Below, piece after piece: positions 1 to 64,000 of a stretch of DNA of 64,000 nucleotides. Numbering within the stretch: position 1 is the first letter of the stretch; the number at the start of each line of letters is the position of its first letter. Both the position numbers and the translations under genes were made by a program. The DNA comes from Cellulosimicrobium arenosum (GTDB lineage Bacteria > Actinomycetota > Actinomycetes > Actinomycetales > Cellulomonadaceae). Below the pieces are notes generated by a model. It was not told the DNA's origin. It ran no database searches and saw only the letters and a program-made list of their open reading frames with translations. Location: contig NZ_JACYHB010000007.1 of NCBI RefSeq assembly GCF_014837295.1, positions 124,001 through 188,000 of the forward strand, in the 5' to 3' direction.

Positions 1-44
1 GGGAGCGGTCTCACGGAATGGTCAGAGGGGCCGGGTCGGGAAGG

Positions 45-1478
45 TCATGCGCTCGCCCGCGCCAGCTCGACGGCCTCGCCGAGGTGCCGCGCCGGAAGGA
101 TCGTCATGCCCTCCACCGGGCGCGGGAACGAGCCCCGCGGGACGACGGCGCGCGTGAAGCCCAGCCGACCGGCCTCCGCGAGGCGGCGGTCGAGCCCCGT
201 GACCGGCCTGATGTCACCCGCGAGACCGACCTCGCCGAACGCCACCGTGCCCGCCGGCAGGGCCTCGTCCTCGCGCGCGGACAGCACGGCGAGCGCGATC
301 GAGAGGTCCGCGGCGGGCTCGGTCACCTTCGCCCCGCCGACGGTCGAGACGTAGACGTCCTGGTCGACGAGCCGCATCCCCGCGTGCCGGTGCATGACGG
401 CGAGGATCATCGCGAGCCGGTTGGCGTCGACCCCGCTCGTGGTCCGCCGGGGGTTGGACAGCGAGCTGGGCACGACGAGGGACTGGATCTCGAGCGCGAG
501 CGGCCGTCGCCCCTCGAGCGTCACGGAGATGCACGTCCCGGGTACGCCGGCGCCGGTGTGGGAGAGGAACAGCCCGCTCGGGTCGGCGAGGCCGATGATG
601 CCGTTCTCGGAGAGGTCGAAGCAGCCCACCTCGTCCGTGGGGCCGTACCTGTTCTTGACCGCACGCACGAGCCGCAGTCGTGAGTGCCGGTCGCCCTCGA
701 ACTGGCACACCACGTCCACCAGGTGCTCGAGCGTCCGGGGACCGGCGACGGAACCGTCCTTGGTGACGTGACCGACGAGCACCACGGGCAGGTCGCGCGC
801 CTTCGCCGCGGAGATGAGGGCGGCAGCCACCTCGCGCACCTGGCTGACGCCGCCGGGAGCCCCCTCGACCTGCGCGGACGCGATCGTCTGGACGGAGTCC
901 ACGATGAGCAGGTCCGGTGCGATCTGGTCGACGTGGCCGAGGACGGTCGCGAGGTCGGTCTCCGCGGCGAGCAGCAGGTCGGGGGCGAGCGCGCCGACCC
1001 GCTCGGCCCGCAGGCGCACCTGGCCGGCCGACTCCTCGCCGGTCACGTACAGGACGCGTCGGGGTCCCGGTGCGGACGGCCCCGCCGCACCCCCGCCCGG
1101 CAGGTCCGAGGCTCCTGCCGCGACGTTGCTCGCGACGGACAGGAGCAGCGTGGACTTCCCCACGCCCGGCTCGCCCGCGAGCAGGACGACCGCGCCCGGC
1201 ACGATCCCGCCGCCGAGGACCCGGTCGAACTCGGCGACGCCGGTGGGGGTCGCACGCGCGGACTCGACGTCGATCTCGCCGATCGGTCGCGCGGGCGACC
1301 GCGTCGGGGCGACGGGAGCGGTCCGCGGGCCGGTCGCCGGCGCGTCCTCGGTGACCGTCCCCCACTCCTGGCACTCCCCGCACCGACCGACCCACTTCGA
1401 GGTGGTCCACCCGCACTCGGCGCAGCGGTAGCCCGGTCGAGAGCGACGGGGTGCGGTCCGGGACGTGGTGGTCGACAC
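45..1478 (-). CDS. radA: DNA repair protein RadA (RecA-like ATPase, Lon-like C-terminal domain)
   Basis: RadA processes recombination intermediates and promotes branch migration in DNA repair. The 477-residue product begins with a C4 zinc finger (CAEC...CGEC, about residues 17-34), followed by a RecA-type ATPase core with Walker A GEPGVGKST and the RadA-specific motif KNRYG (in VKNRYGPTDEVGCF). The C-terminal third is the Lon-protease-like domain (DVYVSTVGGAKVTEPAADL...). Length fits the family (about 450-480). I chose the GTG at 1478 (VSTTTSRT), because the zinc finger follows closely; an ATG-started extension to 1571 adds 31 residues with no family character. It is transcribed away from the unknown membrane-protein gene at 1628. 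Identification is very secure; only the start is uncertain. Confidence 0.96.
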   Translation of the reverse strand: MSTTTSRTAPRRSRPGYRCAECGWTTSKWVGRCGECQEWGTVTEDAPATGPRTAPVAPTRSPARPIGEIDVESARATPTGVAEFDRVLGGGIVPGAVVLLAGEPGVGKSTLLLSVASNVAAGASDLPGGGAAGPSAPGPRRVLYVTGEESAGQVRLRAERVGALAPDLLLAAETDLATVLGHVDQIAPDLLIVDSVQTIASAQVEGAPGGVSQVREVAAALISAAKARDLPVVLVGHVTKDGSVAGPRTLEHLVDVVCQFEGDRHSRLRLVRAVKNRYGPTDEVGCFDLSENGIIGLADPSGLFLSHTGAGVPGTCISVTLEGRRPLALEIQSLVVPSSLSNPRRTTSGVDANRLAMILAVMHRHAGMRLVDQDVYVSTVGGAKVTEPAADLSIALAVLSAREDEALPAGTVAFGEVGLAGDIRPVTGLDRRLAEAGRLGFTRAVVPRGSFPRPVEGMTILPARHLGEAVELARASA

Positions 1479-1627
1479 GTCGGGGACGCTACCGGTCGGG
1501 TCCGACACCGCTCTTCGGGCACGCCCGCCGTGCTGCAGGGTGCGCGGTTCCCCGCCGCCTACGCTGTGCACACCAGGCGCGGCCTCGGGGCGTACGTGCC
1601 GTGCACGCAGGACAGGAGGCGGAGCAG

Positions 1628-2329
1628 ATGAGCGGACCGGTGGGTGGTGCCCCGGGCGGGACGGCGACGCCGCCGCGCCCCCGGCGTCACGACGACGCGA
1701 TCGGTGCGAGCGAGAACCGGCACGGCCGCCCTGCCTCGCCCGCCGTCTACCGCCGGCGCCGGCTGCTCGCGCTGGTCCTCCTGCTGGCGGTCGTCGCCGC
1801 CGTCGTGCTGTTCCTCGCGCTCGTGTGGCCGGGGTTCGCGACCGCGGAGGCCGACCAGGCGCCCGAGCCCACCGTGACCGTCACCGCCGAGGCGCCGACG
1901 CCGACGATCGAACCGGTGCCGCGCACGGCGCAGACCCCGTTCGCCGAGGCCCTCCCGTCGACCGTCCTCGGGTTCGCCCTGACCGAGGAGGCGGAGCAGG
2001 AGGAGTGGACGACGGCGGGCGCGATCGAGGCCTACGCGTTGCGGTACGCGGACGGCCCCGGCGACGACGCGGTCGTCGTCACCGTGACCGCGGGGCAGTA
2101 CGCGTCCGAGGCCGAGGCCCAGGTGGCGGCGCAGGCGCTCGTCGAGGCCGCCGGCACCGGTGGGGACCAGGGCGAGGTCACGGTCGAGGGCGAGGTCGCG
2201 GGCACCTGGGTGCTGAGCCCGGGCGACGACGGGACGTCCACGGTCACGTGGTCCAACGGGACCGCGGTGCTGCAGGCGACGGGACCGGACGACGTCGTCG
2301 AGGACGTCTACTCCGCATACCCCCTGTGA
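1628..2329 (+). CDS. Single-pass membrane protein of unknown function
   Basis: I do not recognise a family. The 233-residue product has a basic, Pro/Arg-rich cytoplasmic N-terminus (about residues 1-42), one strongly hydrophobic segment (LLALVLLLAVVAAVVLFLAL, about 44-66), then a Thr/Pro/Glu linker (PEPTVTVTAEAPTPTIEP) and an acidic extracytoplasmic domain of about 140 residues. The topology suggests an N-in anchor with an exported domain. The start at ATG 1628 is supported by CAGGAGG about 7 bases upstream; the open frame extends further 5' only because of GC-rich codon structure. It lies between radA (divergent) and proC (same strand, 74-bp gap) and may be co-transcribed with proC. No catalytic motif is visible. 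Confidence 0.75.
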   Translation: MSGPVGGAPGGTATPPRPRRHDDAIGASENRHGRPASPAVYRRRRLLALVLLLAVVAAVVLFLALVWPGFATAEADQAPEPTVTVTAEAPTPTIEPVPRTAQTPFAEALPSTVLGFALTEEAEQEEWTTAGAIEAYALRYADGPGDDAVVVTVTAGQYASEAEAQVAAQALVEAAGTGGDQGEVTVEGEVAGTWVLSPGDDGTSTVTWSNGTAVLQATGPDDVVEDVYSAYPL

Positions 2330-2403
2330 CCGCGGACGCCCCGTAGGACACAATGCGGGGGACCGGGCAGCATCCATCTTGACCGCGAGGACCCAGAGGA
2401 CCC

Positions 2404-3294
2404 ATGACCGACACACCTGCTCGGCAGCTCCTGCCCCGCCTCGCCGTCCTCGGCACGGGCGTGATGGGCGAGACCGTCCTCACCGCTGCCCTGGGCGCGG
2501 GCTGGGCCCCGGACGACGTGGTCGCGACGGTCCGTCGCCCGGAGCGCGGGCGCGAGCTCGCCGAGCGCCACGGTGTGGACGTGAGCCAGGACAACGTGGC
2601 CGCGGTGACCGGGGCGGGCGTCGTCGTCGTCGCGGTCAAGCCCAAGGACGTGGGGGCGCTCCTCGACGAGATCCACGACGCGCTCGCCGCGGGGACGGTG
2701 GTCGTCAGCGTCGTGGTGGGGCTCGCGACGACGTTCTTCGAGCGGCGGCTGCCCGCGGGCTCGTCCGTCGTGCGCGTCATGCCGAACACCCCGTCCGTGG
2801 TGGGGGCGGGCGTGAGCGCGGTGAGCGGGGGGAGCGGCACCCACGAGCGGGACCTCGCGCTCGTGGAGGCCATGCTGGCGCCCGCCGGGCTGGTGGTCCG
2901 GGTCGCCGAGAAGGACCAGGACGCGGTCGCCGCGCTGTCCGGCTCCGGTCCCGCCTACACGTTCTACGTGATCGACGCGCTCGCGGAGGCGGGGGTGCTG
3001 CTGGGACTCACGCGGGCCACTGCGCTCGAGCTCGCGACGGCGACGGTCCAGGGCGCGGCGACGATGCTGCGCGAGACGGGCGAGCACCCCGCCGTCCTGC
3101 GCGAACGCGTGTCGTCACCGGGCGGGACCACGGTCGCGGCCCTGCGCCGGCTGGACGCCGGCGGGGTGCGCGCGGCGTTCCTCGATGCGCTCGAGGCGGC
3201 GCGCGACCGCTCCGTCGAGCTCGCGGCGACGCTCGACGTCCCGCCGGGGCGGGCCGGTTCCGAGGGCACGGGGCACGAGGGGACGGGCCGGTGA
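2404..3294 (+). CDS. proC: Pyrroline-5-carboxylate reductase
   Basis: Catalyses the last step of proline synthesis, NAD(P)H-dependent reduction of 1-pyrroline-5-carboxylate. The 296-residue product has an N-terminal Rossmann fold (LAVLGTGVMGETVL, residues 13-26), the mid-domain VMPNTPSVVGAG motif, and the C-terminal ProC signature region (GSGPAYTFYVIDALAEAG, then SSPGGTT). Length is typical with a short Gly/Glu-rich tail. AGGACC precedes the ATG. Its TGA overlaps the GTG of the LacI-type regulator (GTGA, 3291-3294), so translation of the two is probably coupled, an unusual partner for an arabinose regulator. Assignment is secure. Confidence 0.96.
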   Translation: MTDTPARQLLPRLAVLGTGVMGETVLTAALGAGWAPDDVVATVRRPERGRELAERHGVDVSQDNVAAVTGAGVVVVAVKPKDVGALLDEIHDALAAGTVVVSVVVGLATTFFERRLPAGSSVVRVMPNTPSVVGAGVSAVSGGSGTHERDLALVEAMLAPAGLVVRVAEKDQDAVAALSGSGPAYTFYVIDALAEAGVLLGLTRATALELATATVQGAATMLRETGEHPAVLRERVSSPGGTTVAALRRLDAGGVRAAFLDALEAARDRSVELAATLDVPPGRAGSEGTGHEGTGR

Positions 3295-4370
3295 GCGCCG
3301 CACCCACCGGGTCCTCCCCGCGCACCAGGCCGCCGGCCATGGCCGACGTCGCGCGCCTCGCCGGCGTCTCGCACCAGACGGTCTCCCGCGTGCTCAACGA
3401 GCACCCGAGCGTGCGCGACGAGACGCGTGCGCGGGTGCTCGACGCGATCGCGACCCTCGGCTACCGGCGCAACAGCGCGGCGCGCGCGCTGGTGACCATG
3501 CGGTCGGGGACGATCGGGGTGGTCACGACGGGCTCGGCGCTGTACGGGCCGACGTCGACCCTCATCGCGGTCGAGGAGGCCGCGCGCGAGCAGGGGTACT
3601 TCGTGAGCGTCGCGACGATCCGCCGGTACGACGGCGACACCATGCACCGCGTGCTCGAGCACTTCATGGACCAGGGCGTCGAGGGGATCGTCGTCATCGC
3701 GCCGCACTCGGACGTCGCCGCGGCGGTGGACTCGTTCCGCGCACCGGTGCCGGTGATCCTGATCGCCGCGCGCGACCACCCGGGCGAGGGCTCCGAGCAG
3801 CCGCAGGTGCCGGGTGCCGGCAGGGTGCTGCCGGTCGCGGTCGACCAGCGCCTCGGGGCGAGGCTGGCCACGGAGCACCTGCTGGGCCTGGGGCACGCGA
3901 CCGTCGAGCACCTGTGCGGCCCGATCGACTGGTTCGACGCGCGTGAGCGCGAGACCGGCTGGCGCGGCGCCCTGGAGCAGCGGGGTGCGCGGGTCCCGGA
4001 CCCGATCCGGGGCGACTGGTCCTCCGACCGCGGGTATGCCGTGGGGCTGGACCTGGCGACCGCCGTGCGCTCGGGCGCAGGACCCACCGCGATCTTCGCG
4101 GGGAACGACCAGCTCGCCCTGGGCCTGCTGCGGGCGTTCTGGGAGTCCGGGGTCCGGGTGCCCGACGACGTGTCGGTCGTCGGGTTCGACGACGTCGCCG
4201 GCTCGGGGCACTTCATCCCGCCGCTGACCACGGTGCGCCAGCCGTTCGGGACGCTGGGACGGCGCTGCATGGCGATGATGGTCGACGCGTTCCAGGGGCA
4301 CGCGGTACGGCCGGTGTCGATCGCGCCGGAGCTCGTCGTCCGGGAGAGCACGACCAGTCCGCGCGGCTGA
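3291..4370 (+). CDS. LacI-family transcriptional regulator, probable arabinose-regulon repressor
   Basis: A 359-residue LacI/GalR protein. The DNA-binding helix-turn-helix and hinge are at residues about 14-70 (MADVARLAGVSHQTVSRVLN), followed by a periplasmic-binding-like effector domain ending in the usual VSVVGFDDVAGS and PPLTTVRQPF motifs. The GTG start at 3291 overlaps the proC stop by 4 nt; the reading frame is open further upstream but the domain begins here. It sits directly before the araB-like/araD/araA operon, and four promoter regions of this locus carry a matching 14-bp palindrome with a central CG, the usual LacI-family operator form. I infer that it controls arabinan use, with arabinose or a derivative as the effector. 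The effector is not visible from sequence. Confidence 0.9.
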   Translation: MSAAPTGSSPRTRPPAMADVARLAGVSHQTVSRVLNEHPSVRDETRARVLDAIATLGYRRNSAARALVTMRSGTIGVVTTGSALYGPTSTLIAVEEAAREQGYFVSVATIRRYDGDTMHRVLEHFMDQGVEGIVVIAPHSDVAAAVDSFRAPVPVILIAARDHPGEGSEQPQVPGAGRVLPVAVDQRLGARLATEHLLGLGHATVEHLCGPIDWFDARERETGWRGALEQRGARVPDPIRGDWSSDRGYAVGLDLATAVRSGAGPTAIFAGNDQLALGLLRAFWESGVRVPDDVSVVGFDDVAGSGHFIPPLTTVRQPFGTLGRRCMAMMVDAFQGHAVRPVSIAPELVVRESTTSPRG

Positions 4371-4404
4371 GCGGCGGTCCGCGGGACGACCGCGGCGAGC
4401 GGTG

Positions 4405-4434
4405 TTGGCCCCGACCGTGTGTGAGCGCTAACAT
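4405..4434 (+). promoter_or_regulatory. Promoter of the araB-D-A operon with overlapping LacI-type operator
   Basis: The operator TGTGAGCGCTAACA lies at 4420-4433 (arms TGTGAGC and GCTAACA, one mismatch from a perfect palindrome). A plausible -35 TTGGCC (4405-4410) and -10 TAACAT (4429-4434) are 18 bp apart, so the operator would cover the -10. The same 14 bases recur exactly at 10473-10486 and as the reverse complement at 15759-15772. The operator is well supported by recurrence; the promoter boxes are an inference. Confidence 0.72.
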
Positions 4435-4486
4435 TCAAGCGGACAGTCCACGACCGAGCGCGACGTCGCGACGAGGAGATTCAGCA

Positions 4487-6097
4487 ATGGTGCAGCAGGA
4501 AGCCGACGGGCTACGGGCCGCGGTCGTCGCAGGGGAGACCTCGCTCGGCATCGAGCTCGGATCCACCCGGATCAAGGCGTGCCTGGTGGGACCGGACGGC
4601 TCCCCGATCGCCGAGGGCAGCCACGAGTGGGAGAACGAGTACGCCGACGGCGTGTGGACGTACTCGCTCGACGCGGTGCACGCGGGCCTCGCCGAGAGCT
4701 ACGCGGGACTGGTGGCCGACGTCGAGCAGCGGTACGGCGTGCGACCGACCACCTACGGCGCGATCGGCGTGTCCGCGATGATGCACGGGTACCTCGCGTT
4801 CGACGCGGCCGACGGGCTGCTCGTGCCGTTCCGCACGTGGCGCAACACGAGCACCGGCCCGGCCGCGGCCGAGCTCTCCGAGCTCTTCGGCTACAACATC
4901 CCGCTGCGCTGGTCCGTCGCGCACTGGTACCAGGCGGTGCTCGACGACGAGGCGCACGTCCCGGAGGTCGCCTCGCTGACGACGCTCGCCGGGTACGTCC
5001 ACCGTCGCCTGACGGGCCGCTCGGTGCTCGGCGTGGGCGACGCGTCGGGCATGTTCCCCGTCGACCCGGCGACACGCGGCTACGACCGGCGCCTGCTCGA
5101 CGCGTTCGACGAGCGCGCCGCGACCCGGCGCGCCGTCCCGAAGCTCGAGGAGCTGCTCCCCGAGGTCCTCGTCGCGGGCCAGGACGCCGGTCGCCTCACG
5201 CCCGACGGCGCCGCGCTCCTCGACCCGACGGGCACGCTCCTGCCCGGTGTGCTGCTCTGCCCACCCGAGGGCGACGCCGGTACGGGGATGGTGGCGACGC
5301 ACTCGGTCGCCCCGCGCACCGGGAACGTGAGCGCGGGCACGAGCATCTTCGCGATGGTCGTCCTCGAGCAGCCGCTGGCGAGCGTGCACCACGAGCTCGA
5401 TCTCGTCACGACCCCGGCCGGCGACCTGGTCGCGATGGTGCACTGCAACAACGGTGCGAGCGAGCTGGGCGCATGGGCGGGCGTCCTCGGCGAGCTCGCG
5501 ACCGCGCTCGGCAGCGAGGCCGGGCGGGACGACGTCTTCGCTGCGCTGTTCCGCGCGGCGCTCGACGGCGATGCCGACGGCGGTGGGCTGCTGGCGTACA
5601 ACTACCTCGCGGGCGAGCCCATCACGGGCCTCGACGAGGGCCGGCCCCTGGTCGTCCGCACGCCCGGCAGCCGGTTCACCCTCGCCAACTTCGCGCGCAC
5701 GCAGATCTACGGCGTGTTCGGCACCCTCGCGCTCGGCATGCGCGTGCTCGCCGGAGAGAACGTCGGGCTCGACGCGATGTTCGCGCACGGCGGGCTCTTC
5801 CGCACCGAGGGTGTCGCGCAGCGCTTCCTCGCGGCGGCGATCGACGCGCCGGTCACGGTCGGGCGGACCGCGGGCGAGGGCGGAGCGTGGGGCATCGCGC
5901 TGCTCGGGTCGTTCTCCCGGGCCCGGGAGAGCCAGCCCGGTCTCGACCTCGCCACGTTCCTGGGCGAGCAGGTCTTCGCGACCGCCGAGCTCGACACGGT
6001 CGCCCCGGACGCCGAGGACGTCGCCGGCTTCGCGGCCTATCTGGAGCGGTACGACGCCGGCCTCGCGGTCGAGCGCGCCGCCGTGACGGCGCTGTAG
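4487..6097 (+). CDS. FGGY-family carbohydrate kinase, probable L-ribulokinase
   Basis: Predicted to phosphorylate L-ribulose to L-ribulose 5-phosphate in L-arabinose catabolism. The 536-residue protein has the FGGY N-terminal phosphate-binding strand (LGIELGSTRIKACLVGPDG, about 19-37) and the second actin-like domain (GNVSAGTSIFAMV; later GENVGLDAMFAHGG). It resembles xylulokinase-type FGGY kinases of COG1070 more than classical AraB, so it is probably a non-orthologous ribulokinase; function is inferred from its place before araD and araA. I chose ATG 4487 (MVQQEADG), with AGGAGA about 7 nt upstream; the longer frame from GTG 4421 would begin inside the operator. First gene of an operator-controlled operon. 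Confidence 0.85.
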   Translation: MVQQEADGLRAAVVAGETSLGIELGSTRIKACLVGPDGSPIAEGSHEWENEYADGVWTYSLDAVHAGLAESYAGLVADVEQRYGVRPTTYGAIGVSAMMHGYLAFDAADGLLVPFRTWRNTSTGPAAAELSELFGYNIPLRWSVAHWYQAVLDDEAHVPEVASLTTLAGYVHRRLTGRSVLGVGDASGMFPVDPATRGYDRRLLDAFDERAATRRAVPKLEELLPEVLVAGQDAGRLTPDGAALLDPTGTLLPGVLLCPPEGDAGTGMVATHSVAPRTGNVSAGTSIFAMVVLEQPLASVHHELDLVTTPAGDLVAMVHCNNGASELGAWAGVLGELATALGSEAGRDDVFAALFRAALDGDADGGGLLAYNYLAGEPITGLDEGRPLVVRTPGSRFTLANFARTQIYGVFGTLALGMRVLAGENVGLDAMFAHGGLFRTEGVAQRFLAAAIDAPVTVGRTAGEGGAWGIALLGSFSRARESQPGLDLATFLGEQVFATAELDTVAPDAEDVAGFAAYLERYDAGLAVERAAVTAL

Positions 6098-6145
6098 ACC
6101 CGCCGGACCCGTACCCGGACACGTGAGACCTGAGGAGAAGGACCG

Positions 6146-6919
6146 ATGAGCACCATCACCCCGAGCGGGACCGCGCCGAGCGACGGGACCGGGTCCGCGG
6201 CGTCGGGCGTCCCCGAGGCGCTGCGCGCCGCGGTCGACGCCGCCAAGGAGCGCGTCGCCGCGCTGCACGCCGAGCTGCCGCGCTGGGAGCTGGTCGTGTG
6301 GACCGCCGGCAACGTGTCCGAGCGGGTGCGCGTGCCGGTCGGCGACGGCGAGCCGGAGGGCTCGCGCGACCTGCTCGTCATCAAGCCGTCGGGCGTCTCG
6401 TACGACGACATCACACCGGACGCGATGGTCGTGTGCGACCTCGACGCGCACCTCGTCGAGGGTGAGCGGGCACCGTCGTCGGACACGGCCGCGCACGCGT
6501 ACGTGTACCGGCACATGCCCGAGGTGGGCGGCGTCGTGCACACGCACTCCACCTACGCGACGGCGTGGGCCGCGCGCGGGGAGCCGGTGCCGTGCGTCCT
6601 GACGATGATGGCCGACGAGTTCGGCGGCGACGTCCCCGTCGGGCCGTTCGCCCTCATCGGCGACGACTCGATCGGTCGCGGCATCGTCGAGACGCTGCGG
6701 GACTCGCGCAGCCCTGCGGTCCTCATGCGCAACCACGGCCCGTTCACGATCGGCAAGGACGCGCGCGCCGCGGTCAAGGCCGCGGTGATGTGCGAGGAGG
6801 TCGCGCGGACCGTGCACATCAGTCGCCAGCTCGGCGAGCCGACACGCATCCCGCAGGCCGACGTCGACTCGCTCTACGCGCGCTACCAGAACGTCTACGG
6901 CCAGCAGCCCGCTCGCTGA
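6146..6919 (+). CDS. araD: L-ribulose-5-phosphate 4-epimerase (class II aldolase/epimerase family)
   Basis: Converts L-ribulose 5-phosphate to D-xylulose 5-phosphate, which enters the pentose phosphate pathway. The 257-residue product has the class II aldolase fold with the zinc-ligand motif [14 protein letters not shown] (about 132-145), the phosphate-contacting KPSGVSYDD segment, and the later [11 protein letters not shown] motif with another zinc histidine. The ATG is preceded by GAGGAGAAGG. The first 25 residues are a low-complexity Ser/Gly/Thr extension absent from most relatives. It lies 48 bp after the kinase gene and 94 bp before araA, completing the isomerase-kinase-epimerase set. 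Confidence 0.93.
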
Positions 6920-7013
6920 GCCGTACCCGCACCACCCGCACAGCACCACACGACAGCACCACGGACGAGCCGCGCCGACGCGGTCCCGGCCACGACACGA
7001 GAGATGTGAACCC

Positions 7014-8522
7014 ATGAGCAAGCCCTACGCGGACCGCGAGATCTGGTTCCTCACCGGCAGCCAGGACCTCTACGGCACCGAGACCCTCCAGCAGGTCGCC
7101 GAGCAGTCCCAGGAGGTCGCGCGCGCCCTCGACGCGTCGTCCGACGTCCCCGCGAACGTCGTCTGGAAGCCCGTCCTCAAGGACTCCGCCTCGATCCGTC
7201 GCGCGATGCTCGACGCGAACGCGGACGACCGCGTGCTCGGCGTCGTGACGTGGATGCACACGTTCAGCCCCGCCAAGATGTGGATCACCGGCCTGGACCT
7301 GCTGCGCAAGCCGCTGCTGCACCTGCACACGCAGGCGAACGTCGAGCTCCCCTGGGACTCGATCGACATGGACTTCATGAACCTCAACCAGGCCGCGCAC
7401 GGCGACCGCGAGTACGCGTACATCGCGACGCGCCTCGGGGTCGCGCGCACGACGGTCGCGGGGCACGTGTCGAACCCGGCCGTGACCGCGCGCGTGGGCT
7501 CCTGGGTGCGCGGCGCCGCCGGCTGGGCCGCGACGCACGAGCTGCGGCTGGCACGGTTCGGCGACAACATGCGCAACGTCGCCGTGACGGAGGGCGACAA
7601 GACCGAGGCCGAGCTGCGGTTCGGGGTGAGCGTGAACACCTGGGGCGTCAACGACCTCGTCGCGGCGGTCGACGCCGTCTCGGACGCCGACGTCGACGCG
7701 CTCGTCGCGGAGTACGAGGCGGTCTACGACGTCGTGCCCGAGCTGCGCAAGGACGGCGACCGGCACGAGTCGCTGCGCTACGCCGCCCGCCAGGAGATCG
7801 CGCTCGAGACCTTCCTCGAGTCCGTGGGCGCCAAGGCCTTCACGACCAACTTCGAGGACCTCGGCGACCTGCGCCAGCTCCCCGGCATCGCGGTCCAGCG
7901 CCTCATGTCCAAGGGCTACGGGTTCGGGGCCGAGGGCGACTGGAAGACGGCCGTGCTCGTGCGCGCCGCGAAGGTCATGGGCGAGGGGCTGCCCGGCGGC
8001 GCGTCGCTCATGGAGGACTACACCTACGACCTCACGCCCGGCAGCGAGCGCATCCTCGGCGCGCACATGCTCGAGATCTGCCCGTCGCTGACCACGTCGA
8101 CGCCGCGCGTGGAGATCCACCCGCTCGGCATCGGCGGCAAGGAGGACCCGGTCCGCATGGTGTTCGACGCCGACCCGGGCGTCGGCGTCGTCGTGTCGCT
8201 CGCCGACATGCGCGACCGGTTCCGGCTCACGGCCAACGTGGTCGACGTCGTGGCGCCGTCGGCCCCGCTGCCGCACCTCCCGGTGGCCCGCGCCGTGTGG
8301 GAGCCGCGCCCCGACTTCGCGACGTCCGCCGAGTCGTGGCTGACCGCGGGCGGCGCGCACCACACCGTCATGTCGACCGCGGCGGGCATCGAGGCGTTCG
8401 AGGTCTTCGCCGACATCGCGGGCACCGAGCTGCTCGTCATCGACGAGGACACCACGCGCCGCGGGTTCCGCGACCAGGTGCGCTGGAACCAGGTCTACTA
8501 CCGGCTGGCCCAGGGCCTCTGA
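7014..8522 (+). CDS. araA: L-arabinose isomerase
   Basis: Interconverts L-arabinose and L-ribulose, using a divalent metal such as Mn2+. The 502-residue length is typical. The N-terminus [14 protein letters not shown] is the family hallmark, followed by [12 protein letters not shown], the conserved [11 protein letters not shown], and the active-site stretch [18 protein letters not shown] with the metal-binding glutamates and histidines further on ([29 protein letters not shown]). It is the third gene of the operon and is followed by a hairpin at 8549-8608 that separates it from the convergent GH51 gene. Identification is secure. Confidence 0.97.
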
Positions 8523-8548
8523 GACCCGCCCGCCCAGCATTCTCGCCG

Positions 8549-8608
8549 CCGAGACGGCAGCTGCCGCCCCCGATCCGTCCGGATCAGGGGCGGCAGCTCA
8601 CGTCTCGG
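8549..8608. terminator. Long near-perfect hairpin between convergent araA and GH51 genes
   Basis: A stem of about 28 bp with few mismatches; the inner part is ATCCG-TC-CGGAT. The arms carry the sequence CGAGACG...AGCTGCCGCCCC and its complement. It lies between two convergent genes and probably ends transcription from both. A closely related 59-nt hairpin is at 37757-37815, so this is a repeated element. Confidence 0.75.
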
Positions 8609-10238
8609 AGGGGATCCTGCCAGGCTCTCGGAAGGTGTTCGGGGGTGCGGTGGCGGGTCGGTCGGTCGTGGCCGTCCCTGCCAGCGCGGTCCAGGACTCG
8701 GGCGCGAGCGCGACGGTCGTCCGGGTGCGACCGGTGCCTCCGGACGTGACGACGGTGACGTCGGCGCCCAGGTCCACGGCGGACCAGCACGACCCGACGA
8801 CCTTGCGCGCGTGCGCGGGGCCCTCGACGGCGGCCTCGTGGTCGGCGACCATGCGCCAGCCCTCCGTGAGCTCGACGCCCAGGCCGAGGTGCTCGACGTC
8901 GACCTCGACGGGCTCGGCGGACCGGTTGGTGAGGAACAGCGCGAGCGCCCCGGTCTCCGGGTCGTGCGTCGCCGCGGCGGTGACGAGCGGGACCTCGCCG
9001 TGGCGCGTCGTCGTGGTCGTGGGGGAGTCCACGCGCACGTCGAGCGCCTCGCCGCGCGCCAGGCGTGCCGTCGTCGCGAACGGGTGGAAGGTCGGCTGGC
9101 GCCACGCCTCGCCGCCGGGCTCGGTCATGATCGGCGCGATGACGTTGACGAGCTGGGCGAGCGCAGCGACGGGGACGCGGTCGGCGTGGTTGAGGAGGGT
9201 GACGAGCAGGTCGCCCACGACGACGGCGTCGAGCGCCGAGTAGACGTCCTCGATGATGCGCGGGGCGTCGCGCTGGACCGGCAGGTTCGTCTCGCCGGGG
9301 AACCGGGACTCGAGGTACCAGACGTTCCACTCGTCGAAGCTGATGGTGATCTTCTTGTCCGAGCGGCGGCGCGCGCCCACGGCGTCGGCGGACGCGACGA
9401 CACGGTCGATGAAGCGGTCCATCGCGGTGCCCGAGCCGAGGAACGACGCGCGGTCCCCGTCGAGCTCCTCGTAGTAGGCGTGCATGGAGATGTGGTCGAC
9501 GAGGTCGTACGTGTACGACAGGACCGTCTGCTCCCACTCGCCGAAGGTGTTCATCTGCATCGACGACGACCCGCACACGACGAGCGAGACGGTCGGGTCG
9601 ACGAGCTTCATCGCCTTGCCGGCCTCGGCCGCGAGCCTGCCGTACTCGTGCGCGTCCTTGTGGCCGATCTGCCAGGGACCGTCCATCTCGTTGCCCAGGC
9701 ACCACAGGTGCACGCCGTACGGCTCGGCGCGGCCGTGGGCGATGCGCAGGTCGGCCCAGCGGGTCCCGGCCTCGCCGTTGCAGTACTCGACGAGCGCCGC
9801 CGCGGCCTCGACGCCGCGTGTGCCGAGGTTGACGGCCAGCATCGGCTCGAAGCCCTCGCGCTCGGCCCACTGCAAGAACTCGTCGGTGCCGACGAGGTTC
9901 GGCTCGACGGTCCGCCAGGCGAGGTCGAGGAAGGGCTTGCGCTCGGACACCGGACCGACGCCGTCCTCCCAGCGGTAGTTCGATACGAAGTTGCCGCCGG
10001 GGTAGCGCAGCACCGTCGCACCGAGCTCGCGCGTGAGGTCGGCGACGTCGCGACGGAACCCGTGCTCGTCCGCCGTGGCGTGCCCCGGCTCGTAGATGCC
10101 CGTGTAGACGGCGCGGCCGAGGTGCTCGACGAACGAGCCGAACAGGCGGCGGTCGACCGGACCGACCCGGAAGTCGGTGTGCAGCGTGACCCGGGGGCGC
10201 GGTACGGGCTGGTGGTCGGGCATCGGGAGGTGCTCCAT
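8598..10238 (-). CDS. Intracellular alpha-L-arabinofuranosidase, GH51
   Basis: A 546-residue retaining alpha-L-arabinofuranosidase of the GH51 family. No signal peptide is visible, so it should act in the cytoplasm on imported arabino-oligosaccharides. Motifs: N-terminal GSFVEHLGRAVYTGIYEPGH (about 34-53), substrate contact RYPGGNFVSNYRWEDG, acid/base Glu in CLGNEMDGPW, and nucleophile Glu in ISFDEWNVWY. The C-terminal beta-sandwich follows (LALFLTNRSAEPVEV). It may start 5 codons later at MPDHQPVPRP. It is transcribed divergently from the sugar ABC importer; two LacI-type operators lie in the shared 499-bp region. Its last bases run into the terminator hairpin. Confidence 0.95.
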   Translation of the reverse strand: MEHLPMPDHQPVPRPRVTLHTDFRVGPVDRRLFGSFVEHLGRAVYTGIYEPGHATADEHGFRRDVADLTRELGATVLRYPGGNFVSNYRWEDGVGPVSERKPFLDLAWRTVEPNLVGTDEFLQWAEREGFEPMLAVNLGTRGVEAAAALVEYCNGEAGTRWADLRIAHGRAEPYGVHLWCLGNEMDGPWQIGHKDAHEYGRLAAEAGKAMKLVDPTVSLVVCGSSSMQMNTFGEWEQTVLSYTYDLVDHISMHAYYEELDGDRASFLGSGTAMDRFIDRVVASADAVGARRRSDKKITISFDEWNVWYLESRFPGETNLPVQRDAPRIIEDVYSALDAVVVGDLLVTLLNHADRVPVAALAQLVNVIAPIMTEPGGEAWRQPTFHPFATTARLARGEALDVRVDSPTTTTTRHGEVPLVTAAATHDPETGALALFLTNRSAEPVEVDVEHLGLGVELTEGWRMVADHEAAVEGPAHARKVVGSCWSAVDLGADVTVVTSGGTGRTRTTVALAPESWTALAGTATTDRPATAPPNTFREPGRIPSET

Positions 10239-10472
10239 GATCGGGTCGGCGGGTCGGTCGCCCGACGACCGGCGTGCGCCGGTCCTCGGCGGCGACCCTG
10301 AGAGTCAACCATGGCGCGAGCGACGATGACCGGGTTCCCCTGCCTGCGCAGCTCGCGCCCCGCGCTGCAGGAGCCCTGGGCGGTACCGATACCGGCGGGC
10401 GGTGGGCACCCCCGCCCCTGGCCACGGTGGTCGTGATGCAACCGTGACCGGGAGCGACTTCAGTTTCCCGAG

Positions 10473-10486
10473 TGTGAGCGCTAACA
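10473..10486. promoter_or_regulatory. LacI-type operator 1 (GH51 / ABC importer)
   Basis: TGTGAGCGCTAACA, identical over 14 bases to the site before the araB-like gene. The TAACAT inside it could serve as a -10 box for rightward transcription. It lies about 235 bp upstream of the GH51 start and about 250 bp upstream of the importer start. Confidence 0.75.
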
Positions 10487-10499
10487 TCGTCCTGGACGA

Positions 10500-10513
10500 T
10501 GTGATCGCTCACA
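10500..10513. promoter_or_regulatory. LacI-type operator 2 (GH51 / ABC importer)
   Basis: TGTGATCGCTCACA: arms TGTGATC and GCTCACA with one mismatch and the same central CG. It lies 27 bp (centre to centre) from operator 1, about two and a half helical turns. Confidence 0.65.
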
Positions 10514-10737
10514 TGGCCCGGAAGCGCTCGATCGCGCGGTTACCCTCGCTGACAGGCGGTGGAAGTTACCGAACGGTTATGCGCCGAAGGCCATCAGGGC
10601 TTGCGGTGGACGGCAGTACAGCGCTAGACATTGACATATCCGAACACGTACCAACAAGAGTCAACAGCCCCCGACGCTGGGAGCGGTCGACCGAGCGGCA
10701 CCGGCACAACGCCGGTCCGCATCTCAAGGAGGAGAGC

Positions 10738-11751
10738 ATGTTCAGCACGAAGAAGGCGCGCACGCGCCTGACCGGTGTTCTCGCAGGCGCGGCAGTGTTC
10801 GCCCTGGCGGCTTGCAGCAGCGGTGGCGGCAGCGACGACGACACGGCTGACGCGGGCGGCAACGGCGGCGGCGACGACGTCATCAGCATCGGTTTCTCGC
10901 AGGTCGGCGCCGAGTCCGGCTGGCGCGCGGCGAACACCAAGTCCATCCAGGACACGCTGACCGCGGAGAACGGGTTCGACCTCAGCTTCTCCGACGCGCA
11001 GCAGAAGCAGGAGAACCAGATCCAGGCGATCCGCTCCTACATCGCCCAGGGCGTGGACGTCATCGCGTTCTCCCCCGTGGTCGAGTCCGGCTGGGACGCC
11101 GTGCTCGAGGAGGCGAAGGACGCCGGGATCCCCGTCATCCTCACCGACCGCGCCGTGGACTCCGAGGACGAGTCGCTCTACGAGTCGTTCATCGGCTCGG
11201 ACTTCGTGCTCGAGGGCGAGACCGCCGGCGAGTGGGTCAGCGAGAACCTCGCGACCGAGCCCATCAACGTCGTCGAGCTCCAGGGCACGACGGGCGCCGC
11301 CCCCGCGATCGACCGCAAGGCCGGCTTCGAGGAGGCCACGTCGGACAACCCGAACGTGACCATCATCGACTCGCAGACCGGTAACTTCACCCGGTCCGAG
11401 GGCAAGACCGTCATGGAGGGCTTCCTCCAGGCGCACGACGACATCGACCTCGTCTACGCGCACAACGACGACATGGGTCTCGGCGCGATCGAGGCCATCG
11501 AGGCCGCCGGTCTCGTCCCGGGCGAGGACATCAAGATCGTCACCGTCGACGCGGTCAAGGACGGCATGCAGGCGCTCGCCGACGGCAAGATCAACTTCAT
11601 CGTCGAGTGCAACCCGCTGCTCGGCCCGGACCTCGCCGAGATCGCCAAGAAGGTCGTCGCCGGCGAGGAGGTCGAGAAGCGCATCGTCGTCGAGGACCAG
11701 TCCTTCACGCAGGAGCAGGCCGTCGAGGCGCTGCCGACGCGCGAGTACTGA
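10738..11751 (+). CDS. Sugar ABC transporter substrate-binding lipoprotein, YtfQ-like (furanose binding)
   Basis: The extracellular solute receptor of a CUT2-type sugar importer. The 337-residue protein has a lipoprotein signal (LAAC, lipidated Cys at residue 22), a Gly/Ser/Asp linker, then a periplasmic-binding fold very like E. coli YtfQ: FSQVGAESGWRAANTKS, AQQKQENQIQAIRSYIAQG, VVELQGTTGAAPAIDRKAGF and YAHNDDMGLGAIEAI. YtfQ binds galactofuranose; the arabinose setting suggests L-arabinofuranose or arabinose here (inference). ATG 10738 has an excellent AAGGAGGAG site. Two hairpins follow the gene, which may let it be made in excess over the ATPase and permeases. Confidence 0.92.
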   Translation: MFSTKKARTRLTGVLAGAAVFALAACSSGGGSDDDTADAGGNGGGDDVISIGFSQVGAESGWRAANTKSIQDTLTAENGFDLSFSDAQQKQENQIQAIRSYIAQGVDVIAFSPVVESGWDAVLEEAKDAGIPVILTDRAVDSEDESLYESFIGSDFVLEGETAGEWVSENLATEPINVVELQGTTGAAPAIDRKAGFEEATSDNPNVTIIDSQTGNFTRSEGKTVMEGFLQAHDDIDLVYAHNDDMGLGAIEAIEAAGLVPGEDIKIVTVDAVKDGMQALADGKINFIVECNPLLGPDLAEIAKKVVAGEEVEKRIVVEDQSFTQEQAVEALPTREY

Positions 11752-11774
11752 GCCGCACGCTCAGCACCGCGCCC

Positions 11775-11800
11775 GTGGCGGGGCCGACAGGCCCCGCCAC
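11775..11800 (+). terminator. Hairpin after binding-protein gene (1 of 2)
   Basis: Perfect 11-bp GC-rich stem (arms 11775-11785 and 11790-11800) with loop GACA, 24 bp after the stop codon. There is no T-tract. It could be a partial terminator or protect the 3' end of the upstream message. Confidence 0.65.
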
Positions 11801-11809
11801 CACGAGCGG

Positions 11810-11847
11810 ACCGCGCGCCGGGAGACTTCAGGTCCCCGGCGCGCGGT
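11810..11847 (+). terminator. Hairpin after binding-protein gene (2 of 2)
   Basis: Perfect 13-bp stem (ACCGCGCGCCGGG at 11810-11822 pairing with 11835-11847) and a 12-nt loop. It follows the first hairpin by 9 nt and precedes the ATPase gene by 89 bp. Confidence 0.62.
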
Positions 11848-11936
11848 CGACTGACACCACCAGCAGGAATCCGGAGCCGACGACCCAGGCGTAGACTCCC
11901 GGAGCCACCGCAGCACCGCAGCTCGGAAGGTCACCC

Positions 11937-13478
11937 ATGAGCACCCCCGTCCCCGAGGGGCGACCCGTCGTCGAGATGTCCGGGATCTCCATCGAGTTCC
12001 CCGGCGTCAAGGCGCTCGACGGCGTCGACCTCACCCTCCGCCCCGGAGAGATCCACGCCCTGATGGGCGAGAACGGCGCCGGCAAGTCGACGATGATCAA
12101 GGCCCTCACCGGGGTCTACTCGATCGACTCGGGCACCATCGTCGTCGACGGTTCGCCGCACACGTTCTCCGGCCCGGGTGCCGCGCAGCAGGCCGGCGTC
12201 TCCACGGTGTACCAGGAGGTCAACCTCTGCGAGAACCTCTCCGTGGCGGAGAACATCATGCTCGGCCACGAGCCACGCCGTGGGGGCGCGATCAACTGGC
12301 GCGCCACGCGACGTCGTGCGGGCGAGATGCTCGCGCGCCTCAACCTGGACATCGACCCCGCGTCGTCGCTCGCGTCCCACTCGCTCGCGATCCAGCAGCT
12401 GGTCGCGATCTGCCGCGCCCTCGTCATCGACTGCAAGGTGCTCATCCTCGACGAGCCCACGTCGAGCCTCGACGCCGACGAGGTCGCGCAGCTCTTCGAG
12501 GTGATGCGCCGACTGAAGGACGACGGCGTCGCCATCCTCTTCGTGTCGCACTTCCTCGAGCAGGTCTACGCGATCTCCGACCGGATGACCGTGCTGCGCA
12601 ACGGTCGGCTCGTGGGGGAGTACCGGACCGACGAGCTGCCGCGGCTCGAGCTCGTCTCGAAGATGATCGGCGCCTCGCTCGACGAGCTGTCCGAGCTCGA
12701 GCAGACCACCGAGCGGATCGCGCACGACCGCTCGGGCGAGGAGCCGTTCATCCAGGCCGTCGGCCTCGGACGCAAGGGCTCGATCCAGCCCTTCGACCTC
12801 GACATCTATCCGGGCGAGGTCGTCGGTCTCGCCGGTCTGCTCGGGTCGGGCCGCACCGAGATGGCCCGCCTGCTCGCCGGCGCGGACCGCGCGGACTCGG
12901 GGCAGACGACGGTGAGCGGCAGGCTCGCGCGGCTGCGCACACCGCGCGCGGCGATGCAGCGCAACATCGCGTTCTCGTCCGAGCACCGCAAGGCCGAGGG
13001 CGTCGTCGGCGACCTCACCATCCGCGAGAACATCGTCCTCGGCCTGCAGGCCGACCGGGGCTGGGCGCGGCGGATGCCGCGTCGCCAGGTCGACGAGATC
13101 GTCGAGAAGTACATGACGGCGCTCTCGATCCGGCCGAACAACCCGGACGCGCTCCTGCGCAACCTGTCCGGCGGCAACCAGCAGAAGGTGCTGCTCGCAC
13201 GCTGGCTCGCCACCGCCCCCGAGCTCCTCATCCTCGACGAGCCGACCCGCGGCATCGACGTGGGCGCCAAGGCGGAGATCCAGAAGCTCGTCGCACAGCT
13301 CGCGAGCCAGGGCATGTCCGTGCTGTTCATCTCGGCCGAGCTCGACGAGGTCCTGCGCCTGAGCCACCGCATCGCCGTCATGCGTGACCGGGTCAAGGTC
13401 GCGGAGATCACCAACAGCGACGACGTCACCGTCGAGAACGTCGTCGAGCTCATCGCGAGCGGAGGGACCGACTCATGA
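11937..13478 (+). CDS. Sugar ABC transporter ATP-binding protein (double ABC cassette, YtfR-like)
   Basis: Energises the importer. The 513-residue protein holds two ABC domains, as usual for the CUT2 family. The first has Walker A GENGAGKSTMIK (about 44-55), a divergent signature, and Walker B LILDEPTSSLD. The second has a degenerate P-loop (GLLGSGRTEMARLL, about 299-312), a signature LSGGNQQKVLLARWL and Walker B LLILDEPTRGIDVGAK. It resembles YtfR/RbsA/AraG; the YtfQ-like receptor next door favours the YtfR group. AAGG lies a few bases before the ATG. Its stop overlaps the next start (ATGA, 13475-13478), so translation is coupled. Confidence 0.93.
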   Translation: MSTPVPEGRPVVEMSGISIEFPGVKALDGVDLTLRPGEIHALMGENGAGKSTMIKALTGVYSIDSGTIVVDGSPHTFSGPGAAQQAGVSTVYQEVNLCENLSVAENIMLGHEPRRGGAINWRATRRRAGEMLARLNLDIDPASSLASHSLAIQQLVAICRALVIDCKVLILDEPTSSLDADEVAQLFEVMRRLKDDGVAILFVSHFLEQVYAISDRMTVLRNGRLVGEYRTDELPRLELVSKMIGASLDELSELEQTTERIAHDRSGEEPFIQAVGLGRKGSIQPFDLDIYPGEVVGLAGLLGSGRTEMARLLAGADRADSGQTTVSGRLARLRTPRAAMQRNIAFSSEHRKAEGVVGDLTIRENIVLGLQADRGWARRMPRRQVDEIVEKYMTALSIRPNNPDALLRNLSGGNQQKVLLARWLATAPELLILDEPTRGIDVGAKAEIQKLVAQLASQGMSVLFISAELDEVLRLSHRIAVMRDRVKVAEITNSDDVTVENVVELIASGGTDS

Positions 13479-14539
13479 GTACGGCTGCCCCAGCCACACC
13501 CACGTGGCAGCGCGTGACCCAGCACCGGCTGTTCTGGCCGGTCGTCGCGCTCGTCGCGCTCTTCGTGGCCAACACCATCGCCAACCCCGGGTTCCTGTCG
13601 CTGCGGCTCCAGGACGGGCACCTCTTCGGCGCCCTGATCAACCTGCTGCGCGGCGGGTCGCCCCTGCTGCTCATCGCGCTCGGCATGACGCTCGTCATCG
13701 CGACCCGCGGCATCGACCTGTCGGTCGGTGCGGTCGTCGCGATCTCGGGGGCGGTGGCGCTGAGCTTCATCGCCTCGTCCTCGGACCCGAGCAGCGTGAC
13801 CACGGTCCTGGTGGCGATCGGTATCGCCCTCGCGCTGTCGCTCGTGCTCGGCGTCTGGAACGGGTTCCTCGTGTCGGTGGTCGGTATCCAGCCGATCATC
13901 GCGACCCTCGTCCTCATGACCGCAGGCCGGGGCGTCGCGATGCTCATCACGGGCGGGCAGATCACGACCGTCAACAGCGCACCGTTCAAGACCCTCGGCT
14001 CGGGCTTCTGGCTCGGGCTGCCGGTCGCGGTGTTCGTCGCCGGAGGCGTGTTCGCCCTCGTCGCGTTCCTGACGCGACGTACCGCGCTCGGCATGCTCAT
14101 CGAGTCCGTCGGCATCAACCCCGAGGCCAGCCGGCTCGCCGGCGTGAAGTCACGCAGCATCATCTGGACGGTCTACGCGGTCTGCGGCCTGTTCGCCGGT
14201 CTCGGCGGCCTGATCATCAGCTCGAACGTCATGGCGGCCGACGCCAACAACGCGGGCCTGTTCATCGAGCTGGACGCGATCCTCGCGGTCGTGATCGGCG
14301 GGACGTCGCTCTCGGGCGGCAAGTTCTCGTTGGCCGGCACGCTCGTGGGCGTCCTCATCATCCAGACCCTGACCGTGACCGTGACGATGCTCGGCATCTC
14401 GCCCTCGGTCACCCCCTTGTTCAAGGCCATCGTCGTGATCGCGGTCTGCCTCGCGCAGTCGCCGAAGATCCGCGACGCCGTGGCCGCCAGACGCCGGCGT
14501 GCAGCACGCACGTCCCAGGCAGCGGAGGTGGCAGCCTGA
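13475..14539 (+). CDS. Sugar ABC transporter permease (YtfT-like)
   Basis: One of two membrane subunits of the furanose-type importer. The 354-residue protein has about nine to ten hydrophobic segments and the BPD_transp_2 signature (GMTLVIATRGIDLSVGAVVAISG, about residues 70-92), later ALGMLIESVGINPEASRLAGVK and VIGGTSLSGGKFSLAGTLVG. The C-terminal end is short and Arg/Ala-rich. Starts and stops overlap neighbours on both sides (ATGA at 13475; TGATG at 14537-14541), so the permeases are translated as a unit with the ATPase. Confidence 0.92.
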   Translation: MSTAAPATPTWQRVTQHRLFWPVVALVALFVANTIANPGFLSLRLQDGHLFGALINLLRGGSPLLLIALGMTLVIATRGIDLSVGAVVAISGAVALSFIASSSDPSSVTTVLVAIGIALALSLVLGVWNGFLVSVVGIQPIIATLVLMTAGRGVAMLITGGQITTVNSAPFKTLGSGFWLGLPVAVFVAGGVFALVAFLTRRTALGMLIESVGINPEASRLAGVKSRSIIWTVYAVCGLFAGLGGLIISSNVMAADANNAGLFIELDAILAVVIGGTSLSGGKFSLAGTLVGVLIIQTLTVTVTMLGISPSVTPLFKAIVVIAVCLAQSPKIRDAVAARRRRAARTSQAAEVAA

Positions 14540-15600
14540 TGTCCACCGTCAAGACACCCACACCCACCTCGCCGCGCGAGCCGGGCAACAAGCCCCGTAC
14601 CGCGGGCGGCATGTCCGCGGGCATGCCGGTGCGCTTCGCGTCGCGCATCCGCGTGGACCGACGCTATCTGCCGGTCATCGGGACGCTCGTGGTGCTCGCT
14701 CTGATGCTGATCATCGGGGGCTCGCGGTACGAGAACTTCCTCTCGGGCCGGGTCATCTCGAACCTGTTCATCAACAACTCGTTCCTCATCGTGCTCGCCG
14801 TCGGCATGACGTTCGTGATCCTGACAGGTGGGATCGACCTGTCGGTCGGGTCCGTGGTCGCCCTGTCCGGGATCAGTGCGGCCTCGCTGCTGCAGTCCGG
14901 GTGGCCGGCCGCCGTGGTGATCCCCCTCGTGGTGCTCATCGGCACGGTGATCGGGCTGGTGGTCGGGATCATGGTCCACGTGTTCGAGATCCAACCGTTC
15001 ATCGCCACCTTGGCGGCGATGTTCCTCGCGCGCGGCCTGTGCTACGTGATCAGCCTGCAGTCGATCCCGATCAACGACGACACGTTCGTGTCGATCGCGA
15101 GCTGGAAGCAGCAGTTCGGCGAGGAGTGGCGCATCACCACGAGCGTCGTGATCGCCCTCGTGGTCGTGGCGATCGCCTTCTACATGCTGCACTACACGCA
15201 GTTCGGCCGGACCGTCTACGCCATCGGCGGCGGCGAGCAGTCCGCGATGCTCATGGGTCTCCCCGTGGCGCGGACCAAGGTTCTCGTCTACGTCGTCAGC
15301 GGCACGTGCGCCGGCATCGGCGGACTCCTGTTCGCCATGTTCTCGCGATCGGGCTACTCGCTGACCGGCGTGGGGATGGAGCTCGACGCCATCGCCGCGG
15401 TCGTCATCGGTGGCACGATCCTCACGGGCGGTACCGGGTTCGTCCTCGGGTCCGTCCTCGGCGTGCTCGTCCTGGGCCTGATCCAGACGATCATCACGTT
15501 CGAGGGCACGCTCAGCTCGTGGTGGACCAAGATCGTCATCGGCGGCCTGCTGCTGGTCTTCGTGATCCTGCAGCGCGTGCTGGTCGTCCGGCGACGATGA
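14539..15600 (+). CDS. Sugar ABC transporter permease (YjfF-like)
   Basis: Second membrane subunit, 353 residues, forming the expected heterodimer with the preceding permease. It has a cytoplasmic, Pro/Arg-rich first 45 residues, then transmembrane segments with the same family signature (GMTFVILTGGIDLSVGSVVA, about 90-109), a loop with TVYAIGGGEQSAMLMGLPV, and VVIGGTILTGGTGFVLGSVLG. ATG 14539 overlaps the previous stop; the frame is open upstream but the hydrophobic core begins after this start. Last gene of the importer operon; a strong hairpin follows at 15604. Confidence 0.92.
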   Translation: MSTVKTPTPTSPREPGNKPRTAGGMSAGMPVRFASRIRVDRRYLPVIGTLVVLALMLIIGGSRYENFLSGRVISNLFINNSFLIVLAVGMTFVILTGGIDLSVGSVVALSGISAASLLQSGWPAAVVIPLVVLIGTVIGLVVGIMVHVFEIQPFIATLAAMFLARGLCYVISLQSIPINDDTFVSIASWKQQFGEEWRITTSVVIALVVVAIAFYMLHYTQFGRTVYAIGGGEQSAMLMGLPVARTKVLVYVVSGTCAGIGGLLFAMFSRSGYSLTGVGMELDAIAAVVIGGTILTGGTGFVLGSVLGVLVLGLIQTIITFEGTLSSWWTKIVIGGLLLVFVILQRVLVVRRR

Positions 15601-15603
15601 ACC

Positions 15604-15647
15604 CGGCGCCCCGGTCCGTCGGTCACGTCCGACGAACCGGGGCGCCG
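15604..15647 (+). terminator. Terminator of the ABC importer operon
   Basis: Perfect 12-bp outer stem (CGGCGCCCCGGT at 15604-15615 with 15636-15647) and an inner 6-bp stem (CGTCGG / CCGACG), 3 nt after the last stop codon. No T-tract, as is common in high-GC actinobacteria. Confidence 0.78.
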
Positions 15648-15714
15648 CACACGCACCATGGTCCGGCAGCTCGTCCGACGGTTGCCGGGCGCCGCGTGCC
15701 GCGTGCGTCATCCC

Positions 15715-15743
15715 TTGCCCCGTGTGAACGTTCACACTAGAGT
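15715..15743 (+). promoter_or_regulatory. Promoter of the secreted GH51 gene with operator in the spacer
   Basis: A good -35/-10 pair: TTGCCC (15715-15720), 17 bp, TAGAGT (15738-15743). The spacer contains the perfect 14-bp palindrome TGTGAACGTTCACA (15723-15736). A repressor bound there would block RNA polymerase directly. Confidence 0.68.
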
Positions 15744-15758
15744 TTCCCCATGCATGCT

Positions 15759-15772
15759 TGTTAGCGCTCACA
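15759..15772. promoter_or_regulatory. LacI-type operator 2 upstream of secreted GH51 gene
   Basis: TGTTAGCGCTCACA, the exact reverse complement of the 4420 and 10473 sites. It lies 36 bp (centre to centre) from the first operator and just after the expected transcription start, a classic repression position. Confidence 0.75.
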
Positions 15773-15811
15773 TACGTGCGCGCCGTGCTCTCGACGAGGA
15801 GAGGTCATTCC

Positions 15812-18800
15812 ATGCAACGTCTCATCACCCCCCTGCCCCGCAGCGGGCCCTGGCGCGGGTCGCGGCCCGCGACCGCCGGGCTGCTCGCCTTCACGGTCGG
15901 CGTCGCGGGCGCGCTCGCGGTGGGCGTGCCCACGTCCGCGGTCGCCGCCGAGCCCGACGTGCCTGACGGCGCATGGACCGACCCGTTCGACGGGGTCGGG
16001 CTCGGCCCCGACTGGACCGTGGTCAACCCGGCACCCGAGGCGCTCTCCGTGGCCGACGGCTCGCTCACCCTGACGTCCCAGACCGGCGACACGTACCAGG
16101 ACACCAACACCGCGAAGAACATCGTGATGCTGGACGTCCCCGACGGGGACTTCACGCTCGTCACCCACGTCGACGCCCCCGTCTCGAAGACCTTCCAGGG
16201 CGCCGGCCTCATCGCGTGGCAGGACATCGACAACTACGTGCGCTCGGGCCTGACCTTCGTCGGGGACCTCGCGCCGTCCGGTCGAGCCATCGAGAACGAC
16301 ATCGAGTCCGACGGGTCGTTCAGCGCCTACTCCTTCGCCGACCGCCCGGGCTCGGCCGCCGAGACGCTGCGCATGCAGCGCACGGGTGACGTCGTGGTCA
16401 CGTCCTACTGGGACGACGACGCCTGGACCGAGGCCGGTACCGTCACGGTCGACTTCCCGATCACGCAGGTCGGCGTGTACGCCCTGGCCGCACAGGACGG
16501 CACGACCCACACGGCCGCGTTCGACTACGTCGCGCTCGATGCCGCCGAGGGTGCGGACCAGGTGCCCGACGGGACCTTCACGGTGACCGGCCCCGGCACC
16601 TCCCGGTACCTGGTCGCCACCGAGGACGGTCTCGCCCTCGACGACGAGCGTCCGTCGAGCACCGTCGCGCTCACCGCGACCGAGGTCGAGGACCCCGCGG
16701 AGGGCACGCGCCCGGTCACGCTCGGGACCGACGGCGGGCCCGTCGTCGTGCAGGACGATCGGCTCGCGCTGGGCGAGCCCGGCGCGCCGGGCGAGGAGAT
16801 GCGGATCACCGACGCCGGCGGCGGGAAGGTCTGGCTGCGCAGCGCGGCCGATCCAGGGCTGTACGTCGGCGTGCGCGCCGACGACGGCGCGCTCGTCCTC
16901 GGGCCGCGCGACTCCGCGACGGCGCTGACGGTCACGGCGACCTCGAGCGCCGACCACGAGATCACGGTCGACCTCGCTGGCGAGCGCACCGAGATGAGCG
17001 ACGAGCTCTACGGTATCTTCTACGAGGACATCAACTACGCCGCGGACGGTGGGCTGTACGCCGAGCTCGTGCGCAACCGGTCGTTCGAGTTCGACAACCA
17101 GGACAACGGGTCGTTCAACGGCCTCACGGCGTGGAGCGCCGCGAACCGGGGCGGCGCGACCGCGACGACCCAGGTCGTGAACGACGCCGGCCGCCTCAAC
17201 GCGACCAACCGCAACTACCTGAACCTGACCACCACGGGCGCAGGTGCGGGTGTGCGCAACGCCGGGTACAACACGGGCCAGTTCGTCGAGGAGGGCGAGT
17301 CGTACGACTTCTCGGTGTGGGCGCGCTCCGCGACGGCGCAGACGCTGACCGTCCGCGTCGAGGACGCGGCAGGCACGACGGCGTACGCGACCGGTGAGGT
17401 CGCCGTCGACGGGTCCGACGCATGGAAGAAGTACGAGGTCACCCTCGACGCGACCGGGACCACCACCGCGGGGCGGCTCGCCGTGCTCGCTGGTGCGGCC
17501 GGCACCGTGAACCTCGACATGGTCTCGCTGTTCCCCCAGGACACCTGGGAGGGCGCGGTCAACGGCAAGAGCCCGCTGCGCAAGGACCTGGCCGAGAAGA
17601 TCGAGGCGCTGAACCCGAAGTTCCTGCGCTTCCCGGGTGGCTGCGTGACGAACGTCGGCACGTTCGACTCCTACGAGGAGTCGGGCTACACCGACCGGCA
17701 GCGCACGTACCAGTGGAAGGAGACCATCGGGCCGGTCGAGGAGCGTGCGACCAACTGGAACTTCTGGGGCTACAACCAGTCGTACGGCATCGGCTACCTC
17801 GAGTACTTCGAGTTCGCCGAGGACATGGGCGCGACCGCGCTGCCCGTCGTGTCCGTCGGGGCCAACGGGTGCGGCAGCACCATCCCCGAGATGACGGACC
17901 CCGTGCAGATCCAGCGCTGGGTCGACGACACGGTCGACCTGATCGAGTTCGCCAACGGCGACGTCACGACCGAGTGGGGCGCCGTGCGCGCCGAGCTCGG
18001 TCACCCCGAGCCGTTCGGCATGAAGTACATCGGGCTCGGCAACGAGGAGAACACGCACACGTTCGAGGCCAACTTCCCGCAGTTCCGCGACGCGATCGAG
18101 GCGGCCTACCCGGACATCGAGATCATCTCGAACTCCGGCCCGGACGACACGGGCGCGCGCTTCGACGAGCTCTGGGAGTTCAACCGCGAGCAGGGCGTCG
18201 ACATGGTCGACGAGCACTACTACAACGACCCGTCGTGGTTCCTCGAGAACGACGAGCGCTACGACTCCTACGACCGCGAGGGACCGCACGTGTTCCTCGG
18301 GGAGTACGCGTCGCGCGGCAACACGTTCGCCAACGCGCTCGCCGAGGCGTCGTTCATGACGGGCCTCGAGCGCAACTCCGACGTCGTGGAGCTCGCGTCC
18401 TACGCGCCGCTGCTCGCCAACGAGTCGTACGTCCAGTGGTCGCCCGACGCGATCTGGTTCGACAACGACGAGTCGTGGGGCTCGGTGAACTACTACGTGC
18501 AGCAGATGTTCTCGGCCAACGTCGGCGACCAGGTCGTCCCGAGCACGCACACCGGCCCGCCGGCGGAGGGTGCCACGGTGGACGGCGGGGTCTTCCTGTC
18601 GACGTGGAGCACCGCCGCGCAGTACGACAACGTGCGCGTGACGGACAACGCGAGCGGCGACGTGCTCTTCGAGGACGACTTCGAGGACGGCGCGGACCAG
18701 TGGCAGCCGCAGTCCGGCACGTGGGCCGCGCAGGACGGCGCGTACGTGCAGTCCGCGACGGACGTCACCGACGCGCGCTCGATCATCGAGGGTGCGTACG

Positions 18801-19702
18801 CGAAGGACTGGTCGAGCTACACGCTCGAGCTGGACGCCCGCAAGACGTCCGGGTCCGAGGGCTTCCTCGTCGGCTTCGCCGCCGGCGCCGCGAACGACTA
18901 CTACTGGTGGAACCTCGGCGGGTGGAACAACACGCGCCAGGCCCTCCAGCGGGCTGACGGGGGCAGCGCGAACGAGGTGACGGCGGTCGAGAACAGCAGC
19001 ATCGAGTCCGGCCAGCCGTACCATGTGAAGGTCGTGGTGGAGGGTTCGACCATCGAGCTCTACCTCGACGGGGAGCTGCAGATGTCGTACGCGCAGCCGG
19101 CCAAGAAGTCTCTCTACCAGGTCGTCACGCGTGACGACGACACGGGCGACGTGGTCGTCAAGGTCGTCAACCCGACCGCGACCGCGGCGCGCACGCAGGT
19201 GCACGTCGAGGGCGCCGCGGGCACCATCGACGACACCGCCACCGTCACCGAGATGGTGGGTGCGCCGTCGGACACCAACACCAAGGCCGACCCCGAGCGG
19301 GTCGTCCCGGTCGAGCGGACGCTGACCGGCATCGGTGAGGACTTCTCGTACGAGTTCCCCGCGAGCTCGATCACGTTCGTCCGGCTGCACGAGTCGGCGG
19401 CTCCGGGCGCCGACGTGACCCTCGAGGTCACGGCGCAGCCGCGGTGCCTGGCGGGCAAGGCGTACGTCGCGGTCCGCGCGGTGAACGGCGAGGACGTCCC
19501 GGTTGACGTCGAGCTCGCGACGCCGTTCGGAGCGAGGACGTTCGCCGACGTGGCTGCCGGCAAGAACGCGTACCAGTCGTTCGCGGTGCGCGCGACGTCC
19601 GTCCCGGCCGGCTCCGTCACCGTGACGGGCGCGGGCGACCTCGACGGCGAGCACGTCACCACGCCGTACGACGTCGCGTACGACGCGCTCGACTGCGGCT
19701 GA
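15812..19702 (+). CDS. Secreted multidomain alpha-L-arabinofuranosidase, GH51
   Basis: An exported 1296-residue enzyme releasing alpha-L-arabinose from plant polysaccharide. Order: signal peptide (cleavage near AVA-AEP, about 46); a beta-sandwich like that of GH43 C-terminal or DUF1349 domains (about 55-245); an unassigned region (about 253-380); the GH51 barrel starting ELYGIFYEDINYAADGG (about 392-408), with a CBM4-like insert (about 430-567), acid/base Glu in GLGNEEN (about 745) and nucleophile Glu in VFLGEYASRG (about 831); a second concanavalin-type insert (FEDDFEDGADQW, about 953-1096); the GH51 beta-sandwich; and a shared C-terminal module (PRCLAGKAYVAV...DCG). ATG 15812 follows GAGGAGAGG; earlier starts lie in the operator. 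Confidence 0.93.
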   Translation: MQRLITPLPRSGPWRGSRPATAGLLAFTVGVAGALAVGVPTSAVAAEPDVPDGAWTDPFDGVGLGPDWTVVNPAPEALSVADGSLTLTSQTGDTYQDTNTAKNIVMLDVPDGDFTLVTHVDAPVSKTFQGAGLIAWQDIDNYVRSGLTFVGDLAPSGRAIENDIESDGSFSAYSFADRPGSAAETLRMQRTGDVVVTSYWDDDAWTEAGTVTVDFPITQVGVYALAAQDGTTHTAAFDYVALDAAEGADQVPDGTFTVTGPGTSRYLVATEDGLALDDERPSSTVALTATEVEDPAEGTRPVTLGTDGGPVVVQDDRLALGEPGAPGEEMRITDAGGGKVWLRSAADPGLYVGVRADDGALVLGPRDSATALTVTATSSADHEITVDLAGERTEMSDELYGIFYEDINYAADGGLYAELVRNRSFEFDNQDNGSFNGLTAWSAANRGGATATTQVVNDAGRLNATNRNYLNLTTTGAGAGVRNAGYNTGQFVEEGESYDFSVWARSATAQTLTVRVEDAAGTTAYATGEVAVDGSDAWKKYEVTLDATGTTTAGRLAVLAGAAGTVNLDMVSLFPQDTWEGAVNGKSPLRKDLAEKIEALNPKFLRFPGGCVTNVGTFDSYEESGYTDRQRTYQWKETIGPVEERATNWNFWGYNQSYGIGYLEYFEFAEDMGATALPVVSVGANGCGSTIPEMTDPVQIQRWVDDTVDLIEFANGDVTTEWGAVRAELGHPEPFGMKYIGLGNEENTHTFEANFPQFRDAIEAAYPDIEIISNSGPDDTGARFDELWEFNREQGVDMVDEHYYNDPSWFLENDERYDSYDREGPHVFLGEYASRGNTFANALAEASFMTGLERNSDVVELASYAPLLANESYVQWSPDAIWFDNDESWGSVNYYVQQMFSANVGDQVVPSTHTGPPAEGATVDGGVFLSTWSTAAQYDNVRVTDNASGDVLFEDDFEDGADQWQPQSGTWAAQDGAYVQSATDVTDARSIIEGAYAKDWSSYTLELDARKTSGSEGFLVGFAAGAANDYYWWNLGGWNNTRQALQRADGGSANEVTAVENSSIESGQPYHVKVVVEGSTIELYLDGELQMSYAQPAKKSLYQVVTRDDDTGDVVVKVVNPTATAARTQVHVEGAAGTIDDTATVTEMVGAPSDTNTKADPERVVPVERTLTGIGEDFSYEFPASSITFVRLHESAAPGADVTLEVTAQPRCLAGKAYVAVRAVNGEDVPVDVELATPFGARTFADVAAGKNAYQSFAVRATSVPAGSVTVTGAGDLDGEHVTTPYDVAYDALDCG

Positions 19703-19728
19703 CCCACCCCGCAAGGGAGAACCGCAGG

Positions 19729-19772
19729 CCGCGAGGTAGAGCCCTGGTCATGACCGGGGCTCTACCTCGCGG
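19729..19772 (+). terminator. Compound hairpin after GH51 gene, copy A of a duplicated element
   Basis: Perfect 16-bp arms (19729-19744 and 19757-19772, carrying GCGAGGTAGAGCCC) enclosing a second palindrome GGTCATGACC (19746-19755), so the whole 44 nt folds into one rod with a single T-G pair. A further CTACCTCGCGGG follows at 19782. The flanks and arms match the hairpin region at 34908-34985, also after a gene ending in the shared module. Confidence 0.78.
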
Positions 19773-19829
19773 ACCCGGGCCCTACCTCGCGGGATCCTCC
19801 TGGCCGGTCCGACGGGCCACGAGTCCCAT

Positions 19830-19931
19830 GCCGAAGTAGTACCGCAGTCCGCCGAAGTAGTACCGCAGTCCGCCGAAGTAGTGCCGCTGTCCCACGACGT
19901 AGCCGAAGTAGTACCGCCGTCCCACGACGTA
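19830..19931. repeat. 21-bp tandem repeat array (4 units) before GH146-like gene
   Basis: Four units of GCCGAAGTAGTACCGCNGTCC at 19830, 19851, 19872 and 19902. Units 1 and 2 are identical; unit 3 has two changes and unit 4 one change. Units 3 and 4 are each followed by the same 9 bp (CACGACGTA), giving a 30-bp period there. The array ends 28 bp before the next ribosome site. It contains in-frame stops in one plus frame and no start with a ribosome site, so coding is unlikely. Confidence 0.85.
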
Positions 19932-19962
19932 GGAGGTGGGGCGCACGACTCGAGGAGCAATG

Positions 19963-22900
19963 ATGCACTCCACGTCCGCGGGCGCGACGCGCGCCCACAC
20001 CGGCCGGGCAGCGAGGTTCGCGGCCGTCGCCGCGGCCACCGCCCTGGCCCTGACCACCTGGGCGCCGTCGGCCTTCGCGGCCGACGCGCTCGGCGACCCG
20101 GTGCTCGACCTGTCGTTCGAGCGCGACGTCACCGACGCCGGCCCGCTCGCCCACCCGGTCACCCTGCGCGGGCACGCCGGGTCCGCGCCGACGGGGTACG
20201 AGTACGTCGACGGCGTCACCGCGGGCACCGAGGCGCTCCGCCTGACCGGGAACACCTACCTCGACCTCGGGACCTCGACCGCGCTCCAGCCCGAGGACCT
20301 CACGCTCGCGTTCTGGATGCAGCCGAGCGGCAGGCTCTCCGGCGAGCACCTCGTCACGTGGAACAAGGGGGCCTACAACTCGGACGGCTGGTACGTGTCG
20401 TCGGAGTCCGACACGGTGCCGCTCGCCATCTCGATCGGTCCTGCGTCGGGTCAGCCGTACAAGGTGCGGGTCGCGAGCTCGGACCGCGCGTCGTTCTTCC
20501 CCGCGGACGAGTGGACGCACGTCGTCGTCACCTACGACCACACCACGAAGGACGTCGCGTTCTACCGCAACGGCGAGAAGGTGCCGTCCACGGTGGCCAA
20601 CGCGACCGGCGGCGACGCGACCGGCGTGCTCGGTTCCGATCCGGCACTGCCCAAGACCATCGGCTTCAACGGCCCGCAGTACAACGGCGGCTACCTCCGG
20701 GCGGCGCTCGACGAGTACCGCGTGTACGACGACGTCGCGGGGCTGGCCGACGTCGTCGGGCTCTACGAGGAGTCGGGCCGCGAGATCGACCGCGACGCGG
20801 TCGCCCGGGACGACGCCGACGGCCTGTCCCTGCCCGAGCGTGCGACCGTCGCGCTCGTGCTGCCCACCACCGGGTCGCGCGGCTCGGCGGTCACGTGGCA
20901 GACGTCCGACCCCGACGTGGTCGGCGCCGACGGTACCGTCACCCGCCCCGCCCTCGGTGAGGACGACGCACACGTCACCCTCACCGCCCGCGTCCGCTAC
21001 CTCGACGGTGACCCGGTGACCCGCACCTTCGACGTCCTCGTGCCCGCGCTCGTGGACGAGACCCCGCTCGAGGACACCACGCTGCCCTCGGTGCTCCTCT
21101 CGGACGACTTCCTCACCAACGCCGCGGGCAAGGAGCACGAGTACCTCCTGAGCCTGGACTCCGAGAAGTTCCTCTACGAGTTCTACAAGGTCGGCGGCCT
21201 GACGCCGACGACCGCGACGGGCTACGCCGGCTGGGAGCGCAGCAACGCGGTCAACTTCCGCGGGCACGCGTTCGGGCACTACATGTCGGCGCTCGCGATG
21301 TCGTACTCCTCCACGCCGGACCAGGCGACGAAGGACGCGCACTTCACGGAGATCGAGGAGGCCGTGAGCGGGCTGTCGCGCGTGCAGGACGCGTACGCGA
21401 CGGCCCACCCGGGATCGGCGGGCTACGTGTCCGCGTTCCGCGAGTCGATCCTCGACCAGGTGCAGGGCACCGGGACGTCCGACGAGAACGTCATCGTGCC
21501 CTGGTACAACCTGCACAAGGTGCTCGCAGGCCTGCTCGACGTCGCCGAGTACGTCGACGGGCCGGTCGGTGACGAGGCGCTCGCGGTCGCGACCGACTTC
21601 GGCCTGTACGTGCAGGGGCGCGTCTCGCAGCTGGACGACACGAGCGTCATGCTGCGCACCGAGTACGGCGGCATGAACGAGGCGCTGTACGAGCTGTTCG
21701 ACCTCACGGGCGACGTGCGCATCAAGGAAGCGGCCGAGGCGTTCGACGAGGTGACGTTCTTCCGTCAGCTCGCAGCCGGCCAGGACGTCCTGCCGGGCAA
21801 GCACGCCAACACGCAGATCCCGAAGCTCCTCGGGGCGCTCAAGCGCTACCGCGTCTTCACGCAGAACCCGGAGCACTACGCGCTCCTCACGCAGGCCGAG
21901 AAGGACGAGCTGCCGATGTACCTGGCGGCGGCGGAGAACTTCTTCGACATCGTCGTGGACGACCACACGTACGTGACCGGCGCGAACAGCCAGGCGGAGC
22001 ACTTCCACGAGCCCGGCTCGCTGCACGAGCACGCCGACGAGCAGGGAGCCGCGCGCAACGCCGAGACGGCCGAGACCTGCAACGAGTACAACATGCTCAA
22101 GCTGTCGCGCGAGCTGTTCAAGCTGAGCAAGGACGTGCGGTACGCGGACTACTACGAGAACGCGTTCATCAACACGATCCTCTCCTCGCAGAACCCGGAG
22201 ACGGGCACGACGACCTACTTCAACCCCATGGGCTCGGGCTACCACAAGGTGTTCAACCTGCCGTTCACCGAGTTCTGGTGCTGCACCGGGACGGGCATGG
22301 AGAACTTCTCCAAGCTGGGCGACTCGATCTACTACACGGGTCAGGGATCGGTGTGGGTCAACATGTTCTTCTCCTCGACGTTCGAGCACGCGGAGCAGAA
22401 CCTGCGCGTCGAGCAGGAGGCGAACCTGCCGAACGACGACACCGTGACGTTCCACGTCGCGGCGCTCGACGGCGGCGCGGTCGCGCAGGACGCGACGCTG
22501 CGCCTGCGCGTGCCGTCGTGGGCCGCGGGCGACGTGTCGCTCGAGGTGAACGGGACCGCGGTCGAGCCCGCGGTGTCGCGCGGGTACGTCGTGGTGCCGG
22601 TCGCCGCGGGCGACGAGATCCGGTACACGATGCCGATGGCGGTGTCCGTCGTCGACACCCCGGACAACCCGTACTTCGTCGCGTTCCGCTACGGCCCGGT
22701 CGTGCTGTCGGCCGACCTGGGCGAGATCCCGGAGCCGGCGTCGCAGGGCACCGGCATCCTCGTGCGGTCCTCGACGCGCGACGAGGACGCGCAGACCACC
22801 ATCACCGCGGCGAACATGGGCGCGGACGAGTGGAAGGAACGCATCACCGAGAACCTCGTGCGCGTCGAGGACGATGCCGACGGGCGCGTGCAGCTCCGGC

Positions 22901-24159
22901 TCCGCAACACCGCGGACGGCGCGGGCCTGGTCTTCACGCCCCACCACACCAACTGGGACGTCACCTACGGCCTGTACCTGAACCTCGACGAGCCGGACTC
23001 CGCTGCGTCGCAGGAGCGGATCCTGCGGTCGAAGCAGGAGCTGCGCGACGCCGACCGCACGGTCGACGAGCTCACCAGCTTCGACAACAACAACTTCGAG
23101 AACGCGAAGAACCTCAAGCAGAACGGGTCCTCGGTCGGCGCGTTCAACGGCCGTCAGTTCCGGCACGCGAACGGCACCGGGTGGTTCAGCTACGACCTCA
23201 TGGTCGACCCGTCGTCCGAGACGAACCACCTCGGTGTGACGCTCTACACCGGTGACGCGGGTCGCACGTTCGACGTGTACGTGAACGACGAGAGGCTCAA
23301 GACCGTCACGACCCTCGCCGACGCCCCGAGCAAGGACGAGGACGGCTTCTACGTCGACTCCACCGAGCTCCCCGCGAAGTACCTGGAGGTCGGGGACGAC
23401 ACGCGCTGGAAGGTCGACAGCGCGGGGGAGTACGTGCTGGACGACGACGGCGAGCGGATCCCTGTCGTGACGGTGCGGTTCCAGGCCACGGGCGGCTGGG
23501 CGGGCGGCGTCTTCGGGCTGCGCCTCGACCGCGCGGCGTCGTACGACGCGACGCCCGGGCTGTCCGCGCTGGCGTTCGACACCGGGACGCTCACCCCCGC
23601 GTTCGACCCTGCGACGACGGACTACACCCTCACCGTGCCCGAGGGCACGACGAGCGTCGTCCTCGACGCCGACCCGCACGTCCCGAGCGGGCTCGTCCGC
23701 GTCGACGGGGTGCTGATCGACGACACCCAGGGCCGCGTCGTCGGGCTGCCGGAGGACGGGACCGCCCGCACGGTCGAGGTGGTCGGCGTCGCGCAGGACC
23801 ACGAGACCGCGACGACGTACACGGTCGAGATCGTGCCGGGCGAGGTCGTGCCGGAACCGGAGGTCGTGCTGGACGTCGAGGTCTCGCCGCGCTGCATGGC
23901 GGGCAAGGCCTACGTGGCGGTCCGTGCGACGAACGCGGTCGACGTCCCCGCGGACGTGACCGTCACGACGCCGTACGGGTCGAGGTCGTTCACCGACGTC
24001 GCACCCGGCAAGGCGGCGTACCAGTCGTTCGCGGTGCGCGCGTCGACGCTCGCCGCCGGCGAGGTCACGGTGACGGGCGCCGCCGTGCTCGACGGCACGG
24101 ACGGGCCGGCTGAGGTCACGACGTCGTACGACGTCGCGTTCGACGCCCGCACCTGCTGA
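19963..24159 (+). CDS. Secreted beta-L-arabinofuranosidase, GH146/GH127-like (DUF1680)
   Basis: A 1398-residue exported enzyme. Order: signal peptide (cleavage near AFA-AD, about 40); LamG-type concanavalin domain (about 45-265); atrophied bacterial Ig domain (about 270-355); the DUF1680 alpha/alpha-barrel (about 377-960); a DUF6805-like domain (about 1030-1190); a cadherin-like beta-sandwich (about 1200-1293); the shared C-terminal module. The zinc and nucleophile cysteines of this clan are present: ETCNEYNMLKL (about 703) and WCCTGTGMEN (about 772). The WCCxGTGMEN form is typical of GH146 rather than GH127 (CCPPN), so I favour beta-Araf removal from pectic arabinan. GAGGAG favours ATG 19963 over 19960. 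Confidence 0.9.
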   Translation: MHSTSAGATRAHTGRAARFAAVAAATALALTTWAPSAFAADALGDPVLDLSFERDVTDAGPLAHPVTLRGHAGSAPTGYEYVDGVTAGTEALRLTGNTYLDLGTSTALQPEDLTLAFWMQPSGRLSGEHLVTWNKGAYNSDGWYVSSESDTVPLAISIGPASGQPYKVRVASSDRASFFPADEWTHVVVTYDHTTKDVAFYRNGEKVPSTVANATGGDATGVLGSDPALPKTIGFNGPQYNGGYLRAALDEYRVYDDVAGLADVVGLYEESGREIDRDAVARDDADGLSLPERATVALVLPTTGSRGSAVTWQTSDPDVVGADGTVTRPALGEDDAHVTLTARVRYLDGDPVTRTFDVLVPALVDETPLEDTTLPSVLLSDDFLTNAAGKEHEYLLSLDSEKFLYEFYKVGGLTPTTATGYAGWERSNAVNFRGHAFGHYMSALAMSYSSTPDQATKDAHFTEIEEAVSGLSRVQDAYATAHPGSAGYVSAFRESILDQVQGTGTSDENVIVPWYNLHKVLAGLLDVAEYVDGPVGDEALAVATDFGLYVQGRVSQLDDTSVMLRTEYGGMNEALYELFDLTGDVRIKEAAEAFDEVTFFRQLAAGQDVLPGKHANTQIPKLLGALKRYRVFTQNPEHYALLTQAEKDELPMYLAAAENFFDIVVDDHTYVTGANSQAEHFHEPGSLHEHADEQGAARNAETAETCNEYNMLKLSRELFKLSKDVRYADYYENAFINTILSSQNPETGTTTYFNPMGSGYHKVFNLPFTEFWCCTGTGMENFSKLGDSIYYTGQGSVWVNMFFSSTFEHAEQNLRVEQEANLPNDDTVTFHVAALDGGAVAQDATLRLRVPSWAAGDVSLEVNGTAVEPAVSRGYVVVPVAAGDEIRYTMPMAVSVVDTPDNPYFVAFRYGPVVLSADLGEIPEPASQGTGILVRSSTRDEDAQTTITAANMGADEWKERITENLVRVEDDADGRVQLRLRNTADGAGLVFTPHHTNWDVTYGLYLNLDEPDSAASQERILRSKQELRDADRTVDELTSFDNNNFENAKNLKQNGSSVGAFNGRQFRHANGTGWFSYDLMVDPSSETNHLGVTLYTGDAGRTFDVYVNDERLKTVTTLADAPSKDEDGFYVDSTELPAKYLEVGDDTRWKVDSAGEYVLDDDGERIPVVTVRFQATGGWAGGVFGLRLDRAASYDATPGLSALAFDTGTLTPAFDPATTDYTLTVPEGTTSVVLDADPHVPSGLVRVDGVLIDDTQGRVVGLPEDGTARTVEVVGVAQDHETATTYTVEIVPGEVVPEPEVVLDVEVSPRCMAGKAYVAVRATNAVDVPADVTVTTPYGSRSFTDVAPGKAAYQSFAVRASTLAAGEVTVTGAAVLDGTDGPAEVTTSYDVAFDARTC

Positions 24160-24257
24160 AGCCGAGAAAGGGACCGGGGGCTCTCCTTCGAAGGCGAGCG
24201 GCCGCTCTTCGTCAGGTCGGCATCGATATCCGGCACAAGTCCTCAAGGAGGAGGAAC

Positions 24258-27155
24258 GTGATGACAGCACGATGGCACGACCGGAGGCACGCCAGGGCGA
24301 TCGCGATCGCGGGCGCGCTCGCGCTCGGATCGGTCACGTCAGGGGCAGCGAGCGCCGTGGACGACCCGGGATCGACGATCACGGGACTGACCACGACCGA
24401 CAACGGGGACGGGACCTACGACGTCCCGCTCCTGAACAGCGACGTGCCGGATATCAGCGTCGCGCGCGTCCCCGCGGCAGAGAACGACGAGGGCCGCGAC
24501 GTCTACTACATGATCAGCACGACGATGCACCTGGCGCCGGGCGCCCCGATCATGAAGTCGTACGACCTCGTGAGCTGGGAGATCGTCAGCTATGTCTACG
24601 ACCGCCTCGGCACGGGCGACGTGTCGTCGCTGCGCAACGGGCAGAACGGCTACGGCAACGGCCAGTGGGCGTCGTCCCTGCGCTATCACGACGGCACGTT
24701 CTACGTCGTGTTCAACACCAACGACCTCGGAGGCTCGTTCCTCTTCCGCACGGACGACGTCGAGGACGGCGCGTGGGAGCGCACGCCGCTCGGGCGCGGG
24801 CTGCACGACCCGTCGCTGTTCTTCGACGACGCGGACGGTGGGACGCCGTACATCTTCTACGGGTCCGGCGCGACCAGCGCGGTCCGGCTGAACGACGACC
24901 TCACCGCGATCGAGGAGGACTTCCCGAACATCTTCCGCGCCTCGGACTACGCGGGCGAACCCTTCATCGGCGGGCTCTTCGAGGGTGCTCAGGTCCACTA
25001 CATCGACGGTGAGTACTACGTCGCGATCATCACGTGGCCGAGCGGTCAGAACCGCCAGGAGGTGCTCTTCCGCTCCCCGCACCTGCTGGGCCGTTACCAG
25101 ACCGAGGACGGCTCCAACCCGTACGAGGCGCGCAGCGCGCTGAACTCGGACGGGTTCGCCCAGGGCGGCCTCGTCGAGGTGCCCGACGGCGACGGCGGGT
25201 ACGAGTGGTGGGGAATGTTCTTCCGGGACACGTACCCGCTCGGGCGCATCCCCGCTCTCATCCCGGCCACGTGGGAGGACGGCTGGCCGACGTTCGGCGA
25301 CGACGGCGTCGTGCGCGTCGGCGACACGTTCGACAAGCCGATCGATCTCAGCCCCGCTGAGGAGCGCCGCGAACGGCTCAAGAGCATCGTGGCGTCCGAC
25401 GACTTCGCGAACGACGCCGAGCACAAGTCGTTCAGCGACACGGTCTGGGAGATCCCGGACGGGCCGCAGTACGACGACTCGCTGCTCGGCGTCGAGCTCG
25501 TGGACAATCCCGGCTTCGAGGACGCGACGACGGCGCCCTGGGGCGCCCAGTTCGGGGCGAGCGTGGCCCGCGTCACGAGCGACGCGGCGTCGGGCACCGC
25601 GGCGCTGCGCGTGAGCGACCGCACGCTCAACGGCTCAGGGCCCCACCAGCAGCTCGGCGGGAAGATCCAGGCCGGCGTCACCTACGACGTCTCGGCGCGC
25701 GTGAGGTACGCCGACGGCCCGGACCCGGTGCGGTTCAACCTCGTCGGCGACTGGGGCGGCGGCGTCACGACGCTCGCGTGGGCGAACGCGACGCCCGGGG
25801 AGTGGACGACGGTCTCGGGCACGTACACGGTCCCGAGCGGCACGGACGTCAGCACCTTCAAGCTCGCGGTCGAGACCCCGTGGGCGAACCCGCAGCCCGC
25901 GTCCTCCACCGTGGAGTACCTGCTGGACGACGTCTCGGTCGTCGGGCAGACGCCCGAGGTCGAGCTGCCCACCGCCGAGGAGGTCTCCTACAACGGCTCC
26001 GACCTGGACCTCGCCTGGCAGTGGAACCACGCGCCGGACAACCGGTACTGGTCGCTCACCGAGCGCGAGGGGTGGTTGCGACTGACCAACGGGCACGTGG
26101 TCACCGGGGACGCGGAGTACACGAAGGCTCCGGGACGTGACCTGACGTACCTCGAGGAGGCGCGCAACACGCTCGGGCAGCGCACGTTCGGCCCGCAGGG
26201 GTCGGCGGAGACGCGGCTCGACGTGTCCGGCATGCTCGACGGCGACGTCGCCGGCCTCGCCGTGTACGGGCGCAGCTTCGCGTACGCGGGGATCCAGCAG
26301 ACGGGCGGCGAGCGCACGCTCGGCCTCGTGACGCGGCTGCAGCCCTTCACGGACACGATCGACCGCGACGCGGTCGAGTCGTTCGTCCCGGGCTCGCAGG
26401 TCCTGCTCGGCGCGGACACGGACGTGCACCTCAAGGCGGACGCGGACTTCGCCTCGCCGAACGGCCAGCTGTGGGTGCAGTACTCCTACAGCCTCGACGG
26501 GCAGAGCTGGCAGCCGCTGGGCGCGCGGCAGGGGCCGCTCGCCATGGACTGGAGCCTGTCGCACTTCATGGGCTACCGGTACGGGCTGTTCAGCTACGCG
26601 AAGGAGCAGACCGGCGGGCACGTGGACTTCGACCACTTCCTGCTCAGCGACACGCTCGACGCGGACGGCGGGGCGGACACGACCGCGCTGGATGCGGTCG
26701 TGGCGGAGGCCGAGGCCCTCGACGAGGCCGCGTACACGGTCGGGTCGTGGGCGGACGTCGAGCGGGCCCTCGCCTGGGCTCGCGCCACGACCGCCCCGTC
26801 CACGCAGAACCAGGTGGACGCCCCGGCGCGCTCGCTCGCGCTCGCCGTCGCGTCGCTCGTGGAGGCGGACGGCGTCGACGTGGCGTTCACGGCGGACGTG
26901 AGCGTGCGCGCGATGGCCGGGAGGGACTACGTCACGGTCCGGGTGACGAACGACGAGGACGTCCCCGTCGACGTCGTGGTGACCACGCCCTATGGCAGCC
27001 GGACCTTCGTGGACGTCGCCCCCGGGAAGAACGCCTACCAGTCGTTCGCGACCCGGGTGGCGGACGTCCCGGCCGGCGAGGTCACGGTCACGGTGACGCG
27101 CACGTCCGACGCGGCGTCGGAGGCCCGCGTCCTGCCGTTCGCCGAGAGGGACTGA
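24258..27155 (+). CDS. Secreted GH43 glycosidase, subfamily 12-like, with CBM4-like domain
   Basis: About 965 residues. Order: signal peptide (about 1-36, ending SGAASA); GH43 five-bladed propeller (about 50-375) of the arabinofuranosidase/xylosidase type (STTMHLAPGAPIMKSYDLVSW); CBM4/9-like domain (NPGFEDATTAPWG, about 417-563); GH43 C-terminal beta-sandwich (about 575-795); a short helical FIVAR-like segment (about 805-870); the shared C-terminal module. Candidate catalytic residues are Asp in SDVPDISV, Asp in LHDPSLFF and Glu in GGLVEVPDG. Unlike its five neighbours, its module lacks both cysteines (SVRAMAGRDY, and no final Cys). Start may be GTG 24258 or ATG 24261, both behind AAGGAGGAGG. 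No operator lies upstream. Confidence 0.9.
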   Translation: MMTARWHDRRHARAIAIAGALALGSVTSGAASAVDDPGSTITGLTTTDNGDGTYDVPLLNSDVPDISVARVPAAENDEGRDVYYMISTTMHLAPGAPIMKSYDLVSWEIVSYVYDRLGTGDVSSLRNGQNGYGNGQWASSLRYHDGTFYVVFNTNDLGGSFLFRTDDVEDGAWERTPLGRGLHDPSLFFDDADGGTPYIFYGSGATSAVRLNDDLTAIEEDFPNIFRASDYAGEPFIGGLFEGAQVHYIDGEYYVAIITWPSGQNRQEVLFRSPHLLGRYQTEDGSNPYEARSALNSDGFAQGGLVEVPDGDGGYEWWGMFFRDTYPLGRIPALIPATWEDGWPTFGDDGVVRVGDTFDKPIDLSPAEERRERLKSIVASDDFANDAEHKSFSDTVWEIPDGPQYDDSLLGVELVDNPGFEDATTAPWGAQFGASVARVTSDAASGTAALRVSDRTLNGSGPHQQLGGKIQAGVTYDVSARVRYADGPDPVRFNLVGDWGGGVTTLAWANATPGEWTTVSGTYTVPSGTDVSTFKLAVETPWANPQPASSTVEYLLDDVSVVGQTPEVELPTAEEVSYNGSDLDLAWQWNHAPDNRYWSLTEREGWLRLTNGHVVTGDAEYTKAPGRDLTYLEEARNTLGQRTFGPQGSAETRLDVSGMLDGDVAGLAVYGRSFAYAGIQQTGGERTLGLVTRLQPFTDTIDRDAVESFVPGSQVLLGADTDVHLKADADFASPNGQLWVQYSYSLDGQSWQPLGARQGPLAMDWSLSHFMGYRYGLFSYAKEQTGGHVDFDHFLLSDTLDADGGADTTALDAVVAEAEALDEAAYTVGSWADVERALAWARATTAPSTQNQVDAPARSLALAVASLVEADGVDVAFTADVSVRAMAGRDYVTVRVTNDEDVPVDVVVTTPYGSRTFVDVAPGKNAYQSFATRVADVPAGEVTVTVTRTSDAASEARVLPFAERD

Positions 27156-27162
27156 CCGCCGA

Positions 27163-27189
27163 CCCACCCGGCCCAGGCGGCCGGGTGGG
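27163..27189 (+). terminator. Hairpin after GH43 gene
   Basis: Perfect 10-bp stem (CCCACCCGGC at 27163-27172 with 27180-27189) and a 7-nt loop, 7 nt after the stop codon. It may cause partial termination; the next gene follows after a 121-bp leader in which I see no LacI-type operator. Confidence 0.65.
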
Positions 27190-27310
27190 CACGGGATCGG
27201 CCGATGACGAGGAGGTGGCCTGCGACGGCAACGGCGCCGTCGTGCACGCACGGCCCGCAGCGGTGCGGGACGAGGAAGACCATGAGCAGGACATCGATCG
27301 AGGAGGATCC

Positions 27311-29719
27311 ATGGACATGCACCTACGAGGACGACGCCGGTCCCGGCGCGCGTTCGCCGGGACCGCGCTCGCTGCGCTGGTCGCGGCGTCGCTCGCGACG
27401 GCCGTGCCGTCGTACGCCGCAGACGAGGAGCTCGTCGCCAACGGCGGGTTCGAGGACGGCACGACCGGGTGGTTCGTCAACGACGGCAACGCGACCGACG
27501 GGGGAACGCTGACCACGACCGACGACGCGGCGTCCGGCGACGCGGCGGCGCTCGTCACCGGACGCACCACCACGGGCTCGGGCCCCATGCAGGACCTCAG
27601 CGGCACGGTCCAGGCAGGCGAGACGTACGAGCTGACGGCCAGGATCAAGTACGACGCCGCCGACAGCCCGGGCACCAAGCAGTTCTTCGCGACGATGCAC
27701 TACGGCGGGGGGACGTACACCAACCTCGTGAGCGTGACGGCGACGAAGGGGGAGTGGGCGACGTTCGACGGGACGTTCACGATCCCGGCGTCGCAGTCCG
27801 TGTCGACGGCGCGCCTGTTCTTCGAGACGCCGTGGACGAGCGCTCCGTCGGACGACCCGGCGACGCACCTCATGGACTTCGTGCTCGACGACGTGTCTCT
27901 CGTCGGGGCGGCGCCACCGCCGCCCGCGTCGAGGACCATCGAGGTGCTCGGAAAGATCCCTGGCGAGCACAACCCGCTGATCTCGCACAAGTTCGGTGCG
28001 GACGCGTTCGGCTTCGTGGACGACGGCCGCGTCTACCTCTACATGACGAACGACACCCAGGGGTACGCACCGGACCCGGCCACGGGCGTGTCGCCGCAGA
28101 TCAACTACGGCGACATCAACCAGATCACGGTCATCTCGTCCGAGGACCTCGTGAACTGGACCGATCACGGCGAGGTGCCGGTCGCGGGGCCCGACGGAGT
28201 CGCCCCGTTCACCAACAACTCGTGGGCGCCGGGCATGGCGAAGAAGGTCGTCGACGGCGTCGAGAAGTACTTCCTGTACTACGCGAACGGTGGCGGTTCG
28301 AGCAACGTCATCACGGGTGAGTCGCCCGTCGGGCCGTGGACGAGCGAGCGGGACAGCACCCTCATCGACGGGCGGACCCCTGGCGCGGAAGCGGTCGCCT
28401 GGAAGTTCGACCCCGCTCCGCTGGTGACGGACGACGGCGACGCGTACCTCTACTTCGGTGGCGGCCCGGCGGCGACGGACATGCCGGCGGCGGAGCGGTA
28501 CAACAACCCGAAGAACATCCGGGTCATCGAGCTCGGCGACGACATGGTCTCCACCCAGGGCACGGCCGCCGTGGTCGACGCCCCGGTCGCGTTCGAGGCC
28601 GCGCAGGTGTTCGAGCGCGAGGGCACGTACTACCTGTCGTACTCCTCGCACTTCGGCGGCAACGACTTCGGCGGGAACCAGCAGGCACTGCCGGGCTACC
28701 CGGGAGGCGGGCAGATCGGCTACATGATGTCCGACGACCCCATGTCCTTCCCGAAGGAGACCTATGCGGGCGTCCTGTTCCCCAACCAGTCGCAGTTCTT
28801 CGGGTCCGGCACCGGGGGAAACAACCACCAGTCGGTGTTCGAGCTCGACGGGAAGTTCTACTTCACGTACCACGCGCCGACGCTGAACAAGCGCATCAAC
28901 GGCAACAGCACCCAGGGCTACCGCAGCCCCCACATCCAGGAGCTGACCTTCGACGCCGACGGCACGATCGAGCAGGTGGTCGGCGACTACGCCGGTCCGG
29001 ACCAGGTCAAGGACTTCGACCCGTTCGGCGTGATCGAGGCGGAGACGTTCGGCTGGCAGCAGGGCCTGGCCACGGCGAAGGTCGACGGCGGGTCCGCGCA
29101 GTTCGGCGAGGACGCGCCCAACCTGGTGGTCCGGGACGTGGACGACGGCGACTGGTCCGCCTTGTCGTCGGTGGACTTCGCCGACGGCGCGGCGAGCGTG
29201 ACGGCGCGCGTCCGGCCGCTCGTCGAGGACGCGCAGGTCGAGGTCCGTCTCGACGACCGTACCGGTCCCGTGGTCGGGACGATCGCGCTCGACTCGCCGG
29301 TCGGCGAGTGGACGGACGTCACGGCCGAGCTCGACGGCGTCTCCGGGGTGCACGACGTGTACTTCACGTTCGCCGGGCCGGAGGGCGAGGACCTCGTCGA
29401 GGTCGACACGTGGTCGTTCGCGCCCGCGTCGTCGGGCGGGGAGCTCGACGTCCAGGTGACCGTCCAGCCGCGCTGCCTGGCGGGTACGGCGTACGTCGCC
29501 GTGCGGGCGACGAACGGTGAGGGCACGCCCGTGGACATGACCCTGGCGACGCCCTTCGGCGAGAAGTCGGTCGCGGCCGTGGCTCCGGGGAAGAACGCGT
29601 ACCAGTCGTTCTCCTCGCGGGCGACGTCGTCGACCGCGGGCGCCGTGAGCGTCACGGGGACGACCGGCGACACCTCGAGCACGCAGGACGTCGACTTCGA
29701 CGCTCTCGACTGCGGCTGA
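27311..29719 (+). CDS. Secreted GH43 arabinofuranosidase (arabinoxylan arabinofuranohydrolase-like) with CBM4- and CBM6-like domains
   Basis: An exported 802-residue protein. Order: signal peptide (about 1-37, AVPSYA-AD); CBM4/9-like domain (NGGFEDGTTGWFVNDG, about 42-200); GH43 catalytic propeller (about 215-565) resembling Bacillus arabinoxylan arabinofuranohydrolases (EHNPLISHKFGADAFGF, then GRVYLYMTNDTQGY); CBM6-like domain (GVIEAETFGWQQG, about 573-706); the shared C-terminal module with both cysteines. Candidate catalytic residues are Asp in HKFGADAF, Asp in KFDPAPLV and Glu in AFEAAQVFE. ATG 27311 directly follows CGAGGAGGATCC; the longer open frame upstream is non-coding. Exact substrate (arabinan, arabinoxylan) cannot be read from sequence. 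Confidence 0.9.
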   Translation: MDMHLRGRRRSRRAFAGTALAALVAASLATAVPSYAADEELVANGGFEDGTTGWFVNDGNATDGGTLTTTDDAASGDAAALVTGRTTTGSGPMQDLSGTVQAGETYELTARIKYDAADSPGTKQFFATMHYGGGTYTNLVSVTATKGEWATFDGTFTIPASQSVSTARLFFETPWTSAPSDDPATHLMDFVLDDVSLVGAAPPPPASRTIEVLGKIPGEHNPLISHKFGADAFGFVDDGRVYLYMTNDTQGYAPDPATGVSPQINYGDINQITVISSEDLVNWTDHGEVPVAGPDGVAPFTNNSWAPGMAKKVVDGVEKYFLYYANGGGSSNVITGESPVGPWTSERDSTLIDGRTPGAEAVAWKFDPAPLVTDDGDAYLYFGGGPAATDMPAAERYNNPKNIRVIELGDDMVSTQGTAAVVDAPVAFEAAQVFEREGTYYLSYSSHFGGNDFGGNQQALPGYPGGGQIGYMMSDDPMSFPKETYAGVLFPNQSQFFGSGTGGNNHQSVFELDGKFYFTYHAPTLNKRINGNSTQGYRSPHIQELTFDADGTIEQVVGDYAGPDQVKDFDPFGVIEAETFGWQQGLATAKVDGGSAQFGEDAPNLVVRDVDDGDWSALSSVDFADGAASVTARVRPLVEDAQVEVRLDDRTGPVVGTIALDSPVGEWTDVTAELDGVSGVHDVYFTFAGPEGEDLVEVDTWSFAPASSGGELDVQVTVQPRCLAGTAYVAVRATNGEGTPVDMTLATPFGEKSVAAVAPGKNAYQSFSSRATSSTAGAVSVTGTTGDTSSTQDVDFDALDCG

Positions 29720-29733
29720 GTCCGCGGTCGTGA

Positions 29734-29780
29734 CGTGGGCTGCCGGCCCGGACCAGCACGGTCCGGGGCGGCAGCCCGCG
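29734..29780 (+). terminator. Terminator after GH43/CBM6 gene
   Basis: A 21-bp stem with two mismatches (29734-29754 with 29760-29780) and loop AGCAC, 15 nt after the stop. It ends the first group of secreted enzymes before the operator-bearing promoter at 29.9 kb. Confidence 0.78.
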
Positions 29781-29867
29781 GCTCGACGCGCGCATCGACC
29801 GTGGGGTGTGCGGGGCAGGGGGAGCGGGATGGTGGTGCGGCCCCGTTGCGGACCTGATCGTTCGTGG

Positions 29868-29883
29868 TTGGACCCCTGTCCAA
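29868..29883. promoter_or_regulatory. Second inverted repeat in the 29.9-kb promoter region
   Basis: TTGGAC-CCCT-GTCCAA, perfect 6-bp arms, 15 bp before the LacI-type operator. TTGGAC could also act as a -35 box, but no -10 is found at normal spacing. It may be a site for another regulator. Confidence 0.4.
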
Positions 29884-29897
29884 GTCCGCCGCACGCA

Positions 29898-29911
29898 TGT
29901 TAGCGTTCACA
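29898..29911. promoter_or_regulatory. LacI-type operator upstream of the double-GH43 gene
   Basis: TGTTAGCGTTCACA, differing from the 15759 site at one base. It lies 68 bp before the ATG at 29979, after the terminator of the previous gene, so this is probably an independent regulated promoter. Confidence 0.72.
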
Positions 29912-29978
29912 TACTCCCGTCCGCCGTCGGACGGGTCGCCCGGCGGTGCCGCCGGGGTACGACGACGAGGAGTCACCG

Positions 29979-32900
29979 ATGACCTCACGCCACGACTCAC
30001 CACCCATCACCCGGTCCGACACGAGAACAGGACGACGGGCGCTCGCCGGTCTCCTCGGTCTCGCCCTCGTCGCGCCGCTCGCACCCACGGCAGCGGCTGC
30101 TGCGACGCCGGCCGCAGGATCGACGACCACGGCCCTCGCTGCCGCCGCGCCGACGACCGACGGGCTCGAGCTCTGGCTCCCGCTCGACGAGACCGCGGGC
30201 ACGGTCGCACACGACGCGTCGGGCAACGGCCTCGACGGCACGCTGACCGGGACCGGCGGTGGGTGGCGCGAGGGCCAGGGGCTGACGTTCGGCGGCTCGA
30301 ACCACGTCGACCTCCCCGACGACGTGCTCGCCGGCCACGACGCGGTCACCGTCAGCGCCGACGTCTGGGTCGACACCTCCCTGACCGGCAACTACTTCTT
30401 CTACAACCTCGGCAACACCGCCGTCGGCAGCCCGCAGACGGGTGACGGCTACCTGTTCTCGTCGGGCAACGCGAACTACCGCGCGTCGATCTCGGACCTC
30501 GCGTGGGGCCGCGAGCAGAACACGGCGAAGGCGCCCGCGGGCGCGCTCGCGCGGGGCGTCTGGAAGACGATCACCTACACGCTCGGCGAAGGCACCGGCA
30601 CCCTCTACGAGGACGGCGCGCAGGTCGGCCAGAACGCGGCGGTCACGATCACGCCCGGCGACATCGGGGACGGCTCGACCACCGCCAACTACCTCGGGAA
30701 GTCGGCGTACGCCGCGGACAACCTGTTCAGGGGCCGCATGAAGGACTTCCGGCTCTACGACCGCGCGCTCACCGCCGCCGAGGTCGCGGATCTCTCGGCC
30801 GACGCGGCAGCCGACGCCGTCGCCGCCGACGCGGCAGCGCTCGACCTCGGCGACACGACCGCCGTCGTCACGGACCTCGACCTGCCGGCCAAGGGCGTCG
30901 GCGGCTCCGCGGTCACGTGGACCACGTCCGACGACGGCGTCGTCGCCGCCGACGGGACCGTGACCCGCCCCGCGGCGGGGGCGGAGCCGACCACCGCGAC
31001 GCTGACCGCGACCGTGTCCCTGCGGGGCGCGAGCGTGACCCGCACGTTCGACGTGACGGTGCTCCCGGGCGACGGGGACCAGGCCAAGGCCGACGCCGCG
31101 GCCGCGGCGCTCGAGGTCACGAACCTCGACGACGTGCGCGGCAACCTCGACCTGCCCACGGCCGGTCTGCACGGCGCGGACGTGGCCTGGGCCACGTCGT
31201 CGGGCACCATCACGCCGACCGGTGACGTCACCCGCCCCGCGTACGGCGAGGACGCCGACGACGTCATCCTCACCGCGACCGTCACCGTCGGGGACGCGAC
31301 CACCGTGCGCGAGCTGACGGCCCACGTCCCGGCGCTTCCCGAGCAGGAGGACCTCGAGGGCTACCTGTTCTCGTACTTCGTCGGTGAGGGCACCTCGAAC
31401 GGCGAGCAGGTCTACTTCGGGCTCAGCCAGGGCAACGACGCGCTGAACTACCAGAACCTCAACGACAACCAGCCGGTCCTCACGTCCGAGCTGGGGGAGA
31501 AGGGGCTGCGCGACCCGTTCATCATCCGCTCGCCCGAGGGCGACAAGTTCTACCAGATCGCGACCGACCTGCGGATCTACGACGGGAACGGCTGGGACGC
31601 CGCGCAGCGTCAGGGCTCGAGGTCGATCATGGTGTGGGAGTCCACGGACCTCGTGAACTGGACCGACCAGCGGCTCGTCGAGGTCTCCCCGGAGACCGCG
31701 GGGAACACGTGGGCGCCCGAGGCGTACTACGACGAGTCCATCGGCGCCTACGTCGTGTTCTGGGCCTCGAAGCTCTACGCCGAGGACGACCCGGGGCACA
31801 CCGGCGACAGCTACAACCGCATGATGTACGCCACGACGCGTGACTTCGTGAACTTCAGCGAGGCGCAGGTCTGGATCGACCCCGGGTACTCGGTCATCGA
31901 CTCGACCGTCGCGCAGGACGACGACGGCACGTACTACCGGTTCACCAAGGACGAGCGGAACAACTCCTCGTCGACGCCGTGCTCGAAGTTCATCCTCTCC
32001 GAGAAGTCCGCCGAGCTGCGCTCGACCGACTACGACTTCGTCGCCGACTGCATCGGCAAGGCGAACTCGACCGGCCCGGGGATCAACCAGGGCGAGGGCC
32101 CGACGATCTTCCGGTCCAACGAGAAGGACACGTGGTACCTGTTCATCGACGAGTTCGGCGGGCGCGGCTACGTGCCGTTCGAGTCCGACTCGCTCGACGC
32201 GGCCGACTGGACCATGTCCACCGACTACGACATGCCGTCGCGCCCGCGCCACGGCACGGTGCTCCCGGTGACGCAGGCCGAGTACGACCGCCTGCTCTCC
32301 TCGTACCAGCCGGACGCGTTCGTCGAGTCCGTCGACGACGTCGAGGTCACGGTCCGGACCGGCTCCGCGCCGGTGCTCCCGGCGACCGTCTCGGCGCACT
32401 TCGCGGACGGCTCCACCGGACCGGCCGACGTGACGTGGGACGACGTCGACCCGGCGTCGTACGCGCAGCCCGGCGAGATCGTCGTCGAGGGGTCGCTGGC
32501 CCCCGGCACGAGCGTGCGTGCCCGCGCCGTGATCACGGTGACCGACGACGTCGTGCCGGTCGAGGGCGTGAGCGTCACGCCCGCGTCGCTCGAGATCGCG
32601 GTCGGCGGTGCGCGTCAGCTCACCGCGACGGTGACGCCCGCCAACGCGAGCGACCGGACGATCACGTGGTCGTCGGACGACGAGTCGGTCGTCACCGTGT
32701 CGGCGACCGGCCTCGTCAGCGCCGTCGCCGCAGGCCACGCCATGGTCACGGCCACGACCGCGGACGGCGAGCACACCGCGTACGTCGCGGTCGAGGTGAG
32801 CGAGGACCTGCCCGGGCTCGTCGTGCGGTACGCGCTCGACGAGACGAGCGGGACGTCGGCCGCGAACTCCGCGCCCGACAGCACGTTCGGTCCGGCGACC

Positions 32901-34907
32901 CTGACCAACGGGGCCGCGTTCGCCGGCGCCGACGGGGGCGTGACTCTCGACGGGACGGACGACTTCGTCGACCTGCCCGACGACCTGCTCGCCGGGCTCG
33001 AGGACGCGACGGTCTCCCTGGACGTCAGGATCGACCCGAGCCAGGCGACCCCGTACTTCATCTACGGGCTCGGCAACACGAGCGGCACGGCCGGCAACGG
33101 CTACCTGTTCACGACCGGCAACGCGTACCGCACGTCGATCGCGACGGGGAACTGGACCACCGAGCAGACCGTCACCAAGGGCTCGAACCTCGCGCGCGAC
33201 GTCTGGAAGACCCTGACGTGGACGCTCGAGGACACCACGGCCGTGCTGTACGAGGACGGGGTGGAGGTCTCGCGCCAGGAGAACGTCACGACCGACCCGG
33301 GCGACATCGGCGACGGCACGACGCTCGCCAACTACATCGGCCGCTCGGTCTACACGAGCGACAGGTACCTCAAGGGGTCGGTGCGCGACTTCCGGGTCTA
33401 CGACCGGGCGCTCGCGGCCGACGAGGTCTACGGGTTCGGTGCGAACCACACGTCGATCACCGGTGCCGAGCTCGACGAGCTCAAGGTGCCGGCGATCGTG
33501 GACGACGCGAGCTCGACCGTCACCCTCCCGGTGGTGCCGGGCACGGACCTCACGGCCCTCGACCCCGAGCTCACCGTCTCGCCGCTGGCCAGGGTCTCGC
33601 CCGAGAACGGTGCGGTCCAGGACTTCACCGAGCCGGTCGAGTACACGGTCACCGGGCCGGACGGGTCGTCGCGCACATGGACGGTCCAGGCGAAGATCAT
33701 GAACAGCCCGGTCCTGCCGGGTCTGTACGCCGACCCGAACATCGTCCAGTTCGGCGACACGTTCTACATCTACGCGACGACGGACGGTTACGAGGGCTGG
33801 GGCGGCAAGGACTTCTACGTCTGGAAGTCCACCGACCTCGTCGACTGGGAGCGCTCGGACGAGCCGTTCCTCACGCTCGACGGCGAGAACGGGAACGTCC
33901 CGTGGGCCAGCGGCAACGCCTGGGCGCCGACGATCATCGAGCGGGACGGGAAGTACTACTTCTACTTCTCCGGCCACAACCCGACGTACGAGCGCAAGAC
34001 GATCGGCGTCGCGGTGGCCGACAGCCCCGAGGGTCCGTTCACCGCGCAGCCCGAGGCGATGATCACCAACGGCGAGGCCGTCACGTCGGGCCAGGCGATC
34101 GACCCCGCGGCGTTCCAGGACCCCGAGACCGGGAAGTACTACCTGTTCTGGGGCAACGGCTCGCCGCTGTACGCGGAGCTGTCCGACGACATGCTCTCGG
34201 TGAAGCAGGACACGATCCGCCGGATCAGCGGTCTGAACGACTTCCGCGAGGGGCTGTTCCTCAACTACCGGGACGGGCTGTACCACCTCACGTACTCGAT
34301 CGACGACACCGGGTCGGAGAACTACCGGGTCGGCTACGCGACGTCGACGAGCATCGACGGGCCGTGGACCTACCGCGGCGTCATCCTGTCGAAGGACACG
34401 ACGCAGGGGATCCTCGGGACCGGCCACAGCTCGATCCTCAACGTCGCCGGCACCGACGACTGGTACGTCGCCTACCACCGCTTCGGCATGCCGGGGGGCA
34501 ACGGCAACCACCGCGAGACGACGATCGACCGGCTGACGTTCGGCGAGGACGGCCTCATGCAGACCGTCACGCCGACGCTCGAGAGCGTGGAGCCGGTCGA
34601 CGTCGCCCCGCAGCCCGAGGTGCAGCTCACCGTGGAGGCGACCCCGCGCTGCCTCGCGGGCAAGGTCTACCTCGCGGTCCGCGCGACGAACGCGGGCGAC
34701 GTGCCCGCCGACGTCACGCTGACGACGCCGTTCGGCGAGAAGCGGTTCGCCGACGTCGCCCCCGGGAAGAACGCGTACCAGTCGTTCGCGACCCGCGCGA
34801 CGGACGTCCCGTCGGGCACGGCCACGGTGACGGGCACGGCGACGCTGGACGGCACGCGGACGACGACGCCGTACGACGTCACCTACGCCGCCACCACCTG
34901 CGGCTGA
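29979..34907 (+). CDS. Secreted protein with two GH43 catalytic domains
   Basis: A 1642-residue exported protein. Order: signal peptide (about 1-45); LamG-type domain 1 (about 55-270); two atrophied Ig domains (about 275-455); GH43 domain N (about 460-780; Asp in LRDPFIIRS, Asp in VIDSTVAQD, Glu in QGEGPTIF); two bacterial Ig-like domains (about 785-945, the second BIg_2 type); LamG domain 2 (about 947-1150); a DUF5018-like segment (about 1155-1240); GH43 domain C (about 1244-1540; Asp in GLYADPNI, Asp in DPAAFQD, Glu in FREGLFL); shared C-terminal module. The two catalytic domains are of different GH43 types, so dual specificity on arabinan side chains and backbone is plausible. ATG 29979 follows GACGAGGAG. 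Confidence 0.9.
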   Translation: MTSRHDSPPITRSDTRTGRRALAGLLGLALVAPLAPTAAAAATPAAGSTTTALAAAAPTTDGLELWLPLDETAGTVAHDASGNGLDGTLTGTGGGWREGQGLTFGGSNHVDLPDDVLAGHDAVTVSADVWVDTSLTGNYFFYNLGNTAVGSPQTGDGYLFSSGNANYRASISDLAWGREQNTAKAPAGALARGVWKTITYTLGEGTGTLYEDGAQVGQNAAVTITPGDIGDGSTTANYLGKSAYAADNLFRGRMKDFRLYDRALTAAEVADLSADAAADAVAADAAALDLGDTTAVVTDLDLPAKGVGGSAVTWTTSDDGVVAADGTVTRPAAGAEPTTATLTATVSLRGASVTRTFDVTVLPGDGDQAKADAAAAALEVTNLDDVRGNLDLPTAGLHGADVAWATSSGTITPTGDVTRPAYGEDADDVILTATVTVGDATTVRELTAHVPALPEQEDLEGYLFSYFVGEGTSNGEQVYFGLSQGNDALNYQNLNDNQPVLTSELGEKGLRDPFIIRSPEGDKFYQIATDLRIYDGNGWDAAQRQGSRSIMVWESTDLVNWTDQRLVEVSPETAGNTWAPEAYYDESIGAYVVFWASKLYAEDDPGHTGDSYNRMMYATTRDFVNFSEAQVWIDPGYSVIDSTVAQDDDGTYYRFTKDERNNSSSTPCSKFILSEKSAELRSTDYDFVADCIGKANSTGPGINQGEGPTIFRSNEKDTWYLFIDEFGGRGYVPFESDSLDAADWTMSTDYDMPSRPRHGTVLPVTQAEYDRLLSSYQPDAFVESVDDVEVTVRTGSAPVLPATVSAHFADGSTGPADVTWDDVDPASYAQPGEIVVEGSLAPGTSVRARAVITVTDDVVPVEGVSVTPASLEIAVGGARQLTATVTPANASDRTITWSSDDESVVTVSATGLVSAVAAGHAMVTATTADGEHTAYVAVEVSEDLPGLVVRYALDETSGTSAANSAPDSTFGPATLTNGAAFAGADGGVTLDGTDDFVDLPDDLLAGLEDATVSLDVRIDPSQATPYFIYGLGNTSGTAGNGYLFTTGNAYRTSIATGNWTTEQTVTKGSNLARDVWKTLTWTLEDTTAVLYEDGVEVSRQENVTTDPGDIGDGTTLANYIGRSVYTSDRYLKGSVRDFRVYDRALAADEVYGFGANHTSITGAELDELKVPAIVDDASSTVTLPVVPGTDLTALDPELTVSPLARVSPENGAVQDFTEPVEYTVTGPDGSSRTWTVQAKIMNSPVLPGLYADPNIVQFGDTFYIYATTDGYEGWGGKDFYVWKSTDLVDWERSDEPFLTLDGENGNVPWASGNAWAPTIIERDGKYYFYFSGHNPTYERKTIGVAVADSPEGPFTAQPEAMITNGEAVTSGQAIDPAAFQDPETGKYYLFWGNGSPLYAELSDDMLSVKQDTIRRISGLNDFREGLFLNYRDGLYHLTYSIDDTGSENYRVGYATSTSIDGPWTYRGVILSKDTTQGILGTGHSSILNVAGTDDWYVAYHRFGMPGGNGNHRETTIDRLTFGEDGLMQTVTPTLESVEPVDVAPQPEVQLTVEATPRCLAGKVYLAVRATNAGDVPADVTLTTPFGEKRFADVAPGKNAYQSFATRATDVPSGTATVTGTATLDGTRTTTPYDVTYAATTCG
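33092..33190 (+). repeat. Near-identical DNA shared with the next gene (LamG domain copy)
   Basis: 98 of 99 bases match 35575-35673; the only difference is at 33156/35639. The stretch encodes the core of LamG domain 2 (NGYLFTTGNAYRTSIATGNW). The surrounding LamG regions are similar but clearly diverged, so a local gene conversion or recent exchange is likely. Confidence 0.9.
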
Positions 34908-34933
34908 CCCACCCCGCGAGGTAGAACCACAGG

Positions 34934-34968
34934 TCGCGAGGTAGCACCCCCCGGGTGCTACCTCGCGA
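34934..34968 (+). terminator. Perfect 16-bp hairpin after the double-GH43 gene, copy B of a duplicated element
   Basis: Arms 34934-34949 and 34953-34968 pair perfectly (TCGCGAGGTAGCACCC) with loop CCC. Together with its left flank it matches the element at 19703-19791. Such a stem is a likely terminator and also a hard template for sequencing. Confidence 0.8.
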
Positions 34969-35090
34969 CCGCCGGTCCTACCTCGCGCAACGCACATCCC
35001 ACGCGACGCGGAGCCGCACCAAGACCCCCCCCCCCGGGCGGCCAACACCCCCGGGGCGGGGCCCCCCCCCCCGCCCCCCCCCCCCCCCCC
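34968..35090. other. Suspected assembly artefact: degraded duplicate followed by poly-C tracts
   Basis: 34968-35022 is a copy of 35091-35145 with its first 36 bases identical and then a growing number of A/T-to-G/C changes. It is followed by C runs of 11 (35025-35035), 11 (35062-35072) and 17 (35074-35090). The copy even covers the ribosome site and start codon of the next gene in corrupted form. This pattern fits low-quality read ends at the adjacent strong hairpin rather than real sequence. Confidence 0.7.
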
Positions 35091-35143
35091 ACCGCCGGTC
35101 CTACCTCGCGCAACGCACATCCCACTCGACGAGGAGCAGCACC

Positions 35144-37750
35144 ATGACAGAAGAGACGACGCGCCGAGCTGCCCGACGGCGGCGGCGCACCACCGGCATC
35201 GCCGTCGGGCTGGTCGGGGCCCTGGCCGCGACGATGCTGGGTTCGGCGGGGGCGACCGCCGCGCCCGTCGCGAGCGCGGTCGGCGGGGCCGACGACGCGG
35301 GGCTCGTCGCGTGGTACCCGCTCGACGCGGCCAGCACGTCGGGCGGCACGACGGCGAACCTCGCCGCCGGGTCGACGTTCGGTGCGGCGACCGTGAACGG
35401 GGCGCAGGCCACCGCCGACGGGCTCACGCTCGACGGCACCGACGACTACGTCGACCTCCCGGACGACATCCTCGCCGGGCTCACGGACGCGACGGTCAGC
35501 CTCGACGTCCTCGTCGCGACCGACCAGGCCACGCCCTACTTCATCTACGGGCTCGGCAACAGCAGCGGCAGCAACGGCAACGGCTACCTGTTCACGACCG
35601 GCAACGCGTACCGCACGTCGATCGCGACGGGGAACTGGTCCACCGAGCAGACCGTCACCAAGGGCTCGAACCTGACGCGCGGCGTCTGGAAGACCCTGAC
35701 CTACACGCTCTCGGGCACGACCGCGACGCTCTACGAGGACGGCGTCCAGGTCGAGCAGGCCACGAACGTCACGACCGACCCGGGCCAGATCGGGGCCGGG
35801 GCGACCACGGCGAACTACGTCGGCCGGTCGCTGTACTCGGGCGACCGGTACCTCAAGGGCCAGGTGCGCGACTTCCGCCTCTACGACCGCGCGGTCACCG
35901 CGGCCGAGGCGGCCGAGCTCGCGACCGAGACCTCCACCGCAGCGGTCGACGCCGATGCCGCGACGCTCGACCTCGGTGTCACGAGCGCGGTCACGGCGGA
36001 CCTCGTGCTGCCCACGGCCGCCGCGCAGGGCTCGCTCGTCACGTGGTCGTCGTCCGACCCGGCGGTCGTCTCCGCGACCGGCGACGTCACGCGCCCCGCA
36101 GCGGGCGAGGACGACGCGACGGTGACCCTCACCGCGCTCCTCACGCGGGGCGCCGTCGCGCGCACCGTGACGTTCGAGGTCACGGTGCTCGCCGAGCTGG
36201 ACGCGGCCGAGGCCGCGCAGTGGGACGCCGAGCACGTGTCGATCCCGAACCTGGACGACGTGCGCGGCAACATCACGCTCCCGGACGAAGGCGTGAACGG
36301 CTCGTCGCTCACCTGGGTCAGCGGGGACACCGCGACGATCTCGCCCACCGGTGAGGTGACGCGTCCGGCGTCCGGGGAGCAGGCCGTCGTCGTGCAGCTC
36401 ACCGTCACGGCGTCCACGGACGGCGAGACCGCGACGCACGTCTACGAGGCCACGGTCCTGCCGCTGCCGGCCGAGGCGGACTACGAGGGCTACTTCTTCC
36501 CGTACTTCGAGGGGGAGAGCACGCCCGACGGCGAGTCGGTGTACTTCTCCGTGAGCGACGGCAACGACCCGCTCGACTGGATCGAGCTCAACGAGGGCGA
36601 GCCGGTGCTCACCTCCGAGCTGGGCGAGAAGGGCCTGCGCGACCCGTTCATCATCCGCTCGCCCGAGGGCGACCGGTTCTACCTGCTCGCGACCGACCTG
36701 CGGATCTACGGGGGCAACGACTTCGGCAACGCGCAGGAGCGCGGGTCGCTGAACCTCATGATCTGGGAGTCCACGGACCTCGTGCACTGGTCCGACCAAC
36801 GGGCCGTGAAGGTCTCGAGCGACTACGCGGGCAACACGTGGGCGCCCGAGGCGTTCTACGACGCGCAGCGTGGCGAGTACATCGTCTACTGGGCCTCGGC
36901 GCTCTACCCGACGACCGAGACGGACGGCCGGCGGATCTCGACCAGCTACCAGCGCATGATGTACGCCACGACGCGCGACTTCGTGACGTTCACCGAGCCG
37001 CAGGTGTGGATCGACGAGAAGCGCGGCAACGGGCTCGGGATGATCGACTCGTCGATCGTCGAGGAGGACGGGACGTACTACCGGTTCACCAAGGACGAGG
37101 CGTACATGATCCCGCGCCTGGAGAGGTCGACGGACCTGCGCTCGACCGACTGGGAGCTCGTCGCGGAGAAGATCGGGCTCGGCCAGCCGAACCCGTGGGG
37201 CGGGACGTTCACGAACGGTGAGGGCCCGACGGCGTTCCGGTCCAACACCGAGGAGAAGTGGTACCTCTTCATGGACCAGCCCAGCTACCACGGCGGCCAG
37301 GGCTACATGGCGTTCGAGTCCACGGACCTCGACTCCGGGGACTGGACCTCGGTCGACGCGCACCTGCCCACGAGCCCGCGGCACGGGACGGTCCTGCCGA
37401 TCACCGCTGCGGAGCAGGCTGCGGTCCTCGCGGCGTACGGGGACGAGCCGCCGGCACCAGAGCTCGCGCTCGACGTGCAGGTCGTGCCGCGCTGCCTGGC
37501 GGGCAAGGCGTACGTCGCGGTCCGCGCGACGAACGCCGACGAGGTCCCGGTCGACATCGCGCTGAGCACCCCGTACGGCGCGAAGTCGTTCGCGGACGTG
37601 GCCCCGGGCAAGAACGCGTACCAGTCGTTCGCGGTGCGGGCCCCGTCGGCGGCGGCGGCCGGCGTGACCGTCACGGCGACGGGCGTCGTCGAGGGCGAGA
37701 CCGTCACCTCGACCGAGGCGCTGGACTTCGGGGCGGTCGACTGCGCCTGA
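35144..37750 (+). CDS. Secreted GH43 glycosidase with LamG and Ig-like domains
   Basis: An exported 868-residue protein: Arg-rich n-region and signal peptide (about 1-45), LamG-type domain (about 50-255), two atrophied bacterial Ig domains (about 260-440), GH43 catalytic domain (about 445-765), and the shared C-terminal module with both cysteines. Catalytic candidates are Asp in LRDPFIIRS, Asp in MIDSSIVEE and Glu in GEGPTAFRS. It is a paralogue of the N-terminal half of the preceding protein (same domain order and motifs), which points to gene duplication followed by fusion or loss of the second catalytic half. ATG 35144 follows GACGAGGAGC; the longer upstream frame runs through the suspect poly-C tract. 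Confidence 0.9.
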   Translation: MTEETTRRAARRRRRTTGIAVGLVGALAATMLGSAGATAAPVASAVGGADDAGLVAWYPLDAASTSGGTTANLAAGSTFGAATVNGAQATADGLTLDGTDDYVDLPDDILAGLTDATVSLDVLVATDQATPYFIYGLGNSSGSNGNGYLFTTGNAYRTSIATGNWSTEQTVTKGSNLTRGVWKTLTYTLSGTTATLYEDGVQVEQATNVTTDPGQIGAGATTANYVGRSLYSGDRYLKGQVRDFRLYDRAVTAAEAAELATETSTAAVDADAATLDLGVTSAVTADLVLPTAAAQGSLVTWSSSDPAVVSATGDVTRPAAGEDDATVTLTALLTRGAVARTVTFEVTVLAELDAAEAAQWDAEHVSIPNLDDVRGNITLPDEGVNGSSLTWVSGDTATISPTGEVTRPASGEQAVVVQLTVTASTDGETATHVYEATVLPLPAEADYEGYFFPYFEGESTPDGESVYFSVSDGNDPLDWIELNEGEPVLTSELGEKGLRDPFIIRSPEGDRFYLLATDLRIYGGNDFGNAQERGSLNLMIWESTDLVHWSDQRAVKVSSDYAGNTWAPEAFYDAQRGEYIVYWASALYPTTETDGRRISTSYQRMMYATTRDFVTFTEPQVWIDEKRGNGLGMIDSSIVEEDGTYYRFTKDEAYMIPRLERSTDLRSTDWELVAEKIGLGQPNPWGGTFTNGEGPTAFRSNTEEKWYLFMDQPSYHGGQGYMAFESTDLDSGDWTSVDAHLPTSPRHGTVLPITAAEQAAVLAAYGDEPPAPELALDVQVVPRCLAGKAYVAVRATNADEVPVDIALSTPYGAKSFADVAPGKNAYQSFAVRAPSAAAAGVTVTATGVVEGETVTSTEALDFGAVDCA
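35575..35673 (+). repeat. Near-identical DNA shared with the preceding gene (LamG domain copy)
   Basis: Partner of 33092-33190; 98 of 99 bases identical, including a 64-base uninterrupted run. Confidence 0.9.
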
Positions 37751-37756
37751 CCCCCG

Positions 37757-37815
37757 CCGAGACGTGAGCTGCCGCTCCTGAATCACCGGATCAGGGGCGG
37801 CAGCTCACGTCTCGG
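37757..37815. terminator. Long hairpin closing the arabinan locus, related to 8549-8608
   Basis: A 59-nt inverted repeat (CCGAGACGTGAGCTGCCGC and its complement) with one mismatch and one bulged A, 6 nt after the GH43 stop codon. The sequence matches the hairpin at 8549-8608 over most of both arms. Confidence 0.8.
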
Positions 37816-37951
37816 CACTTCTGGGTCGGGTGAAGTGCGGGTAGTTCTGGCTTCAACCGCCGTCGGGATGGCAGGATGTCCTTGCTGGACGACCGTCCAG
37901 AAGGGGCTCGGGCCGTCCCGACCGCTGCCGCACGAACGACGAGGTTCCCGC

Positions 37952-38620
37952 GTGACGATGCTCAAGCGCCTGCTGGCAGCGACGGTGGTCGCCGGTGCCC
38001 TGACCCTGACCCTGACGAGCGTACCGGCCGTCGCCGCGACGGAGCCGGGCCCCACGGGCGTCGACGTGCACGTCACGATCAGCGACCGCACCGTGCCCGA
38101 CGACGCGAGCGTCGTCGTCGAGGGCGAGCGCCCGTTCCGTGTGGGCGGGGAGATCGTCGTGGTCGCGAGCGGCTTCGCTCCGCAGACCGACTACGCGGTG
38201 TGGTTGCACAGCGACCCGGTGCTTCTCGCCACGGTCACGACGGACGCGGCGGGTGATGCGCGCCTCACCGCGACGATCCCTCAGAGCGTCGACCCCGGCA
38301 CGCACGACGTCCGCGTCGTGTCGAGCACCGGCGCCGAGGCGGTGTCCGAGCCGTTCCGCATCGAGGCGGCCACCGCACCGACGACCGACCCGACGGGCCC
38401 GACGGGTGGCGGCACGGATCCGGAGGACGGGACCTCGTCCGGCCCGGGTGCCACCGACGCGGCCTCGGGAGCGGACGACCTCGCCAGGACCGGAGCCGGC
38501 CTCACCGGGCTCGCGGCCCTCGCCGCCGCGGCGGTCACCGCCGGGGTGGTCCTGCGCCGCAACGCCGCTCAGGGGCGCGCTCAGGGCCGCGCCGCGAACC
38601 GCTCCAGCAGGTCGGCGTGA
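37952..38620 (+). CDS. Secreted surface protein with LAxTG sortase signal
   Basis: A 222-residue exported protein of unknown function. It has a signal peptide (LAATVVAGALTLTLTSVPAVA, cut near residue 29), one beta-rich domain (about 30-145, Ig-like in appearance), a Pro/Thr/Gly/Ser linker (about 147-185), then the wall-sorting signal: LARTG, a hydrophobic segment (LTGLAALAAAAVTAGVVL) and an Arg-rich tail. LAxTG is the class E sortase motif common in actinobacteria. I prefer GTG 37952 (GAGG 7 nt upstream) to ATG 37958. Its 3' end overlaps the convergent trkA-type gene by 40 bp. It lies just beyond the arabinan locus, but nothing shows it belongs to that system. Confidence 0.82.
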   Translation: MTMLKRLLAATVVAGALTLTLTSVPAVAATEPGPTGVDVHVTISDRTVPDDASVVVEGERPFRVGGEIVVVASGFAPQTDYAVWLHSDPVLLATVTTDAAGDARLTATIPQSVDPGTHDVRVVSSTGAEAVSEPFRIEAATAPTTDPTGPTGGGTDPEDGTSSGPGATDAASGADDLARTGAGLTGLAALAAAAVTAGVVLRRNAAQGRAQGRAANRSSRSA

Positions 38621-39339
38621 CCGGAGCAGATGAGCAGGTCGTTCGCGCTGATCCGGGACTCCGGCGTCGCGTAGACGAAGTCCTCGCCCGGTGACTTCAC
38701 CCCGATCACGGTGACGCCGTAGCGCCCCCGGATCTTCGACTGCTCGAGGGTGAAACCCTGCACCTCGCGCGGCGGGCGCATCTTGACGATCGTGAAGCCG
38801 TCCTCGACCTCGATGTAGTCCAGCAGCTTCCCGGACACCAGGTGCGCCACGCGCTTGCCCGCGTCGGCCTCGGGGAACACGACGTGGTGCGCGCCGATCC
38901 GCTGCAGGATCCGTCCGTGCTCGGCCGAGATCGCCTTGGCCCAGATCTGCGGGGTCCCCAGGTCCACGAGGTTGCCGGTGATGAGCACGCTCGCCTCGAG
39001 CGACGTGCCCACGCCGACGACGGCGGCCGGGAAGTCGCGTGCGCCGAGCTGCTCCAGCGCCACGGGGTTCGACGCGTCCGCCTCGACGAGGGGAAGCTGA
39101 CCGCTCCACTGCGCGACGAGATCCGCGTCGCGCTCGACGGCGAGGACGTCCTGTCCGAGCCGGTCGAGGGTCGAGGCGATCGCGGAGCCGAAGCGGCCGA
39201 GCCCGATGACCAGCACGCCCGCGTCCTTCGCGGAGCGGGAGTCGCCACGGCGCGTGCGCTCGCGGCTGCGTTCGGCGATGCGCTGCGCGACGGCGTCGTT
39301 CGACCTGGGGGTGTCGTCACGCGGCTGCTTGTCGGTCAC
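38581..39339 (-). CDS. Potassium uptake regulatory subunit, TrkA/KtrA family
   Basis: The cytoplasmic gating subunit of a Trk/Ktr potassium system. The 252-residue protein has an RCK N domain with nucleotide-binding Rossmann motif (VLVIGLGRFGSAIASTL, about 42-58, and the acidic end of strand 2, VERD) and an RCK C domain (about 165-250). A charged N-terminal extension of about 40 residues precedes it. It follows the TrkH-type gene on the same strand after 37 bp, so the two form an operon. The overlap with the convergent LAxTG gene is confined to the last 13 codons. Confidence 0.92.
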   Translation of the reverse strand: MTDKQPRDDTPRSNDAVAQRIAERSRERTRRGDSRSAKDAGVLVIGLGRFGSAIASTLDRLGQDVLAVERDADLVAQWSGQLPLVEADASNPVALEQLGARDFPAAVVGVGTSLEASVLITGNLVDLGTPQIWAKAISAEHGRILQRIGAHHVVFPEADAGKRVAHLVSGKLLDYIEVEDGFTIVKMRPPREVQGFTLEQSKIRGRYGVTVIGVKSPGEDFVYATPESRISANDLLICSGHADLLERFAARP

Positions 39340-39376
39340 TGCGGTCCTCCTGGACGCGATGGGGACGGGGACGGGG

Positions 39377-40753
39377 TCACCCGATGATCGGACGTTCCTC
39401 CGGGTAGCGAACGATACGGCGTCGGTCGCGCAGCGCGAGCGCGGCGGCGAACGTCATGGTCCCCGTGCGGCCGACGAACATGAGGACGACCAGGACGTAC
39501 TTCCCCGCGTCCGGGAGCGTGGGAGTGATCCCGGTGCTCAGCCCGACGGTCGCGAACGCGGAGATCGTCTCGAACAGCACGACGTCCAGGGACTCCCCGG
39601 TGATCTCGAGCAGCAGGAGGCTGGCGAGCAGCACGGCGCTCGCGCCGACGAACGTCACGGCGACGGCGAGGCGCAGGGTGTCACGGGGGATGCGCCGCCC
39701 GTAGACGTCCATGTCCCGGTCCCCGCGGGCCTCCGCGACGATCGCGAGGAGCATGACGGCGAGGGTCGTGACCTTGATGCCACCGGCGGTCGACGCCGAG
39801 CCGCCGCCGACGAACATCAGCGCGTCGGTGAGCAGCCAGCTCGCCTCGTGCATGCCGGCGGTGTCCACGGTCGAGAAGCCGCCCGAGCGCGGCATGACGC
39901 CGGCGAAGAGCGACGCGAGGATCTTCTCGTCGAACGGCAGGCCCGCGATCGTCTTCTGGTTCCCCCACTCGACCGCGCCGTAGAGCAGCGTCCCGATCCC
40001 CACGAGCGCGGCGCTCATGGTGAGCGTGATCTTGGTGTGCAGGCTCAGGCGCGAGACCCGGCGCCGGGTGCGCAGGACGTTGAGGATCACGGGGAAGCCG
40101 AGGGAGCCGATGAAGACGCCGAGGATGATCGGCAGGCACAGCATCCAGTCACCCACGTACGGGGTCAGGCCCTCCGGCGTCGGGACGAAGCCCGCGTTGT
40201 TGAACGCGGAGATGCCGTAGAAGATCCCGTGCCAGGCGGCCTCCCCGACGGTCTCCTCGAGGACGAGGAACCGTGGGAAGAGCAGCAGCGCGATGAGGAG
40301 CTCGAGCGCCGTGGATGTGATGATGACGACCCGCACCAGGGAGCCGACCTCGCCGAGCCGCGTCGTCTTCGTCTCGGACGCCGTGAGGAGCTTCTGCGTG
40401 AGCCCGATCCGCCGCGAGACGGCCATCCCGAGGATCGACGCGAGCGTCATGATCCCCAGCCCGCCCACCTTGATGCCGATCAGGATGACCACCTGGCCGT
40501 ACGTGGACCAGTAGGTCCCCGTCGGCACGACCACGAGACCTGTGACGCACACGGCCGACGTCGCCGTGAACAGCGCGTCCACGAACGAGGCGGAGCGGCC
40601 GGAGGCCGTCGCCCACGGCGCGAGCAGCAGCGCCGTGAACAGCGCGACCACGGCGCCGAAGACGGTGACGGCGAGCCGTGCGGGCGATTGACGGGCCAGC
40701 CGGTCGACGATCTCGCGTCCCCGGAACAGGCGACCGGTCACGCCCGCCGCCAT
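39377..40753 (-). CDS. Potassium uptake channel subunit, TrkH/KtrB family
   Basis: Membrane K+ translocating subunit of 458 residues with about ten hydrophobic segments in the usual four-fold membrane-pore-membrane layout. Selectivity-filter glycines can be seen in the repeats: ATSAVCVTGLV, ISAFNNAGFVP, GGGSASTAGGIKV and SAFATVGLSTGI. I chose the start MAAGVTGRLF at 40753, which has GAGGGAG 5-6 nt upstream; the extra N-terminal 25 residues of the longer frame are Arg/Pro-rich and not conserved in character. Operon with the downstream trkA-type gene. Confidence 0.93.
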   Translation of the reverse strand: MAAGVTGRLFRGREIVDRLARQSPARLAVTVFGAVVALFTALLLAPWATASGRSASFVDALFTATSAVCVTGLVVVPTGTYWSTYGQVVILIGIKVGGLGIMTLASILGMAVSRRIGLTQKLLTASETKTTRLGEVGSLVRVVIITSTALELLIALLLFPRFLVLEETVGEAAWHGIFYGISAFNNAGFVPTPEGLTPYVGDWMLCLPIILGVFIGSLGFPVILNVLRTRRRVSRLSLHTKITLTMSAALVGIGTLLYGAVEWGNQKTIAGLPFDEKILASLFAGVMPRSGGFSTVDTAGMHEASWLLTDALMFVGGGSASTAGGIKVTTLAVMLLAIVAEARGDRDMDVYGRRIPRDTLRLAVAVTFVGASAVLLASLLLLEITGESLDVVLFETISAFATVGLSTGITPTLPDAGKYVLVVLMFVGRTGTMTFAAALALRDRRRIVRYPEERPIIG

Positions 40754-40930
40754 CGGTGCTCCCTCGTCCGGCCTGCCACCACGAGCGCAACTCTGCCATG
40801 CGGTGCGGGGCGAGTCATGTCGCCCCACCGCGCCGGACGCGGCCGGCCGGTTCCGGCGGCGCCGGCCGCGGGCTCGTCCGCAGCGCGGTCGGGGCGCGCG
40901 ACGCGTCGCCGTCGCGCGTTACCGTGGCGC

Positions 40931-42106
40931 ATGCCTTCGAGCTCGTGCGTCGCGTGGAGCCCGGACCTCCTGCGCTACGACTTCGGCCCGGGCCACCCGA
41001 TGGCTCCCACGCGCCTCGACCTGACGATGGACCTGGTCACCGGGCTCGGCCTCCTCGAGGCCCCCGGAGTCCACGTCATGGCGCCCGTGCCCGTGCCCGA
41101 CGACGTCCTCACCCTCGTCCACGACGCGGACTACGTGGCGGCCGTCCGCGCCGCGTCCGAGCACGGTGTCACCGATCCGGCGCGAGGTCTCGGCACGGAG
41201 GACGATCCCGTGTTCCCCGGGATGCACGACGCCGCGGCCCGGATCGTCGACGGCTCGTACCGCGCCGCGGGGCTGATCGCCGACGGGACCGTGGACCACG
41301 CCGTCAACGTCGCCGGGGGGATGCACCACGCGAAGGCGGGCGCGGCGTCGGGCTTCTGCATCTACAACGACGCGGCCGTCGCGATCCAGCGTCTCCTGGA
41401 CGACGGCGTGGAGCGCGTCGCGTACGTCGACCTCGACGCCCACCACGGCGACGGCGTCGAGAGCATCTTCTGGGACGACCCGCGCGTGCTCACCGTCTCG
41501 GTGCACCAGAGCGGGACGACGCTCTTCCCCGGCACGGGCAACGCGGTCGACGTCGGCGGGCTGCACGCGCCCGGCAGCGCGGTCAACGTCGCGCTCCCGC
41601 GTCGGGCGGACGGTGTGCGGTGGCTGCGGGCCGTCGATGCCGTCGTGCCGCACGTGCTGCGCGCGTTCCGGCCCGGCGTGCTGGTCACCCAGCACGGGTG
41701 CGACGCGCACGGCGACGACCCGTTGTCCGACCTCGACGTGTCCGTCGCCGCGCAGCACACCGCCGCGACGCGCATGCACGACCTCGCGCACGAGCTCACC
41801 GACGGCCGCTGGCTCGCGCTCGGGGGCGGCGGGTACGCCGTGGCGCGCGTCGTGCCGCTCGTCTGGGCGGCGGTCGTGGGCGAGGTGGTGCACGCGCCCG
41901 TCGCGCCGGGACAGCCGCTCCCGGAGCGGTGGCGGCAGCGGGTGCTCGACGTCGCGGGCGTCCTCCCGCCCGAGGCGTTCGACGCGCTCGTGGAGCCGCG
42001 ACCGTGGAGCGACGGGTTCGACCCGGCCGACGACGTCGACCGTGCCGTCATGTCGACCCGGCGGGCGGTCTTCCCCCACCTGGGCCTCGACCCGCACCAC
42101 GACTGA
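40931..42106 (+). CDS. Histone-deacetylase-family protein, AcuC-like
   Basis: A zinc-dependent deacetylase of the class I-like bacterial group that includes AcuC, which in Bacillus removes acetyl groups from acetyl-CoA synthetase. The 391-residue product has the family motifs: GMHHAKAGAASGFCIYND (catalytic His pair region, about 130-147), VDLDAHHGDGVE (zinc-binding Asp/His, about 168-179), the downstream Asp in TQHGCDAHGDDPL, and GGGGYA. ATG 40931 is the first start in the region; no strong ribosome site is seen. Divergent from the TrkH-type gene across 177 bp that hold no clear feature. The substrate here is not known. Confidence 0.9.
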   Translation: MPSSSCVAWSPDLLRYDFGPGHPMAPTRLDLTMDLVTGLGLLEAPGVHVMAPVPVPDDVLTLVHDADYVAAVRAASEHGVTDPARGLGTEDDPVFPGMHDAAARIVDGSYRAAGLIADGTVDHAVNVAGGMHHAKAGAASGFCIYNDAAVAIQRLLDDGVERVAYVDLDAHHGDGVESIFWDDPRVLTVSVHQSGTTLFPGTGNAVDVGGLHAPGSAVNVALPRRADGVRWLRAVDAVVPHVLRAFRPGVLVTQHGCDAHGDDPLSDLDVSVAAQHTAATRMHDLAHELTDGRWLALGGGGYAVARVVPLVWAAVVGEVVHAPVAPGQPLPERWRQRVLDVAGVLPPEAFDALVEPRPWSDGFDPADDVDRAVMSTRRAVFPHLGLDPHHD

Positions 42107-42261
42107 TCCCGACCGAGGCCGCGGGCGGCCGGCACCGGCCCGACGACGCGTTCTGCGCGGCCCCTCGGAGCGGGTAAGGTAGGGGGCGGATTTCTCTTGT
42201 GTTGGTCGGCGTGTCCTGACCGACCGCCACCATCACCATCCGACGAGCATTGCGAGGACCC

Positions 42262-42360
42262 ATGGGCTCCGTCATCAAGAAGCGCCGCAAGCGTATGGCG
42301 AAGAAGAAGCACCGCAAGCTGCTTCGCAAGACGCGTCACCAGCGCCGCAACAAGAAGTGA
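42262..42360 (+). CDS. Small ribosomal subunit protein bS22 (AURKAIP1/COX24-domain peptide)
   Basis: A 32-residue, extremely basic peptide starting [18 protein letters not shown] and ending RRNKK. This is the actinobacterial peptide annotated as AURKAIP1/COX24 domain protein and seen as an extra 30S protein (bS22) in mycobacterial ribosomes. CGAGGACCC precedes the ATG. TAAGGT at 42175-42180 with TTCTGC 18 bp upstream is a weak promoter candidate, giving a leader of about 75 nt. A hairpin terminator follows at 42395. Too short for most gene callers, but identity is clear. Confidence 0.93.
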
Positions 42361-42394
42361 CGTCCCGCGCGTCCTGACGCGCGCGACACCCGTA

Positions 42395-42429
42395 CGAGCC
42401 CGGCACCCCGCGAGGGGTGGCCGGGCTCG
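42395..42429. terminator. Terminator after bS22
   Basis: Stem CGAGCCCGG-CACCCC / GGGGTG-G-CCGGGCTCG with a GCGA tetraloop and one bulged G. It lies between bS22 and the convergent acetyltransferase and could serve both. Confidence 0.78.
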
Positions 42430-42435
42430 CTGCGT

Positions 42436-42966
42436 CTACCGCTCGGAGCCGGCGTCGGGTCGCACCGTCGTGCCCGTGCGCACGGGGAGGTCCTTCTCGA
42501 ACGCCTCGTCCGTCTCCGAGGTCTGGTGCTCGCCGTCGTGGTCGACATAGGTGTAGGTCGTGGTGGTGAGGCGACCGGTGCCGACGTACCCGAGCCGCTC
42601 GTAGAGTCGGCGCGCGCCCGGGTTGTCGATGGCGACGCCGAGCGCGAGCCGGCCGTACGGCAGGCAGAGCTGCTCCGCGAACGTGACGACGGCGCTCCCC
42701 ACCCCGCGGCCACGGGCCTCGGGTTCCACCTGGAGATTTCGCAGCTCGGGCGGGTCGCTGATCACCACCTCGGCCGTCGCGACAGGACGTCCGCCGAGCC
42801 ATGCGGCGACGTGGTGGGAACGCCCCTCTCGCTGACGAGCGAAGGCTCGGACCGCGATGTCCGCGCCCGGCGCCTCCCTCGCCGCGAGCGCCTGCACGTC
42901 CGCGGCTGTGACGGTCCCGACCACGAGACCGGTGGCGCGCGACGGATGCTCCTCGGGCACGGGCAT
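42436..42966 (-). CDS. GNAT-family N-acetyltransferase
   Basis: A 176-residue protein with the GNAT fold. The acetyl-CoA pyrophosphate-binding loop is at VEPEARGRGVGSAVVTFAE (Q/RxxGxG/A form, about 95-113), followed by LALGVAIDNPGARRLYERLGY (motif B, about 122-142). The C-terminus is acidic. The start at 42966 (MPVPEEHP) lies 11 bp after the stop of the HAD phosphatase gene, so the two are probably co-transcribed; the longer frame overlaps that gene and is low-complexity. Substrate unknown. Confidence 0.85.
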   Translation of the reverse strand: MPVPEEHPSRATGLVVGTVTAADVQALAAREAPGADIAVRAFARQREGRSHHVAAWLGGRPVATAEVVISDPPELRNLQVEPEARGRGVGSAVVTFAEQLCLPYGRLALGVAIDNPGARRLYERLGYVGTGRLTTTTYTYVDHDGEHQTSETDEAFEKDLPVRTGTTVRPDAGSER

Positions 42967-42977
42967 GTCGTCCAGCC

Positions 42978-43796
42978 TCAGAGGCGGGAGATCCGCCGGT
43001 CGACGGCACGGCGCACGGAGCGCAGGACGAGCGCCCCGGCCCAGGCTGCGCCCGCCCAGCTCGCGGTGCGGACGCTGCTGCGGGCGACGCGGCGGCGCCG
43101 GCCGCGGAACTCGCGGATGGGCCACCCGACGTCCTGCGCGTGGCGGCGCAGCCTGGCGTCGGGGTTGATCGGGCACGGGTGCCCGACCTCCTGCATCATC
43201 GTCACGTCGTTGAGCGAGTCGCCGTAGGCGTAGGACGCGTCGAGGTCGATGCCCTCGCGCTCGGCGAGCTCCCGGACCCCGGCGGCCTTGGCGCGACCGT
43301 GCATCATGTCGCCGACGAGCCGGCCCGTGTAGTAGCCGCCCTCGTGCTCGGCGATCGTGCCCAGCGCGCCGGTGGTGCCGAGGCGGCGGGCGATGAGGTC
43401 CCCGATCTCGACGGGGGTCGCGGACACGAGCCAGACCTGGTTCCCGGCGGCGAGGTGCTCGTCGATGAGCCGGCGCGTCCCCGGGTAGATGCGCAGCGAG
43501 AGGACGGTGTCGTAGACCTCCTCGCCGATCGCCGTGACCTCCGCGACCGAGCGCCCCGCGATGAGCGAGAGCGCGCGCGAACGGATCCGGTCGATCTGGG
43601 CCTTGCTCTCGCCGAGCAGCAGGTACCGCGTCTGGTGCACGGCGAACCGGACGAGGTCGGCCGTGGAGAAGAACTCCCGCTGGTACAGCGCCCGCGCGAG
43701 GTGGAACGCGGACGCGCCGCGGATGACGGTGTTGTCGACGTCGAAGAACGCCGCCGTGCGGCGGGCGGGCACCTCCGGCCCGGGTGACGTCGGCAT
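42978..43796 (-). CDS. HAD-IB family phosphatase
   Basis: A 272-residue haloacid-dehalogenase phosphatase of the SerB-like IB class. Motif I is FFDVDNTVIRGAS (about 17-29), motif II Ser-Ala-Thr in WLVSATPVEIGD, the lysine region in MMHGRAKAAGVREL, and motif III YAYGDSLNDVTMM. The C-terminal 40 residues are Arg-rich with a hydrophobic stretch (ASWAGAAWAGALVLR) that may associate with the membrane. I start at ATG 43796 (MPTSPGPEV). Divergent from the glutaredoxin-like gene by 35 bp. In related actinobacteria this type is annotated as an unknown-substrate hydrolase. Confidence 0.88.
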   Translation of the reverse strand: MPTSPGPEVPARRTAAFFDVDNTVIRGASAFHLARALYQREFFSTADLVRFAVHQTRYLLLGESKAQIDRIRSRALSLIAGRSVAEVTAIGEEVYDTVLSLRIYPGTRRLIDEHLAAGNQVWLVSATPVEIGDLIARRLGTTGALGTIAEHEGGYYTGRLVGDMMHGRAKAAGVRELAEREGIDLDASYAYGDSLNDVTMMQEVGHPCPINPDARLRRHAQDVGWPIREFRGRRRRVARSSVRTASWAGAAWAGALVLRSVRRAVDRRISRL

Positions 43797-43831
43797 GCTG
43801 TCCACTCTAGCCGCGCCCGTAGCCTGGGGAC

Positions 43832-44140
43832 ATGAGCACTCCACCCCCAGCGAGCACCGGGCACGGCACCGCGCGCGTCCTGCTGTACGGGCGGCCCGGC
43901 TGCCACCTGTGCGACGACGCGCGGGCCGTCGTCGGGCAGGTGTGCGACGAGGCCGGGCAGCCCTGGGCCGAGATCGATCTCGACGCGCCGACCACGGACC
44001 CCGCGCTCCGCGCCGAGTACGGCGACTACGTCCCCGTGGTGACGGTGGACGGCGTGCAGCAGGGGTTCTGGCGCGTCGACGCGCGACGGCTCGCCCGCGC
44101 GGTGGGACGGATTTCGGACCGGGGCCCCGACCTGGGATGA
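43832..44140 (+). CDS. Glutaredoxin-like protein (thioredoxin fold, CxxC)
   Basis: A 102-residue protein with a glutaredoxin/DUF836-type fold: first strand VLLYGRPGC, redox motif CHLC (about 24-27) and the cis-Pro region YVPVVTVDG (about 67-75). It would act in cytoplasmic thiol-disulfide exchange. It directly precedes rex (57-bp gap) on the same strand, a recurrent actinobacterial order consistent with redox control. Confidence 0.87.
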   Translation: MSTPPPASTGHGTARVLLYGRPGCHLCDDARAVVGQVCDEAGQPWAEIDLDAPTTDPALRAEYGDYVPVVTVDGVQQGFWRVDARRLARAVGRISDRGPDLG

Positions 44141-44197
44141 TCGGGTCGACGAGGAGCGACCGTCGACGACGACGGTCCCGGACGACGGTGGTGACGG

Positions 44198-44875
44198 GTG
44201 GCAGAGCAGATCATCGGCGAGGTGACGGTCCCAGGGATCCCGGTCGCGACCGTGGCGCGGCTCCCGTCCTACCTGCGGGCGCTGCGTGACCTGGTGGCCC
44301 GCGGCGTGGAGAAGACGTCGTCGGTCGAGCTCGCGGAGCTCTCCGGCGTCGGGCCCGCGCAGCTGCGCAAGGACCTGTCGTTCCTCGGTTCGTTCGGCAC
44401 GCGCGGGGTCGGGTACGACGTCGGCTCGCTCGCGCAGTACATCGCCGATGCCCTCGGCCTGGCCGACGAGCACCGCATCGCGATCGTCGGGATCGGGAGC
44501 CTGGGGCACGCGCTCGCGAACTACTCGGGCTACTCCCAGCGCGGCTTCCACCTCGCGGCGCTGCTGGATGCGTCGCCGGACGTCGTGGGCCGGGACGTCG
44601 CGGGCATCGTCGTCGAGCACGTGGACGCGCTCGAGGACGTCGTCGCGCGCGAGGGCGTGAGCATCGTCGTGCTCGCGACCCCGGCCGCGCACGCCCAGGC
44701 CGTGGCCACCCGCGTGGTCGCCGCGGGCGTCAAGGAGATCCTCAACTTCGCGCCCCGGGCGCTGCAGGTGCCGACCGACGTGGACGTGCGCGGCGTCGAC
44801 GTGGGCAGCGAGCTGCAGATCCTCGCGTTCCACTCGCAGGCCCGCGCCCTGGCCGAGGCGAGCGCGCAGAGCTGA
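44198..44875 (+). CDS. rex: Redox-sensing transcriptional repressor Rex
   Basis: Rex senses the NADH/NAD+ ratio and represses respiratory and fermentative genes when NADH is low. The 225-residue protein has an N-terminal winged helix (SSVELAELSGVGPAQLRKDL, about 45-64, followed by the Rex-specific FLGSFGTRGVGY), a Rossmann domain (IAIVGIGSLGHALANY) and the C-terminal domain-swap region. GTG start at 44198 with GACGGTGGTGACGG just upstream, a weak ribosome site. Length matches Streptomyces-type Rex minus a short N-terminal tail. Confidence 0.95.
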   Translation: MAEQIIGEVTVPGIPVATVARLPSYLRALRDLVARGVEKTSSVELAELSGVGPAQLRKDLSFLGSFGTRGVGYDVGSLAQYIADALGLADEHRIAIVGIGSLGHALANYSGYSQRGFHLAALLDASPDVVGRDVAGIVVEHVDALEDVVAREGVSIVVLATPAAHAQAVATRVVAAGVKEILNFAPRALQVPTDVDVRGVDVGSELQILAFHSQARALAEASAQS

Positions 44876-44893
44876 CGGGCAGGGGCCGGACGC

Positions 44894-44930
44894 ACGACGA
44901 CCCGCCCGGCAGCGCCGGACGGGTCGTCGT
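44894..44930. terminator. Bidirectional terminator between rex and yceI-like gene
   Basis: 17-bp stem with one mismatch (44894-44910 with 44914-44930) and a 3-nt AGC loop, between convergent genes. Confidence 0.8.
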
Positions 44931-44954
44931 CGGTCCCGCTGACGCGGAGCGGGC

Positions 44955-45506
44955 TCAGCCCTGCTTGATGGTCGACACGTCGAGCGTGATCGTGACCTTG
45001 TCGCCCACGAGGACGCCACCGGTCTCGAGCGCGGCGTTCCAGGTGATGCCGAACTCCTTGCGGGAGATCTGCGTGGTGGCCTCGAACCCGGCGCGCGGGT
45101 TGCCGAACGGGTCGGTCGCGGTGCCGGCGAACTCGGTCGCGAGCTCGACGGGCTTGGTCACGCCGTTGATCGTGAGGTCGCCCGCGACCACGTAGTCGTC
45201 GCCGTCGTTGGTGATCGACGTCGAGGAGAACGACCAGGTCGACCTGTTCTCGGCGTCCCAGAAGTCGGCGCTGCGCAGGTGGTTGTCGCGGTTCTCGTCG
45301 CCCGTGCTGACGGAGGCGGCGTCGAGCTGGGCCGTGACGGACGTCGACTCGAGGTCCTCGCCGACGGTGATCGAGCCGTCGGTGATCGCGAGCGTCCCGC
45401 GCACCTTCGAGATGCCGGCGTGGCGGACCGTGAAGGCGGCCTGCGAGTGCGAGGCGTCGATGGCGTAGGTGCCGGTGGACAGTCCGGCGGGCAGCGGCGT
45501 GGCCAT
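44955..45506 (-). CDS. YceI-family protein (lipocalin-like, polyisoprenoid binding)
   Basis: A 183-residue YceI-domain protein: TYAIDASHSQAAFTVRHAG at the N-terminus, then NRDNHLRSADFWDAENR and a beta-barrel end with KEFGITWNAALETGGVLVGD. No signal peptide is visible, so it is probably cytoplasmic. YceI proteins bind long isoprenoids or fatty amides; the ligand here is unknown. Its ATG is 23 bp from a perfect palindrome and it is divergent from a MarR-type gene, so it is probably the regulator's target. Confidence 0.92.
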   Translation of the reverse strand: MATPLPAGLSTGTYAIDASHSQAAFTVRHAGISKVRGTLAITDGSITVGEDLESTSVTAQLDAASVSTGDENRDNHLRSADFWDAENRSTWSFSSTSITNDGDDYVVAGDLTINGVTKPVELATEFAGTATDPFGNPRAGFEATTQISRKEFGITWNAALETGGVLVGDKVTITLDVSTIKQG

Positions 45507-45528
45507 GGGTGCTCCTTGGGTCGTGGTA

Positions 45529-45542
45529 GTTGAAGGTTCAAC
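45529..45542. promoter_or_regulatory. Perfect palindrome, probable MarR operator
   Basis: GTTGAA-GG-TTCAAC between divergent yceI-like and marR-like genes. The centre is about 30 bp from the yceI start and about 73 bp from the MarR start. TTGAA/TTCAA arms are typical for MarR-family sites, so auto- and cross-regulation is likely. Confidence 0.68.
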
Positions 45543-45607
45543 CGGGTACGAGGGCGTGAACGCCCGACGTGCGTCGGCTATTCCCGCCAGGTGGGAGAAT
45601 CGAGTCG

Positions 45608-46120
45608 ATGCCCCAGGACGAACCCGCCGGCCGCACCGGCCGCACCGACCACGACGAGCAGCCCCGCTGGCTCGACGCCGAGCAGCAGCGGCTGTGGCGC
45701 GCCTACCTGGACGGGAGCGTGCGCTTCGTCGACGCGATGACCCGCGAGCACGACGAGCAGTCCGAGGTCTCGCTCTACGAGTACGAGCTGCTCGTGCGCC
45801 TGTCCGAGAGCCCCGACGGCGCGCTGCGCATGTCGGCGCTCGCGGACGGCCTGGCGCAGTCGCGCAGCAGGGTCACCCACACGGTCGCGCGGATGGAGAC
45901 CCGGGGGCTCGTGCGCCGCTCGGCGACCGCGGACGACCGCCGTGGCGTCCTGTGCACCCTGACCGACGAGGGACGGCGCACGCTCGTGGTCGCCGCGCCC
46001 ACGCACGTCGCCGCCGTGCGGCGCTACCTGGTCGACGTCCTCACCCCGGAGCAGTTCCGCGCGCTCGGCGAGGCGATGGCGGCGGTCGCCGCGGCGTGCC
46101 GGGAGGCCCGTCCCTCCTGA
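45608..46120 (+). CDS. MarR-family transcriptional regulator
   Basis: A 170-residue winged-helix regulator. Recognition region: SLYEYELLVRLSESPDGALRM then SALADGLAQSRSRVTHTVARM (about 77-97), and the wing with DRRGVLCTLTDEGRRTL (about 112-128). I start at ATG 45608 (MPQDEPAG). Divergent from the yceI-like gene, with one perfect palindrome between them. The ligand is not known. Confidence 0.92.
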   Translation: MPQDEPAGRTGRTDHDEQPRWLDAEQQRLWRAYLDGSVRFVDAMTREHDEQSEVSLYEYELLVRLSESPDGALRMSALADGLAQSRSRVTHTVARMETRGLVRRSATADDRRGVLCTLTDEGRRTLVVAAPTHVAAVRRYLVDVLTPEQFRALGEAMAAVAAACREARPS

Positions 46121-46180
46121 CCCTCCTCGGGTGCCGCACCCCGGACGGGCGGACCCCGGAAGTTTGGGACACTGGTGCCC

Positions 46181-46852
46181 ATGGTCTCCACCACCGTCCA
46201 CCTCCTGCGCCACGGCGAGGTCCACAACCCCGGCGGCGTCCTGTACGGGCGCATCCCGGGCTACCACCTGTCCGAGCGCGGGCACGAGATGGCGCGGCGC
46301 GTGGCCGCGCACCTCGCGGGCGAGCCCGGGCCCGACGGCACGAGCAGGCCCCGCGCCGACCTGGCCCTGCTCGTCGCGTCGCCGCTGCAGCGCGCGCAGG
46401 AGACGGCGGCCCCGTCGTCCGAGGCGTTCGGCCTCGAGATCACCACGGACGACCGCGTCATCGAGGCGGCCAACCACTTCGAGGGCCTGACCTTCGGCGT
46501 CGGCGACGGCTCGCTGCGGCACCCGAAGCACTGGCCGTACCTGTGGAACCCCCTCCGCCCGTCCTGGGGCGAGCCGTACGTCGAGCAGGTCGCGCGCATG
46601 CGTGCCGCCGTCGCGGACGCCAGGGACCGGGCCGCGGGTCATGAGGCGCTGATCGTCAGCCACCAGCTGCCCGTGTGGCTCACGCGCCTCGCCTTCGAGA
46701 ACCGTCGCCTGTGGCACGACCCGCGCAAGCGTCAGTGCTCGCTCGCGTCCCTCACGTCGCTGCGGTTCGAGGACGACGCGCTCGCCGCGATCCACTACAG
46801 CGAGCCCGTCGCCGACCTCCTGCCGGGGGCCGCGACCACGCCCGGAGCGTGA
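46181..46852 (+). CDS. Histidine phosphatase family protein (phosphoglycerate-mutase-like)
   Basis: A 223-residue branch 1 histidine phosphatase: catalytic HLLRHGEVHNPGG (about 7-19), SPLQRAQETAAP (about 67-78) and the second histidine in LIVSHQLPVW. It is the first gene of a tight run that continues with the TlpA-like, ccdA, resB and ccsA genes, the same order as Rv0525-Rv0529 of Mycobacterium tuberculosis (established synteny). The start could also be GTG 46175, two codons earlier; no clear ribosome site is visible. Confidence 0.9.
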   Translation: MVSTTVHLLRHGEVHNPGGVLYGRIPGYHLSERGHEMARRVAAHLAGEPGPDGTSRPRADLALLVASPLQRAQETAAPSSEAFGLEITTDDRVIEAANHFEGLTFGVGDGSLRHPKHWPYLWNPLRPSWGEPYVEQVARMRAAVADARDRAAGHEALIVSHQLPVWLTRLAFENRRLWHDPRKRQCSLASLTSLRFEDDALAAIHYSEPVADLLPGAATTPGA

Positions 46853-46860
46853 CGTTCGTC

Positions 46861-47655
46861 ATGTCTGGTGCCGCCACGCCGCCCGCAGGGGAGTTCTCCC
46901 AGGTGGCGTCCAGCCTGCGCGGGCAGTGTGCGACCCGTGATGCAGTCGTGACGCACCCGTGCCCCGACGCGCCCCGCGGGGTGCGCGCGCCGCGTCGTGC
47001 CCGTCGTGCCCGTCGTGCTGGTCGTCGCCCGGCCCGACCGGTCGGGCTCGTCGTGGCCGGCCTCGCGGTGTCGACGCTGCTCGCCGCCTGCACGGCCGAG
47101 TCGGGTGCGACCGCCACGGACGTCGTCGGGCAGGGGTACGTCTCGGGCGACGGGTCGGTCCGCACCTGGGAGCCCGACGACCGCGGCGACCCCGTCGTCC
47201 TCACCGGCACGGACTACGAGGGCGAGGACGTCGATACGAGCGACTGGACCGGTGAGGTCGTCGTGCTCAACACCTGGTACGCCGCGTGCGCGCCGTGCCG
47301 GGCCGAGGCGCCGGACCTCGTGGCCCTCGCGAACGACCGCGCCGACGACGGCGTCCACGTCCTCGGCATCAACACGACCGACGAGGCCGGCGCGGCGCTC
47401 GCGTTCCAGCGCACGTTCGAGATCCCGTACCCCTCGATCGACGACCGCAGCGGCGAGGTCGTCGCCACGCTGTCCGGGACCGTCCCGCTGCAGGCGGTGC
47501 CCTCGACCGTCGTGCTCGACGCCGAGGGCCGCGTCGCGGCGCGTGTCATCGGCCTGGCCGAGGGGTCCACGCTCGACGCGCTCGTCGGCGACGTGCTCGC
47601 CGAGGGCGGCGCACCCGCCGACGGCGACGACACCGCCGACGACGCGGCCGGGTGA
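46861..47655 (+). CDS. TlpA/ResA-like thiol-disulfide oxidoreductase, membrane-anchored
   Basis: Provides reductant for apocytochrome c cysteines outside the membrane. The C-terminal thioredoxin domain has [20 protein letters not shown] (CAPC redox motif, about residues 145-148) and cis-Pro in [11 protein letters not shown]. Before it is an Arg-rich stretch, then [20 protein letters not shown] with a likely lipobox (LLAAC), so the protein is probably a lipoprotein. The start is uncertain: ATG 46861 leaves about 60 residues before the anchor; GTG codons near 46950 and 46981 would fit a normal signal sequence better. Coupled to ccdA by a GTGA overlap. Confidence 0.87.
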
Positions 47656-48530
47656 GCCCGATGCTGTCCGCCTCCTCGCTCGCGACGCTCGCGACGGCCG
47701 TCCCCGCGGCGAGCGGCGTCGGTGAGACGTTCGCGACCACCGTGTTCAGCGGGTCGATGCTGCTCGCCGTCCCGGTGGCGCTCCTCGCCGGCCTCGTGTC
47801 GTTCGCGTCGCCGTGCGTGCTCCCGCTCGTGCCCGGCTACATCGGGTACGTGAGCGGCATGGCCGCGGCGACCGCGGGCGACGCCCGCAGGTCGGTGCCG
47901 TCGGACGGGTCTGCCCGCACCCCGGGCACCGTGGTCGCGGCGCCCGTGCCGGACCGGCGGCGCGTGCTCGCCGGCGTCGGGCTGTTCGTCGCGGGGTTCA
48001 CCGTCGTGTTCGTCGCGATGTCGGTCGCGGTGGGCGCCGTCGGGTCCTCGCTGGTGCGCTGGGAGGACGTCGTCTCCCGCGTGCTGGGTGTCGTCGTGAT
48101 CCTCATGGGCCTCGCGTTCATGGGCGCGGTGCCGTTCCTGCAGCGCGAGCGGCGTCTGCACCTGAGCCCGCGTGCGGGCCTGTGGGGCGCGCCGCTGCTC
48201 GGGTTCGTGTTCGGCCTGGGCTGGACGCCGTGCCTCGGGCCGACGCTCGTCGCCGTCCAGGCGCTGTCGCTCACCGAGGCGTCGGCCGGGCGCGGCGCCG
48301 TCCTCGGCGTCGCCTACTGCCTGGGTCTCGGCATCCCGTTCCTGCTCATCGCGCTCGGCCTGCAGAGCTCGCAGCGGATGCTCGGGTTCCTGCGTCGCCA
48401 CCGGCTCGCCGTGATGCGCACGGGCGGCGTGCTGCTCGTCGTCATCGGCACCGCCCTCGTGACCGGGCTGTGGGGCACGTGGACGACGGCGCTGCAGGGC
48501 TGGATCGGCGGATTCGTGACGGTGGTGTGA
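47652..48530 (+). CDS. ccdA: Cytochrome c biogenesis protein CcdA (DsbD-like transmembrane domain)
   Basis: Transfers electrons from cytoplasmic thioredoxin across the membrane to the TlpA/ResA-like protein. The 292-residue protein has six main hydrophobic segments. Redox cysteines are in [18 protein letters not shown] (about residues 48-65) and in [17 protein letters not shown] long hydrophilic loop (about 70-100) separates the first segments. GTG 47652 overlaps the previous stop; ATG 47661 is the alternative. Its TGA overlaps the resB ATG (48530). Confidence 0.92.
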
Positions 48531-50413
48531 TGCGGGACGAGACGACGGAAGGACCGGCGACGGGACCGACGGCAGGACAGGCGAGCGGTTCGGCGAGCAC
48601 CGAGGACCCGCGATACCGCCCCGAGGGCATCCACGACGCGTTCGTCGAGGGGTCGACCGGCCGCCCGGGCGAGCGGCCGGGTCCCGCGCCGACGGTGCCC
48701 GCCCTCGGCTGGAAGGGCACGCTGCGGTGGACGTGGCGCCAGCTCACCAGCATGCGCGTCGCGCTCATGCTGCTCATGCTGCTGGCGGTCGCGGCCGTCC
48801 CGGGGTCCGTGCTGCCGCAGCGTCCGCAGGACCCGGCCGCGGTGCTGCGCTACCTCCAGGACCACCCGACCGCGGGGGAGTGGCTCGACCGGCTCGGGTT
48901 CTTCGACGTCTACTCCTCGGTCTGGTTCTCGGCGATCTACCTCCTGCTGTTCGTCTCGCTCGTGGGCTGCATCCTGCCGCGGACCCACGCGCACCTGCAG
49001 GCGCTGGGCGCTCGCCCGCCCCGCACACCGCGCCGCTTCGAACGGTTCGGGGTGCACGCGCGCGTCGTCACCGACGCCGCACCGGACGCCGTGGTCGAGG
49101 CCGCGGCGCACCACCTGCGTGGGCGCGTGCGGTGGTTGCCGACGTTCCGCGTCGAGACACGCGTGGAGGAACCGCTCGCGGCGCGCGGGAGCACGCCGGC
49201 GCGGCCCGCCGCCCGGACGGTCGCGGCCGAGCGCGGCTACCTGCGCGAGACCGGGAACCTCGTGTTCCACCTGTCGCTCGTCGGCCTGCTCATCGCGGTC
49301 GCCCTCGGCCAGCTCCTGCACTACCGCGGCCAGGCGATCGTCACCGAGGGGCGCGGGTTCGCCAACGCCGTCGTGGACTACGACACGTTCGAGAACGGGG
49401 CCTGGTTCCGCCCTTCGTCGCTCGTCCCGTTCTCCATGACGCTGGACTCGTTCGAGGCCGAGTTCTCCCAGGACGCGCTCGCGTTCGCGCAGTCGCGCGA
49501 CTTCACGGCGCACGTCACGGTCCGCGACCCGGGCGGCGACTCGCACCCCGAGACCATCAAGGTCAACCACCCCCTCACCGCGGGCGGCGCGAAGATCTAC
49601 CTCCAGGGCAACGGGTACGCGCCCGAGGTCACGGTGCGCGACGCCGACGGCGAGGTCGCGTTCAGCGGCCGCGTGCCGTTCCTGCCGGAGGACACGATGT
49701 ACACGTCGCAGGGCGTTATCAAGGTCCCCGACGTCTCGCCGGGGCTCGACCAGATCGGCCTGGTCGGGTCGCTCCTGCCCACGGCCGAGCTCAGCGAGGA
49801 CGGGACGACCGCGCGCTCGGTGTACCCGCAGCCGCTCAACCCGCTGCTCGTGCTCGAGGTGTACAGCGGCGACCTGGGGCTCGACGAGGGGCTGCCGCAG
49901 AACGTGTACCGACTGGACACCGAGGACCTCGACGCGGCCGTGGACGACGCCGGCGAGCGGGTCAAGCTCCTCGTCGCACCGGGCGAGACCGTCGACCTGC
50001 CGGACGGGACGGGGACCATCACGTTCGAGTCCCTGCCGCGCTACGTCGCGCTCGACCTGCGCCACGACCCGTCCCTGACCTGGGTGCTCGTGTTCGCGCT
50101 CGGTGCGCTCGGCGGGCTCGCGGTCTCCTTGTTCACGCCGCGCCGTCGGGTGTGGGTGCGGACGTGGCGCGAGGACGACGGCACGGGGCCCGAGACGAGG
50201 CCCACGGCCGCGGACGACGGGGGCGACCGGTCGAGCCCGGCCGGGCGGACCGTCGTCGAGGTCGCGGGCCTCGCCCGCGGTGACGACGCCGGGCTGCAGG
50301 GCCAGGTCGACTCGCTTCTCGCCGCGCTGCCCGGCGTGGCACCATCGACTGAGGGTGACCTCACCCACCAGACCTCGCCCGGCGAGCCGGGTCGACGAAA
50401 GGCTGACCGATGA
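48530..50413 (+). CDS. resB: Cytochrome c biogenesis protein ResB
   Basis: With CcsA it forms the system II haem-delivery and cytochrome c ligation complex. The 627-residue protein has a hydrophilic N-terminus (about 1-75), three clustered transmembrane segments (MRVALMLLMLLAVAAVPGSV; SSVWFSAIYLLLFVSLVGCI; LVFHLSLVGLLIAVALGQLL), a large external domain (about 280-510) and a last segment (LTWVLVFALGALGGLAVSLF) followed by a cytoplasmic tail. Conserved VPGSVLPQ near the first segment fits ResB. ATG overlaps the ccdA stop; the end overlaps the ccsA start (ATGA at 50410). Confidence 0.94.
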   Translation: MRDETTEGPATGPTAGQASGSASTEDPRYRPEGIHDAFVEGSTGRPGERPGPAPTVPALGWKGTLRWTWRQLTSMRVALMLLMLLAVAAVPGSVLPQRPQDPAAVLRYLQDHPTAGEWLDRLGFFDVYSSVWFSAIYLLLFVSLVGCILPRTHAHLQALGARPPRTPRRFERFGVHARVVTDAAPDAVVEAAAHHLRGRVRWLPTFRVETRVEEPLAARGSTPARPAARTVAAERGYLRETGNLVFHLSLVGLLIAVALGQLLHYRGQAIVTEGRGFANAVVDYDTFENGAWFRPSSLVPFSMTLDSFEAEFSQDALAFAQSRDFTAHVTVRDPGGDSHPETIKVNHPLTAGGAKIYLQGNGYAPEVTVRDADGEVAFSGRVPFLPEDTMYTSQGVIKVPDVSPGLDQIGLVGSLLPTAELSEDGTTARSVYPQPLNPLLVLEVYSGDLGLDEGLPQNVYRLDTEDLDAAVDDAGERVKLLVAPGETVDLPDGTGTITFESLPRYVALDLRHDPSLTWVLVFALGALGGLAVSLFTPRRRVWVRTWREDDGTGPETRPTAADDGGDRSSPAGRTVVEVAGLARGDDAGLQGQVDSLLAALPGVAPSTEGDLTHQTSPGEPGRRKADR

Positions 50414-51417
50414 CCGTGGCGGAGCTGAGCCAGGACCTCGTGTGGGCGGCGGCGACCGCGCTCACCGTGGCTCTCGTGGCGTTCGCGATCGACCTCTCCC
50501 GACTGACGAAGCAGCACGACGACCGCGAGGCGGAGCTGGCGTCCCGCGAACGGACCGGGGCGCTCACCGCGGCGGTGGGGACGTCGTCGGGGGCCGCGTA
50601 CGGGCCGGACGCCGCTGGGGCCGGAGCGACGACCGAGGCGCCCGTCTCGCGCAAGGCCGCGAACATCGGCATCTCGCTGACGTGGCTCGGTGCGGGGCTG
50701 CTGCTGATCGCGATCGTCACGCGTGGCATCGCGGCCGGTCGCACGCCGTGGGCCAACATGTACGAGTTCACGCTCGTGGGCAGCTTCGTGGCGCTCGCGG
50801 TCTTCCTCGGGGTGTCCACGCGTCGCGACGTGCGGTTCCTCGGCTCGTTCGTCACGGGCCTGGCCACGCTGTTCCTCGTGCTCGCCCAGAACGTGTTCTT
50901 CATCGCGGCGACCGGCGTGCAGCCCGCGCTGCAGTCGTACTGGCTCGTCCTCCACGTGGGCGTGGCCATCACGGCGACCGGGATCTTCACCGTCGCGTTC
51001 GTCACGTCCGTGCTGCAGCTCCTGCGCGACTCGCGCGAGGCTGGCAGCGCCGTCCTCGGTGCGCGTGGCTGGCGGTGGCTCGACTCGACGCCCACGCCCA
51101 CACAGCTCGAGGCACTGAGCTTTCGTCTCAACTCGGTCGCGTTCGTGCTGTGGACGTTCACGCTCATCGGCGGCGCGATCTGGGCCGAGCACGCGTGGGG
51201 CCGCTACTGGGGCTGGGACCCCAAGGAGGTCTGGAGCTTCGTCGTGTGGATCGTGTACGCGGCGTACCTGCACGCGCGCACGACGCGTGGGTGGTCCGGA
51301 CGTCGTGCGGCGTACTTCGTCGTCGTCGGCTACGCGTGCGTGCTGTTCAACTTCACCGGAGTGAACCTGATCTTCAACGGCAAGCACTCGTACTCAGGCC
51401 TGGACTCGACCACCTGA
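50410..51417 (+). CDS. Cytochrome c biogenesis protein CcsA/CcsB (haem handling, WWD domain)
   Basis: Membrane haem exporter and cytochrome c synthase partner of ResB. The 335-residue protein has about eight transmembrane segments and the tryptophan-rich WWD haem motif WGRYWGWDPKEVWSFVVW (about 262-279), with flanking histidines in LVLHVGVAI and AEHAWG. ATG overlaps resB. Named CcsB in actinobacterial annotation and CcsA in others. A 19-bp direct repeat covers its last codons and the following bases (51405-51444). Confidence 0.94.
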   Translation: MTVAELSQDLVWAAATALTVALVAFAIDLSRLTKQHDDREAELASRERTGALTAAVGTSSGAAYGPDAAGAGATTEAPVSRKAANIGISLTWLGAGLLLIAIVTRGIAAGRTPWANMYEFTLVGSFVALAVFLGVSTRRDVRFLGSFVTGLATLFLVLAQNVFFIAATGVQPALQSYWLVLHVGVAITATGIFTVAFVTSVLQLLRDSREAGSAVLGARGWRWLDSTPTPTQLEALSFRLNSVAFVLWTFTLIGGAIWAEHAWGRYWGWDPKEVWSFVVWIVYAAYLHARTTRGWSGRRAAYFVVVGYACVLFNFTGVNLIFNGKHSYSGLDSTT

Positions 51418-51444
51418 CCCCGTAGCTCGACCACCTGACCCCGT
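51405..51444. repeat. Short tandem duplication at the end of the ccsA-type gene
   Basis: CTCGACCACCTGACCCCGT occurs at 51405-51423 and again at 51426-51444 (21-bp period). The first copy includes the stop codon of the gene, so the duplication is outside the protein. Confidence 0.8.
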
Positions 51445-51464
51445 CGGGGGACGGGCGGGGCGGG

Positions 51465-51992
51465 TCAGCGCTTGCCGGGCTCGTCGCGGCCCGCCGTCGG
51501 GCCGCTCCCGCTGTCGCTCGGGTCGGAGTCGCCCGGGCCGGAGTCGTCCGGCCCGGCGTCGGCCTGCGAGTCGACGTCCGACGGCGGCGCGCCGTCGGTC
51601 CCCTCGCCGGGTCTGGCGGACGGGCCAGAGGTCGGGGGCACGTCGGTTCCGGGGGCGGGGTCCGTCTCGCGGTCCTGGCGGCGTCGCTGCTGCTCGAGCC
51701 GCCAGAGGAAGTCCGGGTCGTCGTCGGGCGCGACCGGGCCCCGACGACGTCGTGCCGGTCCGGTGCCTGCCGGGCCGCCGGCTCGCCCGACGCCCGTGCC
51801 ACCCGGACCGCGCGACGCGGCGCGACCCACGAGGATCCACGCGACGGGACCGAGGTACGGCAGCAGGACGATGAGGACGACCCACAGCCACTTCGGGATG
51901 CCGCCGCGGCGCCGCTCGTCGCTGGAGGCCAGGTCGACGAGGGCGTAGACCGCCAGACCGACGGCGAGGAGGACGAGCAGCACGCGGAACAT
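51465..51992 (-). CDS. PLDc N-terminal-domain membrane protein
   Basis: A 175-residue membrane protein with the small PLDc_N domain: first segment VLLVLLAVGLAVYALVDLAS (about 4-23), then IPKWLWVVLIVLLPYLGPVAWIL (about 32-54). The rest is a Gly/Pro/Asp-rich, low-complexity cytoplasmic tail with RRQDRETD. Function unknown; such proteins commonly sit near men genes in actinobacteria. Divergent from the DUF4229 gene by 31 bp. Confidence 0.85.
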   Translation of the reverse strand: MFRVLLVLLAVGLAVYALVDLASSDERRRGGIPKWLWVVLIVLLPYLGPVAWILVGRAASRGPGGTGVGRAGGPAGTGPARRRRGPVAPDDDPDFLWRLEQQRRRQDRETDPAPGTDVPPTSGPSARPGEGTDGAPPSDVDSQADAGPDDSGPGDSDPSDSGSGPTAGRDEPGKR

Positions 51993-52023
51993 GCCTCCAG
52001 CCTAAGCGCCGTACCCTGGAGCA

Positions 52024-52422
52024 GTGCCTCTCGTCGTCTACTCGGTCCTGCGCCTGCTGCTCTTCGCTGCCGCCCTCGGCGTGCTGTGGATGCTCCAGAT
52101 GCGCGGCTGGCTGCTCGTCCTGGTGGCTGCGGCGATCGCCTTCATGGTGTCGTATCTCGCACTGCGCGGGCCCCGTGAGGCCGCCGCGGTCTACCTCGCC
52201 GAGCGTGCGGAGCACTCCCGGCGCACCGGCGAACGCTTCTCGCGCGAGATCGAGGACGACGCAGCCCTCGAGGACGCCGCCGTCGACGCCGCGCGCGCTG
52301 ACGAGACCGGCAGCGAACGGGACGTCGTCACGCCGGAGAGGTCAGAGCGCGAGCCCGACCCCGAGCAGGACGCCGTACGCGAGCTCGAAGAACCCCGTCC
52401 CCGCCAGGACCGGAACCAGTAG
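52024..52422 (+). CDS. DUF4229 membrane protein
   Basis: A 132-residue protein of the actinobacterial DUF4229 family: two transmembrane segments (VVYSVLRLLLFAAALGVLWM and WLLVLVAAAIAFMVSYLAL), then YLAERAEHSRRTGERFSREI and a long acidic tail. GTG start at 52024; no strong ribosome site. The last 81 bp overlap the 3' end of convergent menA, and the tail there looks like the by-product of extension into another gene. Function unknown, though its position next to menA is widely conserved. Confidence 0.85.
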   Translation: MPLVVYSVLRLLLFAAALGVLWMLQMRGWLLVLVAAAIAFMVSYLALRGPREAAAVYLAERAEHSRRTGERFSREIEDDAALEDAAVDAARADETGSERDVVTPERSEREPDPEQDAVRELEEPRPRQDRNQ

Positions 52423-53211
52423 CGGACCGCGGGCCCCCGCGATCACCGGCAGGGTCAGCAGCACCGCCGGGAGCAGGAGGACGAGGACGAAGATCGTCCA
52501 CCCCGACGCGAACGCGCAGACCACGGCGAGCGCGAGCGGTACCCAGATCATCAGGACGTACACACGGCGTGCGCGCCAGTCGCCGAGCCGCACCGCGAGG
52601 GTGCGCTTGCCGGCCACCACGTCCGTCGGGATGTCCCGGATGTTGTTGACCATGAGGATCGCGCACGCGAGCAGCCCGACGGCGACCGCACCTACGAGCG
52701 AGGGCCACGTCACGACGTCGGCCTGCGTGTAGGTGGTCCCGACGGTGGCGACGAGCCCGAAGAACACGAACACGCCGACCTCGCCGAGCCCGCGGTACCC
52801 GTACGGGTTGCGGCCCCCCGTGTAGTACCAGGCGGCGACGATCGCGAGCGCGCCCACCGCGAGCAGCCACCAGTGCCCCGAGACCGCGCACAGCACGAGC
52901 CCGAGCAGCGCCGCGACGCCGAACGACGCGAACGCGGCGTCGCGCACCGCGCGGGGTGCGGCCGCACCGGTCGCCGTGAGCCGCGTCGGCCCGACGCGGT
53001 CGAGATCGGTCCCGCGGATGCCGTCGGAGTAGTCGTTCGCGTAGTTCACCCCGACCTGCAGGGCGAGCGCGACGCCCAGCGCGAGCAGCGCGGGCCAGAG
53101 CGCGAACCCGTCGACCTGTGCCGCCGCCCCCGACCCGACGATGACCGGGGTCGCGGCTGCGGGCAGGGTGCGCGGTCGCGCGCCGGCGACCCACTCGGTC
53201 CTCGTGGCCAT
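52342..53211 (-). CDS. menA: 1,4-dihydroxy-2-naphthoate polyprenyltransferase
   Basis: Attaches the polyprenyl chain to 1,4-dihydroxy-2-naphthoate in menaquinone synthesis. The 289-residue integral membrane protein of the UbiA family has the Mg2+-binding motif NYANDYSDGIRGTD (about 58-71) and the second Asp region in MVNNIRDIPTDVVAGKRTLA (about 190-209), with about eight to nine hydrophobic segments. N-terminal WVAGARPRTLPAA is typical of MenA. It precedes and is co-directional with nothing immediate except menE upstream (35-bp gap), so menE-menA probably form an operon. Confidence 0.95.
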   Translation of the reverse strand: MATRTEWVAGARPRTLPAAATPVIVGSGAAAQVDGFALWPALLALGVALALQVGVNYANDYSDGIRGTDLDRVGPTRLTATGAAAPRAVRDAAFASFGVAALLGLVLCAVSGHWWLLAVGALAIVAAWYYTGGRNPYGYRGLGEVGVFVFFGLVATVGTTYTQADVVTWPSLVGAVAVGLLACAILMVNNIRDIPTDVVAGKRTLAVRLGDWRARRVYVLMIWVPLALAVVCAFASGWTIFVLVLLLPAVLLTLPVIAGARGPLLVPVLAGTGFFELAYGVLLGVGLAL

Positions 53212-53246
53212 GGTTCTCCGGGTGCTCCGTCCTGCCGTCCGGCGGG

Positions 53247-54434
53247 TCAGTCCTGGTGCTCGACGGCGACGCGTGCCACCGCGGCGCGATCCACCTTGCC
53301 GGGGCCGCGTCGCGGGAGGTCGGCCACCACGAGCACGCGGCGTGGTGCCGCCGCGCGCCCCAGCCTATCCGCGACGTGGGCGCGGACCCGCGCGGTGAGG
53401 CCCTCCGCGTCCGTGCCCTCGCGACAGCCCGGGTCCGCGAGCGTGACGACCGCGACGACCGCCCGTCCCCACTCCGGGTCCGGGACGCCGACGACGCACA
53501 CCTCGCCGATCGGGTCGAGCTCGGCGACCGCTCCCTCGACCGCGGCGGGAGCGACGTTCACCCCGCCCGTCACGATCACGTCGTCGGCCCGGCCCTGCAC
53601 GCTCAGGACGCCGTCCACGAGGGTGGCGACGTCGCTGGTGCGGAACCAGCGCGTGCCGTCGGCCTGGGTGCGGAACGCCCGGGCGGTGGCGTCCGGGTCG
53701 CCCGCGTACCCCGACGCGAGGACGGGGCCCGCGATCTCCACCGTGGCGGGTCCTTCCCCGGTGGTTCCCCGGGCGAGCCGCACGCGCACGCCGTCGAGCG
53801 GCACGCCGTCGTACACGCAGCCCCCGCACGTCTCGGTCATGCCGTACGTGACGACGACCCGGACGTCCTCCTCCCGGGCGCGGCGCAGCAGGGCGGGGGG
53901 CGCGGCGGCGCCCCCGACGAGGACCGCGTCGAGCTCCCGCAGCGCGTCGAGCGCCCGGCGTCCCGCGGCATCCCCCGCCCCGGACGCGGCGACCAGCCGG
54001 TGCAGCTGCGTGGGCACGAGCGAGACGTAGCGACGCACGCCGGCCGGGCTGCGTGCGACGAGCGCGGCGAAGGACTCCGGCGTGAACTGCTCCGCGGACC
54101 GGTCCGCCGTCAGCCCGAGGCCCGCAGCGTGCGCGCGGGCGACGACCTGTACCCCGGCGACGTGCGTCGGCGGCAGCGTGAGGATCCAGTGGCCCGGGCC
54201 ACCGAGCCGCGCGTGCGTCGCCGCGCCGGACGCCCGCAGCGCCTCCGCGCCGAGGGCGACCTCCCGGGACGCCCCCGTCGAACCGGACGTGCCCAGGACG
54301 AGCGCGGTGCCGGCGGGCAGCTCGCGTCCTGGACGCAGCGGGGCCGTCGCGACGGGCGGGCCGCAGCCGTCGAGCGCCGCGCCCACCGCGGCCACCAGTG
54401 CGTCGAGATCGGCGGGGACGACGGCGCGGGTCAC
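53247..54434 (-). CDS. menE: o-Succinylbenzoate-CoA ligase
   Basis: Activates o-succinylbenzoate to its CoA ester. The 395-residue acyl-AMP ligase is shorter than many relatives, as usual for actinobacterial MenE. P-loop LVLGTSGSTGASREVAL (about 46-62), central VVTYGMTETCGGCVYDGVPL (about 204-223), ASGYAGDPDATARAF, RTSDVAT and hinge VQGRADDVIVTGGVNVAPA (about 285-303), with the C-terminal lysine in RGPGKVDRAAV. It is upstream of menA on the same strand and divergent from the DUF3048 gene. Confidence 0.94.
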   Translation of the reverse strand: MTRAVVPADLDALVAAVGAALDGCGPPVATAPLRPGRELPAGTALVLGTSGSTGASREVALGAEALRASGAATHARLGGPGHWILTLPPTHVAGVQVVARAHAAGLGLTADRSAEQFTPESFAALVARSPAGVRRYVSLVPTQLHRLVAASGAGDAAGRRALDALRELDAVLVGGAAAPPALLRRAREEDVRVVVTYGMTETCGGCVYDGVPLDGVRVRLARGTTGEGPATVEIAGPVLASGYAGDPDATARAFRTQADGTRWFRTSDVATLVDGVLSVQGRADDVIVTGGVNVAPAAVEGAVAELDPIGEVCVVGVPDPEWGRAVVAVVTLADPGCREGTDAEGLTARVRAHVADRLGRAAAPRRVLVVADLPRRGPGKVDRAAVARVAVEHQD

Positions 54435-54510
54435 CCGGTCAGCCTAGGTCGCGGCGTACCGTGTCGCCGCAAGGGGACGCGTACGGGCGAGCGGGGCCAC
54501 GGGAGGATCG

Positions 54511-55608
54511 ATGACGGTGCGGGACACGACGGCCTGCTCGGGCGTGCCGGGGGCCCGGGCGCGACGGCTGCTCCCGGCGCTCGCGGCCGCGGTGCTGCTC
54601 GCGTGCGCGGCGTGCGGCGGGGGCGGTCCCGCGGCGACCGTGACCGCGACGGTGGACCCCGACACCGGCGTCGACAAGGGCGCCGCGCCGGATCCCGACC
54701 TGCCGCTCGTGTGGCCGCTCACGGGCGTCCGTGCCGACGAGGTCGCGCAGCGGCCCGCGCTCGCCGTCAAGATCGAGAACGCCCCGCAGGCACGCCCGCA
54801 GACCGGCCTGGAGCAGGCCGACGTCGTGTGGGAGGAGGTCGTCGAGGGCGGCATCACCCGGTTCCTGGCGGTCTACCACTCGCAGGAGCCTGCGCTCGTC
54901 GGGCCGGTGCGGTCCGTGCGACCGACGGACCCGCAGCTCGTGGCGCCCCTGCACGGCGTGCTCGCCTACACGGGCGGCCAGGCGCCGTTCATCACCGAGG
55001 TCGGCGCCGCGGGCGTCCAGTCGGTGATCATGGACGCGGGGGACGGCGGCTTCGAGAAGACGCCTCGACGGCGCGCGCCGCACAACGTCTACGGCCGACT
55101 CGCCGACTTCTGGGCCCAGGCCGACGACGACCGGACGTCGCCTCCGCCGGCCCCGCTCGTGTTCGCGCGCGAGCCCGGCCGGGGGACGGCGACGACGACC
55201 GGTGCGGACGCTCCGGCCCTGGTGGCCGCGCTCACGTTCGCGAGCACGGCGCGGTGGGACTGGAGCGGCGAGGAGGGCGCGTACCTGCGCAGCGAGGGGG
55301 ACACGCCCGCGGTGTCCGCCGACGGCGTGCGGCTCGGTGCCGAGAACGTGGTGCTCGTCCGCGTGCCCATGGTGAACACGTCCTTCAAGGACCCCGCGGG
55401 AGTGCCGGTGCCGGAGACGCGCGTGGTGGGGTCGGGCGACGGCGTGCTCGCGAGCGGCGGCAAGCAGGTCGCCGTGACGTGGGCCAAGGACGACGTCGAC
55501 GCGCCCCTCGTGCTCACCGGCCCGGACGACGAGCCGGTCGCGCTCGAGCCGGGGCGGACGTGGATCGAGCTCGTGCCCGAGGACTCGGGGAGCTGGGACG
55601 TCGGCTGA
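54511..55608 (+). CDS. DUF3048 lipoprotein (YerB-like)
   Basis: A 365-residue exported lipoprotein: signal with lipobox (LACAAC, lipid Cys about 33), short linker, then the DUF3048 N-terminal domain (LAVKIENAPQARPQTGLEQA, about 89-108; GPVRSVRPTDPQL) and C-terminal domain (about 250-365, VLVRVPM...GRTWIELVP). YerB-type proteins have no firmly known function. GGAGGATCG precedes the ATG. Weak hairpin arms (CCGCACGGG at 55625 and its complement at 55671) follow. Confidence 0.9.
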   Translation: MTVRDTTACSGVPGARARRLLPALAAAVLLACAACGGGGPAATVTATVDPDTGVDKGAAPDPDLPLVWPLTGVRADEVAQRPALAVKIENAPQARPQTGLEQADVVWEEVVEGGITRFLAVYHSQEPALVGPVRSVRPTDPQLVAPLHGVLAYTGGQAPFITEVGAAGVQSVIMDAGDGGFEKTPRRRAPHNVYGRLADFWAQADDDRTSPPPAPLVFAREPGRGTATTTGADAPALVAALTFASTARWDWSGEEGAYLRSEGDTPAVSADGVRLGAENVVLVRVPMVNTSFKDPAGVPVPETRVVGSGDGVLASGGKQVAVTWAKDDVDAPLVLTGPDDEPVALEPGRTWIELVPEDSGSWDVG

Positions 55609-55770
55609 CCGGTCCGGCGGCTCGCCGCACGGGTCGGTGTCCGGAGACCTGCCTCATCCCTGCGGGGTAGCCCGTGCGGACCGCGGTCCTCCCGCGGGCT
55701 GAGCCACGCGGCGTCGGGCATGGTCGCAGGGACGACGCGCCCGCGGTGCGCCGCGGGAGACCGTGGAGGC

Positions 55771-55971
55771 ATGGCGAACTCGACCCCCGCACCCACGCAC
55801 CACTCCTCCGGCGACCCTCTCGAGCACCCCCGGCGCGACGACGGGCCGGGCGTCGCCCGGTCGGCGGTCCCCGTCGTGGTGTCGGTCGTCATGCTCTTCG
55901 GCCTCGCCGTGGCAGCGGCGTTCGCAGGCCGCGGCCTGCTCGACATGCTCGCCACCCTCATGACCCCGTGA
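55771..55971 (+). CDS. Small single-pass membrane protein, unknown
   Basis: A 66-residue protein: hydrophilic first 30 residues (Pro/His/Asp-rich), then one transmembrane segment (SAVPVVVSVVMLFGLAVAAA, about 33-52) and a short end. ATG 55771 has GTGGAGG 5 nt upstream, which decides this start over 55720. I know no family for it. A terminator follows. Confidence 0.7.
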   Translation: MANSTPAPTHHSSGDPLEHPRRDDGPGVARSAVPVVVSVVMLFGLAVAAAFAGRGLLDMLATLMTP

Positions 55972-55976
55972 CCTGC

Positions 55977-56012
55977 CAGCACCCCACGCTTCCCAGGGAC
56001 CGTGGGGTGCTG
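55977..56012. terminator. Bidirectional terminator before menB end
   Basis: Perfect 11-bp stem CAGCACCCCAC / GTGGGGTGCTG with a 14-nt loop, between the small membrane protein and convergent menB. Confidence 0.78.
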
Positions 56013-56019
56013 ACAGCCG

Positions 56020-57018
56020 TCAGAACGCGTAGCCGAAGCCGGTCCAGTCCGGGGCGCGTCGCTCCAGGAACGCGTCGCGGCCCTCGACGGCCTCGTCCGT
56101 CAGGTAGGCGAGCCGCGTGGCCTCGCCCGCGAACACCTGCTGGCCCATCAGGCCGTCGTCGGCGAGGTTGAACGCGAACTTGAGCATGCGGATCGCCTGC
56201 GGCGACTTCCCGGCGATGGTCCGCGCGTACTCGATCGCGACGGCTTCGAGGTCGTCGTGCTCGGCGACCTCGTTCACCGCGCCCCAGCGCTGCGCGTCGT
56301 CCGCCGAGTACTCGCGCGCGAGGAAGAAGATCTCCCGGGCGCGCTTCTGACCGACCTGGCGCGCGAGGTACGCGGAGCCGTAGCCCCCGTCGAAGGACCC
56401 GACGTCGGCGTCGGTCTGCTTGAAGCGCCCGTGCTCGCGGCACGCGATCGACAGGTCCGCCACGACGTGCAGCGAGTGCCCGCCGCCCGCGGCCCAGCCG
56501 TCCACGACGGCGATCACGACCTTGGGCATCGTCCGGATCAGCCGCTGCACCTCCAGGACGTGCAGGCGTCCCGCGCGTCCCGGGTCCACCGCGTCCCGTG
56601 TCTCCTCGCTGCCGCCCCCGTCGGGCGCGGTCGTGTACTGGTAGCCCGACCGGCCGCGGATGCGCTGGTCCCCGCCCGAGCAGAACGCCCAGCCGCCGTC
56701 CTTGGGCGACGGGCCGTTCCCGGTGAGCAGGACGGTGCCGACGTCGGACGTCATGCGCGCGTGGTCGAGCACGCGGAAGAGCTCGTCGACGGTGTGAGGG
56801 CGGAACGCGTTGCGCACCTCGGGCCGGTCGAACGCGACCCGGACCACGGGCAGGTCGCGCACGACGGCACCGCTCGCGTCGCGCGCGACGCCGCGGTGGT
56901 AGGTCACGTCGGTGAGGTCCTCGAACCCGACGACGGCACGCCAGGCGCGCGCGTCGAACGTCTCGGAGACCGGGTGGGGAAGAGGGGCCGCTGCAGGCTC
57001 GGTGCCGGGGTTGCTCAC
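56020..57018 (-). CDS. menB: 1,4-dihydroxy-2-naphthoyl-CoA synthase
   Basis: Crotonase-fold enzyme closing the naphthoate ring. The 332-residue product has the MenB features NAFRPHTVDELFRVLDHA, oxyanion-hole SGGDQRIRGRSGYQY, VDGWAAGGGHSLHVVADLS and the C-terminal DAFLERRAPDWTGF. It is longer than Bacillus MenB at the N-terminus and has an acidic insert (GGGSEETRDAVDP), common in actinobacteria. Divergent from the SMR exporter gene by 109 bp that include a palindrome. Confidence 0.95.
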   Translation of the reverse strand: MSNPGTEPAAAPLPHPVSETFDARAWRAVVGFEDLTDVTYHRGVARDASGAVVRDLPVVRVAFDRPEVRNAFRPHTVDELFRVLDHARMTSDVGTVLLTGNGPSPKDGGWAFCSGGDQRIRGRSGYQYTTAPDGGGSEETRDAVDPGRAGRLHVLEVQRLIRTMPKVVIAVVDGWAAGGGHSLHVVADLSIACREHGRFKQTDADVGSFDGGYGSAYLARQVGQKRAREIFFLAREYSADDAQRWGAVNEVAEHDDLEAVAIEYARTIAGKSPQAIRMLKFAFNLADDGLMGQQVFAGEATRLAYLTDEAVEGRDAFLERRAPDWTGFGYAF

Positions 57019-57055
57019 GTCGTCACGGTAGTCCGTGCGCCGTCGCCACGAGGAG

Positions 57056-57071
57056 TGGTACAGTAGTACCA
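57056..57071. promoter_or_regulatory. Palindrome, probable TetR operator
   Basis: TGGTAC-AGTA-GTACCA, perfect 6-bp arms, 57 bp before the SMR start and 38 bp before menB. Possible -10 boxes lie inside it on both strands (TACAGT; TACTGT). The TetR gene two positions downstream is the natural candidate regulator. Confidence 0.6.
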
Positions 57072-57127
57072 GTTATAGCGCGCGACGGCGGACCTGCCAC
57101 CCGGCGCGTCGATCGTGGAGCACCCCC

Positions 57128-57457
57128 ATGGCACTCGCGTGGATCGTCCTCGTCCTGTCCGGCATGCTCGAGTCCGGCTGGGCGCTGAGCCTCAAGGCCT
57201 CGGAGGGCCTGACCAGGCTCTGGCCCAGCGTCTCGTTCGTCGTCCTGCTCGTCCTCAGCATGGTCGGGCTGAGCTACGCCCTCAAGACGCTGCCCGTCGG
57301 CGTCGCCTACGGTGTGTGGGTGGGGATCGGGGCGTCCTTGACCGCGGTCCTCGCGGTCGTGCTGTTCGGCGAGGCCGTCTCCGTCCTCAAGGTGATCTCC
57401 CTCGTGCTCATCGTCGCGGGGGTCGTCGGTCTCAATCTCTCCGGTGGGGGGCACTGA
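57128..57457 (+). CDS. SMR-family exporter, Gdx/SugE-like
   Basis: A 109-residue four-helix transporter. The essential membrane Glu is in GMLESGWALSLKASEGLTRL (about residues 10-29), whose W-A-L-S-L-K and G-L-T-R-L-W-P pattern matches the Gdx (SugE) guanidinium-exporter branch rather than the EmrE drug branch. Later GVAYGVWVGIGASLTAVL is the usual loop-3/helix region. It would export guanidinium or small cations as a homodimer. ATG 57128 has only a weak GTGGAG site. Its stop overlaps the tetR start (TGATG). Confidence 0.88.
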   Translation: MALAWIVLVLSGMLESGWALSLKASEGLTRLWPSVSFVVLLVLSMVGLSYALKTLPVGVAYGVWVGIGASLTAVLAVVLFGEAVSVLKVISLVLIVAGVVGLNLSGGGH

Positions 57458-58119
57458 TGGTTCGGACGGCGACGGCCCACGACGACGCGGCGGTCGATCG
57501 TCAGGCCCCGCGCCGGCAGGCGCGCGGCAACGCCCGACGCGACCTGATCGTCCGCGCGGCCGCCGACCTCATCATGCAGGCGGGGCCGGGGGCGGTCACG
57601 CACCGCGCCGTCGCGTCCCGGGCAGCAGTGCCGCTCGCCGCCACGACGTACTACTTCACCGGTCTCGACGACCTCATCGGCGCCGCCGGGAAGGTCGTCG
57701 TCGCCGGTTGGGCCGCGCACGCGCGCGACGCCTCCGCGCGGGCCGCGCGGCACGGAGCCGCGAGCGGCGACGGCGCCACGTCCGCCGAGACGCTCGTCGA
57801 CGCCGTCCTGCCGCCCGGCGGCGACCCGGAGGTGCGCGGCTTCTACGAGCACCTCGTCGGCGCCGGCCGGCACCCGTCGCTCGCGCACGCGTACGCGGAC
57901 GGCCGCGACCAGCTCGACGCGGCGATCTCCGACGTTCTCGCGACCCTGGGAGAGCAGCGCACGAGTCCCGCGCTGCTGGTCGCCTTGGTCGACGGCGCGG
58001 CGGTCAGTGCGCTGGCCGAGGGGCGCGACGTGCGCGCGCTGGCCGCGTCGCTCGTGGCGGAGCTGCTCGACGGCCGGACCCAGGGTGCCGTCGAGCCGCG
58101 GCCGGGAGCGGTGACCTAA
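57457..58119 (+). CDS. TetR-family transcriptional regulator
   Basis: A 220-residue regulator: helix-turn-helix at about 28-70 (DLIVRAAADLIMQAGPGAVT, then VASRAAVPLAATTYYFTGLD), followed by an alpha-helical ligand domain with many Ala and Asp. It is translationally coupled to the SMR exporter and so most likely controls it through the palindrome at 57056. It is 9 bp before menC, possibly in the same transcript. Confidence 0.9.
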   Translation: MVRTATAHDDAAVDRQAPRRQARGNARRDLIVRAAADLIMQAGPGAVTHRAVASRAAVPLAATTYYFTGLDDLIGAAGKVVVAGWAAHARDASARAARHGAASGDGATSAETLVDAVLPPGGDPEVRGFYEHLVGAGRHPSLAHAYADGRDQLDAAISDVLATLGEQRTSPALLVALVDGAAVSALAEGRDVRALAASLVAELLDGRTQGAVEPRPGAVT

Positions 58120-58128
58120 CCTGGAGGC

Positions 58129-59139
58129 GTGCCAGACCCCCGTGCGACCGTCGTCTACCGCACCGCGTTGACCACCCGGTTCCGTGGCCTCGACTCCCGC
58201 GACGGCGTCCTGGTGCGCGGCGACGCCGGCTGGGGCGAGTTCTCGCCGTTCTGGGACTACGACGACGCGGAGTGCGTCCCGTGGCTGCGCGCGGCCCGCG
58301 AGGGGGCCGACGACGGCTGGCCGACGCCCGTGCGCGACCACGTGCCCGTGAACGTCACCGTGCCCGCCGTCGGCCCCGACCGCGCCCGCGAGATCGTCGC
58401 GGGGTCCCGCGGGTGCCGCACGGCCAAGGTGAAGGTCGCCCAGCGCGGCTCCGGTGGCGACCTCGAACCGCTCTCCGCGGAGATCGCCCGGCTCGAGGCG
58501 GTCCGTGACGCGCTCGGGTCCGGCGGACGGGTCCGCGTCGACGCCAACGGTGCGTGGGACGTCGACGAGGCCCTGCGCCGTCTGCCCCACCTCGACCGGG
58601 CCGCGGGCGGCCTCGAGTACGTCGAGCAGCCGTGCGCCGACGTCGCGGGGCTCGCGGCGGTCCGGCGCGGGCAGCGCGGCGACGCGGCCGTCCCGGTCGC
58701 CGCCGACGAGTCGATCCGGCGTGCCGAGGACCCGCTCGCGGTCGTGCGCGCGGACGGCGCGGACGTCGTCGTGCTGAAGGTCCAGCCCCTCGGTGGCGTG
58801 CGCGCGTGCCTCGAGCTCGCCGAGCTGGTCGGTCTGCCCGTCGTCGTGTCGTCCGCCCTGGAGTCGTCGGTGGGCATCGCGGCGGGCGTCGCGCTGGCTG
58901 CGGCGCTGCCCGAGCTGCCGTACGCGTGCGGGCTGGCGACCGTGCAGCTCTTCGCCGACGACGTGACCGACCACCCGCTGCTCCCCGTGGACGGGGCGCT
59001 CCCGGTCCGGGCGGCGGAGCCGACGCGGGCCGCGCTCGGCGCGACCGCCGCGGACCCCGCGACCGAGGACCGGTGGCGCGACCGCCTCGCTCGCGTCGCG
59101 GCCCGTGCCGGCCGTCCGACCGTGGGGCCTGCGCGGTGA
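58129..59139 (+). CDS. menC: o-Succinylbenzoate synthase
   Basis: Enolase-superfamily dehydratase making o-succinylbenzoate. The 336-residue protein has the expected barrel residues: TAKVKVAQRG (KxK, about 102-111), VDANGAWDVDEAL (Asp ligand, about 139-151), EYVEQPCADV (Glu ligand), VAADESIRR (Asp ligand) and VLKVQPLGGV (catalytic Lys). N-terminal VYRTALTTRFRGLDSRDGVL fits actinobacterial MenC. GTG start at 58129. Its stop overlaps the GTG of menD (GTGA). Confidence 0.95.
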   Translation: MPDPRATVVYRTALTTRFRGLDSRDGVLVRGDAGWGEFSPFWDYDDAECVPWLRAAREGADDGWPTPVRDHVPVNVTVPAVGPDRAREIVAGSRGCRTAKVKVAQRGSGGDLEPLSAEIARLEAVRDALGSGGRVRVDANGAWDVDEALRRLPHLDRAAGGLEYVEQPCADVAGLAAVRRGQRGDAAVPVAADESIRRAEDPLAVVRADGADVVVLKVQPLGGVRACLELAELVGLPVVVSSALESSVGIAAGVALAAALPELPYACGLATVQLFADDVTDHPLLPVDGALPVRAAEPTRAALGATAADPATEDRWRDRLARVAARAGRPTVGPAR

Positions 59140-60950
59140 GCGCGCCGGACGTGCCGCCCTCGGTCCGGGCGGCGCGCGCGCTCGTCGCGTCGCTCGTCGC
59201 GCACGGCGTGCGCGACGTCGTGCTCGCCCCGGGGTCGCGGTCCGCGCCGCTCGCCTACGCGGTCGCCGCGGCGGCCGACGCCGGCCTCCTGCGCCTGCAC
59301 GTGCGCGTCGACGAGCGCACGGCGGGGTTCCTCGCGCTCGGCCTCTCCCGCGGTGCGGACCGGGTCGAGCACCCGGGCGGGGTGACGCTCCCGCGTCCGG
59401 TCGCGCTCGTCACGACCTCGGGGACCGCGGTCGCGAACCTCCATCCCGCCGTCCTCGAGGCGCACCACACCGGCGTGCCCCTCGTCGTGCTCGCCGCCGA
59501 CCGCCCGCACGAGCTGCGCGGGACCGGGGCCAACCAGACGACGGACCAGGTCTCGATGTTCGGCCCGGCGGTCCGGCTCGTCGCGGACGTCCCTGCCCCG
59601 GACGGCCGCGACGGGGAGGTCCGGGACCTGCTGGCGACGGCCGGTCGTGCGGTCGCGGCGGCCCTCGGCGTCCGTACCGGGAGCCCGGGTCCCGTCCACC
59701 TGAACCTCGCGTTCCGCGAGCCCCTCGTGCCGCCGGCAGACCTGGACCCTGCCGCGTCCGGGCTCCCGGAGGTGTACCCGGCCGGGTGGCGGCGGACCAC
59801 CGTCGTGCCTGCCGTGACGTCGGCACCGGACCTGCCTCTCCCGCCCGCCCGGACGGTGGTCGTCGCCGGCGACGGCGCGGGTGCGGTCGCGCGCGAGCTC
59901 GCCGAGGCCCGCGGGTGGCCGTTGCTCGCCGAGCCGTCGTCCGGCGCGCGCAGCGGGCCGGCCTCCGTGATCGCGCCGTCGCTGGTGCTCGCGGCCGACG
60001 AGGTCGCCGCAGGCCTGGAGCACGTCGTGGTGGTCGGGCGTGCGACGCTCACCCGGCCGGTCCAGCAGCTCCTCGCCCGGCCGGACGTCGCCGTGACGGT
60101 CGTGAGCCCGGGGGGCGGGCCGTGGCCGGACGCGGCCCGCACCGCGGGGTCGGTCCTGCCGGGCGTCCCGGCGACGTGGCTCGCCACCCACAGCAGCGGG
60201 GGCACCGACGGCACCGGCGTCGACCGTCCCTGGCTCGAGCGGTGGCGAGCCGCGAGCGCGGCAGCCGCGCGCGTCGTCGGGCAGGTCCTGTCCGACGACG
60301 CCGCGCCCACCGGCCCGTCGGTGGCCCGCGCCGTGGCCGCGGCGTCCACGCCGCACGACGTGCTCGTGGTGGGGTCGTCGAACCCGGCGCGCGACCTCGA
60401 CGTCGTGCTCGGCGTCGACGATCCCGTCGGCGGCGTCGACGCCCGGGTGCGGGTCGTCGCGAACCGTGGCCTCGCGGGGATCGACGGGACGGTCTCCACC
60501 GCGATCGGGGTCGCGCTCGCGGGGAGCGGTCGCCGGACGCGCGCGCTGGTGGGCGACCTGACGTTCCTGCACGACGTCGGCGGGCTGCTGCGCGGGCCGG
60601 GGGAGCCGTCCGTGGACCTCCAGGTGGTCGTCGTCAACGACGACGGCGGGTCGATCTTCGCCGGGCTCGAGCCCGGCGCGCTCGGCGAGGGCTCGGCGCC
60701 CGGTGCCGCGACGTTCGAGCGCGTCTTCGCCACGCCGCACGGGGCCGACCTCGCGCACCTCTGCGCGGGGTACGGCGTGGAGCACCGCCTCGTGCCCGAC
60801 GTGGCGTCGTTGCGCGAGGCCCTCGCGTCCCCGTCCCGGGGGGTGCAGGTGCTCGAGGTCCGCGTCGCGCGCGACGCCCGGCGGCGCGACGGCGCAGCGC
60901 TCGCCGAACGTGTGGGGCACGCGGTGCGGGAGACGCTCGGGTCGCGCTGA
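59136..60950 (+). CDS. menD: SEPHCHC synthase (menaquinone biosynthesis)
   Basis: Thiamine-diphosphate enzyme joining isochorismate and 2-oxoglutarate. The 604-residue product has the N-terminal LAPGSRSAPLAYAV (about 30-43), activating Glu in VDERTAGFLALGL, TTSGTAVANLHPAVLEAHH, and in the C-terminal domain GDLTFLHDVGGLLRG with VVVNDDGGSIFAGLE as the ThDP/Mg2+ site. Length is slightly above E. coli MenD. GTG 59136 overlaps the menC stop, so menC-menD is a coupled pair. Followed by a 120-bp gap before the HtrA-type gene. Confidence 0.96.
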   Translation: MSAPDVPPSVRAARALVASLVAHGVRDVVLAPGSRSAPLAYAVAAAADAGLLRLHVRVDERTAGFLALGLSRGADRVEHPGGVTLPRPVALVTTSGTAVANLHPAVLEAHHTGVPLVVLAADRPHELRGTGANQTTDQVSMFGPAVRLVADVPAPDGRDGEVRDLLATAGRAVAAALGVRTGSPGPVHLNLAFREPLVPPADLDPAASGLPEVYPAGWRRTTVVPAVTSAPDLPLPPARTVVVAGDGAGAVARELAEARGWPLLAEPSSGARSGPASVIAPSLVLAADEVAAGLEHVVVVGRATLTRPVQQLLARPDVAVTVVSPGGGPWPDAARTAGSVLPGVPATWLATHSSGGTDGTGVDRPWLERWRAASAAAARVVGQVLSDDAAPTGPSVARAVAAASTPHDVLVVGSSNPARDLDVVLGVDDPVGGVDARVRVVANRGLAGIDGTVSTAIGVALAGSGRRTRALVGDLTFLHDVGGLLRGPGEPSVDLQVVVVNDDGGSIFAGLEPGALGEGSAPGAATFERVFATPHGADLAHLCAGYGVEHRLVPDVASLREALASPSRGVQVLEVRVARDARRRDGAALAERVGHAVRETLGSR

Positions 60951-61070
60951 GGTCGGTGCCGGACCCGCGTCCCGGCCGAGGGCGCCGGACTCGCAGCGAA
61001 CTCCCAGGTAGGTTCAAGCCTCGTTCAAGGCCAGGGGTGTGAAGTAGTGGTCAGAACCGAGGAGGCCACC

Positions 61071-62633
61071 ATGACCACGAACGCCGACCAGAACCCCCGC
61101 GAGACCGTCGCGTCGCCCGAGCACCCCACGCCGGAGCAGACGCAGCCGCTCGCCGTGCAGCAGCCCGAGCCGCTGCACCCTGCGCCGTCCTACGCGCCCG
61201 CCGCCGCGGCGTCGGACCCCTCGCGCGGCACGCAGAACGCCGCCGGGTACCCCTACGCGTACACCGGGGCGCCCCACGGCGGTGTCCCGGCCCCGCCCGC
61301 CCCGCCCGTGGCGGAGCCGACCCCGGACGGGTCCGGCAAGCGCCGCAAGGGCTGGGTGCCGGTGGTCAGCGCCGCCGCGATCGCGGCCGTCGTCGCGAGC
61401 GTCGGCACGGCCGGGCTCGTCGGCGCGTTCGGCCAGGACGTCGGCTCGACCTCGCTCGCCGACGTCGCCGCGCCCGAGCAGACCAGCGCAGCGCCCGTGT
61501 CGAGCTCGTCGTCGCAGAACCCCGACTGGGAGGCCGTGACGCAGGCCGTCGCACCGTCGGTCGTGGCGATCCAGGTCCAGACCGAGGCCGGTGGGGCCGA
61601 GGGCTCCGGCGTGATCGTGGACGACCAGGGCCACGTCGTGACGAACAACCACGTCGTCGGCGGCGCGACCGACGGGACGGTCCAGGTGTCGCTGAGCGAC
61701 GGCCGGCTGTTCACGGCGAAGGTCGTCGGCACCGACCCCACGACCGACCTGGCCGTCGTCCAGATCCAGGACGCCCCGGACGACCTCGTGCCCGCGACGC
61801 TCGGCGACTCGGACGCCGTCACGGTCGGCGAGTCCGTGCTCGCGGTCGGCAACCCGCTCGGCCTCGCGAACTCGGCGACGACCGGCATCGTCTCCGCCGT
61901 CGACCGGCCGGTGTCCGCGTCGGGCGAGACCGGCGGCACGTCGGTCGTGACGAACGCGATCCAGATCGACGCGGCCGTCAACCCCGGCAACTCCGGCGGC
62001 CCGCTGTTCGACGCGCAGGGCCGTGTCATCGGCATCACCTCGTCGATCGCGACCCTGTCGAGCGGCGGCGGGCAGTCCGGCTCCATCGGTCTCGGGTTCG
62101 CCATCCCGGTGAACCTCGCCAAGGAGATCAGCCAGCAGCTCGTCGAGAACGGCACCGCGGAGCACGCGTTCCTCGGGGTGACGCTGTCCGACGCGACCGC
62201 GACGGCCGACGGCGTGACCCGTCGGGGCGCCCAGGTCGAGCAGGTGACGCAGGGTTCGCCGGCCGCCGAGGCAGGCATCCAGGCCGGTGACGTCATCGTC
62301 GCGATCGACGAGGCGTCCGTCGGCGGGGCCGAGTCGCTGACCGCGTTCGTGCGCGAGCGCACCGCCGGGCAGGAGTCGACCCTGACGGTCGTGCGAGACG
62401 GGTCCGCACAGGACCTGAAGGTCACCCTGGCGACGAAGCCCGCCGACGACACGACCGGTTCGCAGGGCTCGGACGGTTCGCAGGACGGCCAGGGGCAGCT
62501 CCCGGGTCAGCAGGGTCAGCAGGGCCAGCAGGGTGAGCAGGGCCAGGACGGTCAGCAGGGCGAGCAGACCGACCCGAGCGACCCCGGCAACGTGCCCGAC
62601 CCGTTCGACTGGTTCTTCGGCGGGCAGGGCTGA
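61071..62633 (+). CDS. HtrA/DegP-type membrane serine protease with PDZ domain
   Basis: Surface quality-control protease, 520 residues. Order: cytoplasmic Pro/Gln-rich region (about 1-95); transmembrane anchor (GWVPVVSAAAIAAVVASVGT, about 95-114); trypsin-like domain with the triad His in TNNHVVGG, Asp in TDLAVVQI and Ser in NPGNSGGPLF (about 304-313); PDZ domain (about 365-455); and a tail with seven Gly-X-X triplets (62505-62567), ending DPFDWFFGGQG. ATG 61071 has GAGGAGG just upstream. Terminators follow at 62639 and 62703. Collagen-like tails are unusual in this family. Confidence 0.93.
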   Translation: MTTNADQNPRETVASPEHPTPEQTQPLAVQQPEPLHPAPSYAPAAAASDPSRGTQNAAGYPYAYTGAPHGGVPAPPAPPVAEPTPDGSGKRRKGWVPVVSAAAIAAVVASVGTAGLVGAFGQDVGSTSLADVAAPEQTSAAPVSSSSSQNPDWEAVTQAVAPSVVAIQVQTEAGGAEGSGVIVDDQGHVVTNNHVVGGATDGTVQVSLSDGRLFTAKVVGTDPTTDLAVVQIQDAPDDLVPATLGDSDAVTVGESVLAVGNPLGLANSATTGIVSAVDRPVSASGETGGTSVVTNAIQIDAAVNPGNSGGPLFDAQGRVIGITSSIATLSSGGGQSGSIGLGFAIPVNLAKEISQQLVENGTAEHAFLGVTLSDATATADGVTRRGAQVEQVTQGSPAAEAGIQAGDVIVAIDEASVGGAESLTAFVRERTAGQESTLTVVRDGSAQDLKVTLATKPADDTTGSQGSDGSQDGQGQLPGQQGQQGQQGEQGQDGQQGEQTDPSDPGNVPDPFDWFFGGQG

Positions 62634-62638
62634 GGCCC

Positions 62639-62669
62639 GACGGCGCGCGTTCCCCCGACGCGCGCCGTC
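62639..62669 (+). terminator. Terminator of the HtrA-type gene
   Basis: Perfect 12-bp stem GACGGCGCGCGT / ACGCGCGCCGTC with a TCCCCCG loop, 6 nt after the stop. Confidence 0.85.
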
Positions 62670-62702
62670 CTCCCTCCGCGCAGGATGCGGAGGTCCGCGG
62701 CC

Positions 62703-62730
62703 GAGGCCGGTGGCTGTCGCCACCGGCCTC
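62703..62730 (+). terminator. Second hairpin after the HtrA-type gene
   Basis: Perfect 11-bp stem GAGGCCGGTGG / CCACCGGCCTC with a 6-nt loop, 34 nt after the first terminator and before the HAD gene. Confidence 0.65.
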
Positions 62731-62823
62731 GACCTCTGTCGGGACGGGTCGGGTGGCGCGTGGGACGTGCGGGCCACACGATCGACCCATGAACCACGTC
62801 GGAAGCGAAACCCGGGGCCGGCC

Positions 62824-63504
62824 GTGACGGGCGCGGTGCTCTTCGACGTCGACGGCACCCTCGTCGACTCCAACTACGTCCAGGTGGACGCGTGGGTGCG
62901 GGCGTTCCGCGACGCCGGGGTCGAGGTCGACGCCTGGCACGTCCACCGGTCGCTGGGCCAGGCCGGCCCGCAGCTGATCGAGCGGGTCGCGCGCTCCCGG
63001 GGCCTCGAGCTCGACGACGCGGTCGCCGATCGGGTCGCGGACGCGCACTCGCGCCACTCCGCCGGGTCCGCGCACCTGCTGCGCGCGTTCGACGGCGCGG
63101 CCGACCTCGTCCGGGCGGTGCGCGAGCGGGGCGCGCGCGCCGTCCTGGCGACGTCGGCCTCCCCGGACACGCTCGGGCACCTGCGCGAGGTCCTCGACGT
63201 CGAGGAGCACCTGCACGCCGTGACGTCGGCCGACGACGTCGAGGTGTCCAAGCCGGAGCCCCAGCTGGTGCGGGTGGCGCTCGACGCCGCTGGCGTCGAG
63301 CCGTCCGACGCGGTGTTCGTCGGTGACTCGGTGTGGGACGCGCTCGCGGCCGGTCGGGCGGGGGTGCCGTGCGTGGCGGTCCTGAGCGGCGGCGTCGGGC
63401 GCCAGGAGCTGGTCGACGCGGGAGCGGTCGAGGTCTACGACGACGTCGCCGCGCTCCTCGCGGGCCTGGACGGCAGCGCCCTGGCCGCCGCCTGGGCGCG
63501 CTAG
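62824..63504 (+). CDS. HAD-family hydrolase (beta-phosphoglucomutase/phosphatase type)
   Basis: A 226-residue haloacid-dehalogenase protein: motif I LFDVDGTLVDSNYVQVDAW (about 6-24), a helical cap, motif II Thr-Ser in LATSASPDTLG, the lysine in VSKPEPQLVRVAL, and motif III VFVGDSVWDALAAG. Substrate unknown; likely a sugar phosphate or phosphonate-type metabolite by family. GTG 62824 is the closest start to motif I; upstream codons read through the terminators. Its last 4 bases overlap the convergent acetyltransferase. Confidence 0.88.
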   Translation: MTGAVLFDVDGTLVDSNYVQVDAWVRAFRDAGVEVDAWHVHRSLGQAGPQLIERVARSRGLELDDAVADRVADAHSRHSAGSAHLLRAFDGAADLVRAVRERGARAVLATSASPDTLGHLREVLDVEEHLHAVTSADDVEVSKPEPQLVRVALDAAGVEPSDAVFVGDSVWDALAAGRAGVPCVAVLSGGVGRQELVDAGAVEVYDDVAALLAGLDGSALAAAWAR

Positions 63505-63998
63505 GCGGGCTGGTCGCGCGCCGCGAGCGCCTTGGTGAAGAACCCTGCCGTCTCGGTGTACCCCACCGAGGTGTAGAACTCGCGGGACATCCCGCTCGCG
63601 AGGCCCACGCGCGCCGCGCCGATCCCGGTCGCCCAGGTCTCGGCGTCGGCGAGGAGGGCGCGTCCGACGCCCCGTCGGCGCGCGTCGGGAGCGACGGCGA
63701 TCTCCTCGATGCGGCACACGACGCCGTTGGACGCGAACGTCAGGTGCTGTGCCGCGAGCAGGTACCCGACCACGCGGTCGTCCAGCTCGGCGACCACGAG
63801 GCGGGTGTCCAGCGCGCGCAGCAGCGGTCCGAACGAGCGGTCGAAGGCGTCGCGCGCCGGGTCGTGCCGGGGGATCTCGTGGACGAGCTCCCACAGGGCG
63901 TCGCGGTCGGCGACGGTCGCGCGCCGCACCGTGGTGTCGGCTCCCGCGCGTGCGGTGACGCGGGTCGGGTCGGTGGTGTCGTGGCTGGTCGCGGGCAT
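63501..63998 (-). CDS. GNAT-family N-acetyltransferase
   Basis: A 165-residue GNAT protein, complete in the window (ATG at 63998, two bases from the edge). Motif A is RIEEIAVAPDARRRGVGRAL (about 99-118), then LASGMSREFYTSVGYTETAGFF (about 137-158). N-terminal 25 residues are Thr/Asp-rich. Substrate unknown. Any promoter lies outside the window. Confidence 0.87.
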   Translation of the reverse strand: MPATSHDTTDPTRVTARAGADTTVRRATVADRDALWELVHEIPRHDPARDAFDRSFGPLLRALDTRLVVAELDDRVVGYLLAAQHLTFASNGVVCRIEEIAVAPDARRRGVGRALLADAETWATGIGAARVGLASGMSREFYTSVGYTETAGFFTKALAARDQPA

Positions 63999-64000
63999 CT

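Follow-up and report, generated by a model that had tools for sequence, protein, structure and literature searches.

A C-terminal module of about 95 residues ends six consecutive exported enzymes in a 64,000-nucleotide stretch of the Cellulosimicrobium arenosum genome (the window), is a real protein family that has expanded greatly in one genus, and, judged from sequence, probably functions as a docking or retention tag rather than as a substrate-specific carbohydrate-binding module (CBM). A sequence-only reading of the window had offered carbohydrate binding, surface retention or docking as possible roles; a tag that retains the enzymes or holds the set together is favoured by the presence of carriers that do not act on carbohydrates, the single terminal copy and a shared residue set, and a CBM is disfavoured.

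The six genes occupy positions 15812-37750 on the forward (+) strand of the window. Carrier 1 (15812..19702, with the start at 15812 picked by a signal-peptide heuristic) is a GH51-type alpha-L-arabinofuranosidase, called GH51-like from the Pfam matches ASD1_dom and Alpha-L-AF_C, and is composed of a signal peptide, a DUF1349/GH43_C2-like domain, CBM_4_9, the ASD1 domain and module 1 (19403..19699). Carrier 2 (19963..24159) is a beta-L-arabinofuranosidase-type enzyme of the GH127 family (PF07944) with LamG, aBig_2 and cadherin-like domains and module 2 at 23851..24156. Carrier 3 (24261..27155) combines GH43, CBM_4_9 and GH43_C2 with module 3 (26868..27152), and carrier 4 (27311..29719) combines CBM_4_9, GH43 and CBM_6 with module 4 (29432..29716). 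Carrier 5 (29979..34907) is a double GH43 enzyme with LamG, aBig_2, Big_2 and Big_4 domains and module 5 at 34608..34904, and carrier 6 (35144..37750) is a divergent GH43 enzyme with LamG and aBig_2 domains and module 6 (37451..37747), the reference for all residue numbers given here. The unrelated catalytic folds described for the set are thus recovered by Pfam as one GH51-like, one GH127-family, three single GH43 and one double GH43 protein; the single and double GH43 calls stand with the exception of the sixth protein, whose weak match falls just under the Pfam cut-off (32.0 versus 32.2 bits). A sugar-type periplasmic binding protein domain (10402..11751) and an open reading frame with a BPD_transp_2 ABC permease domain (13384..15600), both assigned by Pfam, lie upstream on the same strand and suggest an arabinan/arabinose locus.

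Alignment of the six modules, with 24 invariant columns and copies 49-66% identical to module 1, confirms that the same module ends all six enzymes. The motifs quoted for it are not common to all six, as the third protein instead has VRAMAGRDYVTVRVTN and ends in ...AERD without either cysteine, nor is the ...CG ending, since the second protein ends in ...TC and the sixth in ...DCA. The view that the module could not be placed in a named family holds up: the six window modules match no Pfam or NCBIfam model above cut-off and have no significant relative among PDB sequences, where the best match is a designed Ig with a non-significant E of 0.028. This Pfam search, a check that the sequence-only reading had proposed, matched no described CBM or anchoring family above cut-off. 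Two modules gave nothing above cut-off in PADLOC, and module 6 matched no phage record. Among the titles and abstract openings listed from the open-licence literature none describes the module, and peptide words taken from it had no match in these papers, from which it does not follow that the module is unpublished.

The six enzymes are real but understate the scope of the module, which is genus-wide with about ten times more copies. A tblastn search of the C. arenosum genome (3,951,297 bases in 33 contigs) with one copy identified 63 module places (E <= 0.001), six of them within the window, the best paralogue having an E of 1.5e-35 and weaker ones ranking down to 1.3e-9. A profile built from 62 copies, omitting a divergent copy on an asparaginase-like protein (C23:342029), found 64 places in the same genome and 26-64 matches per genome in all 17 Cellulosimicrobium genomes. 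Across the family at least 89 of 221 genomes, the own genus included, have one or more matches, and in a sample of the phylum at least 8 of 396 genomes do, including the C. arenosum genome itself and two marginal cases (E 6e-4 and 8e-4); per-genome module counts were taken among at most 23 candidates listed for the family and at most 12 for the phylum sample. Among the 73 loci kept, of 465 confirmed, from named genomes, 61 are from Cellulosimicrobium, and named loci elsewhere come from Oerskovia, Micromonospora, Nonomuraea, Plantactinospora and Planotetraspora. Five of the best named matches (L036, L047, L075, L076 and L084) are filed as Sphaerisporangium cinnabarinum ATCC 31213 but resemble Cellulosimicrobium copies, possibly reflecting a mislabelled genome.

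The large expansion is limited to Cellulosimicrobium and a few other genera of its family, and another family of the same order (f5) has smaller ones, with at least 11, 9 and 3 modules in the genomes G488, G536 and G477. Many of the f5 modules (L213-L217, L218-L222, L223) are clustered in short stretches, and they have other residues at Y57-Q58-S59. A distant copy is present under a family 43 glycosylhydrolase annotation on the Clavibacter phaseoli plasmids NZ_CP040796.1 and NZ_CP040787.1. By sequence, the own-genus modules are part of a broader actinobacterial family whose members mostly occur in low copy number.

The earlier statement that the module is always the last element extends well past the window. 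It runs to the stop codon in all 63 own-genome carriers read, is C-terminal in all 73 named-genome loci, and ends no more than four residues before the stop in all 55 modules read from nine further genomes. Two genomes that also contribute to this set of 55, G166 and G177, have C-terminal modules in 30 of 32 carriers (at most two residues following), the remaining two being followed by 9 and 24 residues. Among 31 low-copy relatives, two modules precede a further domain some 100 residues long and a third is followed by 26 residues; internal modules (2/31) are too rare for a contrast with the own genome. All proteins read carry a single module copy. A signal-peptide-like start was detected by a simple heuristic in 60 of the 63 own carriers, one of which also has a lipobox-like motif, and of the three carriers without such a start two are short, at 139 and 167 amino acids, and the third is a frame of 1489 amino acids.

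The carriers are diverse in function. Pfam families were assigned to 62 carriers in two lots, of which the commonest 25 of 50 and 25 of 56 families were listed, and those listed include the glycosidase families GH92 (7), GH43 (8), GH76 (2), GH97, GH29 and GH106 and the GH78-type rhamnosidases (2), together with PL8, ThuA (3), GSDH (4), GDSL esterases (2), an M28 peptidase and a 5'-nucleotidase C-domain protein. Further families came from scans of individual carriers in the same set: a subtilase, an alpha/beta hydrolase and a purple acid phosphatase. In the stretch C2:135669-138163 the tagged purple acid phosphatase lies within 3 kb of the only match to PF00746 in the genome. The M28 peptidase illustrates that the module is an appended part, as the complete homologous frames read outside Cellulosimicrobium and the genera g15 and g16 end soon after the catalytic part and have no module. 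A search with this protein matches 116 of 220 family genomes (E <= 0.001), some of them through the module alone. The alignment reaches residue 594 or 595 of 595 in 15 of 17 genus genomes, in all seven g15 genomes and in the one g16 genome, and outside these genera it typically ends near residue 493. The five complete frames read from elsewhere (L133, L135, L136, L137 and L139; L138 is cut by a contig end and not counted) all lack a module and end 8-45 residues past the catalytic part.

A carrier set that mixes peptidases, a phosphatase, esterases and glycosidases argues against one external substrate as the ligand, and this bears directly on the unlikely alternative that the module is a new CBM with a broad external ligand, such as a plant or fungal polysaccharide, that concentrates each enzyme on its substrate. 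Glycosidases are numerous among the carriers, and the two conserved tyrosines and the arginines of the module would suit a glycan-binding face. However, a CBM of this kind would have to be explained on peptidases, a phosphatase and esterases, and on several carriers that already have CBM_6, CBM_35 or CBM_4_9. CBMs are also frequently found in tandem or at internal positions, whereas each carrier has a single module, which in the own genome is invariably at the end. The module may still have a carbohydrate as its ligand, in particular a polymer of the cell envelope.

The residue anatomy of the module separates a structural core from a set of residues typical of the expanded subfamily. In 117 modules (62 own and 55 others) both terminal cysteines are present in 110, neither is present in 6 and the first only in 1, so that the first and last cysteine share the same fate in 116 of 117 modules and a disulfide joining the module ends is probable. 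Both cysteines are lost and NAYQSF is kept in the ThuA-like carrier L033:2098-3588, in the GH43 carrier at 24261-27155 of the window and in L107 from C. cellulans MP1. The core columns C15, G18, V24, N28, T40, G43, V50, G53, G70, V74 and C98 are conserved at 61-100% in the 31 relatives and are common to the own copies. A second set, R14, L16, A17, Y21, A23, R25, Y57, Q58, S59 and R63, is found at 89-100% in 62 own copies versus 3-48% in the 31 relatives, a contrast inflated to some degree because the set was picked from the own copies, on which it was then partly tested, and because some relatives are mutual close orthologues. Within this set the own copies and the relatives differ most plainly at Y21 (92 versus 6%), A23 (98 versus 16%), R25 (98%, or 61/62, versus 10%), Y57 (62/62 versus 10%), Q58 (61/62 versus 3%) and R63 (62/62 versus 48%). 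The set falls into two conserved segments, which in module 6 are RCLAGKAYVAVR (residues 14-25, 37490..37525, + strand) and NAYQSFAVR (residues 55-63, 37613..37639, + strand). Y21, A23 and R25 occupy every second position, and Y57, S59 and, two such steps later, R63 follow the same spacing; these residues would share one face if both stretches are strands of what we infer to be a small, beta-rich domain.

The same anatomy weighs on the distinctly unlikely alternative that the module has no partner and serves as a cap for stability or secretion, a domain at the C-terminus that is closed by a disulfide and resists carboxypeptidases or assists export. Such a cap would be consistent with the co-variation of the cysteines (110 both, 6 neither, 1 first only; n=117), the terminal position and the occurrence of the related family as single copies elsewhere. 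A cap would have no need of the near-invariant Y57, Q58 and R25, which are mostly absent from relatives with the same core, and two own-genome copies free of cysteines still retain NAYQSF and the downstream arginine.

Comparison of orthologous carriers in other genera suggests that the residue set can be replaced on the same enzymes. The 14 tagged carriers of one g15 genome and the 18 of one g17 genome were matched to their best own carrier; a requirement of at least 60% identity and at least 600 bits left 11 and 9 pairs, which were compared over the 22 columns with at least 89% conservation in the own copies. In the g15 genome Y57 and position 21 differ in all 11 pairs (position 21 of the own carrier being Y in ten and F in one), followed by A23 in 8, R14 in 7, S59 in 6 and R25 in 5, with no differences at Q58, R63, N28 and G43; YQSF is present in one of the 14 g15 modules, an unpaired one. 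In the g17 genome 7 of the 9 pairs differ at Y57, 6 each at A17 and G18, 4 each at position 21 and S59, and 1 each at A23, R14, R25 and R63. Over the set columns of g17 the paralogues are more similar to each other (0.66) than the orthologues are (0.59), the reverse of the other columns (0.33 and 0.47), and no such reversal occurs in g15 (within-genome 0.44 and orthologue 0.47 in set columns, 0.37 and 0.44 in others). Because the residues are uniform across unrelated enzymes in one genus and different on the same enzymes in another, their replacement in a related genus suggests co-adaptation to one shared partner. Several observations count against a strict form of this reading: Y21 and L16 are each kept in 7% of ThuA orthologues, the M28 enzyme is better conserved than its module (identity 0.74-0.93 versus 0.40-0.81), and g15 lacks the reversal. 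Nor does the set behave uniformly: g15 retains Q58 and R63, and in g17 six of the nine pairs differ at G18, a core residue.

The main alternative to co-adaptation is that short-tract gene conversion or recent copying, rather than a partner, keeps the residue set uniform; short-tract conversion could mimic parallel change, and this reading, although improbable, draws on the fact that all copies are paralogous and have expanded greatly in Cellulosimicrobium and a few related genera. It is opposed by the nearest neighbours of modules in the M28 and ThuA families, which are orthologues in 38 of 38 cases (mostly genus-mates, making this a weak test across genera), and by the columns outside the set and core, where orthologues exceed paralogues in similarity (0.44 versus 0.37 in g15 and 0.47 versus 0.33 in g17). 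Conversion of the whole tail is supported by neither the nearest-neighbour nor the column-similarity test.

For the docking or retention tag, we infer a mechanism in which each carrier would be exported via its own signal peptide and the tag, as a small beta-rich domain with its ends probably pinned by a disulfide, would dock by one exposed face comprising R14, Y21, A23, R25, Y57, Q58, S59 and R63. All carriers would share one putative extracellular partner, which would be a scaffold protein or a polymer of the envelope. Docking would hold about 60 unrelated enzymes together on the cell surface, in a multienzyme particle released from the cell, or in both, the particle possibly being like that of C. 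cellulans F16. A shared-partner tag makes less sense in the single-copy relatives.

No partner or receptor was found for the module, the candidate tested being a surface protein of the genus with a single cohesin and a sortase-type tail. This protein occurs in all 17 genus genomes and in 26 of 220 family genomes, all 26 of which have at least one module, and in six of the nine genus neighbourhoods read the surrounding ~20 kb also contains a tagged gene. It was rejected as hardly credible, since it adjoins a gene for an N-terminal dockerin with an amidase-like domain, its obvious partner, in 14 of 14 neighbourhoods, since no tagged gene is present in nine neighbourhoods from other genera and four lone g4 modules lie outside the cohesin neighbourhood, and since six genomes with at least 12-19 modules (five of g15, and G177) have no PF00963 match. 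In the own genome the cohesin reading frame is at 9628-10584 and the dockerin-amidase frame within 7721-10900 of L165 (C1:335500-355400), both on the minus strand. The two genes form a cassette of same-strand neighbours in all 14 neighbourhoods (g1, g15, g16, g8 and g4); g15 and g8 have them in the opposite order. The tail of the single-cohesin protein is of the sortase type LASTG, or LSATG in g4. The domain joined to the dockerin is presumably amidase-like, a call made from its sequence rather than from Pfam.

The C. cellulans F16 particle, Xyl_I, is a multienzyme assembly to which the tag may be relevant. It is described as 20-65 nm in size and ~17.9 MDa in mass, with 27 identified proteins including glucanases, xylanases, mannanases, peptidases and laccases, and its authors reported no dockerin or cohesin in the F16 genome and called the assembly of the particle unexplained (Dou et al. 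2015, PMC4562250). In the same study, a key subunit has the order ThuA-GSDH-PKD-CBM_6-PKD and is full length in the particle, and ~118 kDa forms lacking ~500 C-terminal residues are described as monomeric (PMC4562250). The own-genome protein L015:2393-7417 has the same ThuA-GSDH-PKD-CBM_6-PKD order, then two ConA-like domains and then the module, and its matches reach residue 1675 of 1675 in 15 of 17 genus genomes, the own genome included. A 118.5 kDa form of this protein would stop near residue 1138, inside the second PKD domain, so that the tag would fall in the lost part; the ~500 residues missing in F16 would also comprise both ConA-like domains, and the particle might instead be a vesicle or an aggregate. 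A similar case may be the Cellulosimicrobium dextranase of 1065 residues, with annotated domains up to 965, which was reportedly isolated in a C-terminally shortened form (PMC9691899). We tentatively consider it possible that some 60 secreted enzymes of many kinds in this aerobic actinobacterium dock via the one module to a scaffold and build a 17.9 MDa 'hemicellulosome' that is independent of cohesin and dockerin and whose interface has diverged between genera. The module offers a clonable candidate for the F16 assembly question and, if it is a docking module, would provide a new tool beyond dockerins for designed enzyme assemblies. The tag could also help explain the C-terminally shortened soluble forms of the two Cellulosimicrobium enzymes (PMC4562250, PMC9691899).

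Among known systems, the module resembles CBMs in being a small domain appended to glycosidases, but it is also attached to enzymes without carbohydrate substrates and has no match above cut-off to the CBM models of curated Pfam and NCBIfam. Like the C-terminal sorting signals, it is a tail shared by dozens of exported proteins in one genome; T9SS CTD, PEP-CTERM, GlyGly-CTERM and LPXTG signals each provide a common tail to dozens of exported proteins per genome. Unlike them, it occurs in a Gram-positive host and its own-genome copies end without a visible sortase motif or hydrophobic helix. NCBIfam includes tail models for T9SS CTD, PEP-CTERM and GlyGly-CTERM, and the six window modules have no match to these above cut-off in a search at E up to 10. 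The single Gram_pos_anchor (PF00746) match of the own genome (C2:138059-138163) is not at a module place, with the qualification that this model misses variants such as LASTG. The dockerin/cohesin system, whose interfaces are species-specific, shares with the module a usually C-terminal position and one copy per enzyme on unrelated secreted catalytic domains; dockerins have calcium-binding repeats, whereas the module has a probable terminal disulfide and the six window modules give no dockerin (PF00404) hit at E up to 10. The own genome contains one dockerin match (C1:344756-344923), not at a module place, and a single cohesin (PF00963) match, with no multi-cohesin scaffold found. In its presumed action the module can be likened to a dockerin or a sorting tail, having been found to be a member of neither. 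Its kinship is instead with the 31 low-copy actinobacterial relatives, the f5 expansions and the Clavibacter phaseoli GH43 protein, which have the same core columns and mostly the same terminal cysteines, but mostly without the Y21/A23/R25 and Y57/Q58/S59 residues that mark the expanded subfamily.
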